Shown: in pieces, positions 1 to 64,000 of the stretch
Layout of the letters: the number at the start of each line of letters is the position of its first letter
Position numbering within the stretch: the first letter of the stretch is position 1
Translations under genes and position numbers: made by a program
Source of the DNA: Cepaea nemoralis
Lineage: Eukaryota > Mollusca > Gastropoda > Stylommatophora > Helicidae
Assembly (NCBI GenBank): GCA_014155875.1
Contig: JACEFZ010001418.1
Coordinates: 44,552-108,551, forward strand
DNA length: 64,000 nt
Reading direction: 5' to 3'
The notes under the pieces: model-generated
What the model was told of the DNA's origin: nothing
What the model saw: the letters and a program-made list of their open reading frames with translations, nothing else
The model's database searches: none

Positions 1-426
1 AGCTGTCCTGTCCCTTGCTATCTCTTTCAGCTGTCCTGTCCCTTGCTATCTCCTTCAGCTGTCCTGTTCCTTGCTATCTCTTTCAGCTGTACTATCCCTT
101 GCTATCTCCTTCAGCTGTCCTGTCCCTTGCTATCTCTTTCAGCTGTCCTGTCCCTTGCTATCTCTTTCAGCTGTCCTGTCCCTTGCTATCTCTTTCAGCT
201 GTCCTGTCCCTTGCTATCTCTTTCAGCTGTCCTGTCCCTCAAGCAACTAACCCAAGCGGTCCTGTCCCTTGCTATCTCCTTCAGCTGCCTGTCCCTCAAG
301 CAATTGACCAAAGCGGTCCTGTCCTTTGCTATCTCCTTCAGCTGTCCTGTCCCTTGCTATCTCCTTCAGCTGTCCTGTCCCTTGCCATCTCCTTCAGCTG
401 TCCTGTCCCTCAAGCAACTAAACCAA
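1..426 (+). repeat. 28-bp pyrimidine-rich minisatellite (end of upstream intron)
   Basis: Tandem copies of a 28-bp unit containing cccttgctatctctttcag, cut by the left edge of the window. The first eight units are regular; from about 230 a variant with caagcaactaaccc appears. Each unit ends in a pyrimidine tract plus CAG, so it looks like a 3' splice site, and the variant carries a branch-point-like ctaac. It lies in the intron upstream of the first visible exon. 28 is not a multiple of 3, and I see no coding signal. Confidence 0.9.
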
Positions 427-1244
427 GCTGTCCTCTCCACAGAAAGTGATCTTGCTGACTGTACATGAACTGCTGTCCTCTCCACAGAAAGTGATCTTGC
501 TGACTGTACATGAACTGCTGTCCTCTCCACAGAAATCTTGCTGACTGTACATGAACTGCTGTCCCCTCCACAGAAAGTGATCTTGCTGACTGTACATGAA
601 CTGCTGTCCTCTCCACAGAAAGTGATCTTGCTGACTGTACATGAACTGCTGTCCTCTCCACAGAAAGTGATCTTGCTGACTGTACATGAACTGCTGTCCT
701 CTCCACAGAAAGTGATCTTGCTGACTGTACATGAACTGCTGTCCTCTCCACAGAAAGTGATCTTGCTGACTGTACATGAACTGCTGTCCTCTCCACAGAA
801 AGTGATCTTGCTGACTGTACATGAACTGCTGTCCTCTCCACAGAAAGTGATCTTGCTGACTGTACATGAACTGCTGTCCTCTCCACAGAAAGTGATCTTG
901 CTGACTGTACATGAACTGCTGTCCTCTCCACAGAAAGTGATCTTGCTGACTGTACATGAACTGCTGTCCTCTCCACAGAAAGTGATCTTGCTGACTGTAC
1001 ATGAACTGCTGTCCTCTCCACAGAAAGTGATCTTGCTGACTGTACATGAACTGCTGTCCCCTCCACAGAAATCTTGCTGACTGTACATGAACTGCTGTCC
1101 CCTCCACAGAAAGTGATCTTGCTGACTGTACATGAACTGCTGTCCTCTCCACAGAAAGTGACCTTGCTGACTGTACATGAACTGCTGTCCCCTCCACAGA
1201 AAGTGATCTTGCTGACTGTACATGAACTGCTGTCCTCTCCACAG
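427..1244 (+). repeat. 45-bp array of tandem 3' splice acceptors
   Basis: Nineteen copies of a branch point / pyrimidine tract / CAG module. The CAGs end at 442, 487, 532, 573, then every 45 bp to 1068, then 1109, 1154, 1199 and 1244. Each unit contains ttgctgac (branch-point-like), ctgtcctctccacag, and then aaagtgatc. The last copy is the real acceptor of exon 1, which itself begins AAAGTGATC. Two units (ending 573 and 1109) are 41 bp because 4 bp are missing after the CAG. The unit translates as KVILLTVHELLSSPQ in the exon 1 frame, so the last four acceptors (1109-1244) are in frame and open. The 41-bp unit puts TGA at 1078-1080, so acceptors from 573 to 1068 would be non-productive after a phase-0 exon. 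Confidence 0.93.
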
Positions 1245-1401
1245 AAAGTGATCATGCGTCTGGAAAACAGTGTGGCCACAGCTTTACATTCTCAGCGCTC
1301 GTTGCCTGAAGTCCAGGACGCCGACAGTTTCGAGTCCAGGGAAATGCTCTTGAGTGAGAACCTGCTGAAGCAAGCTGTCATGTTAGATGAACAGCAATTA
1401 G
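1245..1401 (+). CDS. Exon 1 (first visible) of the USP37-like gene
   Basis: 157 nt encoding KVIMRLENSVATALHSQRSL and onward to DEQQL, 52 codons plus one base. The acceptor ctctccacag precedes it and the donor TTAG|GTGCGT follows, leaving phase 1. The final G joins AT at the start of exon 2 to make Asp (QQL-D-SLPED), so the reading frame continues. Codon use and composition differ sharply from the flanking repeats. The peptide looks helical and charged; I do not recognise a domain. The gene must extend left of the window because this exon begins with a splice acceptor and has no initiator context. Reading stays open upstream through three more repeat units, so longer forms starting at 1110, 1155 or 1200 are possible. 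Membership in the same gene as exons 4-6 rests on phase, order and strand. Confidence 0.8.
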
Positions 1402-2604
1402 GTGCGTACATTTATCTTTGTACACATTTCTTTGTTAGATGAAAGGCATTTAGGTGCATACATTTAGCTTTGTACACATTTCTGTTAGATGAAAGGCAAT
1501 TAGGTGCGTACATTTATTTTTGTACACATTTCTTTGTTAGATGAAAGGCAAATAGGTGCGTACATTTATTTTTGTACATTTCTTTGTTAGATGAAAGGCA
1601 ATTAGGTGCATACATATAGCTTTGTACACATTTCTATTAGATGAAAAGCAATTAGGTGCATACATTTCTTTGTACACATTTCCGTTAGATAAAAGGCAGT
1701 TAGGTGCAAACATTGATCTTTTACACATTTCTGTTAGATGAAAAGCAATTTGGTGTGTACATTTATTTTTGTACACATTTCTTTGTTAGATTAAAGGCAA
1801 TTAGATGCGTACATTTCTTTGTACGCATTTCTTTGTTAGACGAAAGGTAATTATATGCATACATTTATCTTTGTACATTTCTTTGTTAGATGAAAGGCAA
1901 TTAGGTGCATACATTTAGCTTTGTACACATTTCTGTTAGACGAAAAGCAATTAGGTGCGTACATTTCATTGTACACATTTCCGTTAGGTAAAAGGCAGTT
2001 AGGTGCGTACATTGATCTTTTACACTTCTGTTGGATGAAAGGCAATTTGGTGTGTGTATAGATCTTTTACATATTCTCTTTGTTAGATGAAAGGCAGTTA
2101 GGTGTATACATTGATCATTGTACACATTTCTCTTTGTTAGATGAAAGGCAGTTAGGTGTGTACATTGATCATTGTACACATTTCTCCTTTGTTAGATGAA
2201 AGGCAATTAGGTGAGTACATTCATCTTTGTACACAATTCTCTATTAGATGAAAGACAATTAGGTGTGTACATATTGATATTTGTACATTTCACTTGTTAG
2301 ATGAAAGACAATTAGGTGCACACAATGACCTTTGTACACATTTCTTACGTTAAATGAAAGAGTTAGGTGTTTAATCATTGATATTTGCATATTTCTCTTA
2401 GACGAAAGAAAATTAGGTGCATACATAGGTCTTTGTACACTTCTGTTAGATGACGGGCATTTAGATGTCAACATTGATCTTTGTATACATTTCTCTTTGT
2501 TAGATAAGACATTTAGGTGTACACATTGATCTTTTTACACATATCTCTTTATTAGATGAAAACCAATTGTCTACAGGTTGATCTGTGTACATTTCTCTTG
2601 TTAG
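1402..2604 (+). repeat. ~52-bp array of tandem 5' splice donors after exon 1
   Basis: About two dozen copies of a 45-54-bp unit. Each holds gttagatgaaaggcaattag followed by gtgcgtac or gtgcatac and a T-rich stretch with tttgtacacattt. The exon 1 end reads GTTAGATGAACAGCAATTAG|GTGCGTAC, so every unit is a copy of the exon end plus its donor. Copies diverge to the right (gtgtgtac, gtgtatac, gtgagtac). Use of any distal donor would read into TGA in the first unit (1440-1442), so read-through forms are truncated. Confidence 0.9.
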
Positions 2605-5600
2605 ATAATCATGTTCTGTGTGGTGATTAGCTTAGTCGATTAGTGATATTCTGTGTGGTGAGTAGCTTAGTGATATTCTGTGTGGTGGTGAGTAGATTAG
2701 TGATGTTCTGTGTGGTGAGTAGATTTGTGATGTTCTGTGTGGTGAGTAGATTAGTGATGTTCTGTGTGGTGAGTAGATTAGTGATGTTCTGTGTGGTGAG
2801 TAGATTAGTGATGTTCTGTGTGGTGAGTAGATTTGTGATGTTCTGTGTGGTGAGTAGATTAGTGATGTTCTGTGTGGTGAGCAGCTTAGTGATGTTCTGT
2901 GTGGTGAGTAGATTAGTGATGTTCTGTGTGGTGAGCAGCTTAGTGATGTTCTGTGTGGTGCACAGCTTAGTGTTCTGTGTGGTGAGTAGCTTAGTGATGT
3001 TCTGTGTGGTGCACAGCTTAGTGATGTTCTGTGTGGTGCACAGCTTAGTGATGTTCTGTGTGGTGAGTATCTTATTGATGTTCTGTGTGGTGAATAGATT
3101 TGTGATGTTCTGTGTGGTGAGTAGATTTGTGATGTTCTGTGTGGTGAGTAGATTAGTGATGTTCTGTGTGGTGAGTAGATTTGTGATGTTCTGTGTGGTG
3201 AGTAGATTTGTGATGTTCTGTGTGGTGATAGATTTGTGATGTTCTGTGTGGTGAGTAGATTTGTGATGTTCTGTGTGGTGAGTAGCGTAGTCGATTAGTG
3301 ATGTTCTGTCTGGTGATTAGCTTAGTGATGGTCTGTGTGGTGAGTAGCTTAGTGATGTTGTGTGGTGCACAGCTTAGTGATGTTCTGTGTGGTGAGTAGC
3401 TTAGTGATGTTCTGTGTGGTGAGTAGCTTAGTGATGTTCTGTGTGGTGAGTAGCTTAGTGATGTTCTGTGTGGTGAGTAGCTTAGTTATGTTCTGTGTGG
3501 TGAGTAGCTTAGTGATGTTCTGTGTGTTGCGTAGCTTAGTGATGTTCTGTGTGGTGCGTAGCTTAGTGATGTTCTGTGTGGTGAGCAGCTTAGTGATGTT
3601 CTGTGTGGTGCGTAGCTTAGTGATGTTCTGTGTGGTGAGCATAGCTTAGTGATGTTCTGTGTGGTGCAGTAGCTTAGTGATGTTCTGTGTGGTGAGTAGC
3701 TTAGGTGATGTTCTGTGTGGTGAGTAGCTTAGTGATGTTCTGTGTGGTGAGCTAGCTTAGTGATGTCTGCTGTGGTGCAGTAGCTTAGTGATGTTGTGTG
3801 GTGCGTAGCTTAGTGTTCTGTGTGGTGTGTAGCTTAGTGATGTTCTGTGTGGTGGTGTGTAGCTTAGTGATGTTCTGTGTGGTGCGTAGCTTAGTGATGT
3901 TCTGTGTGGTGTGTAGCTTAGTGATGTTCTGTGTGGTGTGTAGCTTAGTGATGTTCTGTGTGGTGCGTAGCTTAGTGATGTTCTGTGTGGTGCGTAGCTT
4001 AGTGATGTTCTGTGTGGTGCGTAGCTTAGTGATGTTCTGTGTGGTGCGTAGCTTAGTGATGTTCTGTGTGGTGCGTAGCTTAGTGATGTTCTGTGTGGTG
4101 CGTAGCTTAGTGATGTTCTGTGTGGTGCGTAGCTTAGTGATGTTCTGTGTGGTGCGTAGCTTAGTGATGTTCTGTGTGGTGAGTAGCTTAGTGATGTTCT
4201 GTGTGGTGAGTAGCTTAGTGATGTTCTGTGTGGTGAGTAGCTTAGTGATGTTCTGTGTGGTGAGTAGCTTAGTGATGTTCTGTGTGGTGAGTAGCTTAGT
4301 GATGTTCTGTGTGGTGAGTAGCTTAGTGATGTTCTGTGTGGTGAGTAGCTTAGTGATGTTCTATGTGGTGAGTAGCTTAGTGATGTTCTGTGTGGTGCGT
4401 AGCTTAGTGATGTTCTATGTGGTGAGTAGCTTAGTGATGTTCTATGTGGTGAGTAGCTTAGTGATGTTCTGTGTGGTGCATAGCTTAGTGATGTTCTGTG
4501 TGGTGCGTAGCTTAGTGATGTTCTATGTGGTGAGTAGCTTAGTGATGTTCTGTGTGATGGTGCGTAGCTTAGTGATGTTCTGTGTGGTGGTGCGTAGCTT
4601 AGTGATGTTCTGTGTGGTGTGTAGCTTAGTGATGTTCTGTGTGGTGCGCAGCTTAGTGATGTTCTGTGTGGTGCGTAGCTTAGTGATGTTCTATGTGGTG
4701 AGTAGCTTTGTTCTGTGCGGTGCGTAGCTTTGTTCTGTGTGGTGCGTAGCTTAGTGATGTTCTGTGTGGTGGTGCGTAGCTTAGTGATGTTCTGTGTGGT
4801 GAGTAGCTTAGTGATGTTCTATGTGGTGCGTAGCTTAGTGATGTTCTGTGTGGTGGTGTGTAGCTTAGTGATGTTCTGTGTGGTGAGTAGCTTAGTGATG
4901 TTCTGTGTGTTGCGTAGCTTAGTGATGTTCTGTGTGTTGAGTAGCTTAGTGATGTTCTGTGTGGTGAGTAGCTTAGTGATGTTCTGTGTGTTGCGTAGCT
5001 TAGTGATGTTCTGTGTGGTGCGTAGCTTAGTGATGTTCTGTGTGGTGCGTAGCTTAGTGATGTTCTGTGTGGTGCGTAGCTTAGTGATGTTCTGTGTGGT
5101 GTGTAGCTTAGTGATGTTCTGTGTGGTGAGCAGCTTAGTGATGTTCTGTGTGGTGCGTAGCTTAGTGATGTTCTGTGTGGTGCGTAGCTTAGTGATGTTC
5201 TGTGTGGTGAGCAGCTTAGTGATGTTCTGTGTGGTGAGCAGCTTAGTGATGTTCTGTGTGGTGAGCAGCTTAGTGATGTTCTGTGTGGTGAGCAGCTTAG
5301 TGATGTTCTGTGTGGTGCGTAGCTTAGTGATGTTCTATGTGGTGAGTAGCTTAGTGATGTTCTGTGTGGTGCGTAGCTTAGTGATGTTCTATGTGGTGAG
5401 TAGCTTAGTGATGTTCTATGTGGTGAGTAGCTTAGTGATGTTCTGTGTGGTGCATAGCTTAGTGATGTTCTGTGTGGTGCGTAGCTTAGTGATGTTCTAT
5501 GTGGTGAGTAGCTTAGTGATGTTCTGTGTGGTGGTGCGTAGCTTAGTGATGTTCTGTGTGTGGTGCGTAGCTTAGTGATGTTCTGTGTGGTGGCAGCTTA

Positions 5601-6690
5601 GTGATGTTCTGTGTGGTGCGTAGCTTAGTGATGTTCTGTGTGGTGCGTAGCTTGTGATGTTCTGTGTGGTGCGTAGCTTAGTGTGTTCTGTGTGGTGCGT
5701 AGCTTAGTGATGTTCTGTGTGGTGGTGGTAGCTTAGTGATGTTCTGTGTGGTGTGTAGCTTAGTGATGTTCTGTGTGGTGCGCAGCTTAGTGATGTTCTG
5801 TGTGGTGCGTAGCTTAGTGATGTTCTATGTGGTGAGTAGCTTTGTTCTGTGCGGTGCGTAGCTTTGTTCTGTGTGGTGCGTAGCTTAGTGATGTTCTGTG
5901 TGGTGGTGCGTAGCTTAGTGATGTTCTGTGTGGTGAGTAGCTTAGTGATGTTCTGTGTGGTGCATAGCTTAGTGATGTTCTGTGTGGTGCGTAGCTTAGT
6001 GATGTTCTGTGTGGTGCGTAGCTTAGTGATGTTCTGTGTGGTGCGTAGCTTAGTGATGTTCTGTGTGGTGGTGTGTAGCTTAGTGATGTTCTGTGTGGTG
6101 TGTAGCTTAGTGATGTTCTGTGTGGTGAGTAGCTTAGTGATGTTCTGTGTGGTGTGTAGCTTAGTGATGTTCTGTGTGGTGCGTAGCTTAGTGATGTTCT
6201 GTGTGGTGTGTAGCTTAGTGATGTTCTGTGTGGTGAGTAGCTTAGTGATGTTCTGTGTGGTGTGTAGCTTAGTGATGTTCTGTGTGGTGAGTAGCTTAGT
6301 GATGTTCTGTGTGGTGGTGCGTAGCTTAGTGATGTTCTGTGTGGTGCGTAGCTTAGTGATGTTCTGTGTGGTGAGTAGCTTAGTGATGTTCTGTGTGGTG
6401 TTTAGCTTAGTGATGTTCTGTGTGGTGTGTAGCTTAGTGATGTTCTGTGTGGTGAGCAGCTTAGTGATGTTCTGTGTGGTGAGCAGCTTAGTGATGTTCT
6501 GTGTGGTGTGTAGCTTAGTGATGTTCTGTGTGGTGCGTAGCTTAGTGATGTTCTGTGTGGTGCGTAGCTTAGTGATGTTCTGTGTGGTGCGTAGCTTTGT
6601 TCTGTGTGGTGCGTAGCTTAGTGATGTTCTGTGTGGTGAGTAGCTTAGTCGATTAGTGATGTTCTGTGTAGCTTAGTTGATTAGTGATTG
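2605..6690 (+). repeat. 27-bp GT-rich minisatellite, about 150 copies
   Basis: The unit is 27 bp, with core gtgatgttctgtgtggtg followed by agtagctta, cgtagctta, tgtagctta or cacagctta. Many copies contain GTGGTGAGT, which matches the intron side of a 5' splice site perfectly. Because 27 is a multiple of 3, long open frames translate as SLVMFCVVR repeats; these are artefacts of periodicity. A marker (ctttgttctgtgcggtgcg) recurs at about 4707 and 5841, exactly 1134 bp or 42 units apart, showing higher-order duplication. Left (2605-3300) units carry agtagatt, right units agtagctta. Confidence 0.93.
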
Positions 6691-8480
6691 TGAGTCGATT
6701 AGGCATGTTGTCAATTTGTCATGAGTCGACTGCTCATGTTGTCAACTGGTCATGCTGACTGGTTTTGTGTTGACTGGTCATGTGTGAGCTGGTCATGTGT
6801 GAGCTGGTCATGTGTGAGCTGGTCATGTAAGCAATTGATCATGAGTTGGGTCATCTTGTGAGTCGACTGGTCATGTTGTGTGTGTCAACTGGTCATGTGT
6901 GTCGACTGGTCATGTGTGTCGACTGGTCATGTGTGAGTTGACTGGTCATGTGTGAGTTGACTGGTCTTGTGTCCACTGGTCTTCTTGTGTGTGTCACCTG
7001 CCATGTTGTGTGTTGACTGCCATGTTGTGTGTTGACTGCCATGTTGTGTGTGTCGACTGCCATGTTGTGTGTGTCGATTGGCCATGTTGTGTGTCGACTG
7101 GTCTTGTGTGTCATATGGTCATGTTGTGTCACATGGTCATGTTGTGTGTGTCGACTGGCCATGTTGTGTGTCGACTGGCCATGTTGTGTGTCGACTGGCC
7201 ATGTTGTGTGTGTCGACTGGCCATGTGTGTCGACTGGCCATGTTGTGTGTCGACTGGCCATGTTGTGTGTGTCGACTGGCCATGTGTGTCGACTGGCCAT
7301 GTTGTGTGTGTCGACTGGCCATGTGTGTCGACTGGCCATGTTGTGTGTGTCGACTGGCCATGTTGTGTGTGTCGACTGGCCATGTTGTGTGTGTCGACTG
7401 GCCATGTTGTGTGTGTCGACTGGCCATGTTGTGTGTATCGACTGGCCATGTTGTGTGTGTCGACTGGCCATGTTGTGTGTGTCGACTGGCCATGTTGTGT
7501 GTGTCGACTGGCCATGTTGTGTGTCAACTGGCCATGTTGTGTGTCGACTGGCCATGTTTTGTCACATGGTCATGTTGTGTGTCGACTGGCCATGTTGTGT
7601 GTCGACTGGCCATGTTGTGTGTGTCGACTGGCCATGTTGTGTGTGTCGACTGGCCATGTGTGTGTCGACTGGCCATGTTGTGTGTGTCGACTGGCCATGT
7701 GTGTCGACTGGCCATGTGTATCGACTGGCCATGTGTATCGACTGGCCATGTGTGTCGACTGGCCATGTTGTGTGTCGACTGGCCATGTTGTGTGTGTCAA
7801 CTGGCCATGTTGTGTGTGTCGACTGGCCATGTTGTGTCACATGGCCATGTTGTGTGTCGACTGGCCATGTTGTGTGTGTCGACTGGCCATGTGTCGACTG
7901 GCCATGTGTGTCAACTGGCCATGTGTGTCGACTGGCCATGTTGTGTGTCGACTGGCCATGTTGTGTGTGTCAACTGGCCATGTTGTGTGTGTCGACTGGC
8001 CATGTTGTGTGTCGACTGGCCATGTGTGTCGACTGGCCATGTTGTGTGTCGACTGGCCATGTTGTGTGTGTCGACTGGCCATGTTGTGTGTCGACTGGCC
8101 ATGTTGTGTGTGTCGACTGGCCATGTTGTGTGTGTCGACTGGCCATGTTGTGTGTGTCGACTGGCCATGTTGTGTGTGTCGACTGGCCATGTTGTGTGTG
8201 TCGACTGGCCATGTTGTGTGTGTCGACTGGCCATGTTGTGTGTGTCGACTGGCCATGTTGTGTGTGTCGACTGGCCATGTTGTGTGTGTCGACTGGCCAT
8301 GTGTGTCGACTGGCCATGTGTGTCGACTGGCCATGTGTGTCGACTGGCCATGTTGTGTGAGTTTAGTCATATTGAATGTAGTCATGTGTGTTGACTAGTC
8401 ATGGTGTGAGTTGACTGGACTTGTGTGAGTTGACTGGTCATGTTATGTGTCACATGGTCATGTTGAGCGAGTCGACTGGT
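6691..8480 (+). repeat. 18-24-bp minisatellite with gtcgactggccatg core
   Basis: Tandem units of gtcgactggccatg followed by tgtgtg runs of varying length, giving 18-, 20- and 22-bp versions. The edges (6691-7000 and 8390-8480) are diverged copies with gactggtcatg. Variable TG-run length is the main source of variation, as expected for slippage. All three frames of both strands stay open over long distances; none looks like a gene. Confidence 0.92.
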
Positions 8481-8689
8481 CATGTTGTGTAATTGGTTGT
8501 TGTGTATTTAGCCATGTTGTTGACTGGTTATGTTGAGTCAATTAGTTAGTCGTGTTCTGTGTTTAGCCAGCCATGTTCTGAGTTTAGTCAGCTGTGTTCT
8601 TTGTTTAGTCAGCCGTGTTATATTTAGTCAGTCTGATTGAATCAAGCCCGTCCACTTGTTTTATGCTGACTTGTCTATTTCTGTCACTG
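8481..8689. other. Diverged transition between two intron 1 arrays
   Basis: Degenerate copies of a gttctgtgtttagtcagcc-like motif lead from the 18-24-bp array into the 39-bp array. No exon, RNA gene or element is recognisable. Confidence 0.5.
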
Positions 8690-11600
8690 TGTGTGATTGT
8701 GTGATTCTGGTTGTGATGGTATTGTGTGATTGTGTGATTCTGGTTGTGATGGTATTGCGTGTGTGTGATTGTGTGATTCTGGTTGTGATGGTATTGCGTG
8801 TGTGTGATTATGTGATTCTAGTTGTGATGGTATTGTGTGTGTGTGATTGTGTGATTCTGGTTGTGATGGTATTGTGTGTGTGTGATTGTGTGATTCTGGT
8901 TGTGATGGTATTGTGTGTGTGTGATTGTGATTCTAGTTGTGATGGTATTGTGTGTGATTGTGTGATTCTAGTTGTGATGGTATTGTGTGTGTGATTGTGG
9001 GATTCTGGTTGTGATGGTATTGTGTGTGTGTGATTGTGTGATTCTGGTTGTGATGGTATTGTGTGTGTGTGATTGTGTGATTCTAGTTGTGATGGTATTG
9101 TGTGTGTGTGATTGTGTGATTCTAGTTGTGATGGTATTGTGTGTGTGTGATTGTGTGATTCTAGTTGGATGGTATTGTGTGTGTGTGATTGTGTGATTCT
9201 AGTTGTGATGGTATTGTGTGTGTGTGATTGTGTGATTCTAGTTGTGATGGTATTGTGTGTGTGTGATTCTAGTTGTGATGGTATTGTGTGTGTGTGTGAT
9301 TCTAGTTGTGATGGTATTGTGTGTGTGTGATTCTAGTTGTGAGGGTATTGTGTGTGTGTGATTGTGTGATTCTAGTTGTGATGGTATTGTGTGTGTGTGA
9401 TTGTGTGATTCTAGTTGTGATGGTATTGTGTGTGTGTGTGATTCTAGTTGTGATGGTATTGTATGTGTGTGATTGTGTGATTCTAGTTGTGATGTGATTG
9501 TGTGTGTGTGATTGTGTGATTCTGGTTGTGATGGTATTGTGTGTGTGTGATTGTGATTCTAGTTGTGATGGTATTGTGTGTGTGTGATTGTGTGATTCTG
9601 GTTGTGATGGTATTGTGTGTGTGTGATTGTGTGATTCTAGTTGTGATGGTATTGTGTGTGTATGATTGTGTGATTCTGGTTGTGATGGTATTGTGTGTGT
9701 GTGATTGTGTGATTCTAGTTGTGATGGTATTGTGTGTGTGTGTGATTGTGTGATTCTAGTTGTGATGGTATTGTGTGTGTGTGATTCTAGTTGTGATGGT
9801 ATTGTGTGTGTGTGATTGTGTGATTCTGGTTGTGATGGTATTGTGTGTGTGTGATTGTGTGATTCTAGTTGTGATGGTATTGTGTGTGTGTGTGATTGTG
9901 TGATTCTGGTTGTGATGGTATTGTGTGTGTGTGATTGTGTGATTCTAGTTGTGATGGTATTGTGTGTGTGTGATTGTGTGATTCTAGTTGTGATGGTATT
10001 GTGTGATTGTGTGATTCTAGTTGTGATGGTATTGTGTGTGTGTGATTGTGTGATTCTGGTTGTGATGGTATAGTGTGTGTGTGATTGTGTGATTCTAGTT
10101 GTGATGGTATTGTGTGTGTGTGATTGTGTGATTCTGGTTGTGATGGTATTGTGTGTGTGTGATTGTGTGATTCTAGTTGTGATGGTATTGTGTGTGTGTG
10201 ATTGTGTGATTCTAGTTGTGATGGTATTGTGTGTGTGTGATTGTGTGATTCTAGTTGTGATGGTATTGTGTGTGTGTGATTGTGTGATTCTGGTTGTGAT
10301 GGTATTGTGTGTGTGTGATTGTGTGATTCTAGTTGTGATGGTATTGTGTGTGTGTGATTGTGTGATTCTGGTTGTGATGGTATTGTGTGTGTGTGATTGT
10401 GTGATTCTAGTTGTGATGGTATTGTGTGTGTGTGATTGTGTGATTCTGGTTGTGATGGTATTGTGTGTGTATGATTGTGTGATTCTAGTTGTGATGGTAT
10501 TGTGTGTGTGTGTGATTGTGTGATTCTAGTTGTGATGGTATTGTGTGTGTGTGATTGTGTGATTCTAGTTGTGATGGTATTGTGTGTGTGTGATTGTGTG
10601 ATTCTGGTTGTGATGGTATTGTGTGTGTGTGTGATTGTGTGATTCTGGTTGTGATGGTATTGTGTGTGTGTGATTGTGTGATTCTAGTTGTGATGGTATT
10701 GTGTGATTGTGTGATTCTAGTTGTGATGGTATTGTGTGTGATTGTGTGATTCTAGTTGTGATGGTATTGTGTGTGTGTGATTGTGTGATTCTAGTTGTGA
10801 TGGTATTGTGTGTGTGTGATTGTGTGATTCTAGTTGTGATGGTATTGTGTGTGTGTGATTCTAGTTGTGATGGTATTGTGTGTGTGTGATTCTAGTTGTG
10901 ATGGTATTGTGTGTGTGTGATTGTGTGATTCTAGTTGTGATGGTATTGTGTGTGTGTGTGATTGTGTGATTCTAGTTGTGATGGTATTGTGTGTGTGAGA
11001 TTGTGTGATTCTAGTTGTGATGGTATTGTATGTGTGTGATTCTAGTTGTGATGGTATTGTGTGTGTGTGATTGTGTGATTCTGGTTGTGATGGTATTGTG
11101 TGTGTGTGATTGTGTGATTCTAGTTGTGATGGTATTGTGTGTGTGTGATTGTGTGATTCTAGTTTTGATGGTATTGTGTGTGTGATTGTGTGATTCTAGT
11201 TGTGATGGTATTGTGTGTGTATGATTGTGTGATTCTGGTTGTGATGGTATTGTGTGTGTGTGATTGTGTGATTCTAGTTGTGATGGTATTGTGTGTGTGT
11301 GATTGTGTGATTCTAGTTGTGATGGTATTGTGTGTGTGTGATTGTGTGATTCTAGTTGTGATGGTATTGTGTGTGTGTGATTGTGTGATTCTGGTTGTGA
11401 TGGTATTGTGTGTGTGTGATTGTGTGATTCTAGTTGTGATGGTATTGTGTGTGTGTGATTGTGTGATTCTGGTTGTGATGGTATTGTGTGTGTGTGATTG
11501 TGTGATTCTAGTTGTGATGGTATTGTGTGTGTGTGATTGTGTGATTCTAGTTGTGATGGTATTGTGTGTGGGATTGTGTGATTCTAGTTGTGATGGTATT

Positions 11601-14035
11601 GTATGTGTGTGATTGTGTGATTCTAGTTGTGATGGTATTGTGTGTGTGTGATTGTGTGATTCTGGTTGTGATGGTATTGTGTGATTGTGTGATTCTAGTT
11701 GTGATGGTATTGTGTGTGTGTGATTGTGTGATTCTGGTTGTGATGGTATTGTGTGTGTGTGTGTGTGATTGTGTGATTCTAGTTGTGATGGTATTGTGTG
11801 TGTATGATTGTGTGATTCTGGTTGTGATGGTATTGTGTGATTGTGTGATTCTAGTTGTGATGGTATTGTGTGTGTGTGTTTGTGTGATTCTAGTTGTGAT
11901 GGTATTGTGTGTGTGTGATTCTAGTTGTGATGGTATTGTGTGTGTGTGATTGTGTGATTCTGGTTGTGATGGTATTGTGTGTGTGTGATTGTGTGATTCT
12001 AGTTGTGATGGTATTGTGTGTGTGTGATTGTGTGATTCTGGTTGTGATGGTATTGTGTGTGTGTGATTGTGTGATTCTAGTTGTGGTGGTATTGTGTGTG
12101 TGTGATTGTGTGATTCTAGTTGTGATGGTATTGTGTGTGTGTGATTGTGTGATTCTGGTTGTGATGGTATTGTGTGTGTGTGATTGTGTGATTCTAGTTG
12201 TGATGGTATTGTGTGTGTGTGTGATTGTGTGATTCTGGTTGTGATGGTATTGTGTGTGTGTGATTGTGTGATTCTAGTTGTGATGGTATTGTGTGTGTGT
12301 GATTGTGTGATTCTAGTTGTGATGGTATTGTGTGTGTGTGATTGTGTGATTCTAGTTGTGATGGTATTGTGTGTGTGTGATTGTGTGATTCTGGTTGTGA
12401 TGGTATTGTGTGTGTGTGATTGTGTGATTCTAGTTGTGATGGTATTGTGTGTGTGATTGTGTGATTCTGGTTGTGATGGTATTGTGTGTGTGTGATTGTG
12501 TGATTCTAGTTGTGATGGTATTGTGTGTGTGTGATTGTGATGGTATTGTGTGTGTGTGATTGTGTGATTCTAGTTGTGATGGTATTGTGTGTGTGTGATT
12601 GTGATTCTAGTTGTGATGGTATTGTGTGTGTGAGATTGTGTGATTCTAGTTGTGATGGTATTGTGTGTGTGTGATTGTGTGATTCTGGTTTGATGGTATT
12701 GTGTGTGTGTGTGTGATTGTGATTCTGGTTGTGATGGTATTGTGTGTGTGTGTGATTCTAGTTGTGATGGTATTGTGTGTGTGTGATTGTGTGATTCTAG
12801 TTGTGATGGTATTGTGTGTGATTGTGTGATTCTAGTTGTGATGGTATTGTGTGTGTGTGATTGTGTGATTCTAGTTGTGATGGTATTGTGTGTGTGTGAT
12901 TGTGTGATTCTGGTTGTGATGGTATTGTGTGTGTGTGATTGTGTGATTCTAGTTGTGATGGCATTGTGTGTGTGTGATTGTGTGATTCTAGTTGTGATGG
13001 TATTGTGTGTGTGTGATTGTGTGATTCTAGTTGTGATGGTATTGTGTGTGTGTGTGATTGTGTGATTCTAGTTGTGATGGTATTGTGTGTGTGTGATTGT
13101 GTGATTCTAGTTGTGATGGTATTGTATGTGTGTGATTGTGTGATTCTAGTTGTGATGGTATTGTGTGTGTGTGATTGTGTGATTCTGGTTGTGATGGTAT
13201 TGTGTGTGTGTGATTGTGTGATTCTATTTGTGATGGTATTGTGTGTGTGTGATTGTGTGATTCTGGTTGTGATGGTATTGTGTGTGTGTGATTGTGTGAT
13301 TCTAGTTGTGATGGTATTGTGTGTGTATGATTGTGTGATTCTGGTTGTGATGGTATTGTGTGTGTGTGATTGTGTGATTCTAGTTGTGATGGTATTGTGT
13401 GTGTGTGATTGTGTGATTCTAGTTGTGATGGTATTGTGTGTGTGTGATTCTAGTTGTGATGGTATTGTGTGTGTGTGATTGTGTGATTCTGGTTGTGATG
13501 GTATTGTGTGTGTGATTGTGTGATTCTAGTTGTGATGGTATTGTGTGTGTGATTGTGTGATTCTGGTTGTGATGGTATTGTGTGTGTGTGATTGTGTGAT
13601 TCTGGTTGTGATCATATTGTGATTGTGTGATTCTAGTTGTGATGGTATTGTGTGTGTGTGATTGTGTGATTCTGGTTGTGATGGTATTGTGTGTGTGTGT
13701 GTGTGAATTGTGTGATTCTAGTTGTGATGGTATTGTGTGTGTGTGATTGTGTGATTCTGGTTGTGATGGTATTGTGTGTGTGTGATTGTGTGATTCTAGT
13801 TGTGATGGTATTGTGTGTGTGTGATTGTGTGATTCTAGTTGTGATGGTATTGTGTGTGTGTGATTGTGTGATTCTAGTTGTGATGGTATTGTGTGTGTGT
13901 GATTGTGTGATTCTAGTTGTGATGGTATTGTGTGTGTGTGATTGTGTGTTTCTAGTTGTGATGGTATTGTGATTGTGTGATTCTAGTTGTGATGGTATTG
14001 TGTGTGTGTGATTGTGTGATTCTGGTTGTGATGGT

Positions 14036-14070
<35 letters not shown>

Positions 14071-15170
14071 TGTGTGATTCTAGTTGTGATGGTATTGTGT
14101 GTGTGTGATTGTGTGATTCTGGTTGTGATGGTATTGTGTGTGTGTGATTGTGTGATTCTAGTTGTGATGGTATTGTGTGTGTGTGATTGTGTGATTCTAG
14201 TTGTGATGGTATTGTGTGTGTGTGATTGTGTGATTCTAGTTGTGATGGTATTGTGTGTGTGTGATTGTGTGATTCTAGTTGTGATGGTATTGTGTGTGTG
14301 TGATTGTGTGATTCTAGTTGTGATGGTATTGTGTGTGTGTGATTGTGTGATTCTGGTTGTGATGGTATTGTGTGTGTGTGATTGTGTGATTCTAGTTGTG
14401 ATGGTATTGTGTGTGTATGATTGTGTGATTGTGGTTGTGATGGTATTGTGTGTGTGTGATTGTGTGATTCTAGTTGTGATGGTATTGTGTGTGTTTGTGA
14501 TTGTGGTTGTGATGGTATTGTGTGTGTGATTGTGTGATTCTAGTTGTGATGGTATTGTGTGTGTGTGATTGTGTGATTGTGGTTGTGATGGTATTGTGTG
14601 TGTGTGTGATTGTGTGATTCTAGTTGTGATGGTATTGTGTGTGTTTGATTGTGTGATTCTAGTTGTGATGGTATTGTGTGTGTGTGATTGTGTGATTCTA
14701 GTTGTGATGGTATTGTGTGTGTGATATTGTGTGATTCTAGTTGTGATGGTATTGTGTGTGTGTGATTGTGTGATTCTAGTTGTGATGGTATTGTGTGTGT
14801 GTGATTGTGTGATTCTAGTTGTGATGGTATTGTGTGTGTGTGATTGTGTGTTTCTAGTTGTGATGGTATTGTGTGTGTGTGATTGTGTGATTCTAGTTGT
14901 GATGGTATTGTGTGTGTGTGATTGTGTGTTTCTAGTTGTGATGGTATTGTGTGTGATTGTGTGATTCTAGTTGTGATGGTATTGTGTGTGTGTGATTGTG
15001 TGATTCTAGTTGTGATGGTATTGTGTGTGTGTGTGATTGTGTGATTCTAGTTGTGATGGTATTGTGTGTGTGATTGTGTGTTTCTAGTTGTGATGGTATT
15101 GTGTGTGTGTGATTGTGTGATTGTGGTTGTGATGGTATTGTGTGTGTGTGATTGTGGTTGTGATGGTATT
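8690..15170 (+). repeat. 39-bp GU-rich minisatellite, about 165 copies
   Basis: The unit is 39 bp: a (gt)n run, then gattgtgtgattctagttg, then tgatggtatt. A single A/G variant (ctagt versus ctggt) alternates along the array in patterns that recur. The marker gtgtgtatgattgtgtg also recurs (about 9660, 10470, 11220, 11800, 13325, 14415), which indicates duplication of blocks of several units. Two long TG runs each followed by gaattgtgtg, near 13690 and 14040, mark a block duplicated about 355 bp apart. Long open frames (CDCVILVVMVLCV repeats) follow from the period being a multiple of 3. Confidence 0.93.
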
Positions 15171-15760
15171 GCATGGTTGTTTGTATGGTCAAGTGTACTT
15201 ACTGACTACATGTCATGAGTTGTTTGTGTGGTCAAGTGTACTTACTGACTACATGTCATGAGTTGTTTGTGTGGTCAACTGTGCTTACTGACTACATGTC
15301 ATGAGTTGTTTGTGTGGTCAAGTGTACTTACTGACTACATGTCATGAGTTGTTTGTGTGGTCAACTGTGCTTACTGACTACATGTCATGAGTTGTTTGTA
15401 TGGTCAACTGTGCTTACTGACTACATGTCATGAGTTGTTTGTGTGGTCAACTGTGCTTACTGACTACATGTCATGAGTTGTTTGTGTGGTCAACTGTACT
15501 TAATGACATGTCATGAGTTTTTTGTATGGTCAACTGTACTTACTGACTACATGTCATGAGTTGTTTGTATGGTCAACTGTGCTTACTGACTACATGTCAT
15601 GAGTTGTTTGTGTGGTCAACTGTACTTAATGACTACATGTCATGAGTTTTTTGTATGGTAAATTGTGCTTACTGACATGTCATGAGTTGTTTGTATGGTC
15701 AAGTGTACTTACTGACATGTCATGAGTTGTTTGTGTGGTCAACTGTACTTATTGACTACA
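15171..15760 (+). repeat. 43-bp array immediately upstream of exon 2
   Basis: About 13 copies of a 43-bp unit with cttactgactacatgtcatg and agttgtttgtgtggtcaa; two or three units are a few bases shorter. Unlike the arrays at exons 1, 4 and 5, the unit does not contain a splice site. The last copy runs to within about 20 bases of exon 2, and ctgac or ttgac in the unit could serve as branch points. Confidence 0.9.
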
Positions 15761-15781
15761 TGTCATGGGTTTATTTTTCAG

Positions 15782-18145
15782 ATTCTTTACCTGAGGATGC
15801 CCTGCACCTGGTGATTGAGGACCTGCTGGTGACACGATATGATCGCACAACCAGCAACCAGAAGAGCATGCACAGTCTTATTGATGATCTGGGTCTGTGT
15901 GTCGCAGCGCTGGAGTCTGGCATCATGACATATAGCAGCCAGGAGCAGATGGCAGCCTTGGACCGCTTCAATGTGATCTTCCAGAAGTATGTGGATAAAT
16001 CTTCCCTGACGGGCACAGAGCGAGGCAGTCCTGATGGAGGCTCTGATCTGGATGTTGAGAATGAGACAGATCACGGGACATTTGTCAGAGTGGAAGATGA
16101 TATATACTTCAAGAGAAGTGGGCCCTTGGAAGTGAAACCAGTGGATAAAAGTTCAGTTCTGCGAGCTCATCAGGGAAGTGACATGTCGCCTCCGGTTGAC
16201 ATGAACTTTGTGTCTGCCCTGTCGGTTGATGGGTGGAATTATACTTGGGATGAGGAAAACAAACATCAGCGTCAACCTCTGTCGGATATTTCGCTTCAGG
16301 CCAGCTGTCCTATGAGCCCAGACTCTAGTAGCCACATGCTCCAGGGCAAACACATCAGCTCATTCACGGAGTCTGACCTTCAGAACATAGACTGTGCATC
16401 CCTAACCGAAGATGAGATGATGGTCTATGCTCAAGCGTTGAGCAGATTTACTTATGCGAAGGAGCAGGCCCCAGTGGTTGACTCGCCTGATCACCCTCCA
16501 GACGATGCTGAAACTATACACCAGATCTCCCCCTGTGACTCGCCTGATCACCCTCCAGACGATGCTGAAACTATACACCAGATCTCCCCCTGTGACTCGC
16601 CTGATCACCCTCCAGATGGTGCTGAAACATTACACCAGAACTCACCCTGTGACCTGGACTGCTTACCGAAGGAGCCCACTTGTTCAGACGGTGCTGAAAG
16701 TGAAGCACAACTGCCAGATACCAGTGGCAGATCACCAGTAGCAAGTGACCAATCCCAGATATGTTCACCCACGTCTGCTGGCCACATGTCTGTGGATTCC
16801 CAGTCTCTGCACACATCTGACATGGAAGCAGATCAAGAGTGCAGTATGCTCTGCCATGAAGCGTTAGGCGATTCAGAAGAGAGTCAGGGAAATCCGTACG
16901 ATTCTGACTGCAAGAGATCACCACAGATTAGCACTGCACAGAACAAAGTTGATCAAGCAGACCAGCCATTGATGGGTTCAGACGTAGTCTCTGTCACACA
17001 CTGTGTATCTTGTGGGAATGTCTGCTCAACTGTGTGTACTGTCTGTGGTGCCTTAGATCAAACTGATTTCAGTTCCCAACCGCTGGATGCTAGCTTTTCC
17101 ACTCCAGCAGCTGAAACTGTTACATCTGATAGGTCCAGAGATTCTTCAGTGGTACCCAGTGAGAAGGCATCCGAGACAAGTGATGATAATTCCCTAGGAC
17201 AACACTGTGTTGCTGGAATTACATCAATAGATTCTCCCCTGCCTGGCACAGCGGGCAAATTGGTCACAGAAAAAAATTCTATCTCTGGCACAGCAGGCAA
17301 ATTGGTCACAGAAACCAATTCTATCTCTGGCACAGCAGACAAATTGGTCACAGAAAAAAATTCTATGTGTGGCACAGCAGACAAATTGGTCACAGAAACA
17401 AATTCTATGCATGGAGCAGCAGGCAAATCAGTGACAGAGGCTGGTGACCACAGGCTGCAGGGCAGTGGTGGTCTCAAGGAGTTTGTGTTTTCTCCCCCCA
17501 AGGCCAACAACCTGATTAAAACTAGAGACTATGCTCGCCTTAAGAGCCCTGCCTTGTCACCCAAAAAACGATCTTCTAAAGGGCCATCACCAAAGTCTGA
17601 TTGTGTGTCAAAGCGGCTGCACTACAGTGAGAAGGGGAGCCAGCTGCAACAGTGTGGTGTTGATGGTAGTAGCCCAGACCTACATAACACTAGCATGCAA
17701 GTGAATGTTGATATGTCATTCTTTGAAAACAAACAATCCTCTTTGGATGCTGCAGCCTGGAACTTGAGCCACCAGTCCACACCTCCTTCCACTAGCAGCA
17801 CACCCAGCGCCAGACGTGATAATCCAGGCCAGACTCCTGTGGATTGTGACAAACCCACCGCCACCTTTGCCAGCAAACCCACCTCCGCCTTTGCCAGCAC
17901 ACCCACCTCTGCCTTCACCAGCACACCTACCTCCGCCTTTGCCAGCACTCCAATGTTGGAGGGTTCAAAGCCATCACAAGTCAGTCAGCTGTCAGATATG
18001 CAAATTGAGGCTGTAGATACTTCCACTCCATCTCGCAACAGGAAGGTGGCCGCCAGCGAAGGCCTGCAGAATATCCAGCCAGAAGCAGCAGTCACGCCCA
18101 AACGGAAGGTGGTCCGATCATCCGCTACTTACATTCCAGGCATTG
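15782..18145 (+). CDS. Exon 2: large disordered segment of the USP37-like protein
   Basis: 2364 nt encoding about 788 residues (53-840 of the visible product), from acceptor gtttatttttcag to donor ATTG|GTGAGT. It is the only long open frame here with non-repetitive codon use. The first ~75 residues (LPEDALHLVIEDLLVTRYDR...) look helical; I do not recognise them. A UIM-like stretch, LTEDEMMVYAQALSRF, lies at about 260-275. A cysteine cluster, CVSCGNVCSTVCTVCG, lies at 460-475. CDK-type sites include SPKKR (645) and TPKRK (824), and the lysine/arginine clusters could be nuclear localisation signals. Three tandem protein repeats (19, 14 and 8 residues) lie inside. The rest is Ser/Thr/Asp-rich and probably disordered. 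In vertebrate USP37 a long insert with UIMs splits the catalytic domain; this exon may be its counterpart, which is inference. If not spliced, the frame stops at TGA 18154-18156. Confidence 0.85.
16480..16650 (+). repeat. 57-bp (19-aa) coding tandem repeat in exon 2
   Basis: Three copies start at 16480, 16537 and 16594 and encode DSPDHPPDDAETIHQISPC; copies 1 and 2 are nearly identical and copy 3 has diverged (DGAETLHQNSPC). In-frame period, so the coding frame is preserved. Residues about 286-342. Confidence 0.95.
17245..17454 (+). repeat. 42-bp (14-aa) coding tandem repeat in exon 2
   Basis: Five copies of GTAGKLVTEKNSIS or close variants, starting at 17245, 17287, 17329, 17371 and 17413; the last is most diverged (GAAGKSVTEAG). 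Residues about 541-610. The alternating K/T variant (TEKNS, TETNS) suggests duplication of a two-unit block. Confidence 0.95.
17853..17952 (+). repeat. 24-bp (8-aa) coding tandem repeat in exon 2
   Basis: Four copies of an 8-residue PTSAFAST-type unit (ATFASKPT, SAFASTPT, SAFTSTPT, SAFASTP). Ser/Thr/Pro-rich, with TP dipeptides that could be phosphorylated; function unknown. Confidence 0.9.
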
Positions 18146-18879
18146 GTGAGTTCTGAACAGATATTGGCTAATGACATCCCAGACATTTCCAGAACATTGT
18201 GTACAAGCAGTGACTGTGTATATATGACATTCATTTTTATACAAACTAGCTACTTCCATATCAGATATATTCTATTCCAACACTGGCTACATACTAATCA
18301 GAAATAAATTCTCTAGTTTCTGCTTACATATCAGACATAGATCAACTGTACAAACACTAGCTACTTATGTCATAGTTCTACACAAATAGTGGCTACTTGC
18401 ATTCTAGTTTGTACCCAGAACATAGCACTTAAGTATTAGGGCATGTGGTTTCCTGAACCAGCTGTTGGGTTAGTTCTTTCATTCGTTGGGTTGAAAGTTT
18501 CCCTCAGTCTGAAGTCTCCCTCAGTCTGAAGTTGCCCTGTGCCTTGCTAAACGGGGATACGGTTTTGGCATTTTGATTGATGCCAAACTGAAGTCGTCAT
18601 TATAACCTTGCAGCCCCTTCACTGGTGAACAGAAATCTCGCATTAAATTTGCAGTTATACGCTCGGTGTAGAAACCTACACTCTGGTTGCTTTGTTCTAC
18701 TATTGCAATTTTACATATAGATTTTTAAACGTGGAGTGTAAAGTTTTGTCTGTCTGATCATTCCTCCTGATCATTCCTCCTTGATTCCATCTTGATTGTA
18801 GAATGAGAGGTTGATTGTGATATCTGTAGCATTTCATCACAATTTTCTATACTGAGTTTACCTATTCTATCTTTCATTA
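18146..18879. other. Intron 2, left part: mostly unique sequence
   Basis: Starts with the exon 2 donor GTGAGT. About 18170-18430 has loose, decayed copies of a motif around aacactagctactt and catatcagaca, perhaps an old array. 18430-18880 appears unique. An AATAAA lies at 18303-18308, about 150 bases after the intronic TGA. I find no exon. Confidence 0.5.
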
Positions 18880-19125
18880 TCTATATTGAGCTCAGTAATT
18901 GTAATCTTTCATTGTTTATATTGAATTCATTAATTCTATCTTGCATTGTTTATATTGAATTCACTAATTATATCTTGCATTGTTTATATTGAATTCATTA
19001 ATTCTATCTTGCATTGTTTATATTGAATTCATTAATTCTATCTTGCATTGTTTATATTGAATTTACTAATTATATCTTGCATTGTTTATACTGAGTTCAC
19101 TAATTCTATTTTGCATTAAGGTAAT
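18880..19125 (+). repeat. 34-bp AT-rich tandem repeat
   Basis: About seven copies of a 34-bp unit with attgtttatattgaattc followed by a variant of attaattctatcttgc. Copies differ by a few substitutions. It is followed by about 120 bp of unique sequence before the next array. Confidence 0.88.
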
Positions 19126-19244
19126 ATTTTGCCAGATGCTAAAACAAATGTTAAAATTATAGGGAGACTAAACAATGTGCGCCAAACAATTGATATAAGT
19201 AATACCAGAAAATAACTACAAGAGCAATCAACGTGTAGAACTTG

Positions 19245-20255
19245 CCATGAGATGGCTGGCTGTGCTGCCTTGGGAGATGGCTGGCTGTGCTGCCTTGGGA
19301 GATGGCTGGCTGTGCTGCCTTGGGAGATGGCTGGCTTTGCTGCCTTGGGGGATGGCTGGCTGTGCTGCCCTTGGGGGATGGCTGGCTGTGCTGCCCTTTG
19401 GGGAAAGGGTGGCTGTGCTGCCTTGGGGTGGCTGGCTGTGGGTTGCTTGGGAGATTGGCTGCTGTGCTGCCTGGGAGATGGCTGGCTGTGCTGCCTTGGG
19501 AATGCTGGCTGTGCTGCCTTGGGAGATGGCTGGCTGTGCTGCCTTGGGAGATGGCTGGCTGTGCTGCCTTGGGAGATGGCTGGCTGTGCTGCCTTGGGAG
19601 ATGGCTGGCTGTGCTGCCTTGGGAGATGGCTGGCTGTGCTGCCTTGGGAGATGGCTGGCTGTGCTGGCCTTGGAGATTGGCTGGCTGTGCTGCCTTGGGA
19701 GATGGCTGGGCTGTGCTGCCTTGGGAGATGGCTGGCTGTGCTGCCTTGGGAGATGGCTGGCTGTGCTTGCCCTTGGGAGATGGCTGGCTGTGCTGCCTTG
19801 GGAGATGGCTGGCTGTGCTGCCTTGGGAGATGGCTGGCTGTGCTGCCTTGGGAGATGCGGCTGTGCTGCCTTGGGGATGGCTGGCTGTGCTGCCTTGGGA
19901 GATGGCTGGCTGTGCTGCCTTGGGAGATGGCTGGCTGTGCTGCTTGGGAGAGGGCTTGGCTGTGCTGCCTTGGGAGATGGCTGGCTGTGCTGCCTTGGGA
20001 GATGGCTGGCTGTGCTGCCTTGGGAGATGGCTGGCTGTGCTGCCTTGGGAGATGGCTGGCTGTGCTGCCTTGGAGATGGCTGGCTGTGCTGCCTTGGGAG
20101 ATGGCTGGCTGTGCTGCCTTGGGAGATGGCTGGCTGTGCTGCCTTGGGAGATGGCTGGCTGTGCTGCCTTGGGAGATGGCTGGCTGTGCTGCCTTGGGAG
20201 ATGGCTGGCTGTGCTGCCTTGGGAGATGGCTGGCTGTGCTGCCTTGGGAGATGGC
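19245..20255 (+). repeat. 25-bp GT-rich minisatellite in intron 2, about 40 copies
   Basis: The unit is 25 bp: gatggctggctgtgctgcc followed by ttggga. The left third carries many single-base indels; the right end is regular. It shares length and the gatg-ctggctgtg core with the 20-kb array in intron 4. About 90 bp of unique sequence separates it from exon 3. Confidence 0.93.
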
Positions 20256-20345
20256 AGTCAGATGAAGATGGTTGTATTCACTGCAACATGTATATGCTAA
20301 TTGCCAGTTTGTGTGCTGACTTGTGATTTGTTTTATTTCTGTCAG

Positions 20346-20440
20346 AAGAGAAGGAGAATGTACATCAGCAGAGGTGTACAGGAGAGAAGGAAAATGTGCA
20401 TCAGCAGAGGAGTACCAGTGGTCTGTTGCACGACCTGCAG
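20346..20440 (+). CDS. Exon 3: tandem KEN-box exon
   Basis: 95 nt between acceptor tttatttctgtcag and donor CTGCAG|GTCAGT; phase 1 in, phase 0 out. A branch-point-like gctgac lies about 30 bases upstream. It encodes EEKENVHQQRCTG, EKENVHQQRST and SGLLHDLQ (residues 841-872). Two KEN motifs stand at 843-845 and 855-857, 12 residues apart. KEN boxes are recognised by the CDH1 form of APC/C, and vertebrate USP37 is a known CDH1 partner with a KEN motif ahead of its His-box half, so position and motif agree. The exon is short, but its phases fit both neighbours and it has good splice sites. Functional degron activity is inference. Confidence 0.75.
20349..20420 (+). repeat. 36-bp direct duplication inside exon 3
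   Basis: agaagg at 20349 and again at 20385 starts two 36-bp copies encoding EKENVHQQRCTG and EKENVHQQRSTS. They differ at only a few bases. The duplication doubled the KEN motif without changing frame. Confidence 0.93.
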
Positions 20441-20449
20441 GTCAGTGCT

Positions 20450-21045
20450 GCTGTCTGTGTCTGCTGTCTGAGTCTTATATCTGCTGTGTATATCTTATAT
20501 CTGTTGTCTCTATTCTATCTGTTATCTGTATCTTTTGTCTGTTGTCTCTCTATCTGCTGTCTGTATCTTTTGTCTGTTGTATGTTTCTCTTCTATCTGCT
20601 GTATCTTTTGTCCTGTTGTCTCTCTTCTATCTGCTGTATCTTTTGTCTGTTGTCTGTTTATTGTATCTGTCTCTCTTCTATCTGTTATCTGTATCTTTTG
20701 TCTGTTGTCTGTATCTTGTATCTGCTGTATCTGTCTGTTGTCTCGCTTCTATCAGCTATCTGTATCTTTTGTCTGTTGTCTGCATCTTGTATCTGCTGTA
20801 TCTTTTGTCTGTTGTCTGTTGTCTCTCTTCTATCTACTATATGTATCTTTTGTCTGTTGTTTGTATCTCGTATCTGCTGTATCTTTTGTCTGCTGTCTGT
20901 ATCTTTTGACTGTCTATGATATATCTTATATCTGCTGTCTGTATCTGTCTCTGTATCTGCTGTCTTCTATCTGCTGTCTCTCTTCTATCTGCTGTCTCTC
21001 TCTGTCTCTATATTTGCTGTCTCTTCTATCTGCTGTCTGTCCCTT
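20450..21045 (+). repeat. Degenerate ctgtctgtatctttt array at the start of intron 3
   Basis: Loose tandem copies of tgtatcttttgtctgttgtc and tcttctatctgctg, period roughly 20-30 bp, beginning within ten bases of the exon 3 donor. The donor itself (CAGGTCAGTGC) is not visibly copied in the units. The + strand is almost free of A outside tat. Confidence 0.8.
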
Positions 21046-24000
21046 CAGCAGCAGTATCTTGTATCTGTCTGCTGCCTGTATCTTGTATCTGTCTGCTGCC
21101 TGTATCTGTCTGCTGCCTGTATCTTGTATCTGTCTGCTGCCTGTATCTTGTCTCTGCCTTATCTGTCTGCTGCCTGTATCTGTCTGCTGCCTGTATCTTG
21201 TATCTGTCTGCTGCCTGTATCTGTCTGCTGCCTGTATCTGTCTGCTGCCTGTCTTGTATCTGTCTGCTGCCTGTATCTTGTATCTGTCTGCTGCCTGTAT
21301 CTGTCTGCTGCCTGTCTTGTATCTGTCTGCTGCCTGTATCTGTCTGCTGCCTGTCTTGTATCTGTCTGCTGCCTGTATCTGTCTGCTGCCTGTATCTGTC
21401 TGCTGCCTTGTATCTGTCTGCTGCCTGTATCTTGTATCTGTCTGCTGCTTGTATCTGTCTGCTGCCTGTATCTGTCTGCTGCTTGTATCTGTCTGCTGCT
21501 TGTATCTGTCTGCTGCTTGTATCTGTCTGCTGCTTGTATCTGTCTGCTGCCTGTATCTTGTATATGTCTGCTGCCTGTACTTGTATCTGTCTGCTGCCTG
21601 TATCTTGTATCTGTCTGCTGCCTGTCTTGTATCTGTCTGCTGCTGTCTTGTATCTGTCTGCTGCCTGTATCTTGTATCTGTCTGCTGCCTGTCTTGTATC
21701 TGTCTGCTGCCTGTATCTTGTAATCTGTCTGCTTGTCCTGTATCTGTCTGCTGCCTGTATCTTGTATATCTGCTGCCTGTATCTTGTATCTGTCCGGCTG
21801 CCTGTAATCTGTATGTCTGCCTGTATCTGTCGGCTGCCTGTATCTTGAATCTGCCTGCCTGTATCTTGTATCTGTCTGCTGCCGGTACTGTCTTGCCTAG
21901 TATCTGTCTGCTCCTTTTATTTCTGCCGTCTTTTTTGCTCCTGTTTTGTATCTGTCTGCTGCCTGTTCTTGTTTTTCTGCTGTTCTTGTATTTCTGTCCT
22001 GTATTTCTGCTCCTGTTTTGTTCTTCTGCTGTCTTTTGTCCTGTGTCGTCTTTCTCTGCCTTTTTGTATCTGTCTGCTGCCTGTTTTGTTCTTCTCTTTG
22101 TCTTGTATTTTTGCTGTCTTTTGTCTGCCCTTTTATTCTCTGCCTGTTTTTTCTCTGCCTTTTTCTGTTTTCTGTTTGTTTTGCTTGTCTTGTATCTGTC
22201 TGCTGCCTGTATCTGTATGTCTTGCCTGTCTTTATCTTTGCCTGTTTTCCTGTATATCTCTGCCTGTATTGTATCTGTCTCTGCCCCTTTTTCTTGTATA
22301 TCTGCTGCCTGTATCTTGTATGTCTGCTGCCTGTCTTGTATCTGTCTCTTCTGTCTTGTAATTCTTCCCCGTCTTTGTATCTGTCTCTGCCTTTTTTATA
22401 TCTTCCCCCTGTATCTTGATCTGTGCCTTACTTTATCTGCTCTGGTTTTCTTGTATTTTTCCCGTATCTTGTATTCTGCCTTTTGTATATCTGCTCCTGT
22501 ATTTTATTCTGCTGCTGTATCTTGTATTTCTGCTGCCTGTATCTTGTATTCCTGCCTTTTTTCTGTCCTGTTCTTCTTTCCCGCTGTTCTTGTATCTGTC
22601 TGCTGCCTGTATCTGTTATCGTCTGCTGTTCTTGTATCTGTCTGCTCCTGTTTTTTTTGCTCCCGTTCTTGTATTCTGTGCTTTGTATTCTCTGCCTGAT
22701 CTTGTATTGCTGCTGCCTGTTTTATATCTCTGCCTGTATCTTGTATTCTGCTGCCTGTCTTGTATCTGTCTGCTGCTTTGTTATCTTCCTGTATCTTGTT
22801 TCTGCTGCCCGTTTCTGTTTCTGTCCTGTCTTGTATTCCCGCTCCTGTATCTTTTTCTGCTCCTGTATCTTTCGTCTGCTGCCTGTATCTGTTGCTGCCT
22901 GTATCTTGTATCTGCTGCCTGTATCTTGTATCTGCTGCCTGTATCTTGTTTTGCCTCCTGTATCTTTTTGTCTGCCCTTTTTATCTGCTCCCGCTGTATC
23001 TTTTGCTGCTGCTTTTTGTTTTTGCTTCTTGTATCTGTGCTCCTTTTGTCTTACTGTTGCTGCCCTTTTGTATCTGCTGCCTGTATTTGTATTCTCTCCG
23101 TATCTTCTGTCTGCCCTTTTTCTTGTTCTGCTCTGTATTTGTTTCTTTTCTTCCCCTTTTTATCTGCTCCTGTTTATCTGCTCCTTTTTTCTTTTTTCTG
23201 TCTTCCCGTTTGTCTGCTGCCTGTCTGTCTCTCTGTATCTGTCTGTCCTGTATCTTGTACTGTCTGCTTCTTGTTCTGTCTGCTGCCTGTTCTGTTCTCC
23301 TTCTTTTTGCCTGTTCTTGTACTGTCTGGCCCTTTTTTATCTTCTGGCCGTTCTTGTCTGTTGCTGCCTGTTTGTATTCTGCGCCTGTATCTTGCGTGTC
23401 GTCCCTTTTCTTGTTCTTCCTTCTGTTCCTTGTTTTCTTTGCTGCCTGCTTGTTCTGCTCTGCCCGTCTTGTATCTGTCTTGGGCCCGTTCTTGTATCTT
23501 CTCTCCTTCTGTATCTGCTGCTGCCTGTATCTTTTTTCTGTTTTGTTCTTGTACTGTTGTCCTTTTTCTGCTGCCTGTTCTTTATTGTCTTCTCTGTATC
23601 TTGTATCTTCTGCCTTTTTCTGCTCCTGTTCTTTTATCTGTCTGCTGCCTGTATCTTGTATCTGTCTGCTGCCTGTATCTTGTTTTGTCTTCCCGTCTGT
23701 ATTTGTCTCTGCCCGGCTTTTTTCTGTCTGCTGCCCTGTATCTTGTCTTGCTGCTGTACTTGTATCTGTCTGCTGCCTGTATCTTCGCTGCCTGTCTTTC
23801 TGTCTGCTGCCTGTTCTTGTTCTGTCTGCTGCCTGTATCTTTTCTGTCTGTCCTGTATTTTCTTCTCTGCCTGTTCTTGTTCTGCTCTGCCTGTTCTGTA
23901 TCTGTCTGCTGCCTGTATCTTTCTGCTGTCCTGTATCTTTCTGCTGTTTTCTTGTTCTGTCTGTCCTGTATCTATCTCTGCGCCTGTGTTTGTTCTTTCC

Positions 24001-27000
24001 CGCCTGTTCTTGTATCTGTCTGCTGCCTGTATTTATCTGTCTGCTGCCTGTATTTGTTCTGCTGCCTGTTTCTTGTATCTTTTGCTGCCTGTATCTTGTA
24101 TCTTCTGCTGCCTGTTCTTGTATCTGCTGCGCCTTTTTTTATCTGTCTGGCCTGATCTTTCTGTCTCTCCCGTCTTGTATTCTGCTGCCTGTATTTTTCT
24201 GTCTGCTCCTGTATCTTGTATCTGTCTCTCTGTGTCTTTTATCTGTCTGCCCCTGTTTTTCTCTGCCTGTTGTTGTCTGTTCTCTGTTCCTTTTTCTGTC
24301 TGCTGCCTGTTCTTGTATCTGTCTGCTGCCTGTTCTTTATCTGTCTTCCTGCTTGTTCTGTCCCGTTTCCCGCTGCTTGTCTTGTATCTGTCTGCTGCCT
24401 GTTCTTGTATCTGCTCCTTTATTTGCCTGTCTTGTATCTGTCTGCTGCCTGTTCTTGTATCTGTCTCCTGTTTTGTTCTGTCTGTGCCTTGTCCTTGTAT
24501 GTCTGCTGCCTTTTATCTGTCTGCTGTTGTCTGTTTGTCTTCCGTGCCTTTCTTTCTGCTGGGTTTTTTGTTGCGCCTTTTGTCTGTGCTGCCTGTTCTT
24601 CTGCTGCCCCGTATCTGTCTGCTCCTTTTTCTCCTGTATCTGTCTGCTGCCTGTATCTGTCTCTGCCCGTCTCTGCTGCCTTCCTGCTCCCGTCTGTCCT
24701 GTATCTGTATCTGCCCTGTTCTGTTTTCTGCCTGTTCTTTTCTGTCCCGCTGTTTTGTTTTCTCTGTTGTATCTTTTGGGCCCGTGTCTGTTCTGCTGTT
24801 CCTTCTTGCTGTTCTTCCCGCCTGTATCTTTCTGCCCGCCCGTCTTGTTTCTGTCTGCTCCCTTTTCTGTCTGCTGCCTGTTCTTATCTGCTGCTTTCTG
24901 CTTTTCTTATCTGTGCCTGTATCTTTTACTTCTTTCCTGTATCTTGTATCTGTCTGCTGCCTGTTTTTCTGCCTGTATCTGTCTGCTGCCTGTATCTTGT
25001 TCTGTCTGCTGCCTGTTTTATTTCTGCTGCCTGTTTTTCTTGCTGCCTGTATCTTGTTTTCTTGCTGCCTGTATCTTTCTTGGGTTTTTGTTCTTTCTTC
25101 TGCTGCCTGTATCTTTTGCTGTCTTCTCTGATTTGTATCTGTCTCTGCCTGTTCTTGTTCTCTGTCCTGTTGTATCTGTCTGTCCGTTTTATCTGCTTGC
25201 CTGTTTTTTCTCTGTTTCTGTTCTTTTTCTGCTGCCTGTATCTTTATCTGTCTCTGCTGTTTGTATCTTTCTGCTGCCTTTTATTTCTGCTGCCTGTTCT
25301 TTTCTTCTTCTGGTGCCCGTATCTGTCTGCTGCCTGGTTTTTGTATTTGCTCCGTTTTCTGTCTGCTGCCCGTGTTTTTCTGTTGCTGCCTGTGTCTTTT
25401 TTCTGCTGCCTGTGTCTTGTTTTCTCTCCGTATCTTGTATCTGTCTCTTCTTTTCTTCTGCTCCTGTTCTTGTATCTGTTGCTTTCTTCTGTCTTCTCTC
25501 TTTTTTTTGCTGCCTGTTCTGTATCTGTCTGTGCCTGGCTGTATCTGTCTCTGCCTGTGTCTTGTATGTCTGCTGCCTGTCCTTTTATCTGTCTGCTGCC
25601 TGTTCTTTCTTCTTGCTTCTGCTGCCTTGTTCTGCTGCTGTTTTTGTCTCCCCCTGTATCTGTCTGCTGCCTGTATCTTGTATCTGTCTGCTGCCTGTAT
25701 CTTGTATCTGTCTGCTGCCTGTATCTGTTCTGCTGCCTGTATCTTGTATCTGTCTGCTGCCTGTATCTTGTATCTGTCTGCTGCCTGTATCTTATGTCTG
25801 CTGCCTGTATCTTGTCTGCTGCCTGTTCTTTTCTGCTGCCCTGTTCTTATCTGTCTGCTGCCTGTTCTTTTTTCTGTCTGCTGCCTGTATCTGTCTGCTG
25901 CCTGTATCTTGTATCTGTCTGCTGCCTGTATCTGTCTGCTGCTGTCTGCTGCTGTCTTGTATCTGTCTGCTGCCTGTATCTTGTATCTGTCTGCTGCCTG
26001 TATCTTGTATCTGTCTGCTGCCTGTATCTGTCTGCTGCCTGTATCTTGTATCTGTCTGCTGCCTGTATTGTATCTGTCTGCTGCCTGTGTCTTGTATCTG
26101 TCTGCTGCCTGTATCTTGTATCTGTCTGCTGCCTGTATCTTGTATCTGTCTGCTGCCTGTATCTTGTATCTGTCTGCTGCCTGTCTCCTGTATCTGTCTG
26201 CTGCCTGTATGTTCTGCCTGTATTTCTGCCCTGGTTTCTGTCCCGTATCTGTCTGTCTGTATCTGTCGCTGCCTGTTTTTTGTCTGGCTGTTTTTTTTTT
26301 CTGCTGTTTTTTCTGCTGCCTGTATCTTGTCTGTTCTTCTGTCTTGTATCTTCTGCTGCCGTATCTTTTTTCTGTTCTTCCTCTTTTTCTGCTCCTGCTA
26401 TTGTTCTGCCCTTTTCTGCTGCCTGTTTGTTTTGTCTGCTGCCTGTGTTTTGTATCTGTCTGCTGCCTGTATCTTGTATCTGTCTGCTGCCTGTATCTTG
26501 TATCTGTCTGCTGCCTGTATCTGTCTGGCCCTGTTCTTTTCTGCTGTCCTTATCTTGTATCTGTCTGTGCCTGTTCTTTATCTGCTGCTGCCTGTTCTGT
26601 CTGCTGCCTGTTCTTGTATCTGTCTGCTCCTTCTCTGGCTTCCTTTTTCTGTATCTTCTGCTGTATTTGTTCTGTCTGCTCCCGTTTGTATCTGTCTGTC
26701 CCGTATCTGTCTCTGCTTCCCGTATCTGTCTGCTGCCTGTATCTTCTCTCCCGTCTTTTTTCTGTCCTGTCCTTTTTTTTGCCTGCCTTTTCTCTGCCTG
26801 TATCTTGTCTGTCTGCTGCCTGTATCTTTTTTCTTTCCCTTTTTTTTCTCCTGCCTGTATCTTCTCTGCCTGTGTCTTGTCTGTCTGCTTTTATCTGTTC
26901 TGCTGTATTGTTCTTCTGCTCCTGTATCTTCTCTCCCTTTTTTGTATCTTCTCTGTTCTGTATCTATCTGCTGCCTGTATCTTGTCTTTGTCTGCCCCTT

Positions 27001-30000
27001 TTCTGTCTGCTGCCTGTATCTTCTTCTGTATCTGCTCTCCTGTTTCTGTTTCCCCCGTTCTTTGTTCCCGCCTGTATCTTCTCCTGTTCTGTCTGTCCTG
27101 TATCTATCTGCTACCTGTATCTGTCTGCTACCTGTATCTGTCTGCTCCTTTTCTGCCCTTTTATTCTGCTGCCTGTTCTTGCTTTGTCTGCGCCTGTATG
27201 TCTGCTGCCTGTATCTGTTGCTTCCTGTATCTGTTCTCTTTCTTCTGCTGCCTGTCTGTTTTGCTGCCTGTTCTTCTGCTGCCTGTTCTGCTGCTGTTTC
27301 TTCTTCCTTCCCGTTGCTCCTGTTCTTTCTGTCCTGTATCTTCTCTGCCTGTTTTATCTGCTGCTGCCGTTGTCTGCTGCCTTTTTTTTTTCCTGTATCT
27401 TTCTGCTGCCTGTTTTTCTTGTACCCGTCCCCCTCTACCTTTCTTGCTGCCCGTATCTTGTTGCTGCCTCTTTCTGCTGCCTGTATTCTTGTATCTGCTG
27501 CCTGTATCTTTATCCTGCCTGTTTGTCTGTCCTGTATCTTGTTTTGCCTGTTGCTGCTGCCTGTATCTGCCTGTTGTCTGCTGCCTGTTCTTCTGTCCTG
27601 TCTTCTGCTGCCTTTCTTCCCGGTTTTTCCTTGCCTGTTCTGCCTGTATCTGTCTGCTCCTGTATTTCTGCTGCCTGTTTGTGCTCCTGTATCTGTCTGC
27701 TGCCTGTTCTTCTGCTGCCTGCTGTCTGCTGCCTGTATTCTGCTGCCTGTATGCTGCTGCCTGTATCTTGCCCGGTTTTCTGCTGCTGTTTTCCTCCTGT
27801 ATTCTGTCTGCTGCCTGATCTGCTGCTGCCTGTATCTCTGCTGCCTTTTTCTGCTGCCTGTATCTTCTGCTCCTGTATCTTTCTTCTGTATCTTCTGTGC
27901 CCTTTTCTTTCTGCTCCTATCTTTCTGCCTGTATCTTCTCTGCCTGTATCTGTCTGCTGCCTGTAGCTGTCTCTGCCTGTATCTGTCTGCTGACTGTATC
28001 TGTCTGCTGCCTGTATCTGTCTGATAGCGTGTATCTGTCTGCTGCCTGTAGTCCTGTCTGCTGCCTGTGATCTGGTCTGCTGACTGTGTCTGTATGCTGC
28101 TGTATCTTGTCTGCTGCCTGTTCTGTCTGCTGACCTGGTCTGTCTGCTGCCTGTATCTGTCTGCTGCCTGTATCTGTCTGCTGCCTGTATCTTATCTGCT
28201 GCCTGTATCTTGTATCTGTCTGCTGCCTGTATCTTGTATCTGTCTGCTGCCTGTATCTGTCTGCTGCCTGTATCTGTCTGCTGCCTGTATCTGTCTGCTG
28301 CCTGTATCTGTCTGCTGCCTGTATCTGTCTGCTGCCTGTATCTATCTGCTGCCTGTATCTGTCTGCTGCCTGTATCTGTCTGCTGCCTGTATCTATCTGC
28401 TGCCTGTATCTGTCTGCTGCCTGTATCTTGTATCTGCTGCCTGTATCTGTCTGCTGCCTGTATCTATCTGCTGCCTGTATGGTCTGCTGCCTGTATCTTG
28501 TATCTGCTGCCTGTATCTGTCTGCTGCCTGTATCTTATCTGCTGCCTGTATCTTGTATCTGCTGCCTGTATCTATCTGCTGCCTGTATCTGTCTGCTGCC
28601 TGTATGTCTGCTGCGTTATCTATCTCCCGTTTTGTCTGCTGCCTGTATGTCTGGCCTGTATCTTTGCTCCCGTTCTGCTGCTGCTGTTTTCTGCTCCTGT
28701 ATGTCTGCTGCCTGTCTTTGCTGCCTGTCTTGTCTGCTCCCTTTTTCTGGCCCCCTGTATCTTCTGCTGCCTGTCTTTTCTGCCTTTTGTTTTCTGCTCT
28801 ATCTGTTCCTGATTTTGCTGCCTGTTTGTCTGTCCTGTATCTTTCTGTCCTGTTTTCTGCTCCTGTTTTCTGCTGCCTGGTTTTCTGCCTGTATTTCTCT
28901 GCCTGTTCTTTGCTTGCCTGTATGCTGCTGCCTGTTCTGTCCCGGTACTGTCTGCTGCCTGTATTGTCCTGCCTGTCTTTCTCCCGCCTTCTGCCCGTTC
29001 TGTCTGCCTGCTGTCTGCCTGTCTGCTGCCCGCCCGTCTCTGCCCGTTCTTTTCTGCCTGTCTTTTATCTGCTGCCTGTATCTTTCTGCTCCTGCTTTCT
29101 CTGCCTGTTGTCTGCTGCCTGTATCTGCTGCCTGTATCTTCTGCTCCTGTATCTTGTCTGTGCCTGTATCTTCTGTGCCTGTTTTCTGTCTGTTCCTGTC
29201 TCTGCCTGTCTGTCTCTGCCTGTTCCGCTGCCTGTTCTTTGCTGCCTGTTCTTCTCTGCCTGTATCTGCTGCTCCTTTTATCTCTGCCTGTATCTGTATC
29301 TGCTGCCCCGTATCTTCTGCTGCCTGTATCTTGTTGCTGCCTGTATGTCTGCTGCCTGTATCTGTCTGCTGCCTGTATCTGTCTGCTGCCTGTATCTGTC
29401 TGCTGCCTGTATCTTGTATCTGCTGCCTGTATGTCTGCTGCCTGTATGTCTGCTGCCTGTATCTTTCTGCTGCCTGTATCTTGTATCTGCTGCCTGTATG
29501 TCTGCTGCCTGTATCTGTCTGCTCCCGTATGTTTGCTGCCCGTATCTGTGCCTGTATTTGATCTGCTGCCTGTATGTCTGCTGCCTGTTTTCTGCTGCCT
29601 GTATTTTTCTTCCTGTTTCTGCTCCTGTATTGTCTGCTGTTTTCTGTCCTTCTGTCTGTCCTGTTTTCTGTCCTGTATCTGTCTGCTGCCTGTATCTATC
29701 TGCTGTTTGTCTGCTGCTGTATTTTGTGCCTTATCTATCTGCTGCCTGTATGTCTGTGCCTGTATTTCCTGTCTGTATCTGTCTGCTCCTGTATCTGTCC
29801 CGCTGGGATTCCTCCGTATCTGTCTGCTCCGTATCTATCTGCTGCCTGTATCTATCTGCTGCCTGTATCTGTCTGCTGCCTGTATCTATCTGCTGCCTGT
29901 ATCTATCTGCTGCCTGTATCTATCTGCTGCCTGTATGTCTGCTGCCTGTATCTGTCTGCTGCCTGTATCTGTCTGCTGCCTGTATGTCTGCTGCCTGGTA

Positions 30001-30600
30001 TCTATCTGCTGCCTGCTATCTGCTGCTTGTATCTTGTCTGCTGCCTGTATCTTTCTGCTGCCTATTTTTCTGCTGCCTGTTCTTCTGCTCCTTTCTTTCT
30101 GCTGCCTGTATCTTTATCTGCTGCCTGATCTTGCTGCCTTATCTTTCTGCTGCCTGTATCTTGTCTGCTCTGTTCTTTTCCTGCCTGTATCTATCTGCTG
30201 CCTGTATCTTGTTTTCTTCCCGTATCTTTCTCCCGTATCTTGTCTGCTGCCTGTTTTGTCTGCTGCCTATCTGTTGCTGCTGTTTTCTGCTGCCTGTATC
30301 TGTCTGCTGCCTGTTGTCTCTGCCTGTTCTTTTTTTCTGCCTTTTCTGCTGCCTTCTTGTATCTCTGCCTGTATCTATTGCTGCCTGTATTTCTGCCCCG
30401 TATCTGTTTCTGCCTGTATCTGTCTGCTGCCTGTATCTGTCTGCTGCCTTTTCTGGCCTGTATCTGTCTGCTGCCTGTATGTCTGCTGCCTGTATTTTCT
30501 GCCTTCTTCTGCTGTTTTATCTGTCTGGGCCCTTTTTTTCCTGTCTGCTGCCGTTTTCTGCTGCCTTTTATTGTCTGCTGCCGTTTTGTCTGCTGTTTTA
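21046..30600 (+). repeat. CTG-rich pyrimidine minisatellite, ~9.5 kb
   Basis: The basic module tgtctgctgcctgtatct (18 bp) is often extended by tgtatc to 24 bp. Regular blocks occur at 21046-21880, 25650-26200, 28140-28600, 29330-29560 and 29830-30000. Between them the same motif is broken by many small indels and T or C runs. The scarcity of A leaves one frame open for over 1700 codons (SAACICLLPVS-type repeats), but it has no codon structure and no homology I recognise. Dense in UGCU and in pyrimidine tracts on the sense strand. Confidence 0.9.
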
Positions 30601-31990
30601 TTTCTCTGGCCCTTTTCTTTGCTGTTTTATTTCTTGCTTTATTTGTTTATCCTGGCTTTTTCTCTTTTTATTTGTCCCAAATTTTTTGCCCCTGGTTTGG
30701 GTTTCCTATTGTATGCTGCCCATTTTCTTTGCCTGATTATTTCACTGCTGTTGTTTCTGCTGTTGTTTTCTGGTTCTGTCTTTGTCGCTGGCTTTTTGTC
30801 CTTTTTGCTGCCTGTCTGCTGTGCCTTTGTTCCCCCTGTCTGGTTTGCTGCCTTTTTGTCCTGTTTTTTTTTCCCGTTTCTGTTCTGTACTGTTGCTGGT
30901 TTCTGTCCTGCTGTTGCTGTCTGTCCTGGTTTTTGCTGCTGTCTTGTTTGTCTTTCTGTCTTTCCCGTACTTTCTGCCCGTTTTCTGCTGCTGTATTGCT
31001 GGTGTTTTATTTGCTGGCTTTTGCTGTCCTATTTGTACTTTGGCTGTTGCCCGCATGCTGCTGTTTTTGTCGCTGTTGTCTGTTGCTGTGTTGGGTGCCT
31101 GTCTGGCTGTTGTACTGTCCTGCTGTTGTTGCTGGCGCTGTTGCTGCGGCCTGCTGTTTCTGTATGTCGCTGGCTGTTGTGGTTGTTTTGCTGTTCTGCC
31201 TTTGGCTGTGTTTTGTTTCCCGTCGCTGGTTGTGCGTTTTGTTGCTGCTACTGTTATGTTGTTGCACTGTCACTGGCTGTTGTTGCTGTACTGTCACTGG
31301 CGACTGTTGCTGTACTGTCGCTGGCGACTGTTGCTGTACTGTTGCTGGCTGTTGCTGCACTGTTGCTGGCTGTTGTTGCTGTACTGTCGATGGCTGTCGT
31401 TGTGTTCTCACTGACTGTTGCTGTACTGTCGCTGGCTGTTGCTGTACTGTCGCTGGCTGTTGCTGTACTGTCACTGGCTGTTGCTTTACTGTCACTGGCT
31501 GTTATTGTGCTGTTGCTGGCTATTGCTTCACTGGCTGTTGTTGCTGCACTGTCGATGGCTGTTGATGTACTGTTGCTGCACTGTCACTGGCTGTTGTTGC
31601 TGCACTGTCACTGGCTGTTATTGTGCTGTTGCTGCACTGTCACTGGCTGTTGCTGCACTGTTGATGGCTGTTGCTGCACTGTCGATGGCTGTTGTTGCTG
31701 CACTGCGCTGGCTGTTGTTAATGCACTGTCGCTGGCGACTGTTGCTGTACTGTCACTGGCTGTTGTTGCTGTACTGTCACTGGCTGTTGCTACTGTGTTG
31801 TCGCTGGCTGTTGCTACTGTGTTGTTGCTGTGTTGTTGCTGTGCTGTTGCCAACTGTTCTTGCTGTGCTGTTGCCAACTGTTGTTGCTCTGCTGTCGCTG
31901 GCTGTTGTTCCTGTGTTGTCACTATCTTTTGTTGCTGGACTGTTGCTGGACTGTCACTTACTGTTATGTCACTGACTGTTGTAATGTTAT
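30601..31990 (+). repeat. Degenerate TG/CTG-rich tail of intron 3 arrays
   Basis: 30601-31240 is T/G/C-rich sequence with scattered tgctgttgt motifs and no clear period. 31240-31990 is a clearer array of ctggctgttgctgtactgtc with units of about 21-30 bp. About 100 bp of unique sequence (31991-32096) follows and ends in the exon 4 acceptor. Confidence 0.8.
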
Positions 31991-32096
31991 TGGTTAATCT
32001 ATGTGGGTAGCTGTTTGTGATTACTGTTGAATAGTTATGTGATCATGATTGATGATTGTGGTTGACACTGTTGGTACTGATTGCATGTGTTGACAG

Positions 32097-32166
32097 GATG
32101 GGACGCAGGACTTATCCTACAAGTTGGTCAGTGTTGTTGACCACACAGGCAGCTCACAGTTCACAG
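32097..32166 (+). CDS. USP37: Exon 4: start of USP His-box half
   Basis: 70 nt between acceptor gcatgtgttgacag and donor TTCACAG|GTAGGC; phase 0 in, phase 1 out. It encodes DGTQDLSYKLVSVVDHTGSS then QFT (residues 873-895). The pattern YKLVSVVDHTGSS is the typical USP strand just before the catalytic histidine (YxLxxVxxHxG). Joined to exon 5 it reads SSQFT-GHYTAYAFN. Compared from memory with human USP37 (YRLISVVSHIGS), the match is close. Peptidase family C19; the product removes ubiquitin from target proteins. Only this half of the catalytic core is in the window. Confidence 0.85.
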
Positions 32167-32790
32167 GTAGGCACTGTCTTCTTCTGTCCAATTCTCTGTT
32201 AACAGGTAGGCACTGTCTGTCCGCTTTTGTTCACAGGTACTGTCCACAGTTCACAGGTTGGCACTATGTCTGCTTCTGTTCACAGGTAGGCACTGTCTGC
32301 TTATGTCCACTGCTCACAGTTCACAGGTAGGCACTGTCTGTCTGCTTCTGTCCAGTTCACAGGTAGGCACTGTCTTGTCTGCTTCTGTTCACAGGTAGGC
32401 ACTGTCTGCTTCTGTCCACTTCTGTTCTCAGGTAGGCACTGTCTGTCTGCTTCTGTCCACTGCTCAGTTCACAGGTAGGCATTGTCGGTCTGCTTCTGTC
32501 CATTTCACAGTTAGGCACTGTCTGTCTGTTTCTGTTCACGTCTCAGTTCTCAGGTAGGCAGTGTCTGCTTCTGTCCACTGACCACAGTTCATAGTTGTCC
32601 ACAGTTCACAGGTAGGCAGTCTGTCTGCTTCTAGCCACAGTTCACAGGTAGGCAGTCTGTCTGCTTCTAGCCACAGTTCACAGGTAGGCAGTCTGTCTGC
32701 TTCTGTCCACAGTTCACATATAGGCACTGTCTGTCGGCTTCTGTCCACTGCTCAGTTCAGGTAGGCACTATCTGTCTGCTTCTGACCACT
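32167..32790 (+). repeat. 30-45-bp array of tandem 5' splice donors after exon 4
   Basis: About 17 units, each with cagttcacag followed by gtaggcactgtctgtctgc and ttctgtcca. Exon 4 ends CAGTTCACAG|GTAGGCACTG, so the unit is a copy of the exon end plus donor. About a dozen copies keep CAGGTAGGCA intact; others have CAGGTACTG, CAGGTTGGC or a lost GT. Unit length varies between about 28 and 58 bp. Confidence 0.9.
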
Positions 32791-33248
32791 GCTCTTATTG
32801 TGCTGATGCTGTTATTGTGGGTGTTATTGTTTTTTGTTTATTGCTGTCAATGTAATGTTTGATAATACTGTTTTGTTATTACTGTTGCTATTTTAGTTTA
32901 TGATGTTGTGGTTGCTGTTATTGCCCTGTATTTTGTGTTGGCATTTTGGTGGCGGCACTATGCACAGTTGAAATACTTTTTACATTGTCCGCAGTCGTTT
33001 CTAGCATGAACTGTATGTTCGGAATAATGACAGCCGACTTGTCGCGGAACTGACTGGATTGCCTTATGCAGTAATGTGTGGCTGCTGGTTTTCTAGTGGC
33101 TGCCGCTTCCATCAACGATGAACTTTATTTTTCTTAGCGGACTTTTGTGTTGGCATTCTGGTGGCGGCATTATGCGCAGTGTACTTGTGTGGGCTGTTGG
33201 TTTGTCGAGACTATTTGTTCCAGTTTTCACATGGGGCTGTGAGGAGCA
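32791..33248. other. Non-array island in intron 4 with a dispersed duplication
   Basis: Mostly unique sequence. A stretch around gtgttggcattttggtggcg (about 32935) recurs slightly changed at about 33147 (gcattctggtggcggcatta), about 210 bp apart in direct orientation. It could be the edge of an old mobile element, but I see no terminal repeats, target-site duplication or coding domain. Confidence 0.45.
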
Positions 33249-33524
33249 TTTTGTGTGATATTCACTGGCACAGGAATGGAGCATAATGGGGACGACCCGT
33301 TTCCGTGAAGTTGGAACCACGACTGACTAATTGCTCTTGATTTTGTGTGATATTCACTGGCACAGGAATGGAGCATAATGGGGACGACCCGTTGCCGTGA
33401 AGTTGCAACCGTGACTGACTAATTGCTCTTGATTTTGTGTGATATTCACTGGCACAGGAATGGAGCATAATGGGGACGACCCGTTGCCGTGAAGTTGCAA
33501 CCGTGACTGACTAATTGCTCTTGA
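33249..33524 (+). repeat. Three copies of a 92-bp direct repeat
   Basis: Copies start at 33249, 33341 and 33433 with ttttgtgtgatattcactgg. They contain aatggagcataatggggacg and acccgt, and are nearly identical apart from a few substitutions around the ccgtgaagttg segment. Copy 2 and copy 3 are most alike. Longer and more complex unit than any other array here. Confidence 0.95.
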
Positions 33525-34097
33525 TGTTGCATGTTTTAGCTGTTGTTGATGATGCTGTTATTGTGGGTGTTATTCTGTTTGTTTTTGTTATTGCTTTTAT
33601 TGCTATTAATCTTATTTTTGACTACTGCTTTTGCTGTTGCTTTTTTGTTATGTGTTTGCTATTAATGTTGTTCATGTTATTGCTAATGATGTGGACGTTG
33701 TTGTGAATGCTATTTTTTATTGCGTTATTGTAGATTATATTTTTTATGATGTTATTGATTTTGATTATATTGTTGTTCTGGATGATACTTGATTGTTGCT
33801 GTTGTTGTTGTGAATGTTTTGTTGGTGGTGCTATTGATGATGTTATTGTTGGTAGTGATAATGATGCTGCTAATGTTAATGTTGTAGATTATAGTGTTGG
33901 TGTTGTTATTGCTGCTGTTGTTATTGATGTTGTTAGTTAATGAAGCTGCTGTTAACGTTGTTGTTGATGCTATCAGTGTTAACATTGTTGTTCATGTTAT
34001 TGGCATGGCCATGCTTCATGTTAGATTATCATTGTCGTTTTCTCTATCATCCTATTTAATTAAATTTAATTAAAAGGGGGAGGGGGGTAAACTTACT
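33525..34097. other. Low-complexity TTG/ATT-rich stretch in intron 4
   Basis: T/G/A-rich sequence full of gttattgttgttgat-like motifs with a loose three-base rhythm, ending in tttaattaaatttaatt and a G-rich run at about 34074-34088. No exon signal. It separates the 92-bp repeats from the 20-kb array. Confidence 0.5.
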
Positions 34098-37000
34098 GGA
34101 GTTTGATGCTGGCTGTGGCTGGAGAGTGTGATGCTGGCTGTGGCTGGAGAGTTTGATGCTGGCTGTGGCTAGTTTGATGCTGGCTGGAGAGTTTGATGCT
34201 GGCTGTGGCTGGAGTTTGATGCTGGCTGTGGCTACAGTTTGATGCTGGCTGGAGAGTTTGATGCTGGCTGTGGCTGGAGAGTTTGATGCTGGCTGTGGCT
34301 AGTTTGATGCTGGCTGTGGCTGGAGAGTTTGATGCTGGCTGTGGCTAGTTTGATGCTGGCTGTGGCTGGAGAGTTTGATGCTGGCTGTGGCTGGAGAGTT
34401 TGATGCTGGCTGGAGAGTTTGATGCTGGCCGTGGCTAGTTTGATGCTGGCTGTGGCTGAGAGTTTGATGTGGCTGGAGAGTTTGATGCTGGCTGGGAGTT
34501 TGATGCTGGCTGGGAGAGTGTTTGGTTTGATGCTGGCTGGAGAGTTTGATGCTGGCTGTGGCTGGAGAGTTTGATGCTGGCTGGAGAGTTTGATGCTTTG
34601 GGGGGTTTTTGGCTGGAGAGTTTGATTTGGGGTTTGGGTGGAGTTTGATGCTGGCTGTGGCTGGAGAGTTGATGCTGGCTGTGGGTTTGATGCTGGCTGT
34701 GGGTAGTTTGATGCTGGCTGTGGCTGGAGAGTTTGATGCTGGCTGGAGATTTTTTGTGGGGCTGGTTGGCTGGGGGTTTTGTGGGGGGTTTTTTGGGTGG
34801 GTGGCTGGAGAGTTTGAGGCTGGCTGGGAGGGGGGGGGTTTTTATTGGGGGTTTTGGGTGGAGAGTTTGATGCTGGGTGTGGCTGGAGAGTTTTATGCTG
34901 GCTGGAGATAGTTTTGATGCTTGGGGGCGTGGCTGAGAGTTTGATGCTGGTCTGGAGAGTTTTTGATGCTGTGCTGTGGCTGGAGAGTTTGATGCTGGCA
35001 CTGGGAGAGTTTGATGCTGGGCTGGAGAGTTGGATTGCTGGCTGTGGCTGGAGAGGTTTTGCCTGCTAGGCTGTGGCTAGTTTTGATGCTGGCTGTGGCG
35101 TAGTTTGATGCTGTGTGCTGGGGCTTGGAAGTGTTGATGCTGGCAGTGGGAGTGTTGATTGGCTGGCTGTGTGCTGGAGAATTATTGATGCTTGTCTGTG
35201 CTGGTAAGTGTGATTGGCTGGCTGTGGGCTTGAGAGTTTGATGCTGTCTGTGGCTTAAGTATTGATGCTTGCTGTGGCTGGAGTTTGATTCGTGGCGGGA
35301 GTCTGGAGAGTTTTGATGCTGGCTGTGGCTGGAGAGTTTGATGCTGGCTGTGGCTGGGAGAGTTTTGTATGGCTGTCTGGAGAGTTGATTGCTGTGGGGC
35401 TGTGGCGAGGAGAGTTGATGCTGGCTGGTGTGCTTGACATTTTGATGGCTGGCTGTGGGCTGGAAGAGTGTGATGCTGGCTGTGGGCTGCTGGGCTGTGA
35501 CTACAGTTATTTGATGCTGGCTGGAGTTTGATGCGTGGCTGGAGAGTTTTGATGCTGGGCTGTGGCTACATTTTGATGCGGGCTGTGCTGAGAGTTTGTT
35601 TGATGCTGGCTGTGGGCGTGGAAGAGGTTGTGGTGCTGACTGTGGCTGTGTAGATTTTGCGACGGTGCTGGCTGTGCTGGGAGTGTGATGCTGGCTGTGG
35701 CTGTGGAGTAGTTTTGATGCTGGCTTGCTAGTTGATGCTGGGCTGTGGGCTGTAGATGTTTGAATGCTGGCTGTGGTCTGGAGAGTGGATGCTGGCTGTG
35801 GCTGGAGATTTTGATGCTGGCTGTGGCTTGAGAGTTTGATGCTGGCTGTGTCTGGAGGTTGATGCTGGCTGTGGCTGAAAGTTTTGAGTGCTGCTGTGGG
35901 TCTATGTTTGATGCTGGTCTGTGTGTCTGGGAGATTTTGATAGCTGGCTGTAGGCTGGAGAGTGTGATGGCTGGCTGTGGCTGGGAGATTTTGTATGCTG
36001 GCTGTGGCTGGACGACTGTGATGCTGGGGCTGGGGCTGAGTTTGATGCTGTCGTGCTGGGAGAGTTTGGATGGCTGCTGTATGAGTTTGATTGCTGGCTG
36101 TGTGGGCTGGAGAGTTGTGATGGCTGGCTGGTGGCTTGGGAGATTTTGAGTGCTGGCTTGTTGCTGGAGATTGTGATATGCTGTCTGGTTGCTGAAGAGT
36201 GGATCTGGCTGTGGCGTTGAGTTTGATTGTCTGGCTTGGTGCGGGAGGGTTTGATGACTGGCGGTGGCTGGAGTTTGGAATGCTGTCTGTGGGCTGGGGA
36301 GTGTGATTCTGGCTGTGGCTGGATTTTTAATGCTGGCTGTGGACTACAGTTTGCCTGGCTGGTGGATGGAGGTTTGATGCTAGGCTGTTGGCTACAGTTT
36401 TGATGCTGGCTGTTGCTGGGAGGGTTTGATGCTGGCTGTGGCTGAGGTTTGATGCTGGCTGTGCTACAGTTTGATGCTGGGGCTGTGCTGGAGAGTTTGA
36501 TGCTGGCTGTGCTGGAGAAGTTGTGAGTGCTGGATGTGGCTACATTTGATGCTAGGATGGTGCTACAGGTTTTTGATGCTGCTCGCTGGTCTGTGGCTAA
36601 CAGTGGTGTGATGCTGGCTGTGGCTACAGTTTGTGCGTGGGCTGTGGGCTAGCATTTTGAATCTGGCTGTGCTTCGGAGAGTTTGATGCTGGCTGTGGCT
36701 GGAGAGTTTGATGCTCGTCCCTGGTGGCTGGAAGTGTGATGTGCCTGCTGTGTCTGGAAGGTTTGTTGATGTGCTGGCTGGGCTGGAGAGTTTGATGCTG
36801 GCTGTGGCATGGAGAGTTTGTTGATGCTGGCTGTGGCTGGAGTTTCTCTGATGGCTGGTGCTGTGGCTTGAGGTGTGAATGCGTGGCTGTGGCTGGGGGG
36901 GAGGATTTTGATGCTGGCCTGTGCTGGAGAGTTTGAGTGCTGGCGGGATAGTGTTGATGCGCGGTGCTGTGGCTGGAGAGTTTGATGCTGGGCTTGTGGC

Positions 37001-40000
37001 TGGAGAGTTTTGAATGCTTGCTGTGCTGGAGAGTGTGAGGTGCTGGCTGTGTGCTGGAGAGCAGAGTTGCTTGGTGTGGCGTGGAGAGTGTGATGCTGGC
37101 TGGTGGCTGGAGAGGAGTGATGGCTGGCTGTGGCTGGAGAGTGTGATGCTGCTTGGAGAGTGTGATGCTGGCGGGTGGCTGTGAGACAGTGGTGATGTCT
37201 GTCTTTGGCTGGGGAAAGTGTGATCCTGGGATCTGTGCTGGAGATGTGATGGCTGGCTGTGGCTGATTGAGGTGGTGATGGCTGGCTGTGGCTAGGTTGT
37301 GAGTGGCTGGCTTGTGGGCTGAGTGTGGATGCTGGCTGTGGCGTGAGTTTTGATGCTGGCTTGTGTGTGCTGGAAGAAGTTTTGATCTGGCTGTGGCTGG
37401 AGAGTTTGATGCGAGGCTGGAGTGAGTTTGGATGCTGGCTGTGGCTAGTTTGATGCTTGTGCTGTGGCTGGAGAGTTGATGCTGGCTGTGGGGAGGTTTT
37501 GATGCTGGCTTGAGAGTTTGTGCTGGCTCTGGCTGGGAGAGTTTGATGGACTGGCTGGGAGAGTTTGATTGCTGTGGTGCTGTGGCTGGGGAGAGTTTGA
37601 TTGCTGGCTGAAGAGGTTTGAATGCTGGGCTGGGGTGGCTGGAGAGTTTTGTGTTTGTGCGGGGCGTGGAGAGTGTGGTTATGCTGGCTGAGAGGTGTGT
37701 GCTGGCTGTGGCTGGAGAGTTTGATGCTGGCTGTGGCTAGGAGAATTTGATGCTGGATGTGGCTGGGAAGGTGTGATGCCTGGGCTTGCTGGGAGGATTT
37801 TTGATGCTGGGCTGTTGCTGGAGAGTTATGGTGTCTGGGCTGTGCGTGGAGAGTTATGTGATGCTTGTCTGGAGAGTTTGAGTGCTGCTGTGCGGGAGAG
37901 TTTGATGTGCTGGCGTGTGGCTTGAGTAGTTTTGAATAGCTGGCGTGTGTCTGGAAGAGTGTGATGCGTGGGCTTGTGCTTGTCGTAGGGCTGTTGTACT
38001 ACAGTTTGATGCTGGGCTGGTAGTGTGGTTGATGCTGGCTGTGCGTGGAGTTTGATGGCTGGCTGGAGAGTTTGATGCTGGCTTGTGCTTGACATTTTGA
38101 TGCCTGGATGTGGACTGGAGATGTTGATGCTGGCTGTGGCTGTGGTGAGTGTGGTGCTGACTGTGGGCTGGAGATTTGTGATGCGGTGGACTGTTGCTTG
38201 GGGAGAGTGTAGATGCTGTCTGTGGGCTGGAGAGTTTGATGCTGGCTGTGGCTAGTTTGATGCTGGCTGTGGCTGGAGATTTTGATGCTGGCTGTGGCTG
38301 AGGAGTGATGCTGGGACTGTGGCTGGAGAGTTTGATGCTGGCTGTGGCTGGAGAGGTTTGATTGCTGGCTTGTGCTGGAGAGTTTTGATGCTGGCTGTGG
38401 CTGTAGAGGTTTGATGCTGGCTGTGTGTCTAGTTTGATGCTGGCTGTGGCTGTAGTTTTGATGCTGGCTGTGATGGAGAGTGTGATGCTGGCTGTGTGCT
38501 GGGAGGTGTGATGCTGGGCTGGTGGCTGGAGATTGTGATGCTGGGGCTGTGGTCTGGGAGTTTGATGCGATGCTGGCTGGAGAGTTTGATGCTGGCTGGA
38601 GAGTTTTGATGCTGGCTGTGGCTGGAGAGTGTGATGCTGGCTGTGCTGGAGATTTTGATGCTGGCTGTGGCTGGAGAGTTTTGATGCTGGCTGTGGCTGG
38701 GGTGATGCTGGCTGTGGCTGGAGATTTTGATGCTGGCTGTGGGCTGGAGAGTGTGATGCTGGCTGTGGCTGGAGAGTTTTGATGCTGCTGGGGCTGGAGT
38801 TTGATGCTGGCTGTGGCTGGAGGGTTTGTGATGCTGGCTTGTGGCTGGAGGAGTTTTGATGGCTGGCTGTGCTAAGGAGAGTTTGATGCGGCTGGAGAGT
38901 TTGATGCTGGCTGTGGCTGGGAGAGTTTGATGCTGGCTGTGGCTGGCGATTTGGATGCTGGCTGGTGGCTGGAGAGTTTGATGCTGGCTGTGGCTGAGAG
39001 AGTGTTGATGCTGGCTGTGGCTGGAGAGTTTTGATGCTGGCTTGGCTGGAGAGTTTGTGATGCTGGCTGTGGCTGAGAGTTTGATGCTGGCTGGAGAGTT
39101 TTGATGCTGGCTGTGGCTGGAGGAGTTTGGATGCTGGCTGTGGTCTGGAGAGTTTTGATGCTGGCTGTGGCTGGAGAGTGTTGCTGGCTGTGGCTGGAGA
39201 GTGGATGCTGGCTGTGGCTGAAGAGTGTGATGCTGGCTGTGGCTGGAGAGTGTGATGCTGGCTGGAGAGTTGATGCGTGGGCTGTGTGGCGTGGAAGAGT
39301 GTGATTGCTGGCTGTGGCTGGCGAGTGTGATGCTGGCTGTTGGCTGGAGAGGTGGATGCTGGCTGTGTCTGGAGAGTGTGATGCTGGCTGTGGCTGGAGA
39401 GAGTTGGATGCTGCTGTGGCTGGCGAGTGGATGCTGGCTGTGGCTGGAGGGTTTGATGCTGGCTGGTTGGAGTGATGATGCTGGCTGTGGCTGGAGTTTG
39501 ATGCTGGCTGTGCTGAGAGTTGATGCTGGCTGTGGCTGGAGGGTTGATGCTGGCTGTGGGCTGGAGTTTGATGCGGCTGTGGCAGGAGTTTGATGCGTGC
39601 TGTGGCTGGAGTTTGATGCTGGCTGTGGCGGTAGTTTGATGCGGCTGTTGGCTGGAGTTTGGATGCTGGCTGTGGCTGGAGAGTTTTGATGCTGGGCTGT
39701 GTGAGCTGAGTGTTTGTTGAGGTGCTGGCTGAGATTTTGAATGCTGGCTGTGGCTGGAGTTTGATGCTGGCTGGAGAGTTTGAATGCTGCTGTGGCTGGA
39801 GAGTTGATGCTGGCTGTGGCTGGAGTTTGTGATGCTGGCTGTGGCTGGAGAGTTTGATGCTGGCTGTGGCTAGAGTTTGATGCTGGCTGGAGAGTTTGAT
39901 GCTGGCTGTGGGATGGAGTTTGATGCTGGCTGTGAGCTTCTGATGCTGGCTGGTGGCTGGAAGTTTTGATGCTGGCTGTGGCTGGAGATTTGATGCTGGG

Positions 40001-43000
40001 CTGTGGCTGGAGAGTTTTGCGGCTGTGGCTGGAGAGTTTGATGCGGGCTGTGGATGGGCGAGTTGTGATGCTGGCTGTGGTCATGTGTTGTGATGCTGGC
40101 TGTGGCTGGAGAGTTTGATGGCTGGCTGGTGGCTGGAGATTTGATGCTGGCTGTGGCTAGTTTGATGCTGGCTGTGGCTGGAGAGTTTGATGCTGGCTGT
40201 GGCTAGTTTGATGCTGGGCTGTTGGCTGGAGAGTTTGATGCTGGGCTGTGGCTGAGAGTTTGTGGCTGGCTGGAGAGTTGTTGATGCTGGGCTGTGGCTA
40301 GTTTGGAGATGCTGGCTGTGGCTGGAGGGTTTGATGCTGGCTGGAGAGTTTTTGATGCTGGCTGTTGCTGGAGAGTGTGTGATGCTGGCTGTGGCTGGGA
40401 GAGTTTGATGCTGGGCTGGAGAGTTTGATGTCTAGAGGGCTGTTGTGCTGGAAGTTTGTGCTGGCTGGAGAGTTTTGAGCTGGCTGTGGCTGAGAGTTTT
40501 GGATGCTGGCTGGCTGGCTAGTTTGATGCTGCTGTGGATAGTTTGATGCTGGCTGTGGCTAGAGTTTGATGCTGGCTGTGGCTGGAGAGTTTTGATGCTG
40601 GCTGTGGCTAGAGTTGTATGTCTGGGCTGTGGCTTGAATTTGATGGGCTGGCGGTGTGGCTGGAAGTTGTGATGCTGGCTGTAGCTGGGGGGAAGTTTGA
40701 TGCTGGCTGTGGCTACAGTTTTGATGCTGGCTGTGGGCCTACAGTTTGATGCTGGCTGTGGCTACAGTTTGATGCTGGCTGTGGCTGGGAGTTTGATGCT
40801 GGCTGTGGCTGGGAGAGTTTGATGTGCTGCTGGAGAGTTTGATGCTGCTGTGGCTGAGAGTTTGATGCTGGCTGTGGCTTGAGAGTTTGATGCTGGCTGT
40901 GGCTGTGGCGTGTGACTTACAGTTTGAGCTGCTGGCTGGAGTTTGTGATGCTGGCTGTGGCTGGAGTTTGATGCTGGCTGTGGAGAGTTTGATGCTGCTG
41001 TGGGCTAGCATTTTGATGCTGGCTGTGGCTGGAGAGTTTTTGATGCTGGCTGTGGCTGGAGAGTTTTGATGCTGGCTGTGCTGGAGAGTGTGATGGCTGG
41101 CTGGAGGGTTGATGCTGGCTGTGGCTACAGTTGTGATTGCTGGCTGGGAGTTTGATGCTGGCTGTGGCGTGGAGTTGCTGGCTGTTGGGCTGGAGATTTT
41201 GATGCTGGGCTGGGGGCTAATGTTTGGAGTGCTGGGCTGTGGCTGGAGAGTTTGATGCTGTGGCTTGTGGCTGGAGATGTGATGCTGACGTGTGGCGGAG
41301 ATTTTGATGCTGGCTGTGGGCTGGAGAGTTGTGGTCTGGCTAGTGGCTGTGGAGAGTTTTGATGCTGGCTGTGGCTGAGTGTGATGCTGGTGTGGCGTGG
41401 GGAGTTGTTGGATGCTGGCTGTGGCTGGAGAGGGTTGATGCTGGCTGTGGCTGGAGATTTTGATGCTGGCTGTGGCTGAGATTTTGATGCTGGTGCGTGT
41501 GGCTGGAGAGTTTTGATGCTGGCTGTGGCGGAGATTGTTTGATGCTGGCTGTGGCTAGTTTTGGATGCTGGCTGTGGCTGGGATTATTTTTGATGCTGGC
41601 TGTGGCTGGAGAGTTGATGCTGGCTGTGGATGAGATTGTGGTTGATGCTGGCTGTGGCTGGAGAGTGTGATGCTGGCTGTGGCTGGAGAGTTTGATGCTG
41701 GCTGGAGAAGTTTGGATCCGTGGCTGGAGAGTTTGTGATGCTGGGCTGTTGCTGGGGAGAGGTGGTGATGCTGGCTGTGGCTGGAGTCTTTTGGTGATGG
41801 AGCTGGCTGTGGCTGAGAGTGTTGATGCTGGTGTGGCTGGAAGAGTTTGATGCTGGCTGTGGGCTGGAGAGGTGATTGCTTGCTGCGTGGGCTGGATAGT
41901 TTGATGCTGGCTGTGGCTGGGAGTTGTGATGCTGGCTTGTGACTGGAGGGTTTGATGCTGGCTTGTGGCTGGAGAGTTTGATGCTGGCTGTGGCTGGAGA
42001 GTGTGATGCTGGCTGTGGCTGGAGTTTTTATGCTGCTGTGCTAGAGTTTGGTATGCTGGCTGTGGCTGGAGAGTTTGATGCTGGCTGTGGCTGGAGTTTG
42101 ATGCTGGCTGTGGCTGGAGTTTGATTGCTGGCTGTGGCTGAGAGTTTGATGCTGGCTGTGGCTACAGTTTGATGCTGGCTGTGGCTGGAGAGTTTGATGC
42201 TGGGGGGCTGGTGGCTGGAGTTTGGCTGCTGAGGGCTGTGGCTGAGGCAGTTTTGATGCTGGCTGTGGCTGAGAGTTTGATGCTGGGCCTGGCTGTGGCT
42301 GGAGCGTTTGATGCTGGCTGGGCTAGAGTTTGATGCTGGCTGTGGCTGGAGAGTTTGATGCTTGTGGAGAGTGTTGATGTGGGCTGGAGGGGGGGGGGGG
42401 GGGTGGCTGTGGCGGGGAGAAGTGTGATGCTGGCTGTGGCTGGAGAGTGTGATGCTGGCTGGAGAGTTGTTGGGAGATCTGGCTGTGGCTTAGGAGTTTG
42501 ATGCTGGCCGTGGTGGGCTGGTAGTTTGATTGCTGGCTGTGGCTGGAAGAGTGTGATGCTGGCTGTGGCTGGAGATTGGTTGATGCTGGCTGTGGGCTGG
42601 AGAGTTTGATGCTGTGGCTGGGAGGAGTTTGTGATGCTGGCTGTGGCTGGATGTTTGATGCTGGCTGTGGCTGGAGAGTTTGATGGCTGGCTGTGGCTGG
42701 AGAGTGTGATGCTGGCTGTGATGGAAGTGGTTGCTGGCTGTGGCTGGAGAGTTTGATGCTGGCTGTGTGCTGGAGAGAGTGATGCTGGCTGGTGGCTGGA
42801 GAGTGTTGATGGCTGTGCGTTTGGAGAGTGTGATGCTGGCTGTGGCTGGAGAGTTTGATGCTGGCTGTGGCTGGAAAGTTTGTGATGCTGGGCTGTGGCT
42901 GGAGAGTGTGATGCTGGCTGTGGCTGGAGAGTTGATGCTGGCTGTGGCTAGGTTTGATGCTGGCTGTGGCTGGAGAGTTTGATGCTGGCTGTGGCTGGTT

Positions 43001-46000
43001 TGTTGATGCTGGCTGTGGCTGGAGAGTTTGATGCTGCTGTGGCTGGAGAGTTTGGATGCTGGCTGGAGAGTTTTGATGCTGGCTGTGGCAGTTTGATGCT
43101 GGCTGTGGCTGGAGTGAGTTTGATGCTTGTGGCTGGGAGAGTTTGTGCTGCTGGCTGAGAGTTTGATGCTGGCTGTGGCTGGAGAGTTGATGCTGGCTTG
43201 GAGGAGGTTTGATGCTTGTGGCTGTGGCTGGAGAGTTTGATGCTGGCTGTCTGGAGAGTTTGATGCTGGGCTGTGGCTGAGAGTTTGATGCTGGCTGGAG
43301 AGTTTGATGCTGGCTGCGTGAGAGTTTGATGCTGGCTGTGGCTGGAGAGTTTTGATGCTGGCTGTGGCTAGTTAGTTTGATGCTGCGTGGCTAGTTTTGA
43401 TGCTGGCTGTGGCTGGAGAGTTTGATGCTTGTGGCTGGAGAGTTTTGATGCTGGCTGTGGCTGGAGAATTTGTGATGCTGGCTGTGGCTGGGAGAGTTTG
43501 ATGCTGGCTGTGGCTGGAGAGTTGATGCTGGCTGTGGCTGGAGGTTTTTGATGCTGCTGTGGCTGGAGATTTTGATGCTGGCTGTGGCTGGAGAGTTTGA
43601 TGCTGGCTGTGGCTGGAGATTTGAGGCTGGTGTGGCTGGAGAGTTTGATGCTGGCTGTGGCTTGAGAGTTTGATGCTGGCTGTGGCTGGAGAGTGTGATG
43701 CTGGCTGTGGCTGCGTGAGCTGTGACTACAGTTTGATGCTGGCTGTGAGTTGTGATGCTGGCTGTGGCTGGAGTTTGATGCTGGCTGGAGAGTTTGATGC
43801 TGGCTGTGGTGATACATTTTGATGCTGGCTGTGGCTGGAGAGTTTGATGCTGGCTGTGGCTGGAGTGTGTGTGCTGACTGTGGCTGGAGATTTTGATGCT
43901 GGCTGTGGCTGGAGAGTGTGATGCTGCTGTGGCCGGACAGTTTGATGCTGGCTGTGGCTATTTTGTTGATGCGGGCTGTGGCTGGAGATGTTTTGATGCT
44001 GGCTGTGGCTGGAGAGTGATGCTGGCTGTGGCTGGAGATTTTGATGCTGGCTGTGGCTGGAGAGTTTGATGCTGGCTGTGGCTGGAGAGTTTGATGCTGG
44101 CTGTTGGCTGGAGAGTGTTTTGAGTTGCTGCTGGCTGTGGCTGAGATTTGATGCTGGCTGTGGCTGGAGAGTTTGATGCTGGCTGTGGCTGGAGAGTGTG
44201 GTGCTGACTGTGGCTGGAGTTTGATGCTGGCTGTGGCTGGAGAGTGTGATGCTGGCTGTGGCTGGATATTTTGATGCTGGCTGGAGAGTTTGAGTGCTGT
44301 GGCTGGAGAGTTTGATGCTGGCTGTGGCTGGAGTTGTGATGCTGGCTGTGTGGCTGAGAGTTTTGATGCTGGCTGTGGCTGGAGAGTGTGATGCTGGCTG
44401 TGGCTGGAGATTTTGATGCTGGCTGTGGCTGGAGAGTGTGATGCTGGCTGTGGCTGGAGAGTTTGATGCTGGCTGTGGCTGGAGTTTGATGCTGGCTGTG
44501 GCTGGAGGGTGTGATGCTGGCTGTGGCTGGAGAGTGTGATGCTGGCTGTGGCTGAGAGTTTGATGCTGGCTGTGGGACAGTTTGATGCTGGGCTGTGGCT
44601 GGAGTGGTTGATGCTGGCTGTGGCTGACAGTTTGATGCTGGCTGTGGCTGGAGGGTTTGATGCTGGCTGTGGCTGGAGTTTTTGATGCTGGCTGTGGCTG
44701 GACAGTTTGATGCTGGCTGTGGCTGGAGAGTTTGATGCTGGCTGTGGCTGGAGTTTTGATGCTGGCTGTGGCTACAGTTTGATGCTGGCTGTTGTTCTGG
44801 TACAGTTTGATGCTGGCTGTGGCTAGAGTTTGATGCTGGCTGTGGCTGGAGTGTTGATGCTGGCTGTGGCTGGAGAGTTTGTGTGTGCTGGCTGTGGCTG
44901 GAGAGTTTGATGCTGGCTGTGGGCTGGAGAGTTTTGATGCTGGCTGGAGAGTTTGATGCTGGCTGTGGCTGGAGAGTTTGATGCTGGCTGTGGCTGGAGA
45001 GTTTGATGCTGGCTGTGGCTGGAGTTTGATGCTGGCTGTGGCTGGAGAGGGTGGATGCTGGCTGGAGAGTTTGATGCTGGCTGTGGCGAGGTTTGGATGC
45101 TGGCTGTGGCTGGAGAGTTTTGATGCTGGCTGTGGCTGAGAGTGTGATGCTGGCTGTGGCTGGAGAGTGTGATGCTGGCTGTGGCTGGAGAGTGTTGATG
45201 CTGGCTGTGGCTGGAGAGAGTGATGCTGGCTGTGGCTGGAGAGAGAGTGCTGCTGGCTGGAGAGTGTGATGCTGGCTGGAGAGTGGTGATGCTGGCTGTG
45301 GCTGGCTGGAGAGTGTGATGCTGGCTGTGGCTGGAGAGTGATGCTGGCTGTGCTGGAGAGTGTGATGCTGGCTGTGGCTGGAGAGTGTGATGCTGGCTGT
45401 GGCTGGAGAGTGATGCTGGCTGTGGCTGGAGATTTTGATGCTGGCTGTGGCTGGAGAGTTTGATGCTGGGCTGGGAGAGTTTGATGCTGGCTGTGGCTGG
45501 AGTTTGATGCTGGATGTGGCTGGGAGTTTGATGCTGGCTGTGGCTGGAGTTTGATGCTGGCTGTGGCTGGAGTTTGATGCTGGCTGTGGCTGGAGAGTTG
45601 ATGCTGGCTGTGGCTGGAGTTTGATGATGCTGGCTGTGGCTACAGTTTGATGCTGGCTGTGGCTAAGTTTGATGCTGGCTGTGGCTGGAGAGTTTGATGC
45701 TGGATGTGGCTGGAGGTAGTTTGTTGATGCTGGCTGTGGCTGGAGAGTTTGATGCTGGCTGTGGCTGGAGAGTTTGATGCTGGCTGTGGCTGGAGAGTGT
45801 GATGCTGGCTGTGGCTGGAGGTGTTTGATGCTTGCTGTGGCTGGAGAGTTTGATGCTGCTGTGGCTGTGGCTTGAGTGGAGTTTGGATGCTGGCTGTGGC
45901 TGGAGAGTTTGATGCTGGCTGTGGCTGGAGAGTTTGATGCTGGCTGTGGCTGGAGAGTGTGATGCTGGCTGTGGCTGGAGAGTTTGATGCTGGCTGTGGG

Positions 46001-49000
46001 TGGAGAGTTTGATGCTGGCTGTGGCTGGACGGTGTGATGCTGGCTGAGAGTGTGATGCTGGCTGGTGGCTGGACGGTGTGATGCTGGGCTGGAGAGTGTG
46101 ATGTGCTGGCTGTGGCTGGAGAGTTTGATGCTGGCTGTGGCTGGAGAGTTTGATGCTGGCTGTGGCTGGAGAGTTTGATGCTGGCTGTGGCTGGAGTTTT
46201 GATGCTGGCTGTGGCTGGAGAGTGTGATGCTGGCTGTGACTGGAGAGTTTGATGGCTTGCTGGAGAGTTTGATGCTGGCTGTGGCTGGAGAGTTGATTCT
46301 GGCTGGAGAGTTTGATTCTGGCTGGAGAGTTTGATGCTGGCTGTGGCTGGAGAGTTTGATGCTGGCTGTGGCTGGAGAGGTGATGGTGGCTGTGGCTGGA
46401 GAGTATGGGCTGCTGGCTGGAGAGTTTGATGCTGGCTGTGGCTGGAGAGTTTGATGCTGGCGTGGAGATTTGATGCTGCTGTGGCTGGAGAGTTTGATGC
46501 TGGCTGGAGAGTTTGATGCTGAGCTGTGGCTGGAGAGTTTGATGCTGGCTGTGGCTGGAGAGTTGATGCTGGCTGTGCTGAGTTTGACGCTGGCTGTGGC
46601 TGGAGAGTTTGACGCTGGCTGTCGGCTGGACGAGTTTGACGCTGGCTGCTGGCTGGAGAGTTAGATGCTGGACTGGCGGAGAGTGTGGTGCTGGCTGTGG
46701 CTGAGATATTTTGATGCTGGCTGTGGCTTGGACAGTTTGATGCTGGCTGTGGCTGGAGAGTTTGATGCTGGCTGTGGCTACAGTTTGATGGCTGGCTGTG
46801 GCTGGAGGTTTGATGCTGGCTGTGGCTGGAGGTTTGATGCTGGCTGTGGCTTACAGTTTGATGCTGGCTGTGGCTGGAGAGTTTGATGCTGGCTGTGGCT
46901 GACAGTTTGATGCTGGCTGTGGCTGACGTTTGATGCTGGCTGTGGCTAGGAGTTTGATGCTGGCTGTGGCTGACAGTTTGATGCTGCTGTGGCTACAGTT
47001 TGATGCTGGCTGTGGCTGGAGAGTTTGATGCTGGCTGTGGCTGGAGAGTTTGATGCTGGCTGTGGCTGGAGAGTTGATGCTGGCTGGCTGGAGAGTTTGA
47101 TGCTGGCTGTGGCTGGAGAGTTTGATGCTGGCTGTGGCTGGAGAGTTTGATGCTGGCTTGTGGCTGGAGAGTGTGATGCTGGCTGTGGCTGGAGATTTTG
47201 ATGCTGGCTGTGGCTGGAGAGTTTGATGCTGGCTGGAGAGTTTGATGCTGGCTGTGGCTGGAGAGTTTGATGCTGGCTGTGGCTGGAGAGTTTGATGCTG
47301 GCTGTGGCTGGAGAGTGTGATGCTGGCTGTGGCTGGAGAGAGTTGCTGGCTGTGGCTGGAGAGTGTGATGCTGGCTGTGGCTGGAGAGAGTTGATGCTGG
47401 CTGTGGCTGGAGAGTGTGATGCTGGCTGGAGAGTGTGATGCTGGCTGTGGCTGGAGAGTTTGTGATGGCTGTGGCTGGAAGTGTGATGCTGGCTGTGGCT
47501 GGAGAGTGTGATGCTGGCTGTGGCTGGAGAGTGTGATGCTGGCTGGCTGGCTAGTTTGATGCCGGCTTTGGCTGGAGAGTTTGATGCTGGCTGTGGCTGG
47601 AGTTTGATGCTGGCTGTGGCTGGAGAGTTTGATGCTGGCTGTGGCTGGAGAGTTTGATGCTGGCTGGAGAGTTTGATGCTGGCTGTGGCTAGTTTTGATG
47701 CTGGCTGTGGCTGAGAGTTTGATGATGCTGTGCTGGAGAGTTTGATGCTGGCTGGAGAGTTTGATGCTGGCTGTGGCTGGAGAGTTTGATGCTGGCTGGA
47801 GAGTTTGATGCTGGCTGTGGCTGGAGAGTTTGATGCTGGCTGGAGAGTTTGATGCTGGCTGTGGCTGGAGAGTTTGTTGATGCTGGCTGGAGAGTTTGAT
47901 GTTGGCTGGAGAGTTTGCTGGCTGTGGCTGGAGAGGGTGATGCTGGCTGTGGCTAGTTTGATGCTGGCTGTGGCTAGTTTGATGCTGGCTGTGGCTGGAG
48001 AGTTTGATGCTGGGCTGGAGAGTTTGATGCCTGGCTGTGGCTGGAGAAGTTTGATGCTGGCTGTGGCTGGAGAGTTTGATGCTGGCTGTGGCTGGAGAGT
48101 GGATGCTGGCTGTGGCTGGAGAGTTGATGCTGGCTGTGGCTGGAGAGTTTGATGCTGGCTGTGGCTGGAAGTTTGATGCTGGATGTGGCTGGAGAGTTTG
48201 ATGCTGTGCTGTGGCTGGAGAGTTTGATGCTGGCTGTGGCTGGAGAGTTTGATGCTGGCTGTGGCTGGAGAGTGTGATGCTGGCTGTGTGCTGGAGAGTT
48301 TGATGCTGGCTGGAGAGTTGTGATGCCTGGCTGTGGCTGGGAGTTTGATGTGGCTGGAGAGTTTGATGCTGGCTGTGGCTGGAGAGTGTGATGCTGGCTT
48401 GTGAGCTGGAGATTTTGATGCTGGCTGTGGCTGGAGAGTTTGATGCTGGCTGTGGCTGGAGAGTTTGATGCTGGCTGTGGCTGGAGAGTTTGATGCTGGC
48501 TGTGGCTGGAGAGTTTGATGCTGGCTGTGGCTAGTTTGATGCTGGCCTTGTGGCTGGAGATTTTGATGCTGGCTGTGGCTGGAGATGTGATGCTGGCTGT
48601 GGCTGGAGATTTTGATGCTGGCTGTGGCTGGAGAGTTGATTTGATGCTGGCTGTGGCTGGAGAGTTTGATGCTGGCTGTGGCTGGAAGAGTTTTGATGCT
48701 GGCTGTGGCTAGTTTGATGTGGCTGTGGCTGGAGATTTTGATGCTGGCTGTGGCTGGAGTTTGATGCTGGCTGTGGCTACAGTTTGATGCTGGCTGTGGC
48801 TACAGTTTGATGCTGGCTGTGGCTGGAGAGTTTGATGCTGGCTGTGGCTGGATAGTTTGATGCTGGCTGTGGCTGGGAGAAGTTTGATGCTGGCTGTGGC
48901 TGGAGAGTTTGATGCTGGCTGTGGCTGGAGAGTTTGATGCTGGCTGTGGCTGGAGAGTTTGATGCTGGCTGTGGCTGGAGAGTTTGATGCTGGCTGTGGC

Positions 49001-52000
49001 TGGAGAGTTTGATGCTGGCTGTGGCTGGACGGAGTTTGATGCTGGCTGTGGCTGGAGAGTTTGATGCTGGCTGTGGCTGGAGAGTGTGATGCTGGCTGTG
49101 GGCTGGAGAGTTTGATGCTGGATGTGGGTGGAAGAGTTGATGCTGGCTGTGGCTGGACGGTGTGATGCTGGCTGGAGAGTGTGATGCTGGCTGTGGCTGG
49201 ACGGTGTGATGCTGGCTGGAGAGTGTGATGCTGGCTGTGGCTGGAGAGTTTGATGCTGGCTGTGGCTGGAGAGTTTGATGCTGGCTGTGGCTGGAGAGTT
49301 TGATGCTGGCTGTGGCTGGAGAGTTTGATGCTGGCTGTGGCTGGAGAGTGTGATGCTGGCTGTGACTGGAGAGTTTGATGCCCTGGAGAGTTTGATGCTG
49401 GCTGTGGCTGGAGAGTTTGATTCTGGCTGGAGAGTTTGATTCTGGCTGGAGAGTTTGATGCTGGCTGTGGCTGGAGAGTTTGATGCTGGCTGTGGCTGGA
49501 GAGGTTGATGGTGGCTGTGGCTGGAGAGTATGATGCTGGCTGGAGAGTTTGATGCTGGCTGTGGCTGGAGAGTTTGATGCTGGCTGGAGAGTTTGATGCT
49601 GGCTGTGGCTGGAGAGTTTGATGCTGGCTGGAGAGTTTGATGCTGGCTGTGGCTGGAGAGTTTGATGCTGGCTGTGGCTGGAGAGTTTGATGCTGGCTGT
49701 GTTTGACGCTGGCTGTGGCTGGAGAGTTTGACGCTGGCTGCGGCTGGAGAGTTTGACGCTGGCTGCGGCTGGAGAGTTAGATGCTGACTGGCTGGAGAGT
49801 GTGGTGCTGGCTGTGGCTGGATATTTTAATGCTGGCTGTGGCTACAGTTTGATGCTGGCTGTGGCTGGAGGGTTTGATGCTGGCTGTGGCTACAGTTTGA
49901 TGCTGGCTGTGGCTGGAGGGTTTGATGCTGGCTGTGGCTGGAGGGTTTGATGCTGGCTGTGGCTACAGTTTGATGCTGGCTGTGGCTGGAGAGTTTGATG
50001 CTGGCTGTGGCTACAGTTTGATGCTGGCTGTGGCTACAGTTTGATGCTGGCTGTGGCTACAGTTTGATGCTGGCTGTGGCTACAGTTTGATGCTGGCTGT
50101 GGCTACAGTTTGATGCTGGCTGTGGCTGGAGAGTTTGATGCTGGCTGTGGCTGGAGAGTTTGATGCTGGCTGTGGCTGGAGAGTTTGATGCTGGCTGGAG
50201 AGTTTGATGCTGGCTGTGGCTGGAGAGAGTGATGCTGGCTGTGGCTGGAGTTTGATGCTGGCTGTGGCTGGAGAGTGTGATGCTGGCTGTGGCTGGAGAT
50301 TTTGATGCTGGCTGTGGCTGGAGAGTTTGATGCTGGCTGGAGAGTTTGATGCTGGCTGTGGCTGGAGAGTTTGATGCTGGCTGTGGCTGGAGAGTTTGAT
50401 GCTGGCTGTGGCTGGAGAGTGTGATGCTGGCTGTGGCTGGAGAGTGTTGCTGGCTGTGGCTGGAGAGTGTGATGCTGGCTGTGGCTGGAGAGAGTGATGC
50501 TGGCTGTGGCTGGAGAGTGTGATGCTGGCTGGAGAGTGTGATGCTGGCTGTGGCTGGAGAGTGTGATGCTGGCTGTGGCTGGAAAGTGTGATGCTGGCTG
50601 TGGCTGGAGAGTGTGATGCTGGCTGTGGCTGGAGAGTGTGATGCTGGCTGTGGCTAGTTTGATGCCGGCTTTGGCTGGAGAGTTTGATGCTGGCTGTGGC
50701 TAGTTTGATGCTGGCTGTGGCTGGAGAGTTTGATGCTGGCTGTGGCTGGAGAGTTTGATGCTGGCTGGAGAGTTTGATGCTGGCTGTGGCTAGTTTGATG
50801 CTGGCTGTGGCTGGAGAGTTTGATGCTGGCTGGAGAGTTTGATGCTGGCTGGAGAGTTTGATGCTGGCTGTGGCTGGAGAGTTTGATGCTGGCTGGAGAG
50901 TTTGATGCTGGCTGTGGCTGGAGAGTTTGATGCTGGCTGGAGAGTTTGATGCTGGCTGTGGCTGGAGAGTTTGATGCTGGCTGGAGAGTTTGATGCTGGC
51001 TGGAGAGTTTGATGCTGGCTGTGGCTGGAGAGTTTGATGCTGGCTGTGGCTAGTTTGATGCTGGCTGTGGCTAGTTTGATGCTGGCTGTGGCTGGAGAGT
51101 TTGATGCTGGCTGGAGAGTTTGATGCTGGCTGTGGCTGGAGAATTTGATGCTGGCTGTGGCTGGGAAGTGTGATGCTGGCTGTGGCTGGAGAGTTTGATG
51201 CTGGCTGTGGCTACAGTTTGATGCTTGCTGTGGCTGGAGTTTGATGCTGGCAGTGGCTGGAGAGTTTGATGCTGGCTGTGGCTGGAGAGTTTGATGCTGG
51301 CTGTGGCTGGAGAGTTTGATGCTGGCTGTGGCTGAGAGTTTGATGCTGGCTGTGGCTGGAGAGTGTGATGCTGGCTGTGGCTGCTGGCTGTGACTACAGT
51401 TTGATGCTGGCTGGAGTTTGATGCTGGCTGTGGCTGGAGTTTGATGCTGGCTGGAGAGTTTGATGCTGGCTGTGGATACATTTTGATGCTGGCTGTGGCT
51501 GGAGATTTTGATGCTGGCTGTGGCTGGAGAGTGTGGTGCTGACTGTGGCTGGAGATTTTGATGCTGGCTGTGGCTGGAGAGTGTGATGCTGGCTGTGGCT
51601 GGAGAGTTTGATGCTGGCTGTGGCTAGTTTGATGCTGGCTGTGGCTGGAGATTTTGATGCTGGCTGTGGCTGGAGAGTGATGCTGGCTGTGGCTGGAGAT
51701 TTTGATGCTGGCTGTGGCTGGAGAGTTTGATGCTGGCTGTGGCTGGAGAGTTTGATGCTGGCTGTGGCTGGAGAGTTTGATGCTGGCTGTGGCTAGTTTG
51801 ATGCTGGCTGTGGCTGGAGATTTTGATGCTGGCTGTGGCTGGAGAGTGTGATGCTGGCTGTGGCTGGAGATTTTGATGCTGGCTGTGGCTGAAGAGTGTG
51901 ATGCTGGCTGTGGCTGGAGAGTTTGATGCTGGCTGTGGCTGGAGTTTGATGCTGGCTGTGGCTGGAGTTTGATGCTGGCTGTGGCTGGAGAGTGTGATGC

Positions 52001-54215
52001 TGGCTGTGGCTGGATATTTTAATGCTGGCTGTGGCTACAGTTTGATGCTGGCTGTGGCTGGAGGGTTTGATGCTGGCTGTGGCTACAGTTTGATGCTGGC
52101 TGTGGCTGGAGGGTTTGATGCTGGCTGTGGCTGGAGGGTTTGATGCTGGCTGTGGCTACAGTTTGATGCTGGCTGTGGCTGGAGAGTTTGATGCTGGCTG
52201 TGGCTAGTTTGATGCTGGCTGTGGCTACAGTTTGATGCTGGCTGTGGCTACAGTTTGATGCTGGCTGTGGCTACAGTTTGATGCTGGCTGTGGCTACAGT
52301 TTGATGCTGGCTGTGGCTGGAGAGTTTGATGCTGGCTGTGGCTGGAGAGTTGATGCTGGCTGTGGCTGGAGAGTTTGATGCTGGCTGGAGAGTTTGATGC
52401 TGGCTGTGGCTGGAGAGTTTGATGCTGGCTGTGGCTGGAGAGTTTGATGCTGGCTGTGGCTGGAGTTTGATGCTGGCTGTGGCTGGAGAGTGTGATGCTG
52501 GCTGGAGAGTTTGATGCTGGCTGTGGCTGGAGAGTTTGATGCTGGCTGTGGCTGGAGAGTTTGATGCTGGCTGTGGCTGGAGAGTGTGATGCTGGCTGTG
52601 GCTGGAGAGAGTGTTGCTGGCTGTGGCTGGAGAGTGTGATGCTGGCTGTGGCTGGAGAGAGTGATGCTGGCTGTGGCTGGAGAGAGTGATGCTGGCTGGA
52701 GAGTGTGATGCTGGCTGGAGAGTGTGATGCTGGCTGTGGCTGGAGAGTGTGATGCTGGCTGTGGCTGGAGAGTGATGCTGGCTGTGGCTGGAGAGTGTGA
52801 TGCTGGCTGTGGCTGGAGAGTGTGATGCTGGCTGTGGCTGGAGAGTGATGCTGGCTGTGGCTGGAGATTTTGATGCTGGCTGTGGCTGGAGTTTGATGCT
52901 GGCTGGAGAGTTTGATGCTGGCTGTGGCTGGAGTTTGATGCTGGATGTGGCAGGAGTTTGATGCTGGCTGTGGCTGGAGTTTGATGCTGGCTGTGGCTGG
53001 AGTTTGATGCTGGCTGTGGCTGGAGTTTGATGCTGGCTGTGGCTGGAGTTTGATGCTGGCTGTGGCTACAGTTTGATGCTGGCTGTGGCTACAGTTTGAT
53101 GCTGGCTGTGGCTGGAGAGTTTGATGCTGGCTGTGGCTGGATAGTTTGATGCTGGCTGTGGCTGGAGAGTTTGATGCTGGCTGTGGCTGGAGAGTTTGAT
53201 GCTGGCTGTGGCTGGAGAGTGTGATGCTGGCTGTGGCTGGAGAGTTTGATGCTTGCTGTGGCTGGAGAGTTTGATGCTGGCTGTGGCTGGAGAGTTTGAT
53301 GCTGGCTGTGGCTGGAGAGTTTGATGCTGGCTGTGGCTGGAGAGTTTGATGCTGGCTGTGGCTGGAGAGTGTGATGCTGGCTGTGGCTGGAGAGTTTGAT
53401 GCTGGCTGTGGGTGGAGAGTTTGATGCTGGCTGTGGCTGGACGGTGTGATGCTGGCTGGAGAGTGTGATGCTGGCTGTGGCTGGACGGTGTGATGCTGGC
53501 TGGAGAGTGTGATGCTGGCTGTGGCTGGAGAGTTTGATGCTGGCTGTGGCTGGAGAGTTTGATGCTGGCTGTGGCTGGAGAGTTTGATGCTGGCTGTTGG
53601 CTGGAGAGTTGATGCTGGCTGTGGCTGGAGAGTTTGATTGCTGCTGTGGCTGGAGAGTGTGATGCTTGGCTGTGACTGGAGAGTTTGATGCTTGCTGGAG
53701 AGTTTGATGCTGGCTGTGGCTGGCGAGTTTGATTCTGGCTGGAGAGTTTGATTCTGGCTGGAGAGTTTGATGCTGGCTGTGGCTGGGAGAGTTTTGATTG
53801 CTGGCTGTGGCTGGAGAGGTTGATGGTGGCTGTGCTGGAGAGTATGATGCTGGCTGGAGAGTTTGATGCTGGCTGTGGCTTGGAGAGTTTGATGCTGGCT
53901 GGAGAGTTTGATGCTGGCTGTGGCTGGAGAGTTTGATGGCTGTGGCTGGAGAGTTTGATGCTGGCTGTGGCTGGAGAGTTTGACTGCTGGCTGTGGCTGG
54001 AGAGTTTGATGCTGGCTGTAGTTTGACTGCTGGCTGTGGCTGGAGAGTTTGACGCTGGCTGCGGCTGGAGAGTTTGACGCTGGCTGCGGCTGGAGAGTTA
54101 GATGCTGACTGGCTGGAGAGTGTGGTGCTGGCTGTGGCTTGTGAATGTGATGCTGGCTATGGCTGGAGAGTTTGATGTTGGCTGGAGAGTTTGATGCTGG
54201 CTGGAGTGTAACACC
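34098..54215 (+). repeat. 20-kb array of a 25-bp minisatellite
   Basis: The unit is 25 bp: gatgctggctgtggctgg followed by agagttt. Shorter forms lacking ctgtgg, and a variant with ctacagttt, are common. By length there are roughly 700-800 units. From about 34.5 to 44 kb units carry many single-base indels, including a run of 15 G at 42389-42403; from about 44 to 54 kb they are mostly clean. A set of rare markers (tttgattctggctgg; ggacggtgtgatg; gttgatggtgg; gacgctggctgcgg; gagagttagatgctg) occurs in the same order near 46.0-46.7, 49.1-49.8 and 53.4-54.1 kb, so blocks of about 3.1 and 4.3 kb have been duplicated. Long open frames on both strands are by-products. Confidence 0.95.
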
Positions 54216-54351
54216 AGACATGTGTATCACAAATTCTGTACATAATCACTCGTATTTTGACACCAAACCAAAATACATCTGTAAAGTCAAGATGCGGAGT
54301 GAGGCTGTGTATTTACACTAAAGATCTGCGCCTGGTCAATCTCACATATAG
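54216..54351. other. Unique spacer with the exon 5 acceptor
   Basis: About 136 bases of ordinary sequence between the 20-kb array and exon 5. It ends in ctggtcaatctcacatatag, a pyrimidine-poor but usable acceptor. Nothing else recognisable. Confidence 0.6.
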
Positions 54352-54490
54352 GTCACTACACAGCGTATGCCTTCAACATGAGCAGGAGGAAGTGGTTTCA
54401 CCTCAACGACACAGAGACACGAACAGTCACAGAAGACCTGGTTCAAGGAGGATAATGCACAGACTGGATATTGTTCTTTTACATGGACAA
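54352..54490 (+). CDS. USP37: Exon 5: USP catalytic His/Asn box, with in-frame stop
   Basis: 139 nt, acceptor cacatatag, donor ATGGACAA|GTAAGT; phase 1 in, phase 2 out. It encodes GHYTAYAFNMSRRKWFHLND (catalytic His 897; Asn/Asp 914/915) and TETRTVTEDLVQGG, then TAA at 54453-54455, then CTDWILFFYMD. GHYTAY and WFHLND are diagnostic of the C19 His box. The stretch FFYMDK continues into exon 6 as DLFDE, matching the USP37-type ending (human FFYMHKEIFDE, from memory). The TAA breaks it. In another frame the missing part reads DNAQTGY, as expected for a USP, so one extra base near 54447-54452 and one missing base near 54470 would reconcile both. Either a base-calling error pair or a real disabling mutation. 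Confidence 0.85.
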
Positions 54491-54790
54491 GTAAGTCTTG
54501 GTGTGTGAACATGTATGTTGTCAGCTTGTTCTGTACATGGACGAGTAAGTCTTGGTGTGTGAACATGTATGTTTATCAGCTTGTTCTGTACTTGGACGAG
54601 TAAGTCTTGGTGTGTGAACATGTAGTTTGTCAGCTGTCTGTACATGGACGAGTAAGTCTTGGTGTGTGAACATGTATGTTTGTCAGCTGTCTGTACATGG
54701 ACGAGTGAAGTCTTGGTTGTGTGAACAGTTTGTCCCTTGTTCTGTACATGGACAAGTAAGTCTTGGTGTGGTTGAAATGTTTGTTGTCAG
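54491..54790 (+). repeat. ~53-bp array of tandem 5' splice donors after exon 5
   Basis: Units of 51-55 bp hold ttgttctgtacatggacga followed by gtaagtcttggtgtgtgaac. The real donor GT is at 54491; intact GTAAG copies are at 54545, 54600, 54652 and 54756, and a damaged one (gtgaag) at 54705. Exon 5 ends TTACATGGACAA|GTAAGTC, so the unit is the exon end plus donor plus about 40 bases of intron. Confidence 0.9.
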
Positions 54791-57700
54791 CTTGTTCTGT
54801 ACATGGACAATTCAGTTTTTTGTTCTGTACATGGAACAAGTCTAGTTTGTTTGTTCCGTACCATGGACAATCTAGTTTGTTATGTACATGGTCATGTCTA
54901 GTTTGTTTTGTTCTCTACATGGACAAGTCTAGTTTGTTTTGTTCTGTACATGGACAAGTCTAGTTTGTTTGTTCTCTACATGGGCAAGTCTAGTTTGTTT
55001 GTTCTGTATGTGAACAAGTCTAGTTTGGTTTGTTCTCTACATGGACAAGACTAGTTTGTTGTTCTGTACATGAACAAGTCTAGTTTTGTTTGTTCTGTAC
55101 ATGGACAAGTCTAGTTTGTTTTGTTCTGTATGTGAACAAGTCTAGTTTGTTTGTTCTGTACATGGACAAGTCTAGTTTGTTTGTTCTGTATGTGAACAAG
55201 TCTAGTTTGTTTGTTCTCTACATGGGCAAGTCTAGTTTGTTTGTTCTGTATGTGAACAAGTCTAGTTTGTTTGTTCTCTACATGGGCAAGTCTAGTTACT
55301 ACTACTACTACTATGTGAACAAGTCTAGTTTGTTTGTTCTGTATGTGAACAAGTCTAGTTTGTTTGTTCTGTATGTGAACAAGTCTAGTTTGTTTGTTCT
55401 GTATGTGAACAAGTCTAGTTTGTTTGTTCTGTACATGGACAAGTCTAGTTTGTTTGTTCTGTACATGGACAAGTCTAGTTTGTTCTGTACATCATCTAGT
55501 TTGTTTGTTCTGTACATGGACAAGTCTAGTTTGTTTGTTCTCTACATGGACAAGTCTAGTTTGTTTGTTCTGTACATGGACAAGTCTAGTTTGTTTGTTC
55601 TGTACATGGACAATTCCAGTTTGTTTGTTCTGTACATGGACAAGTCTAGTTTGTTTGTTCTGTACATGGACAAGTCTAGTTTGTTTATGTACATGGTCAT
55701 GTCTAGTTTGTTTGTTCTCTACATGGACAAGTCTAGTTTGTTTGTTCTGTACATGGACAAGTCTAGTTTGTTTGTTCTGGACATGGTCACGTCTAGTTTG
55801 TTTGTTCTGTACATGGACAAGTCTAGTTTGTTTGTTCTGTACATGGACAATTCCAGTTTGTTTGTTCTGTACATGAACAAGTCTAGTTTTTTTGTTCTCT
55901 ACATGAACCAGTCTAGTTTCTTTGTTCTGTACATGGACAATTCTAGTTTGTTTGCTCTGTATGTGAACAAGTCTAGTTTGTTTGTTCTGTACATGGACAA
56001 GTCTAGTTTGTTTGTTCTGTATGTGAACAAGTCTAGTTTGTTTGTTCTCTACATGGGCAAGTCTAGTTTGTTTGTTCTGTATGTGAACAAGTCTAGTTTG
56101 TTTGTTCTCTACATGGACAAGACTAGTTTGTTTGTTCTGTACATGAACAAGTCTAGTTTGTTTGTTCTGTACATGGACAAGTCTAGTTTGTTTGTTCTGT
56201 ATGTGAACAAGTCTAGTTTGTTTGTTCTGTACATGGACAAGTCTAGTTTGTTTGTTCTGTACATGGACAAGTCTAGTTTGTTCTGTACATCATCTAGTTT
56301 GTTTGTTCTGTACATGGACAAGTCTAGTTTGTTTGTTCTCTACATGGACAAGTCTACTTTGTTTGTTCTGTACATGGACAAGTCTAGTTTTTGTTCTGTA
56401 CATGGACAATTCCAGTTTGTTTGTTCTGTACATGGACAAGTCTAGTTTGTTTGTTCTGTACATGGACAAGTCTAGTTTGTTTATGTACATGGTCATGTCT
56501 AGTTTGTTTGTTCTCTACATGGACAAGTCTAGTTTGTTTGTTCTGTACATGGACAAGTCTAGTTTGTTTGTTCTGGACATGGTCACGTCTAGTTTGTTTG
56601 TTCTGTACATGGACAATTCCAGTTTGTTTGTTCTGTACATGAACAAGTCTAGTTTTTTTGTTCTCTACATGAACCAGTCTAGTTTCTTTGTTCTGTACAT
56701 GGACAATTCTAGTTTGTTTGCTCTGTATGTGAACAAGTCTAGTTTGTTTGTTCTGTACATGGACAAGTCTAGTTTGTTTGTTCTGTACATGGTCACGTCT
56801 AGTTTGTTTGTTCTGTACATGGTCACGTCTAGTTTGTTTGTTCTGTACATGGTCACATCTAGTTTGTTTGTTCTCTACATGGGCAAGTCTAGTTTGTTTG
56901 TTCTCTACATGGGCAAGTCTAGTTGTTTGTTCTGTATGTGAACAAGTCTAGTTTGTTTGTTCTCTACATGGACAAGACTAGTTTGTTTGTTCTGTACATG
57001 AACAAGTCTAGTTTGTTTGTTCTGTACATGGACAAGTCTAGTTTGTTTGTTCTGTATGTGAACAAGTCTAGTTTGTTTGTTCTGTACATGGACAAGTCTA
57101 GTTTGTTTGTTCTGTACATGGACAAGTCTAGTTTGTTCTGTACATCATCTAGTTTGTTTGTTCTGTACATGGACAAGTCTAGTTTGTTTGTTCTGTACAT
57201 GGACAAGTCTAGTTTGTTCTGTACATCAAGTCTAGTTTGTTTGTTCTCTACATGGACAAGTCTAGTTTGTTTGTTCTCTACATGGGCAAGTCGTTTGTTT
57301 CTGTACATGAACAAGTCTAGTTTGTTTGTTCTCTACATGAACAAGTCTAGTTTCTTTGTTCTGTTCATGGTCACGTCTAGTTTGTTTGTTCTGTACATGG
57401 ACAATTCCAGTTTGTTTGCTCTGTATGTGAACAAGTCTAGTTTGTTTGTTCTGTACATGGACATGTCTAATTTGTTTGTTCTGTACATGGTCACATCTAG
57501 TTTGTTTGTTCTCTACATGGGCAAGTCTAGTTTGTTTGTTCTCTACATGGGCAAGTCTAGTTTGTTTGTTCTGTATGTGAACAAGTCTAGTTTGTTCTGT
57601 ACATGGTCAAGTCTAGTTTGTTTGTTCTGTCTGAACAAGTCTAGTTTGTTTGTTCTCTACATGGACAAGTCTAGTTTGTTTGTTCTTTTCATGGACAAGT

Positions 57701-58725
57701 CTAGTTTAGTTTGTTCTGTATGTGAACAAGTCTAGTTTGTTTGTTCTGTATGTGAACAAGTATAGTTTGTTTGTTCTGTATATGGACAAGTCTAGTTTGT
57801 TTGTTCTGTACATGGTCAAGCCTAGTTTGTTTGTTCTGTATATGGACAAGTCTAGTGGTGTTTGTTCTGTACATGGTCAAGCCTAGTTTGTTTGTTCTGT
57901 ATATGGACAAGTCTAGTGTGTTTGTTCTGTACATGGACAAGTCTAGTGTTTGTTCTGTACATGGACAAGTCAAGTTTGTTTTTTCTGTACATGGACAAGT
58001 CTAGTTTGTTCTGTACATCGTCTAGTTTGTTTTGTACATGGACAAGTCTAGTTTGTTTGTTCTCTACATGGGCAAGTCTAGTTTGTTTGTTCTGTATGTG
58101 AACAAGTCTAGTTTGTTCTGTACATGGTCAAGTCTAGTTTGTTTGTTCTGTACATGGTCAAGTCTAGTTTTTGTTCTGTCTGTGAACAAGTCTAGTTTGT
58201 TTGTTCTCTACATGGACAAGTCTAGTTTGTTTGTTCTGTACATGGACAAGTCATGTGAACAAGTCTAGTTTGTTTGTTCTGTATGTGAACAAGTATCGTT
58301 TGTTTTTTCTGTACATGGACAAGTCTAGTTTGTTTGTTCTGTATATGGACAAGTCTAGTGTGTTTGTTCTGTACATGGACAAGTCTAGTTTGTTTGTTCT
58401 GTACATGGACAAGTCAAGTTTGTTTTTTCTGTACATGGACAAGTCTAGTTTGTTCTGTGCATCGTCTAGTTTGTTTGTTCTGTACATGGACAAGTCTAGT
58501 TTGTTTGTTCTGTACATGGACAAGTCTAGTTTGTTGTGTAAATCAAGTCTAGTTTGTTTGTTCTGTACATGGACAAGTCTAGTCTGTTTGTTCTGTACAT
58601 GGTCATGTCTAGTCTGTTTGTTCATTACATGGACAAGCCTAGTTTGTGTGCTGTACATGGACAAGTCCAGTTTGTTTGTTCTGTATTTGAACAACTCTAG
58701 ATTTTGTTGTGTACATGGACAAGTG
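54791..58725 (+). repeat. 30-bp array descended from the exon 5 end, about 130 copies
   Basis: The unit is 30 bp: tctagtttgtttgttctgta followed by catggacaag. It translates as SSLFVLYMDK, recalling the LFFYMDK end of exon 5, and follows directly from the donor array; the donor GTAAGT has become GTCTAGT. Variants: tgtgaacaag, catgggcaag, catggtcacg. A rare marker (tacatcatctagtttg) at about 55491, 56289 and 57144 shows that blocks of about 0.8 kb were duplicated. Open frames of up to 450 codons result from the period. Confidence 0.93.
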
Positions 58726-58885
58726 CGCAGGATACTTTTGTATTTGATAGAAATGTATTGATAAATTGTCTGTCAGAAATGTATTGGTTGATACGTCTGT
58801 CAGAAGATTGTCATTGAGCTTCTTGCCTCTTCATAATCATGATCACTGTGACTGTGATCATCTCCACCTGCACCGTGTGACTGTC
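58726..58885. other. Short non-array stretch in intron 5
   Basis: Unique sequence with two loose copies of tgtctgtcagaa/gaaatgtattg at the left and tcatgatcactgtgactgtg in the middle. No exon or RNA gene seen. Confidence 0.5.
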
Positions 58886-59705
58886 TGTGACCAATCCCTA
58901 CATTGACATGTGACCAATCCCTACATTGACATGTGACCAATCCCTACATTGACATGTGACCAATCCCTACATTGACATGTGACCATGGAGCCATCATTGT
59001 GTGACCAATCCCTACATTGACATGTGTGACCATGGAGCCATCATTGTGTGACCAATCCCTACATTGACATGTGACCATGGAGCCATCATTGTGTGACCAA
59101 TCCCTACATTGACATGTGACCATGGAGCCATCATTGTGTGACCAATCCCTACATTGACATGTGTGACCATGGAGCCATCCTTGTGTGACCAATCCCTACA
59201 TTGACATGTGACCAATCCCTACATTGACATGTGACCAATCCCTACATTGACATGTGACCAATCCCTACATTGACATGTGTGGCCATGGAGTCATCCTTGT
59301 GTGACCAATCCCTACATTGACATGTGACAAATCCCTACATTGACATGTGACAAATCCCTACATTGACATGTGACCATGGAGCCATCATTGTGTGACCAAT
59401 CCCTACATTGACATGTGACCAATCCCTACATTGACATGTGACCATGGAGCCATCATTGTGACCAATCCCTACATTGACATGTGACCATGGAGCCATCCTT
59501 GTGTGACCAATCCCTACATTCACCAATCCCTACATTCACCAATCCCTACATTCACCAATCCCTACATTCACCAATCCCTACATTGACATGTGACCATGGA
59601 GCCATCATTGTGTGACCAATCCCTACATTGACATGTGTGACCATGGAGCCATCATTGTGTGACCAATTCCTACATTGACATGTGACCATGGAGCCATCCT
59701 TGTGT
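58886..59705 (+). repeat. Two-component array: gaccaatccctacattgaca and catggagccatc
   Basis: A 23-bp subunit (tgtgaccaatccctacattg plus aca) alternates irregularly with a 22-26-bp subunit containing ccatggagccatcattgtg. A run of short 16-bp units (caatccctacattcac) lies near 59515-59575. Unlike most arrays here, its + strand is rich in C and A. Confidence 0.92.
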
Positions 59706-59769
59706 GCAGCCATCCACTTCAATTCCCCAGATGCTGTAGAGGAATGTCATGGACCAGAAACTGCTGCTG
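59706..59769 (+). other. Unique patch, possible unproven exon
   Basis: A short complex stretch between two arrays, beginning ttgtgtgcag. One frame reads AIHFNSPDAVEECHGPETAA before entering the next array. It needs a phase-1 donor upstream, whereas exon 5 ends in phase 2, so it does not fit the gene as reconstructed. It is kept only as a low-confidence candidate. Confidence 0.2.
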
Positions 59770-60235
59770 ACATGAGACGGTCATGTGTGGGTCTGACATG
59801 AGACGGTGGTGTGTGGGTCTGACATGAGACGGTGGTGTGTGGGTCTGACATGAGATGGTCGTGTGTGTGTTTGACATGAGATGGTCATGTGTGGGTCTGA
59901 CATGAGACGGTCGTGTGTGGGTCTGACACGAGATGGTCGTGTGTGGGTCTGACACGAGATGGTCGTGTGTGGGTCTGACACAAGACGTGTGGGTCTGACA
60001 CGAGACGGTCGTGTGTGGGTCTGACACGAGACGGTCGTGTGTGGGTCTGACACGAGACGGTCGTGTGTGGGTCTGACACGAGACGGTCGTGTGTGGGTCT
60101 GACATGAGACGGTCGTGTGTGGGTCTGACACGAGACGGTCGTGTGTGGGTCTGACACGAGACGATCGTGTGTGGGTCTGACACGAGACGGTCGTGTGTGG
60201 GTCTGACACGAGACGGTCGTGTGTGGGTCTAAGTG
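59770..60235 (+). repeat. 26-bp array with CpG-containing units
   Basis: About 18 copies of a 26-bp unit, tgacacgagacggtcgtgtg plus tgggtc, with acatgagac and ggtggtg variants at the left end. It is the most CpG-rich array of the window (up to four CpG per unit). The first unit overlaps the end of the unique patch at 59706-59769. Confidence 0.93.
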
Positions 60236-60285
60236 CCAGAGTTTCTTGATCTCCATTGAGCTAACATTATTGAGTATATTTGCAG

Positions 60286-60343
60286 GGATCTATTTGATGA
60301 GTACAACGAAAGGCAGCCAGCAGCAGGCGCTGATAAATCCTAA
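60286..60343 (+). CDS. USP37: Exon 6: C-terminal exon with stop codon
   Basis: Acceptor tgagtatatttgcag with a strong branch-point match (gagctaacat) about 35 bases upstream. The first G completes Lys 942 with AA from exon 5; then DLFDEYNERQPAAGADKS and TAA at 60341-60343. FFYMDK-DLFDEYNE parallels the USP37/USP29 C-terminus, where FFYMxK is followed by xFDE. This places the true end of the protein here if exon 5 is read through. The total over all six exons is 2883 nt, a whole number of codons. Confidence 0.75.
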
Positions 60344-60370
60344 TGAGTACAAGACCAGGCAGCCAGCCTA
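60298..60370 (+). repeat. 46-bp direct duplication across the stop codon
   Basis: tgagtacaacgaaaggcagc at 60298 recurs as tgagtacaagaccaggcagc at 60344. The copies flank the TAA at 60341-60343. It may be an incipient two-unit array at the 3' end of the coding region. Confidence 0.8.
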
Positions 60371-60640
60371 GTGCCGCTTCCACTCTGCCTGTCTGCTCAG
60401 CCCACCCAGCCAGATGTCAGTGGGTGGGTTCACTTCTGTCAGATCACATGGTTAGGATCTTGTCTGTGCTGACCGGAGGTCTGATGCCGGCTAGTTGGTG
60501 CCCAGCCATGTTTTCTCTATCCTGGAACAGGAAGCTACTCTACAGTGACTCACATCTGCAACTGTCAGCAGCTTGTCCCACCAGTGCCAATTTTCATGCA
60601 TACAACTTAATTTATCATTCTAAACATTCACTGCAATTTT
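60344..60640 (+). other. Probable 3' untranslated sequence
   Basis: Unique sequence of ordinary composition after the stop codon. No AATAAA or ATTAAA is present in this stretch, so either the UTR continues through the next array or an unusual signal is used. Confidence 0.5.
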
Positions 60641-62440
60641 GTCTGTCTTATCCTTGTCCTCGGTTGTCAGGGATATGTCATATCCTTGTACACACATGTA
60701 CATTGTCAATTATATGCTCTCATCCTTGTACACACGTGTAGTTTGTCATAGATTTTCCTTGTTCACACATGTAATCTGTCTGATTTTCCTTGTTCACACA
60801 TGTAGTTTGTGTCATGGGTTTTCCTTGTTCACACATATAATGTCAGATCTTGTTCACAGATGTAGTTTGTCATAGATTTTCCTTGTTCACACATGTAATG
60901 TCAGATTTTCCTTGTTCACACATGTAGTTTGTGTCATGGATTTTCCTTGTTCACAGATGTAGTTTGTGTCATATTTTCCTTGTTCTCACATGTAATCTGT
61001 GTCGGATTTTCCTTGCTCACACATGTAGTTTGTGTCATGGATTTTCCTTGTTCACAGATGTAGTTTGTCATATTTTCCTTGTACACACATTTAGTTTGTG
61101 TCATAGATTTTCCTTGTTCACACATGTAGTCTGTCATCATAGATTTTCCTTGTACACACACATTTAGTTTGTGTCATAGATTTTCCTTGTTCACACATGT
61201 AATCTGTGTCAGATTTTCCTTGTTCACACATGTAGTTCACAGATGTAGTTTGTCAGATTTTCCTTGTTCACAGATGTAGTTTGTGTCATAGATTTTCCTT
61301 GTTCCCACATGTAGTTTGTCATAAATTTTCCTTGTTTACAGATGTAGTCTGTGTCATAAATGTTCCTTGTTCACAGATGTAGTTTGTGTCGTAAGATTTT
61401 CCTTGTTCACACATGTAGCTTGTCATAGATTTTCCTTATTCACACATGTAGTTTGTGTCATAGATTTTCCTTGTTCACATGTAGTTTGTGTCAGCTTATA
61501 TGTTCCTTGTTCACACATGTAGTTTGTGTCATAGATTTTCCTTATTCACACATGTAGTTTGTGTCAGTTATATATGTTCCTTGTTCACACATGTAGTTTG
61601 TGTCATAGATTTTCCTTATTCACACATGTAGTTTGTCAGTTATATATGTTCCTTGTTCACACATGTAGTTTGTGTCATAGATTTTCCTTATTCACACATG
61701 TAATTTGTGTCAGTTATATGTTCCTTGTTCACACATGTAGTTTGTGTCATAGCTTTTCCTTGTTCACACATGTAGTTTGTGTCATAGATTTTCCTTATTC
61801 ACACATGTAGTTTGTGTCAGTTATATATGTTCCTTGTTCACACATGTAGTTTGTGTCATAGATTTTCCTTATTCACACATGTAGTTTGTGTCAGTTATAT
61901 ATGTTCCTTGTTCACACATGTAGTTTGTGTCAGTTATATATGTTCCTTGTTCACACATGTAGTTTGTGTCAGTTATATATGTTCCTTGTACACACATGTA
62001 GTTTGTGTCAGTTATATATGTTCCTTGTTCACACATGTAGCTTGTCATAGATTTTCCTTGTTCACACATGTAGTTTGTGTCAGTTATATATGTTCCTTGT
62101 TCACACATGTAGTTTGTGTCAGTTATATATGTTCCTTGTTCACACATGTAGTTTGTCATAGATTTTCCTTGTACACACATGTAGTTTGTGTCAGTTATAT
62201 ATGTTCCTTGTTCACACATGTAGTTTGTGTCGTTTCCTTGTACACACATGTAGTTTGTCATAGATTTTCCTTGTACACACATGTAGTTTGTGAGTTAAAT
62301 TTTCCTTGTTCACATGTAGTTTGTCATAGATTTACCTTATTCACACATGTAGTCAGTCCATTACAGGCACTGTATTATCCTTGTTCACATATGTATTTTG
62401 TGCGTTCCCATCTGTATTGTTTGTGTTCACATCTGTAGTT
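60641..62440 (+). repeat. 30-40-bp array downstream of exon 6
   Basis: Units of gattttccttgttcacacat followed by gtagtttgtgtcata; an alternative unit has gtcagttatatatgttcctt. The two types alternate in the right half. Variants with ttccttgttcacag resemble 3' splice sites. Probably in the 3' UTR or just beyond the gene. Confidence 0.92.
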
Positions 62441-63170
62441 AGTGTGTTTGTTTGTTCACGTATGCAGTGTTCACATGTGCAGTGTTAGTGTTCACGTGTG
62501 CTGTTGACAGTGGGCTTGGAAGACCCAGGTTTGACAAGGATAAGTTGTACAAATTGTCACATAACTTTTTCATAGTTTAATGTATAAAACATTCATTGAT
62601 GCTTCAACTAGTTTGAGATGTCTAGTGTGTCTGAAGATTACTGATTTTAATTGTCTAGTTATAGGCTCATTTCTGTGTGAAAAATTGATTTTTATTGTCC
62701 AGTTTGATATGCAATGGATTTTAATTGTCCAGTTTCATATGTAATTTCTGTATGAGAAATGGATTTTAATTGTCCAGTTAGAAATAATGATTTTAATTGT
62801 CCGGTTAGAAATTGGCTAATTTTTGCGTGTGAAATATTGATTTGTCAGTTCAAATGTAATACATCTAGTGTGTGTGTGTTAAAGATTTTGTCCTTTTAGA
62901 TTTCAGCTGTTTTAGTGAGAGAGACAGACAGAATGTTGTCTTATCAAATGTAGTTTGTGAGAGCGGGACATGAACGTTCACATGTCAACAACTTGTCTGG
63001 TATTCATCACATTTGAACGGCTGCTCCAATGTTGGCTCAGCCAGTATTTACTGATGCTTGTGTGATGTTTTAATCATTGTGGCACAATGTGATAATAAAT
63101 GAACCAATTCATCGCTCACATCTGCGTTTTCGTGTAAGTCTGTGGCACCTGTTGATTTGTGGATCCCTTA
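62441..63170. other. AT-rich sequence with decayed repeats
   Basis: About 62640-62860 holds some six decayed copies of gattttaattgtccagtt spaced 30-70 bp apart. The remainder looks unique. No exon recognised. It contains the only good poly(A) signal seen downstream of the stop. Confidence 0.55.
63094..63099 (+). promoter_or_regulatory. Candidate poly(A) signal AATAAA
   Basis: Canonical AATAAA in gataataaatgaacc, about 2.75 kb after the stop codon. T/G-rich sequence follows within 40 bases (tctgcgttttcgtgt). It would place the whole 36-bp array inside the 3' UTR. Chance occurrence in AT-rich DNA is possible. Confidence 0.35.
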
Positions 63171-64000
63171 GCACAACTAGATCCATTACATACTTGCATC
63201 TCATACTTCCACAGACAACTAGATCCATTACATACTTGCATCTCATACTTCCACAGACAACTAGATCCATTACATACTTGCATCTCATACTTCCACAGAC
63301 AACTAGATCCATTACATACTTGCATCTCATACTTCCACAGACAACTAGATCCATTACATACTTGCATCTCATACTTCCACAGACAACTAGATCCATTACA
63401 TATTTGCATCTCATACTTCCACAGACAACTAGATCCATTACATATTTGCATCTCATACTTCCACAGACAACTAGATCCATTACATATTTGCATCTCATAC
63501 TTCCACAGACAACTAGATCTGCTACATACTTGCATCTCATACTTCCACGGACAACTAGATCTGCTACATACTTGCATCTCATACTTCCACAGACAACTAG
63601 ATCTGCTACATACTTGCATCTCATACTTCCACAGACAACTAGATCCTGCTACATACTTGCATCTCATACTTCCACAGACAACTAGATCTGCTACATACTT
63701 GCATCTCATACTTCCACAGACAACTAGATCTGCTACATACTTGCATCTCATACTTCCACAGACAACTAGATCTGCTACATACTTGCATCTCATACTTCCA
63801 CAGACAACTAGATCTGCTACATACTTGCATCTCATACTTCCACAGACAACTAGATCTGCTACATACTTGCATCTCATACTTCCACAGACAACTAGATCTG
63901 CTACATACTTGCATCTCATACTTCCACAGACAACTAGATCTGCTACATACTTGCATCTCATACTTCCACAGACAACTAGATCTGCTACATACTTGCATCT
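63171..64000 (+). repeat. 42-bp array of acceptor-like units, running off the window
   Basis: Period 42 bp, with gcatctcatacttccacag followed by acaactagatc. CAGs end at 63214, then every 42 bp to 63634, then 63677 and every 42 bp to 63971: 19 copies, one of them mutated to CACGG (63550) and one unit of 43 bp. Left units read agatccattaca, right units agatctgctaca. Design resembles the exon 1 acceptor array (pyrimidine tract, CAG, in-frame period). No exon is visible yet at the right edge. Confidence 0.93.

Follow-up and report, generated by a model that had tools for sequence, protein, structure and literature searches.

The 64,000-nt window analysed here, positions 44,552–108,551 of the forward strand of Cepaea nemoralis contig JACEFZ010001418.1 (GCA_014155875.1), carries a ubiquitin-hydrolase (USP-type) gene, 11 of whose 13 counted splice junctions lie within it (Table 1). 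Joining exons 0–5 computationally through the splice-site copies that adjoin the complete exons gives a single reading frame until an in-frame stop within exon 5. Such continuity is consistent with undisturbed regular splicing. Exon 5 presumably contains two mutually cancelling frame breaks, its three frames having been followed by eye against known USP sequences. For exon 2, a protein search returned one relative (P0001) among 8000 candidates scored, and comparison with Pfam gave no family above the cut-off. A 43-bp array upstream of exon 2 ends about 10 nt short of the acceptor, and exon 3 contains a 36-bp in-frame exonic duplication that starts at the acceptor CAG.

Table 1. Exons and arrays of the USP-type gene, followed by similar arrays on other contigs. 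A slash marks the exon–intron boundary; copies and units of this gene's junction arrays were delimited by wrap-around alignment.
Feature	Position	Strand	Description
Fifth junction array, acceptor of the exon preceding exon 1	L001:1216-1428		Upstream of the window; 5 copies, one badly damaged
Exon 0	L001:1411-1544		Upstream of the window; frame continuous through exon 1 to exon 2
Exon 1 acceptor array	427..1262	+	19 copies; 45-bp unit GCTGTCCTCTCCACAG/AAAGTGATC...
Exon 1 (157 nt)	1245..1401	+	Acceptor CCACAG/AAAGTG, donor CAATTAG/GTGCGT; frame continuity
Exon 1 donor array	1381..2606	+	25 copies (last a fragment); ~52 bp; 21 exon bases
Next array in exon 1–exon 2 intron	2640..6649	+	148 copies; 27-bp unit; consensus contains GTGAGT
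Exon 2 (2364 nt)	15782..18145	+	
Exon 3 (95 nt)	20346..20440	+	
Exon 4 (70 nt)	32097..32166	+	Donor TTCACAG/GTAGGC; within USP domain
Exon 4 donor array	32157..32794	+	17 copies (last a single base); ~43 bp; 10-15 exon bases
Exon 5	54352..54490	+	Donor ACAA/GTAAGT; within USP domain; in-frame stop
Exon 5 donor array	54471..54897	+	8 units aligned; 55 bp
Exon 5-derived array	54791..~58720	+	134 copies at least 60% complete; 30-bp unit
Exon 6	60286..60343	+	Acceptor TTTGCAG/GGATCT, stop TAA; by eye from frame continuity
L038, acceptor array			RRM-domain gene; 29.6 copies of 48 bp, 99% matches; runs beyond stretch examined
L066, acceptor array			RRM-domain gene; 42 copies of 42 bp; runs beyond stretch examined
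L004, donor-motif array			Myosin gene; 83 units of 34 bp
L007, donor-motif array			Myosin gene; 49 GTAAGT in 1439 bp

Five of the gene's junctions (donors in three cases, acceptors in two) have boundary-spanning units that include exon bases. A first-pass annotation had described four arrays in the window as built from copies of the junctions themselves, and alignment bears out both the arrays, with 19, 25, 17, and 8 (6 with GT) plus 134 copies, and their composition, with units joining exon bases, the splice dinucleotide and an intron flank. The exon share of the units, judged by eye, is about 9 to 21 bases in the four window arrays and about 18 bases in the fifth array upstream. At the exon 1 acceptor, the unit consists of a polypyrimidine tract, CAG and 9–13 exon bases, and the last copy is the acceptor adjoining complete exon 1. 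The splice dinucleotide is widely retained: among nearly complete non-authentic copies, AG or GT is kept in 18/18 at the exon 1 acceptor, 20/23 at the exon 1 donor, 12/15 at the exon 4 donor and 5/5 at the exon 5 donor. The exon 4 donor array holds 15 CAG/GTN sites, counting the true donor, and in the exon 5 donor array GT is in place in 6 of the 8 units, with 5 GTAAGT (true donor included) and one damaged. In the 30-bp exon 5-derived units, the consensus keeps TTCTGTACATGGACAA and has GTCTAG instead of GTAAGT. With up to 4 edits allowed, this 16-mer matches 136 times from 54471 to the intron end, the exon's own copy included; five Markov shuffles gave 2–4 matches.

It is very unlikely that these arrays were multiplied or misjoined during assembly. 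The in-frame stop and apparent frame breaks of exon 5, together with odd homopolymer runs in parts of the long arrays, would fit such an artefact, and because of them base-level errors are likely and copy numbers may be off; but within the donor arrays of exons 1 and 4 the copies bear distinct variants, and four other contigs (L004, L007, L038 and L066) carry similar arrays.

We conclude that the arrays are very probably minisatellites of the "mirage" kind, a nearly neutral by-product of random tandem duplication that is not aimed at splice sites. In the excerpted text of PMC3087553 and PMC3902484, amphioxus mirages are reported gene by gene (Adh3, troponin C, the globins BflGb6 and BflGb9, and PGBD5), with units from 10–72 bp (Adh3) to ~160 bp (globins), two BflGb6 haplotypes with 6 and 3 copies, and mRNA splicing undisturbed. 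As those excerpts describe them, they resemble the arrays here in having a boundary-spanning unit with exon bases, in occurring at both donors and acceptors, and in keeping AG or GT in many copies; the C. nemoralis arrays differ in host, in copy number (5–25, and about 42 in another gene), in occupying five junctions of one gene, and in being described from genome sequence. The minisatellite of human IFI6 (6-16, G1P3) constitutes multiple splice donor sites (Turri et al. 1995, as cited in PMC4526556), and excerpts of PMC4526556 report two of its downstream repeat units as splice donors; both systems are donor-bearing, but distal donor use is reported for IFI6, whereas the copies here are putative donors. 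Intron gain by tandem duplication, described for ATP2A1, fission yeast and potato RdRp in the excerpted part of PMC4974935, likewise supplies extra splice signals, with the difference that a new intron is made there, whereas the C. nemoralis arrays multiply a junction that was already there and do no more than lengthen its intron. Junction-derived minisatellites, of which the first-pass annotation knew no example on this scale, are a kind already in print, going by the excerpts on amphioxus mirages and the IFI6 minisatellite; what is new here is the host, the scale and a frequency estimate.

In the origin that we favour, local tandem duplications would arise anywhere in this genome's introns, slippage or unequal exchange would expand them, and occasionally the first duplicated 40–55 bp would straddle an exon edge. 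Because the exon-touching copy would yield the same mRNA, such duplications should be close to neutral on the intron side. Surplus copies, which bring along decoy splice sites and short pieces of exon, would accumulate in the intron and afterwards drift or collapse to shorter units, with the exon-adjacent site probably the only one used.

The frequency of repeats at junctions and elsewhere bears on this reading and on a competing one, junction-directed seeding, in which donor or polypyrimidine sequence or R-loops at exon edges start the expansion and introns grow outward. First, tandem repeats make up 61–98% of the window's five introns, and 94–98% of four of them.

Second, in a genome sample of 192 distinct junctions from RRM and myosin genes, probed for a junction 22-mer repeated nearby, repetition drops at the junctions, to 3/192 (1.6%) against 76/576 (13.2%) intron positions (Fisher p = 3e-7), which undercuts the earlier argument that ordinary satellites would not choose junctions. 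The value of 1.6% provides a first rough frequency by a strict probe with a background near 1% (3/315). Four more repeated junctions were recognized by eye only, in L066, L004, L007 and, decayed, L094.

Third, the coverage profile within the host gene has no peak at the junction. Uniform random seeding predicts 2.9 junction arrays for the gene, an expectation that takes its repeat density from the introns in the window only and its ancestral intron length from an estimate, and 5 were observed at its 13 junctions (P = 0.17) in a window that had been picked for its junction pattern. Dense random seeding could give a number of this size.

A preference for junctions fares differently by another measure: negative by the 22-mer sample, it is weakly positive by the density of strict Tandem Repeats Finder arrays, 12 of which lie near sampled junctions where 7.6 would be expected (P = 0.09). 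By eye, five of the 12 contain a splice site or motif (L038, L066, L004, L007 and L113, the last with an acceptor-like stretch only), roughly the share that random start points and 40-bp units would be expected to produce. A 24-bp tandem mask (2.8% Markov background) placed 13 first edges at 0–20 nt from the junction against 2–8 in each other 20-nt bin to 100 nt; this mask is too permissive for edge counting, and the strict count was used instead.

Fourth, divergence along the arrays was compared with distance from the exon. Intron growth outward from the exon edge, one of the explanations first offered, was rejected as a general rule because a rising gradient appears in only one of eight arrays, that of the exon 1 donor (rho = 0.77). 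No outward rise was seen in the remaining seven, and the exon 1 acceptor array tends, if anything, towards lower divergence with distance (rho = −0.58, p = 0.018, three outermost copies excluded). The single gradient, the five arrays in one gene, the count of strict arrays and the 136 exon 5-derived 16-mers in one intron all speak for junction-directed seeding; set against the drop in repetition at sampled junctions, the profile without a peak and the remaining gradients, they leave it improbable.

Another early suggestion, that extra donors and acceptors are kept by selection for robust splicing or useful isoforms, finds little support and strikes us as highly improbable. Many copies do retain GT or AG, and the splice motif has diverged less than the remaining unit in five of seven arrays (exon 4 donor, exon 5 donor, L066, L004 and, to a small degree, exon 1 acceptor), a tilt towards some constraint. 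Of the upstream exon 1 acceptors, three would also stay in frame, adding 15, 30 or 45 residues. However, the rank of the motif among the windows of a unit is mixed, with less diverged windows numbering 22/45, 30/52, 3/43, 11/55, 5/42, 39/48 and 3/34 in the seven arrays. Moreover, use of an upstream exon 1 acceptor copy would run into a stop in 15 of 18 cases, read-through of the exon 1 donor would do so after about 13 residues, and the 30-bp copies derived from exon 5 no longer have GTAAGT in their consensus. The idea of a coding repeat at the exon 1 acceptor was also considered and rejected, as two 41-bp copies break the frame.

The arrays extend the amphioxus phenomenon to another, much larger genome, of 3.5 Gb; that of amphioxus is much smaller. 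They show exons withstanding massive duplication at their own borders, and they offer natural tests of how the spliceosome chooses among dozens of near-identical sites. It is a long shot, but junction-straddling duplications could be a standing source of intron growth and variable splice-site choice, with arrays at thousands of exon edges, some of which (the exon 1 acceptor array, in steps of 45 nt, is an example) would produce proteins whose count of 15-residue inserts varies from individual to individual.

Finally, a role of the donor arrays as landing pads for U1 was rejected because, in four of the five introns, same-composition shuffles average above the observed number of strong donor-like sites. 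These sites number 192 in the sense and 8 in the antisense direction across the five introns, and the first intron, which holds the 148-copy GTGAGT array, is the only one with more of them (157) than any of its shuffles (at most 122).

The window runs to the end of a 108,551-base contig, of which it takes up 64,000 bases, in a 3.47-Gb eukaryote genome. Within it lies the 3′ portion of a gene for a ubiquitin-specific protease (USP). In the product, the part that exons 4 and 5 encode has matches to Pfam UCH (E = 1.9e-10) and, in the PDB, to USP chains (best E = 1.8e-5); the gene appears USP37-like. Reading frames are continuous from exon 0 into exon 5 via the splice sites adjoining the complete exons. 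Exon 5 carries one in-frame stop and, on inspection of its three frames by eye, two mutually cancelling frame breaks; sequencing indels may therefore be present, or the exon or gene may be damaged.

Exons of the USP gene (window coordinates; L001 is a fetched locus reaching upstream of the window) and junction repeats at sampled exon loci elsewhere in the genome
Feature	Coordinates	Junction	Description
Exon 0	L001:1411-1544		upstream of window
Exon 1	1245-1401
Exon 2	15782-18145
Exon 3	20346-20440
Exon 4	32097-32166
Exon 5	54352-54490
Exon 6 (last)	60286-60343		assigned by eye
L038		RRM-gene acceptor	29.6 copies of 48 bp at 99% matches, with six exon bases; extends past fetched stretch
L066		RRM-gene acceptor	42 copies, 42 bp, six exon bases; final copy interrupted
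L060			two copies
L004		myosin donor	83 units of 34 bp with GTGAGT, no more than one exon base
L007		myosin donor	49 GTAAGT within 1439 bp
L024		donor	one decayed copy, 229 bp off
L094		exon end	decayed copy 371 bp off
L113		acceptor-like stretch	repeated, without clear exon bases

All four arrays that the first-pass annotation had described as built from copies of exon–intron junctions, at the acceptor and donor of exon 1 and the donors of exons 4 and 5, were borne out by wrap-around alignment. The acceptor of exon 0 carries a fifth (five copies, one badly damaged), which brings the border-spanning arrays to five among the gene's 13 junctions that were read. These arrays are real and, in this one gene, striking. 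Their kind is already known: published reports describe tandem repeats across exon–intron borders, named mirages in amphioxus, where they are reported from the genes Adh3, globin, troponin C and PGBD5 and leave mRNA splicing undisturbed (PMC3087553, PMC3902484), and a minisatellite in human IFI6 that is the source of several splice donors (as cited in PMC4526556).

The further claim of that annotation, that arrays repeatedly choose the junction, does not pass, within the sampled junctions, the test proposed with it. The comparison sample comprised 148 exon loci, from 87 of 150 rows of an RRM table and 61 loci of a myosin table, the latter standing for 60 of 69 rows with one exon present twice. 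Loci were selected blind to repeats: the first 30 myosin loci by score rank, others because their domain match broke off within the domain or, later, because of a short open frame. Generic splice weights were used to call junctions. Of the 148 donors 117, and of the 148 acceptors 94, passed score limits or were set by hand after sequence reading, and removal of near-identical junctions left 105 donors and 87 acceptors (192 in all). A junction-centred 22-mer was repeated no more than 430 nt away at 3 of these 192 (L024, L038 and L060), compared with 76 of 576 intron positions at +80, +150 and +250 (Fisher p = 3e-7); the background in Markov-shuffled sequence was 3/315. Repetition is 1.6% at offset 0, 6.8% at +20, 9.9% at +40 and 10–17% deeper in the intron. 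A peak would be smeared out if junctions were misplaced, but across the 192 junctions no offset from −20 to +30 is above the interior rate. When arrays are defined strictly, an array edge lies within 400 nt in 38 of the 192, and 12 of these edges fall within 60 nt, versus 7.6 expected from the remainder (P = 0.09).

Within the gene, Tandem Repeats Finder covers 98, 61, 94, 95 and 96% of the window's five introns. A 24-base self-similarity mask over six donors and seven acceptors gave no junction peak, coverage dropping from intron to border: four donors are covered from +6 to +150 and three at −10, and all seven acceptors at +150, three at +10, three at −8 and four at −10, the acceptor-side exonic positions including a repeat in exon 3. 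Under uniform seeding of 24 separate arrays over about 4.0 kb of ancestral intron sequence, a length that is an estimate, with density taken from the window's introns only, 0.22 spanning arrays are expected per junction and 2.9 per 13 junctions, versus the five observed (P = 0.17).

Further junction repeats occur in the sampled genes (see table); L066, L004, L007 and L094 fail the junction 22-mer test and were judged by eye. In the open-licence literature, we found no print report of such arrays growing to dozens of copies and recurring at no more than a few percent of the junctions sampled from a 3.5-Gb genome.

Selection on the splice sites was weighed by comparing motif divergence in seven arrays, the four in the window and those of L066, L038 and L004. 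Set against the remainder of the unit, the splice motif shows lower divergence in five, namely the exon 4 donor, exon 5 donor, L066 and L004 arrays and, by a slight margin, the exon 1 acceptor array; its divergence is higher in the other two, at the exon 1 donor and L038. Unit windows less diverged than the motif number 22/45 for the exon 1 acceptor, 30/52 for the exon 1 donor, 3/43 for the exon 4 donor, 11/55 for the exon 5 donor, 5/42 for L066, 39/48 for L038 and 3/34 for L004; the ranks are mixed, some leaning to conservation. Among the 18 upstream copies of the exon 1 acceptor, 3 keep the frame and 15 reach a stop. As for growth outward from the exon, of the eight arrays tested only that at the exon 1 donor becomes more diverged with distance from it (rho 0.77, p = 1e-5). 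The other seven show no such increase, and along the exon 1 acceptor array divergence drops outward (rho −0.40, p = 0.089; when the three outermost copies are left out, rho −0.58, p = 0.018). The junction arrays are best explained as neutral spill-over onto exon edges from very active tandem duplication.

Repeats also lie inside exons. Exon 2 holds tandem repeats with periods of 57 bp (16479-16653), 42 bp (17243-17428) and 24 bp (17853-17948), each divisible by three, and coding sequence is therefore also subject to tandem duplication. A 36-bp in-frame duplication in exon 3 (20343-20415) begins at the acceptor CAG, so its second copy might be an in-frame alternative acceptor.

Among the introns, the 11.7-kb one at 20441-32096 has 5.7% A and just 13 AG dinucleotides on the sense strand, where T exceeds A in 21 of 23 arrays of the window's introns and 43 of 64 arrays in sampled genes. 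In another, one array with a 25-bp unit extends over 20 kb (34099-54203), and a homopolymer-rich patch in it near 34600 may be assembly noise. Upstream of exon 1, an intronic open frame (L001:5876-6334) resembles a LINE-type reverse transcriptase in translation, by eye. Finally, three pairs of exon loci (L015/L016, L026/L027 and L077/L078) lie on different contigs and are identical in compared parts or scores, which suggests that the assembly retains both haplotypes in places.
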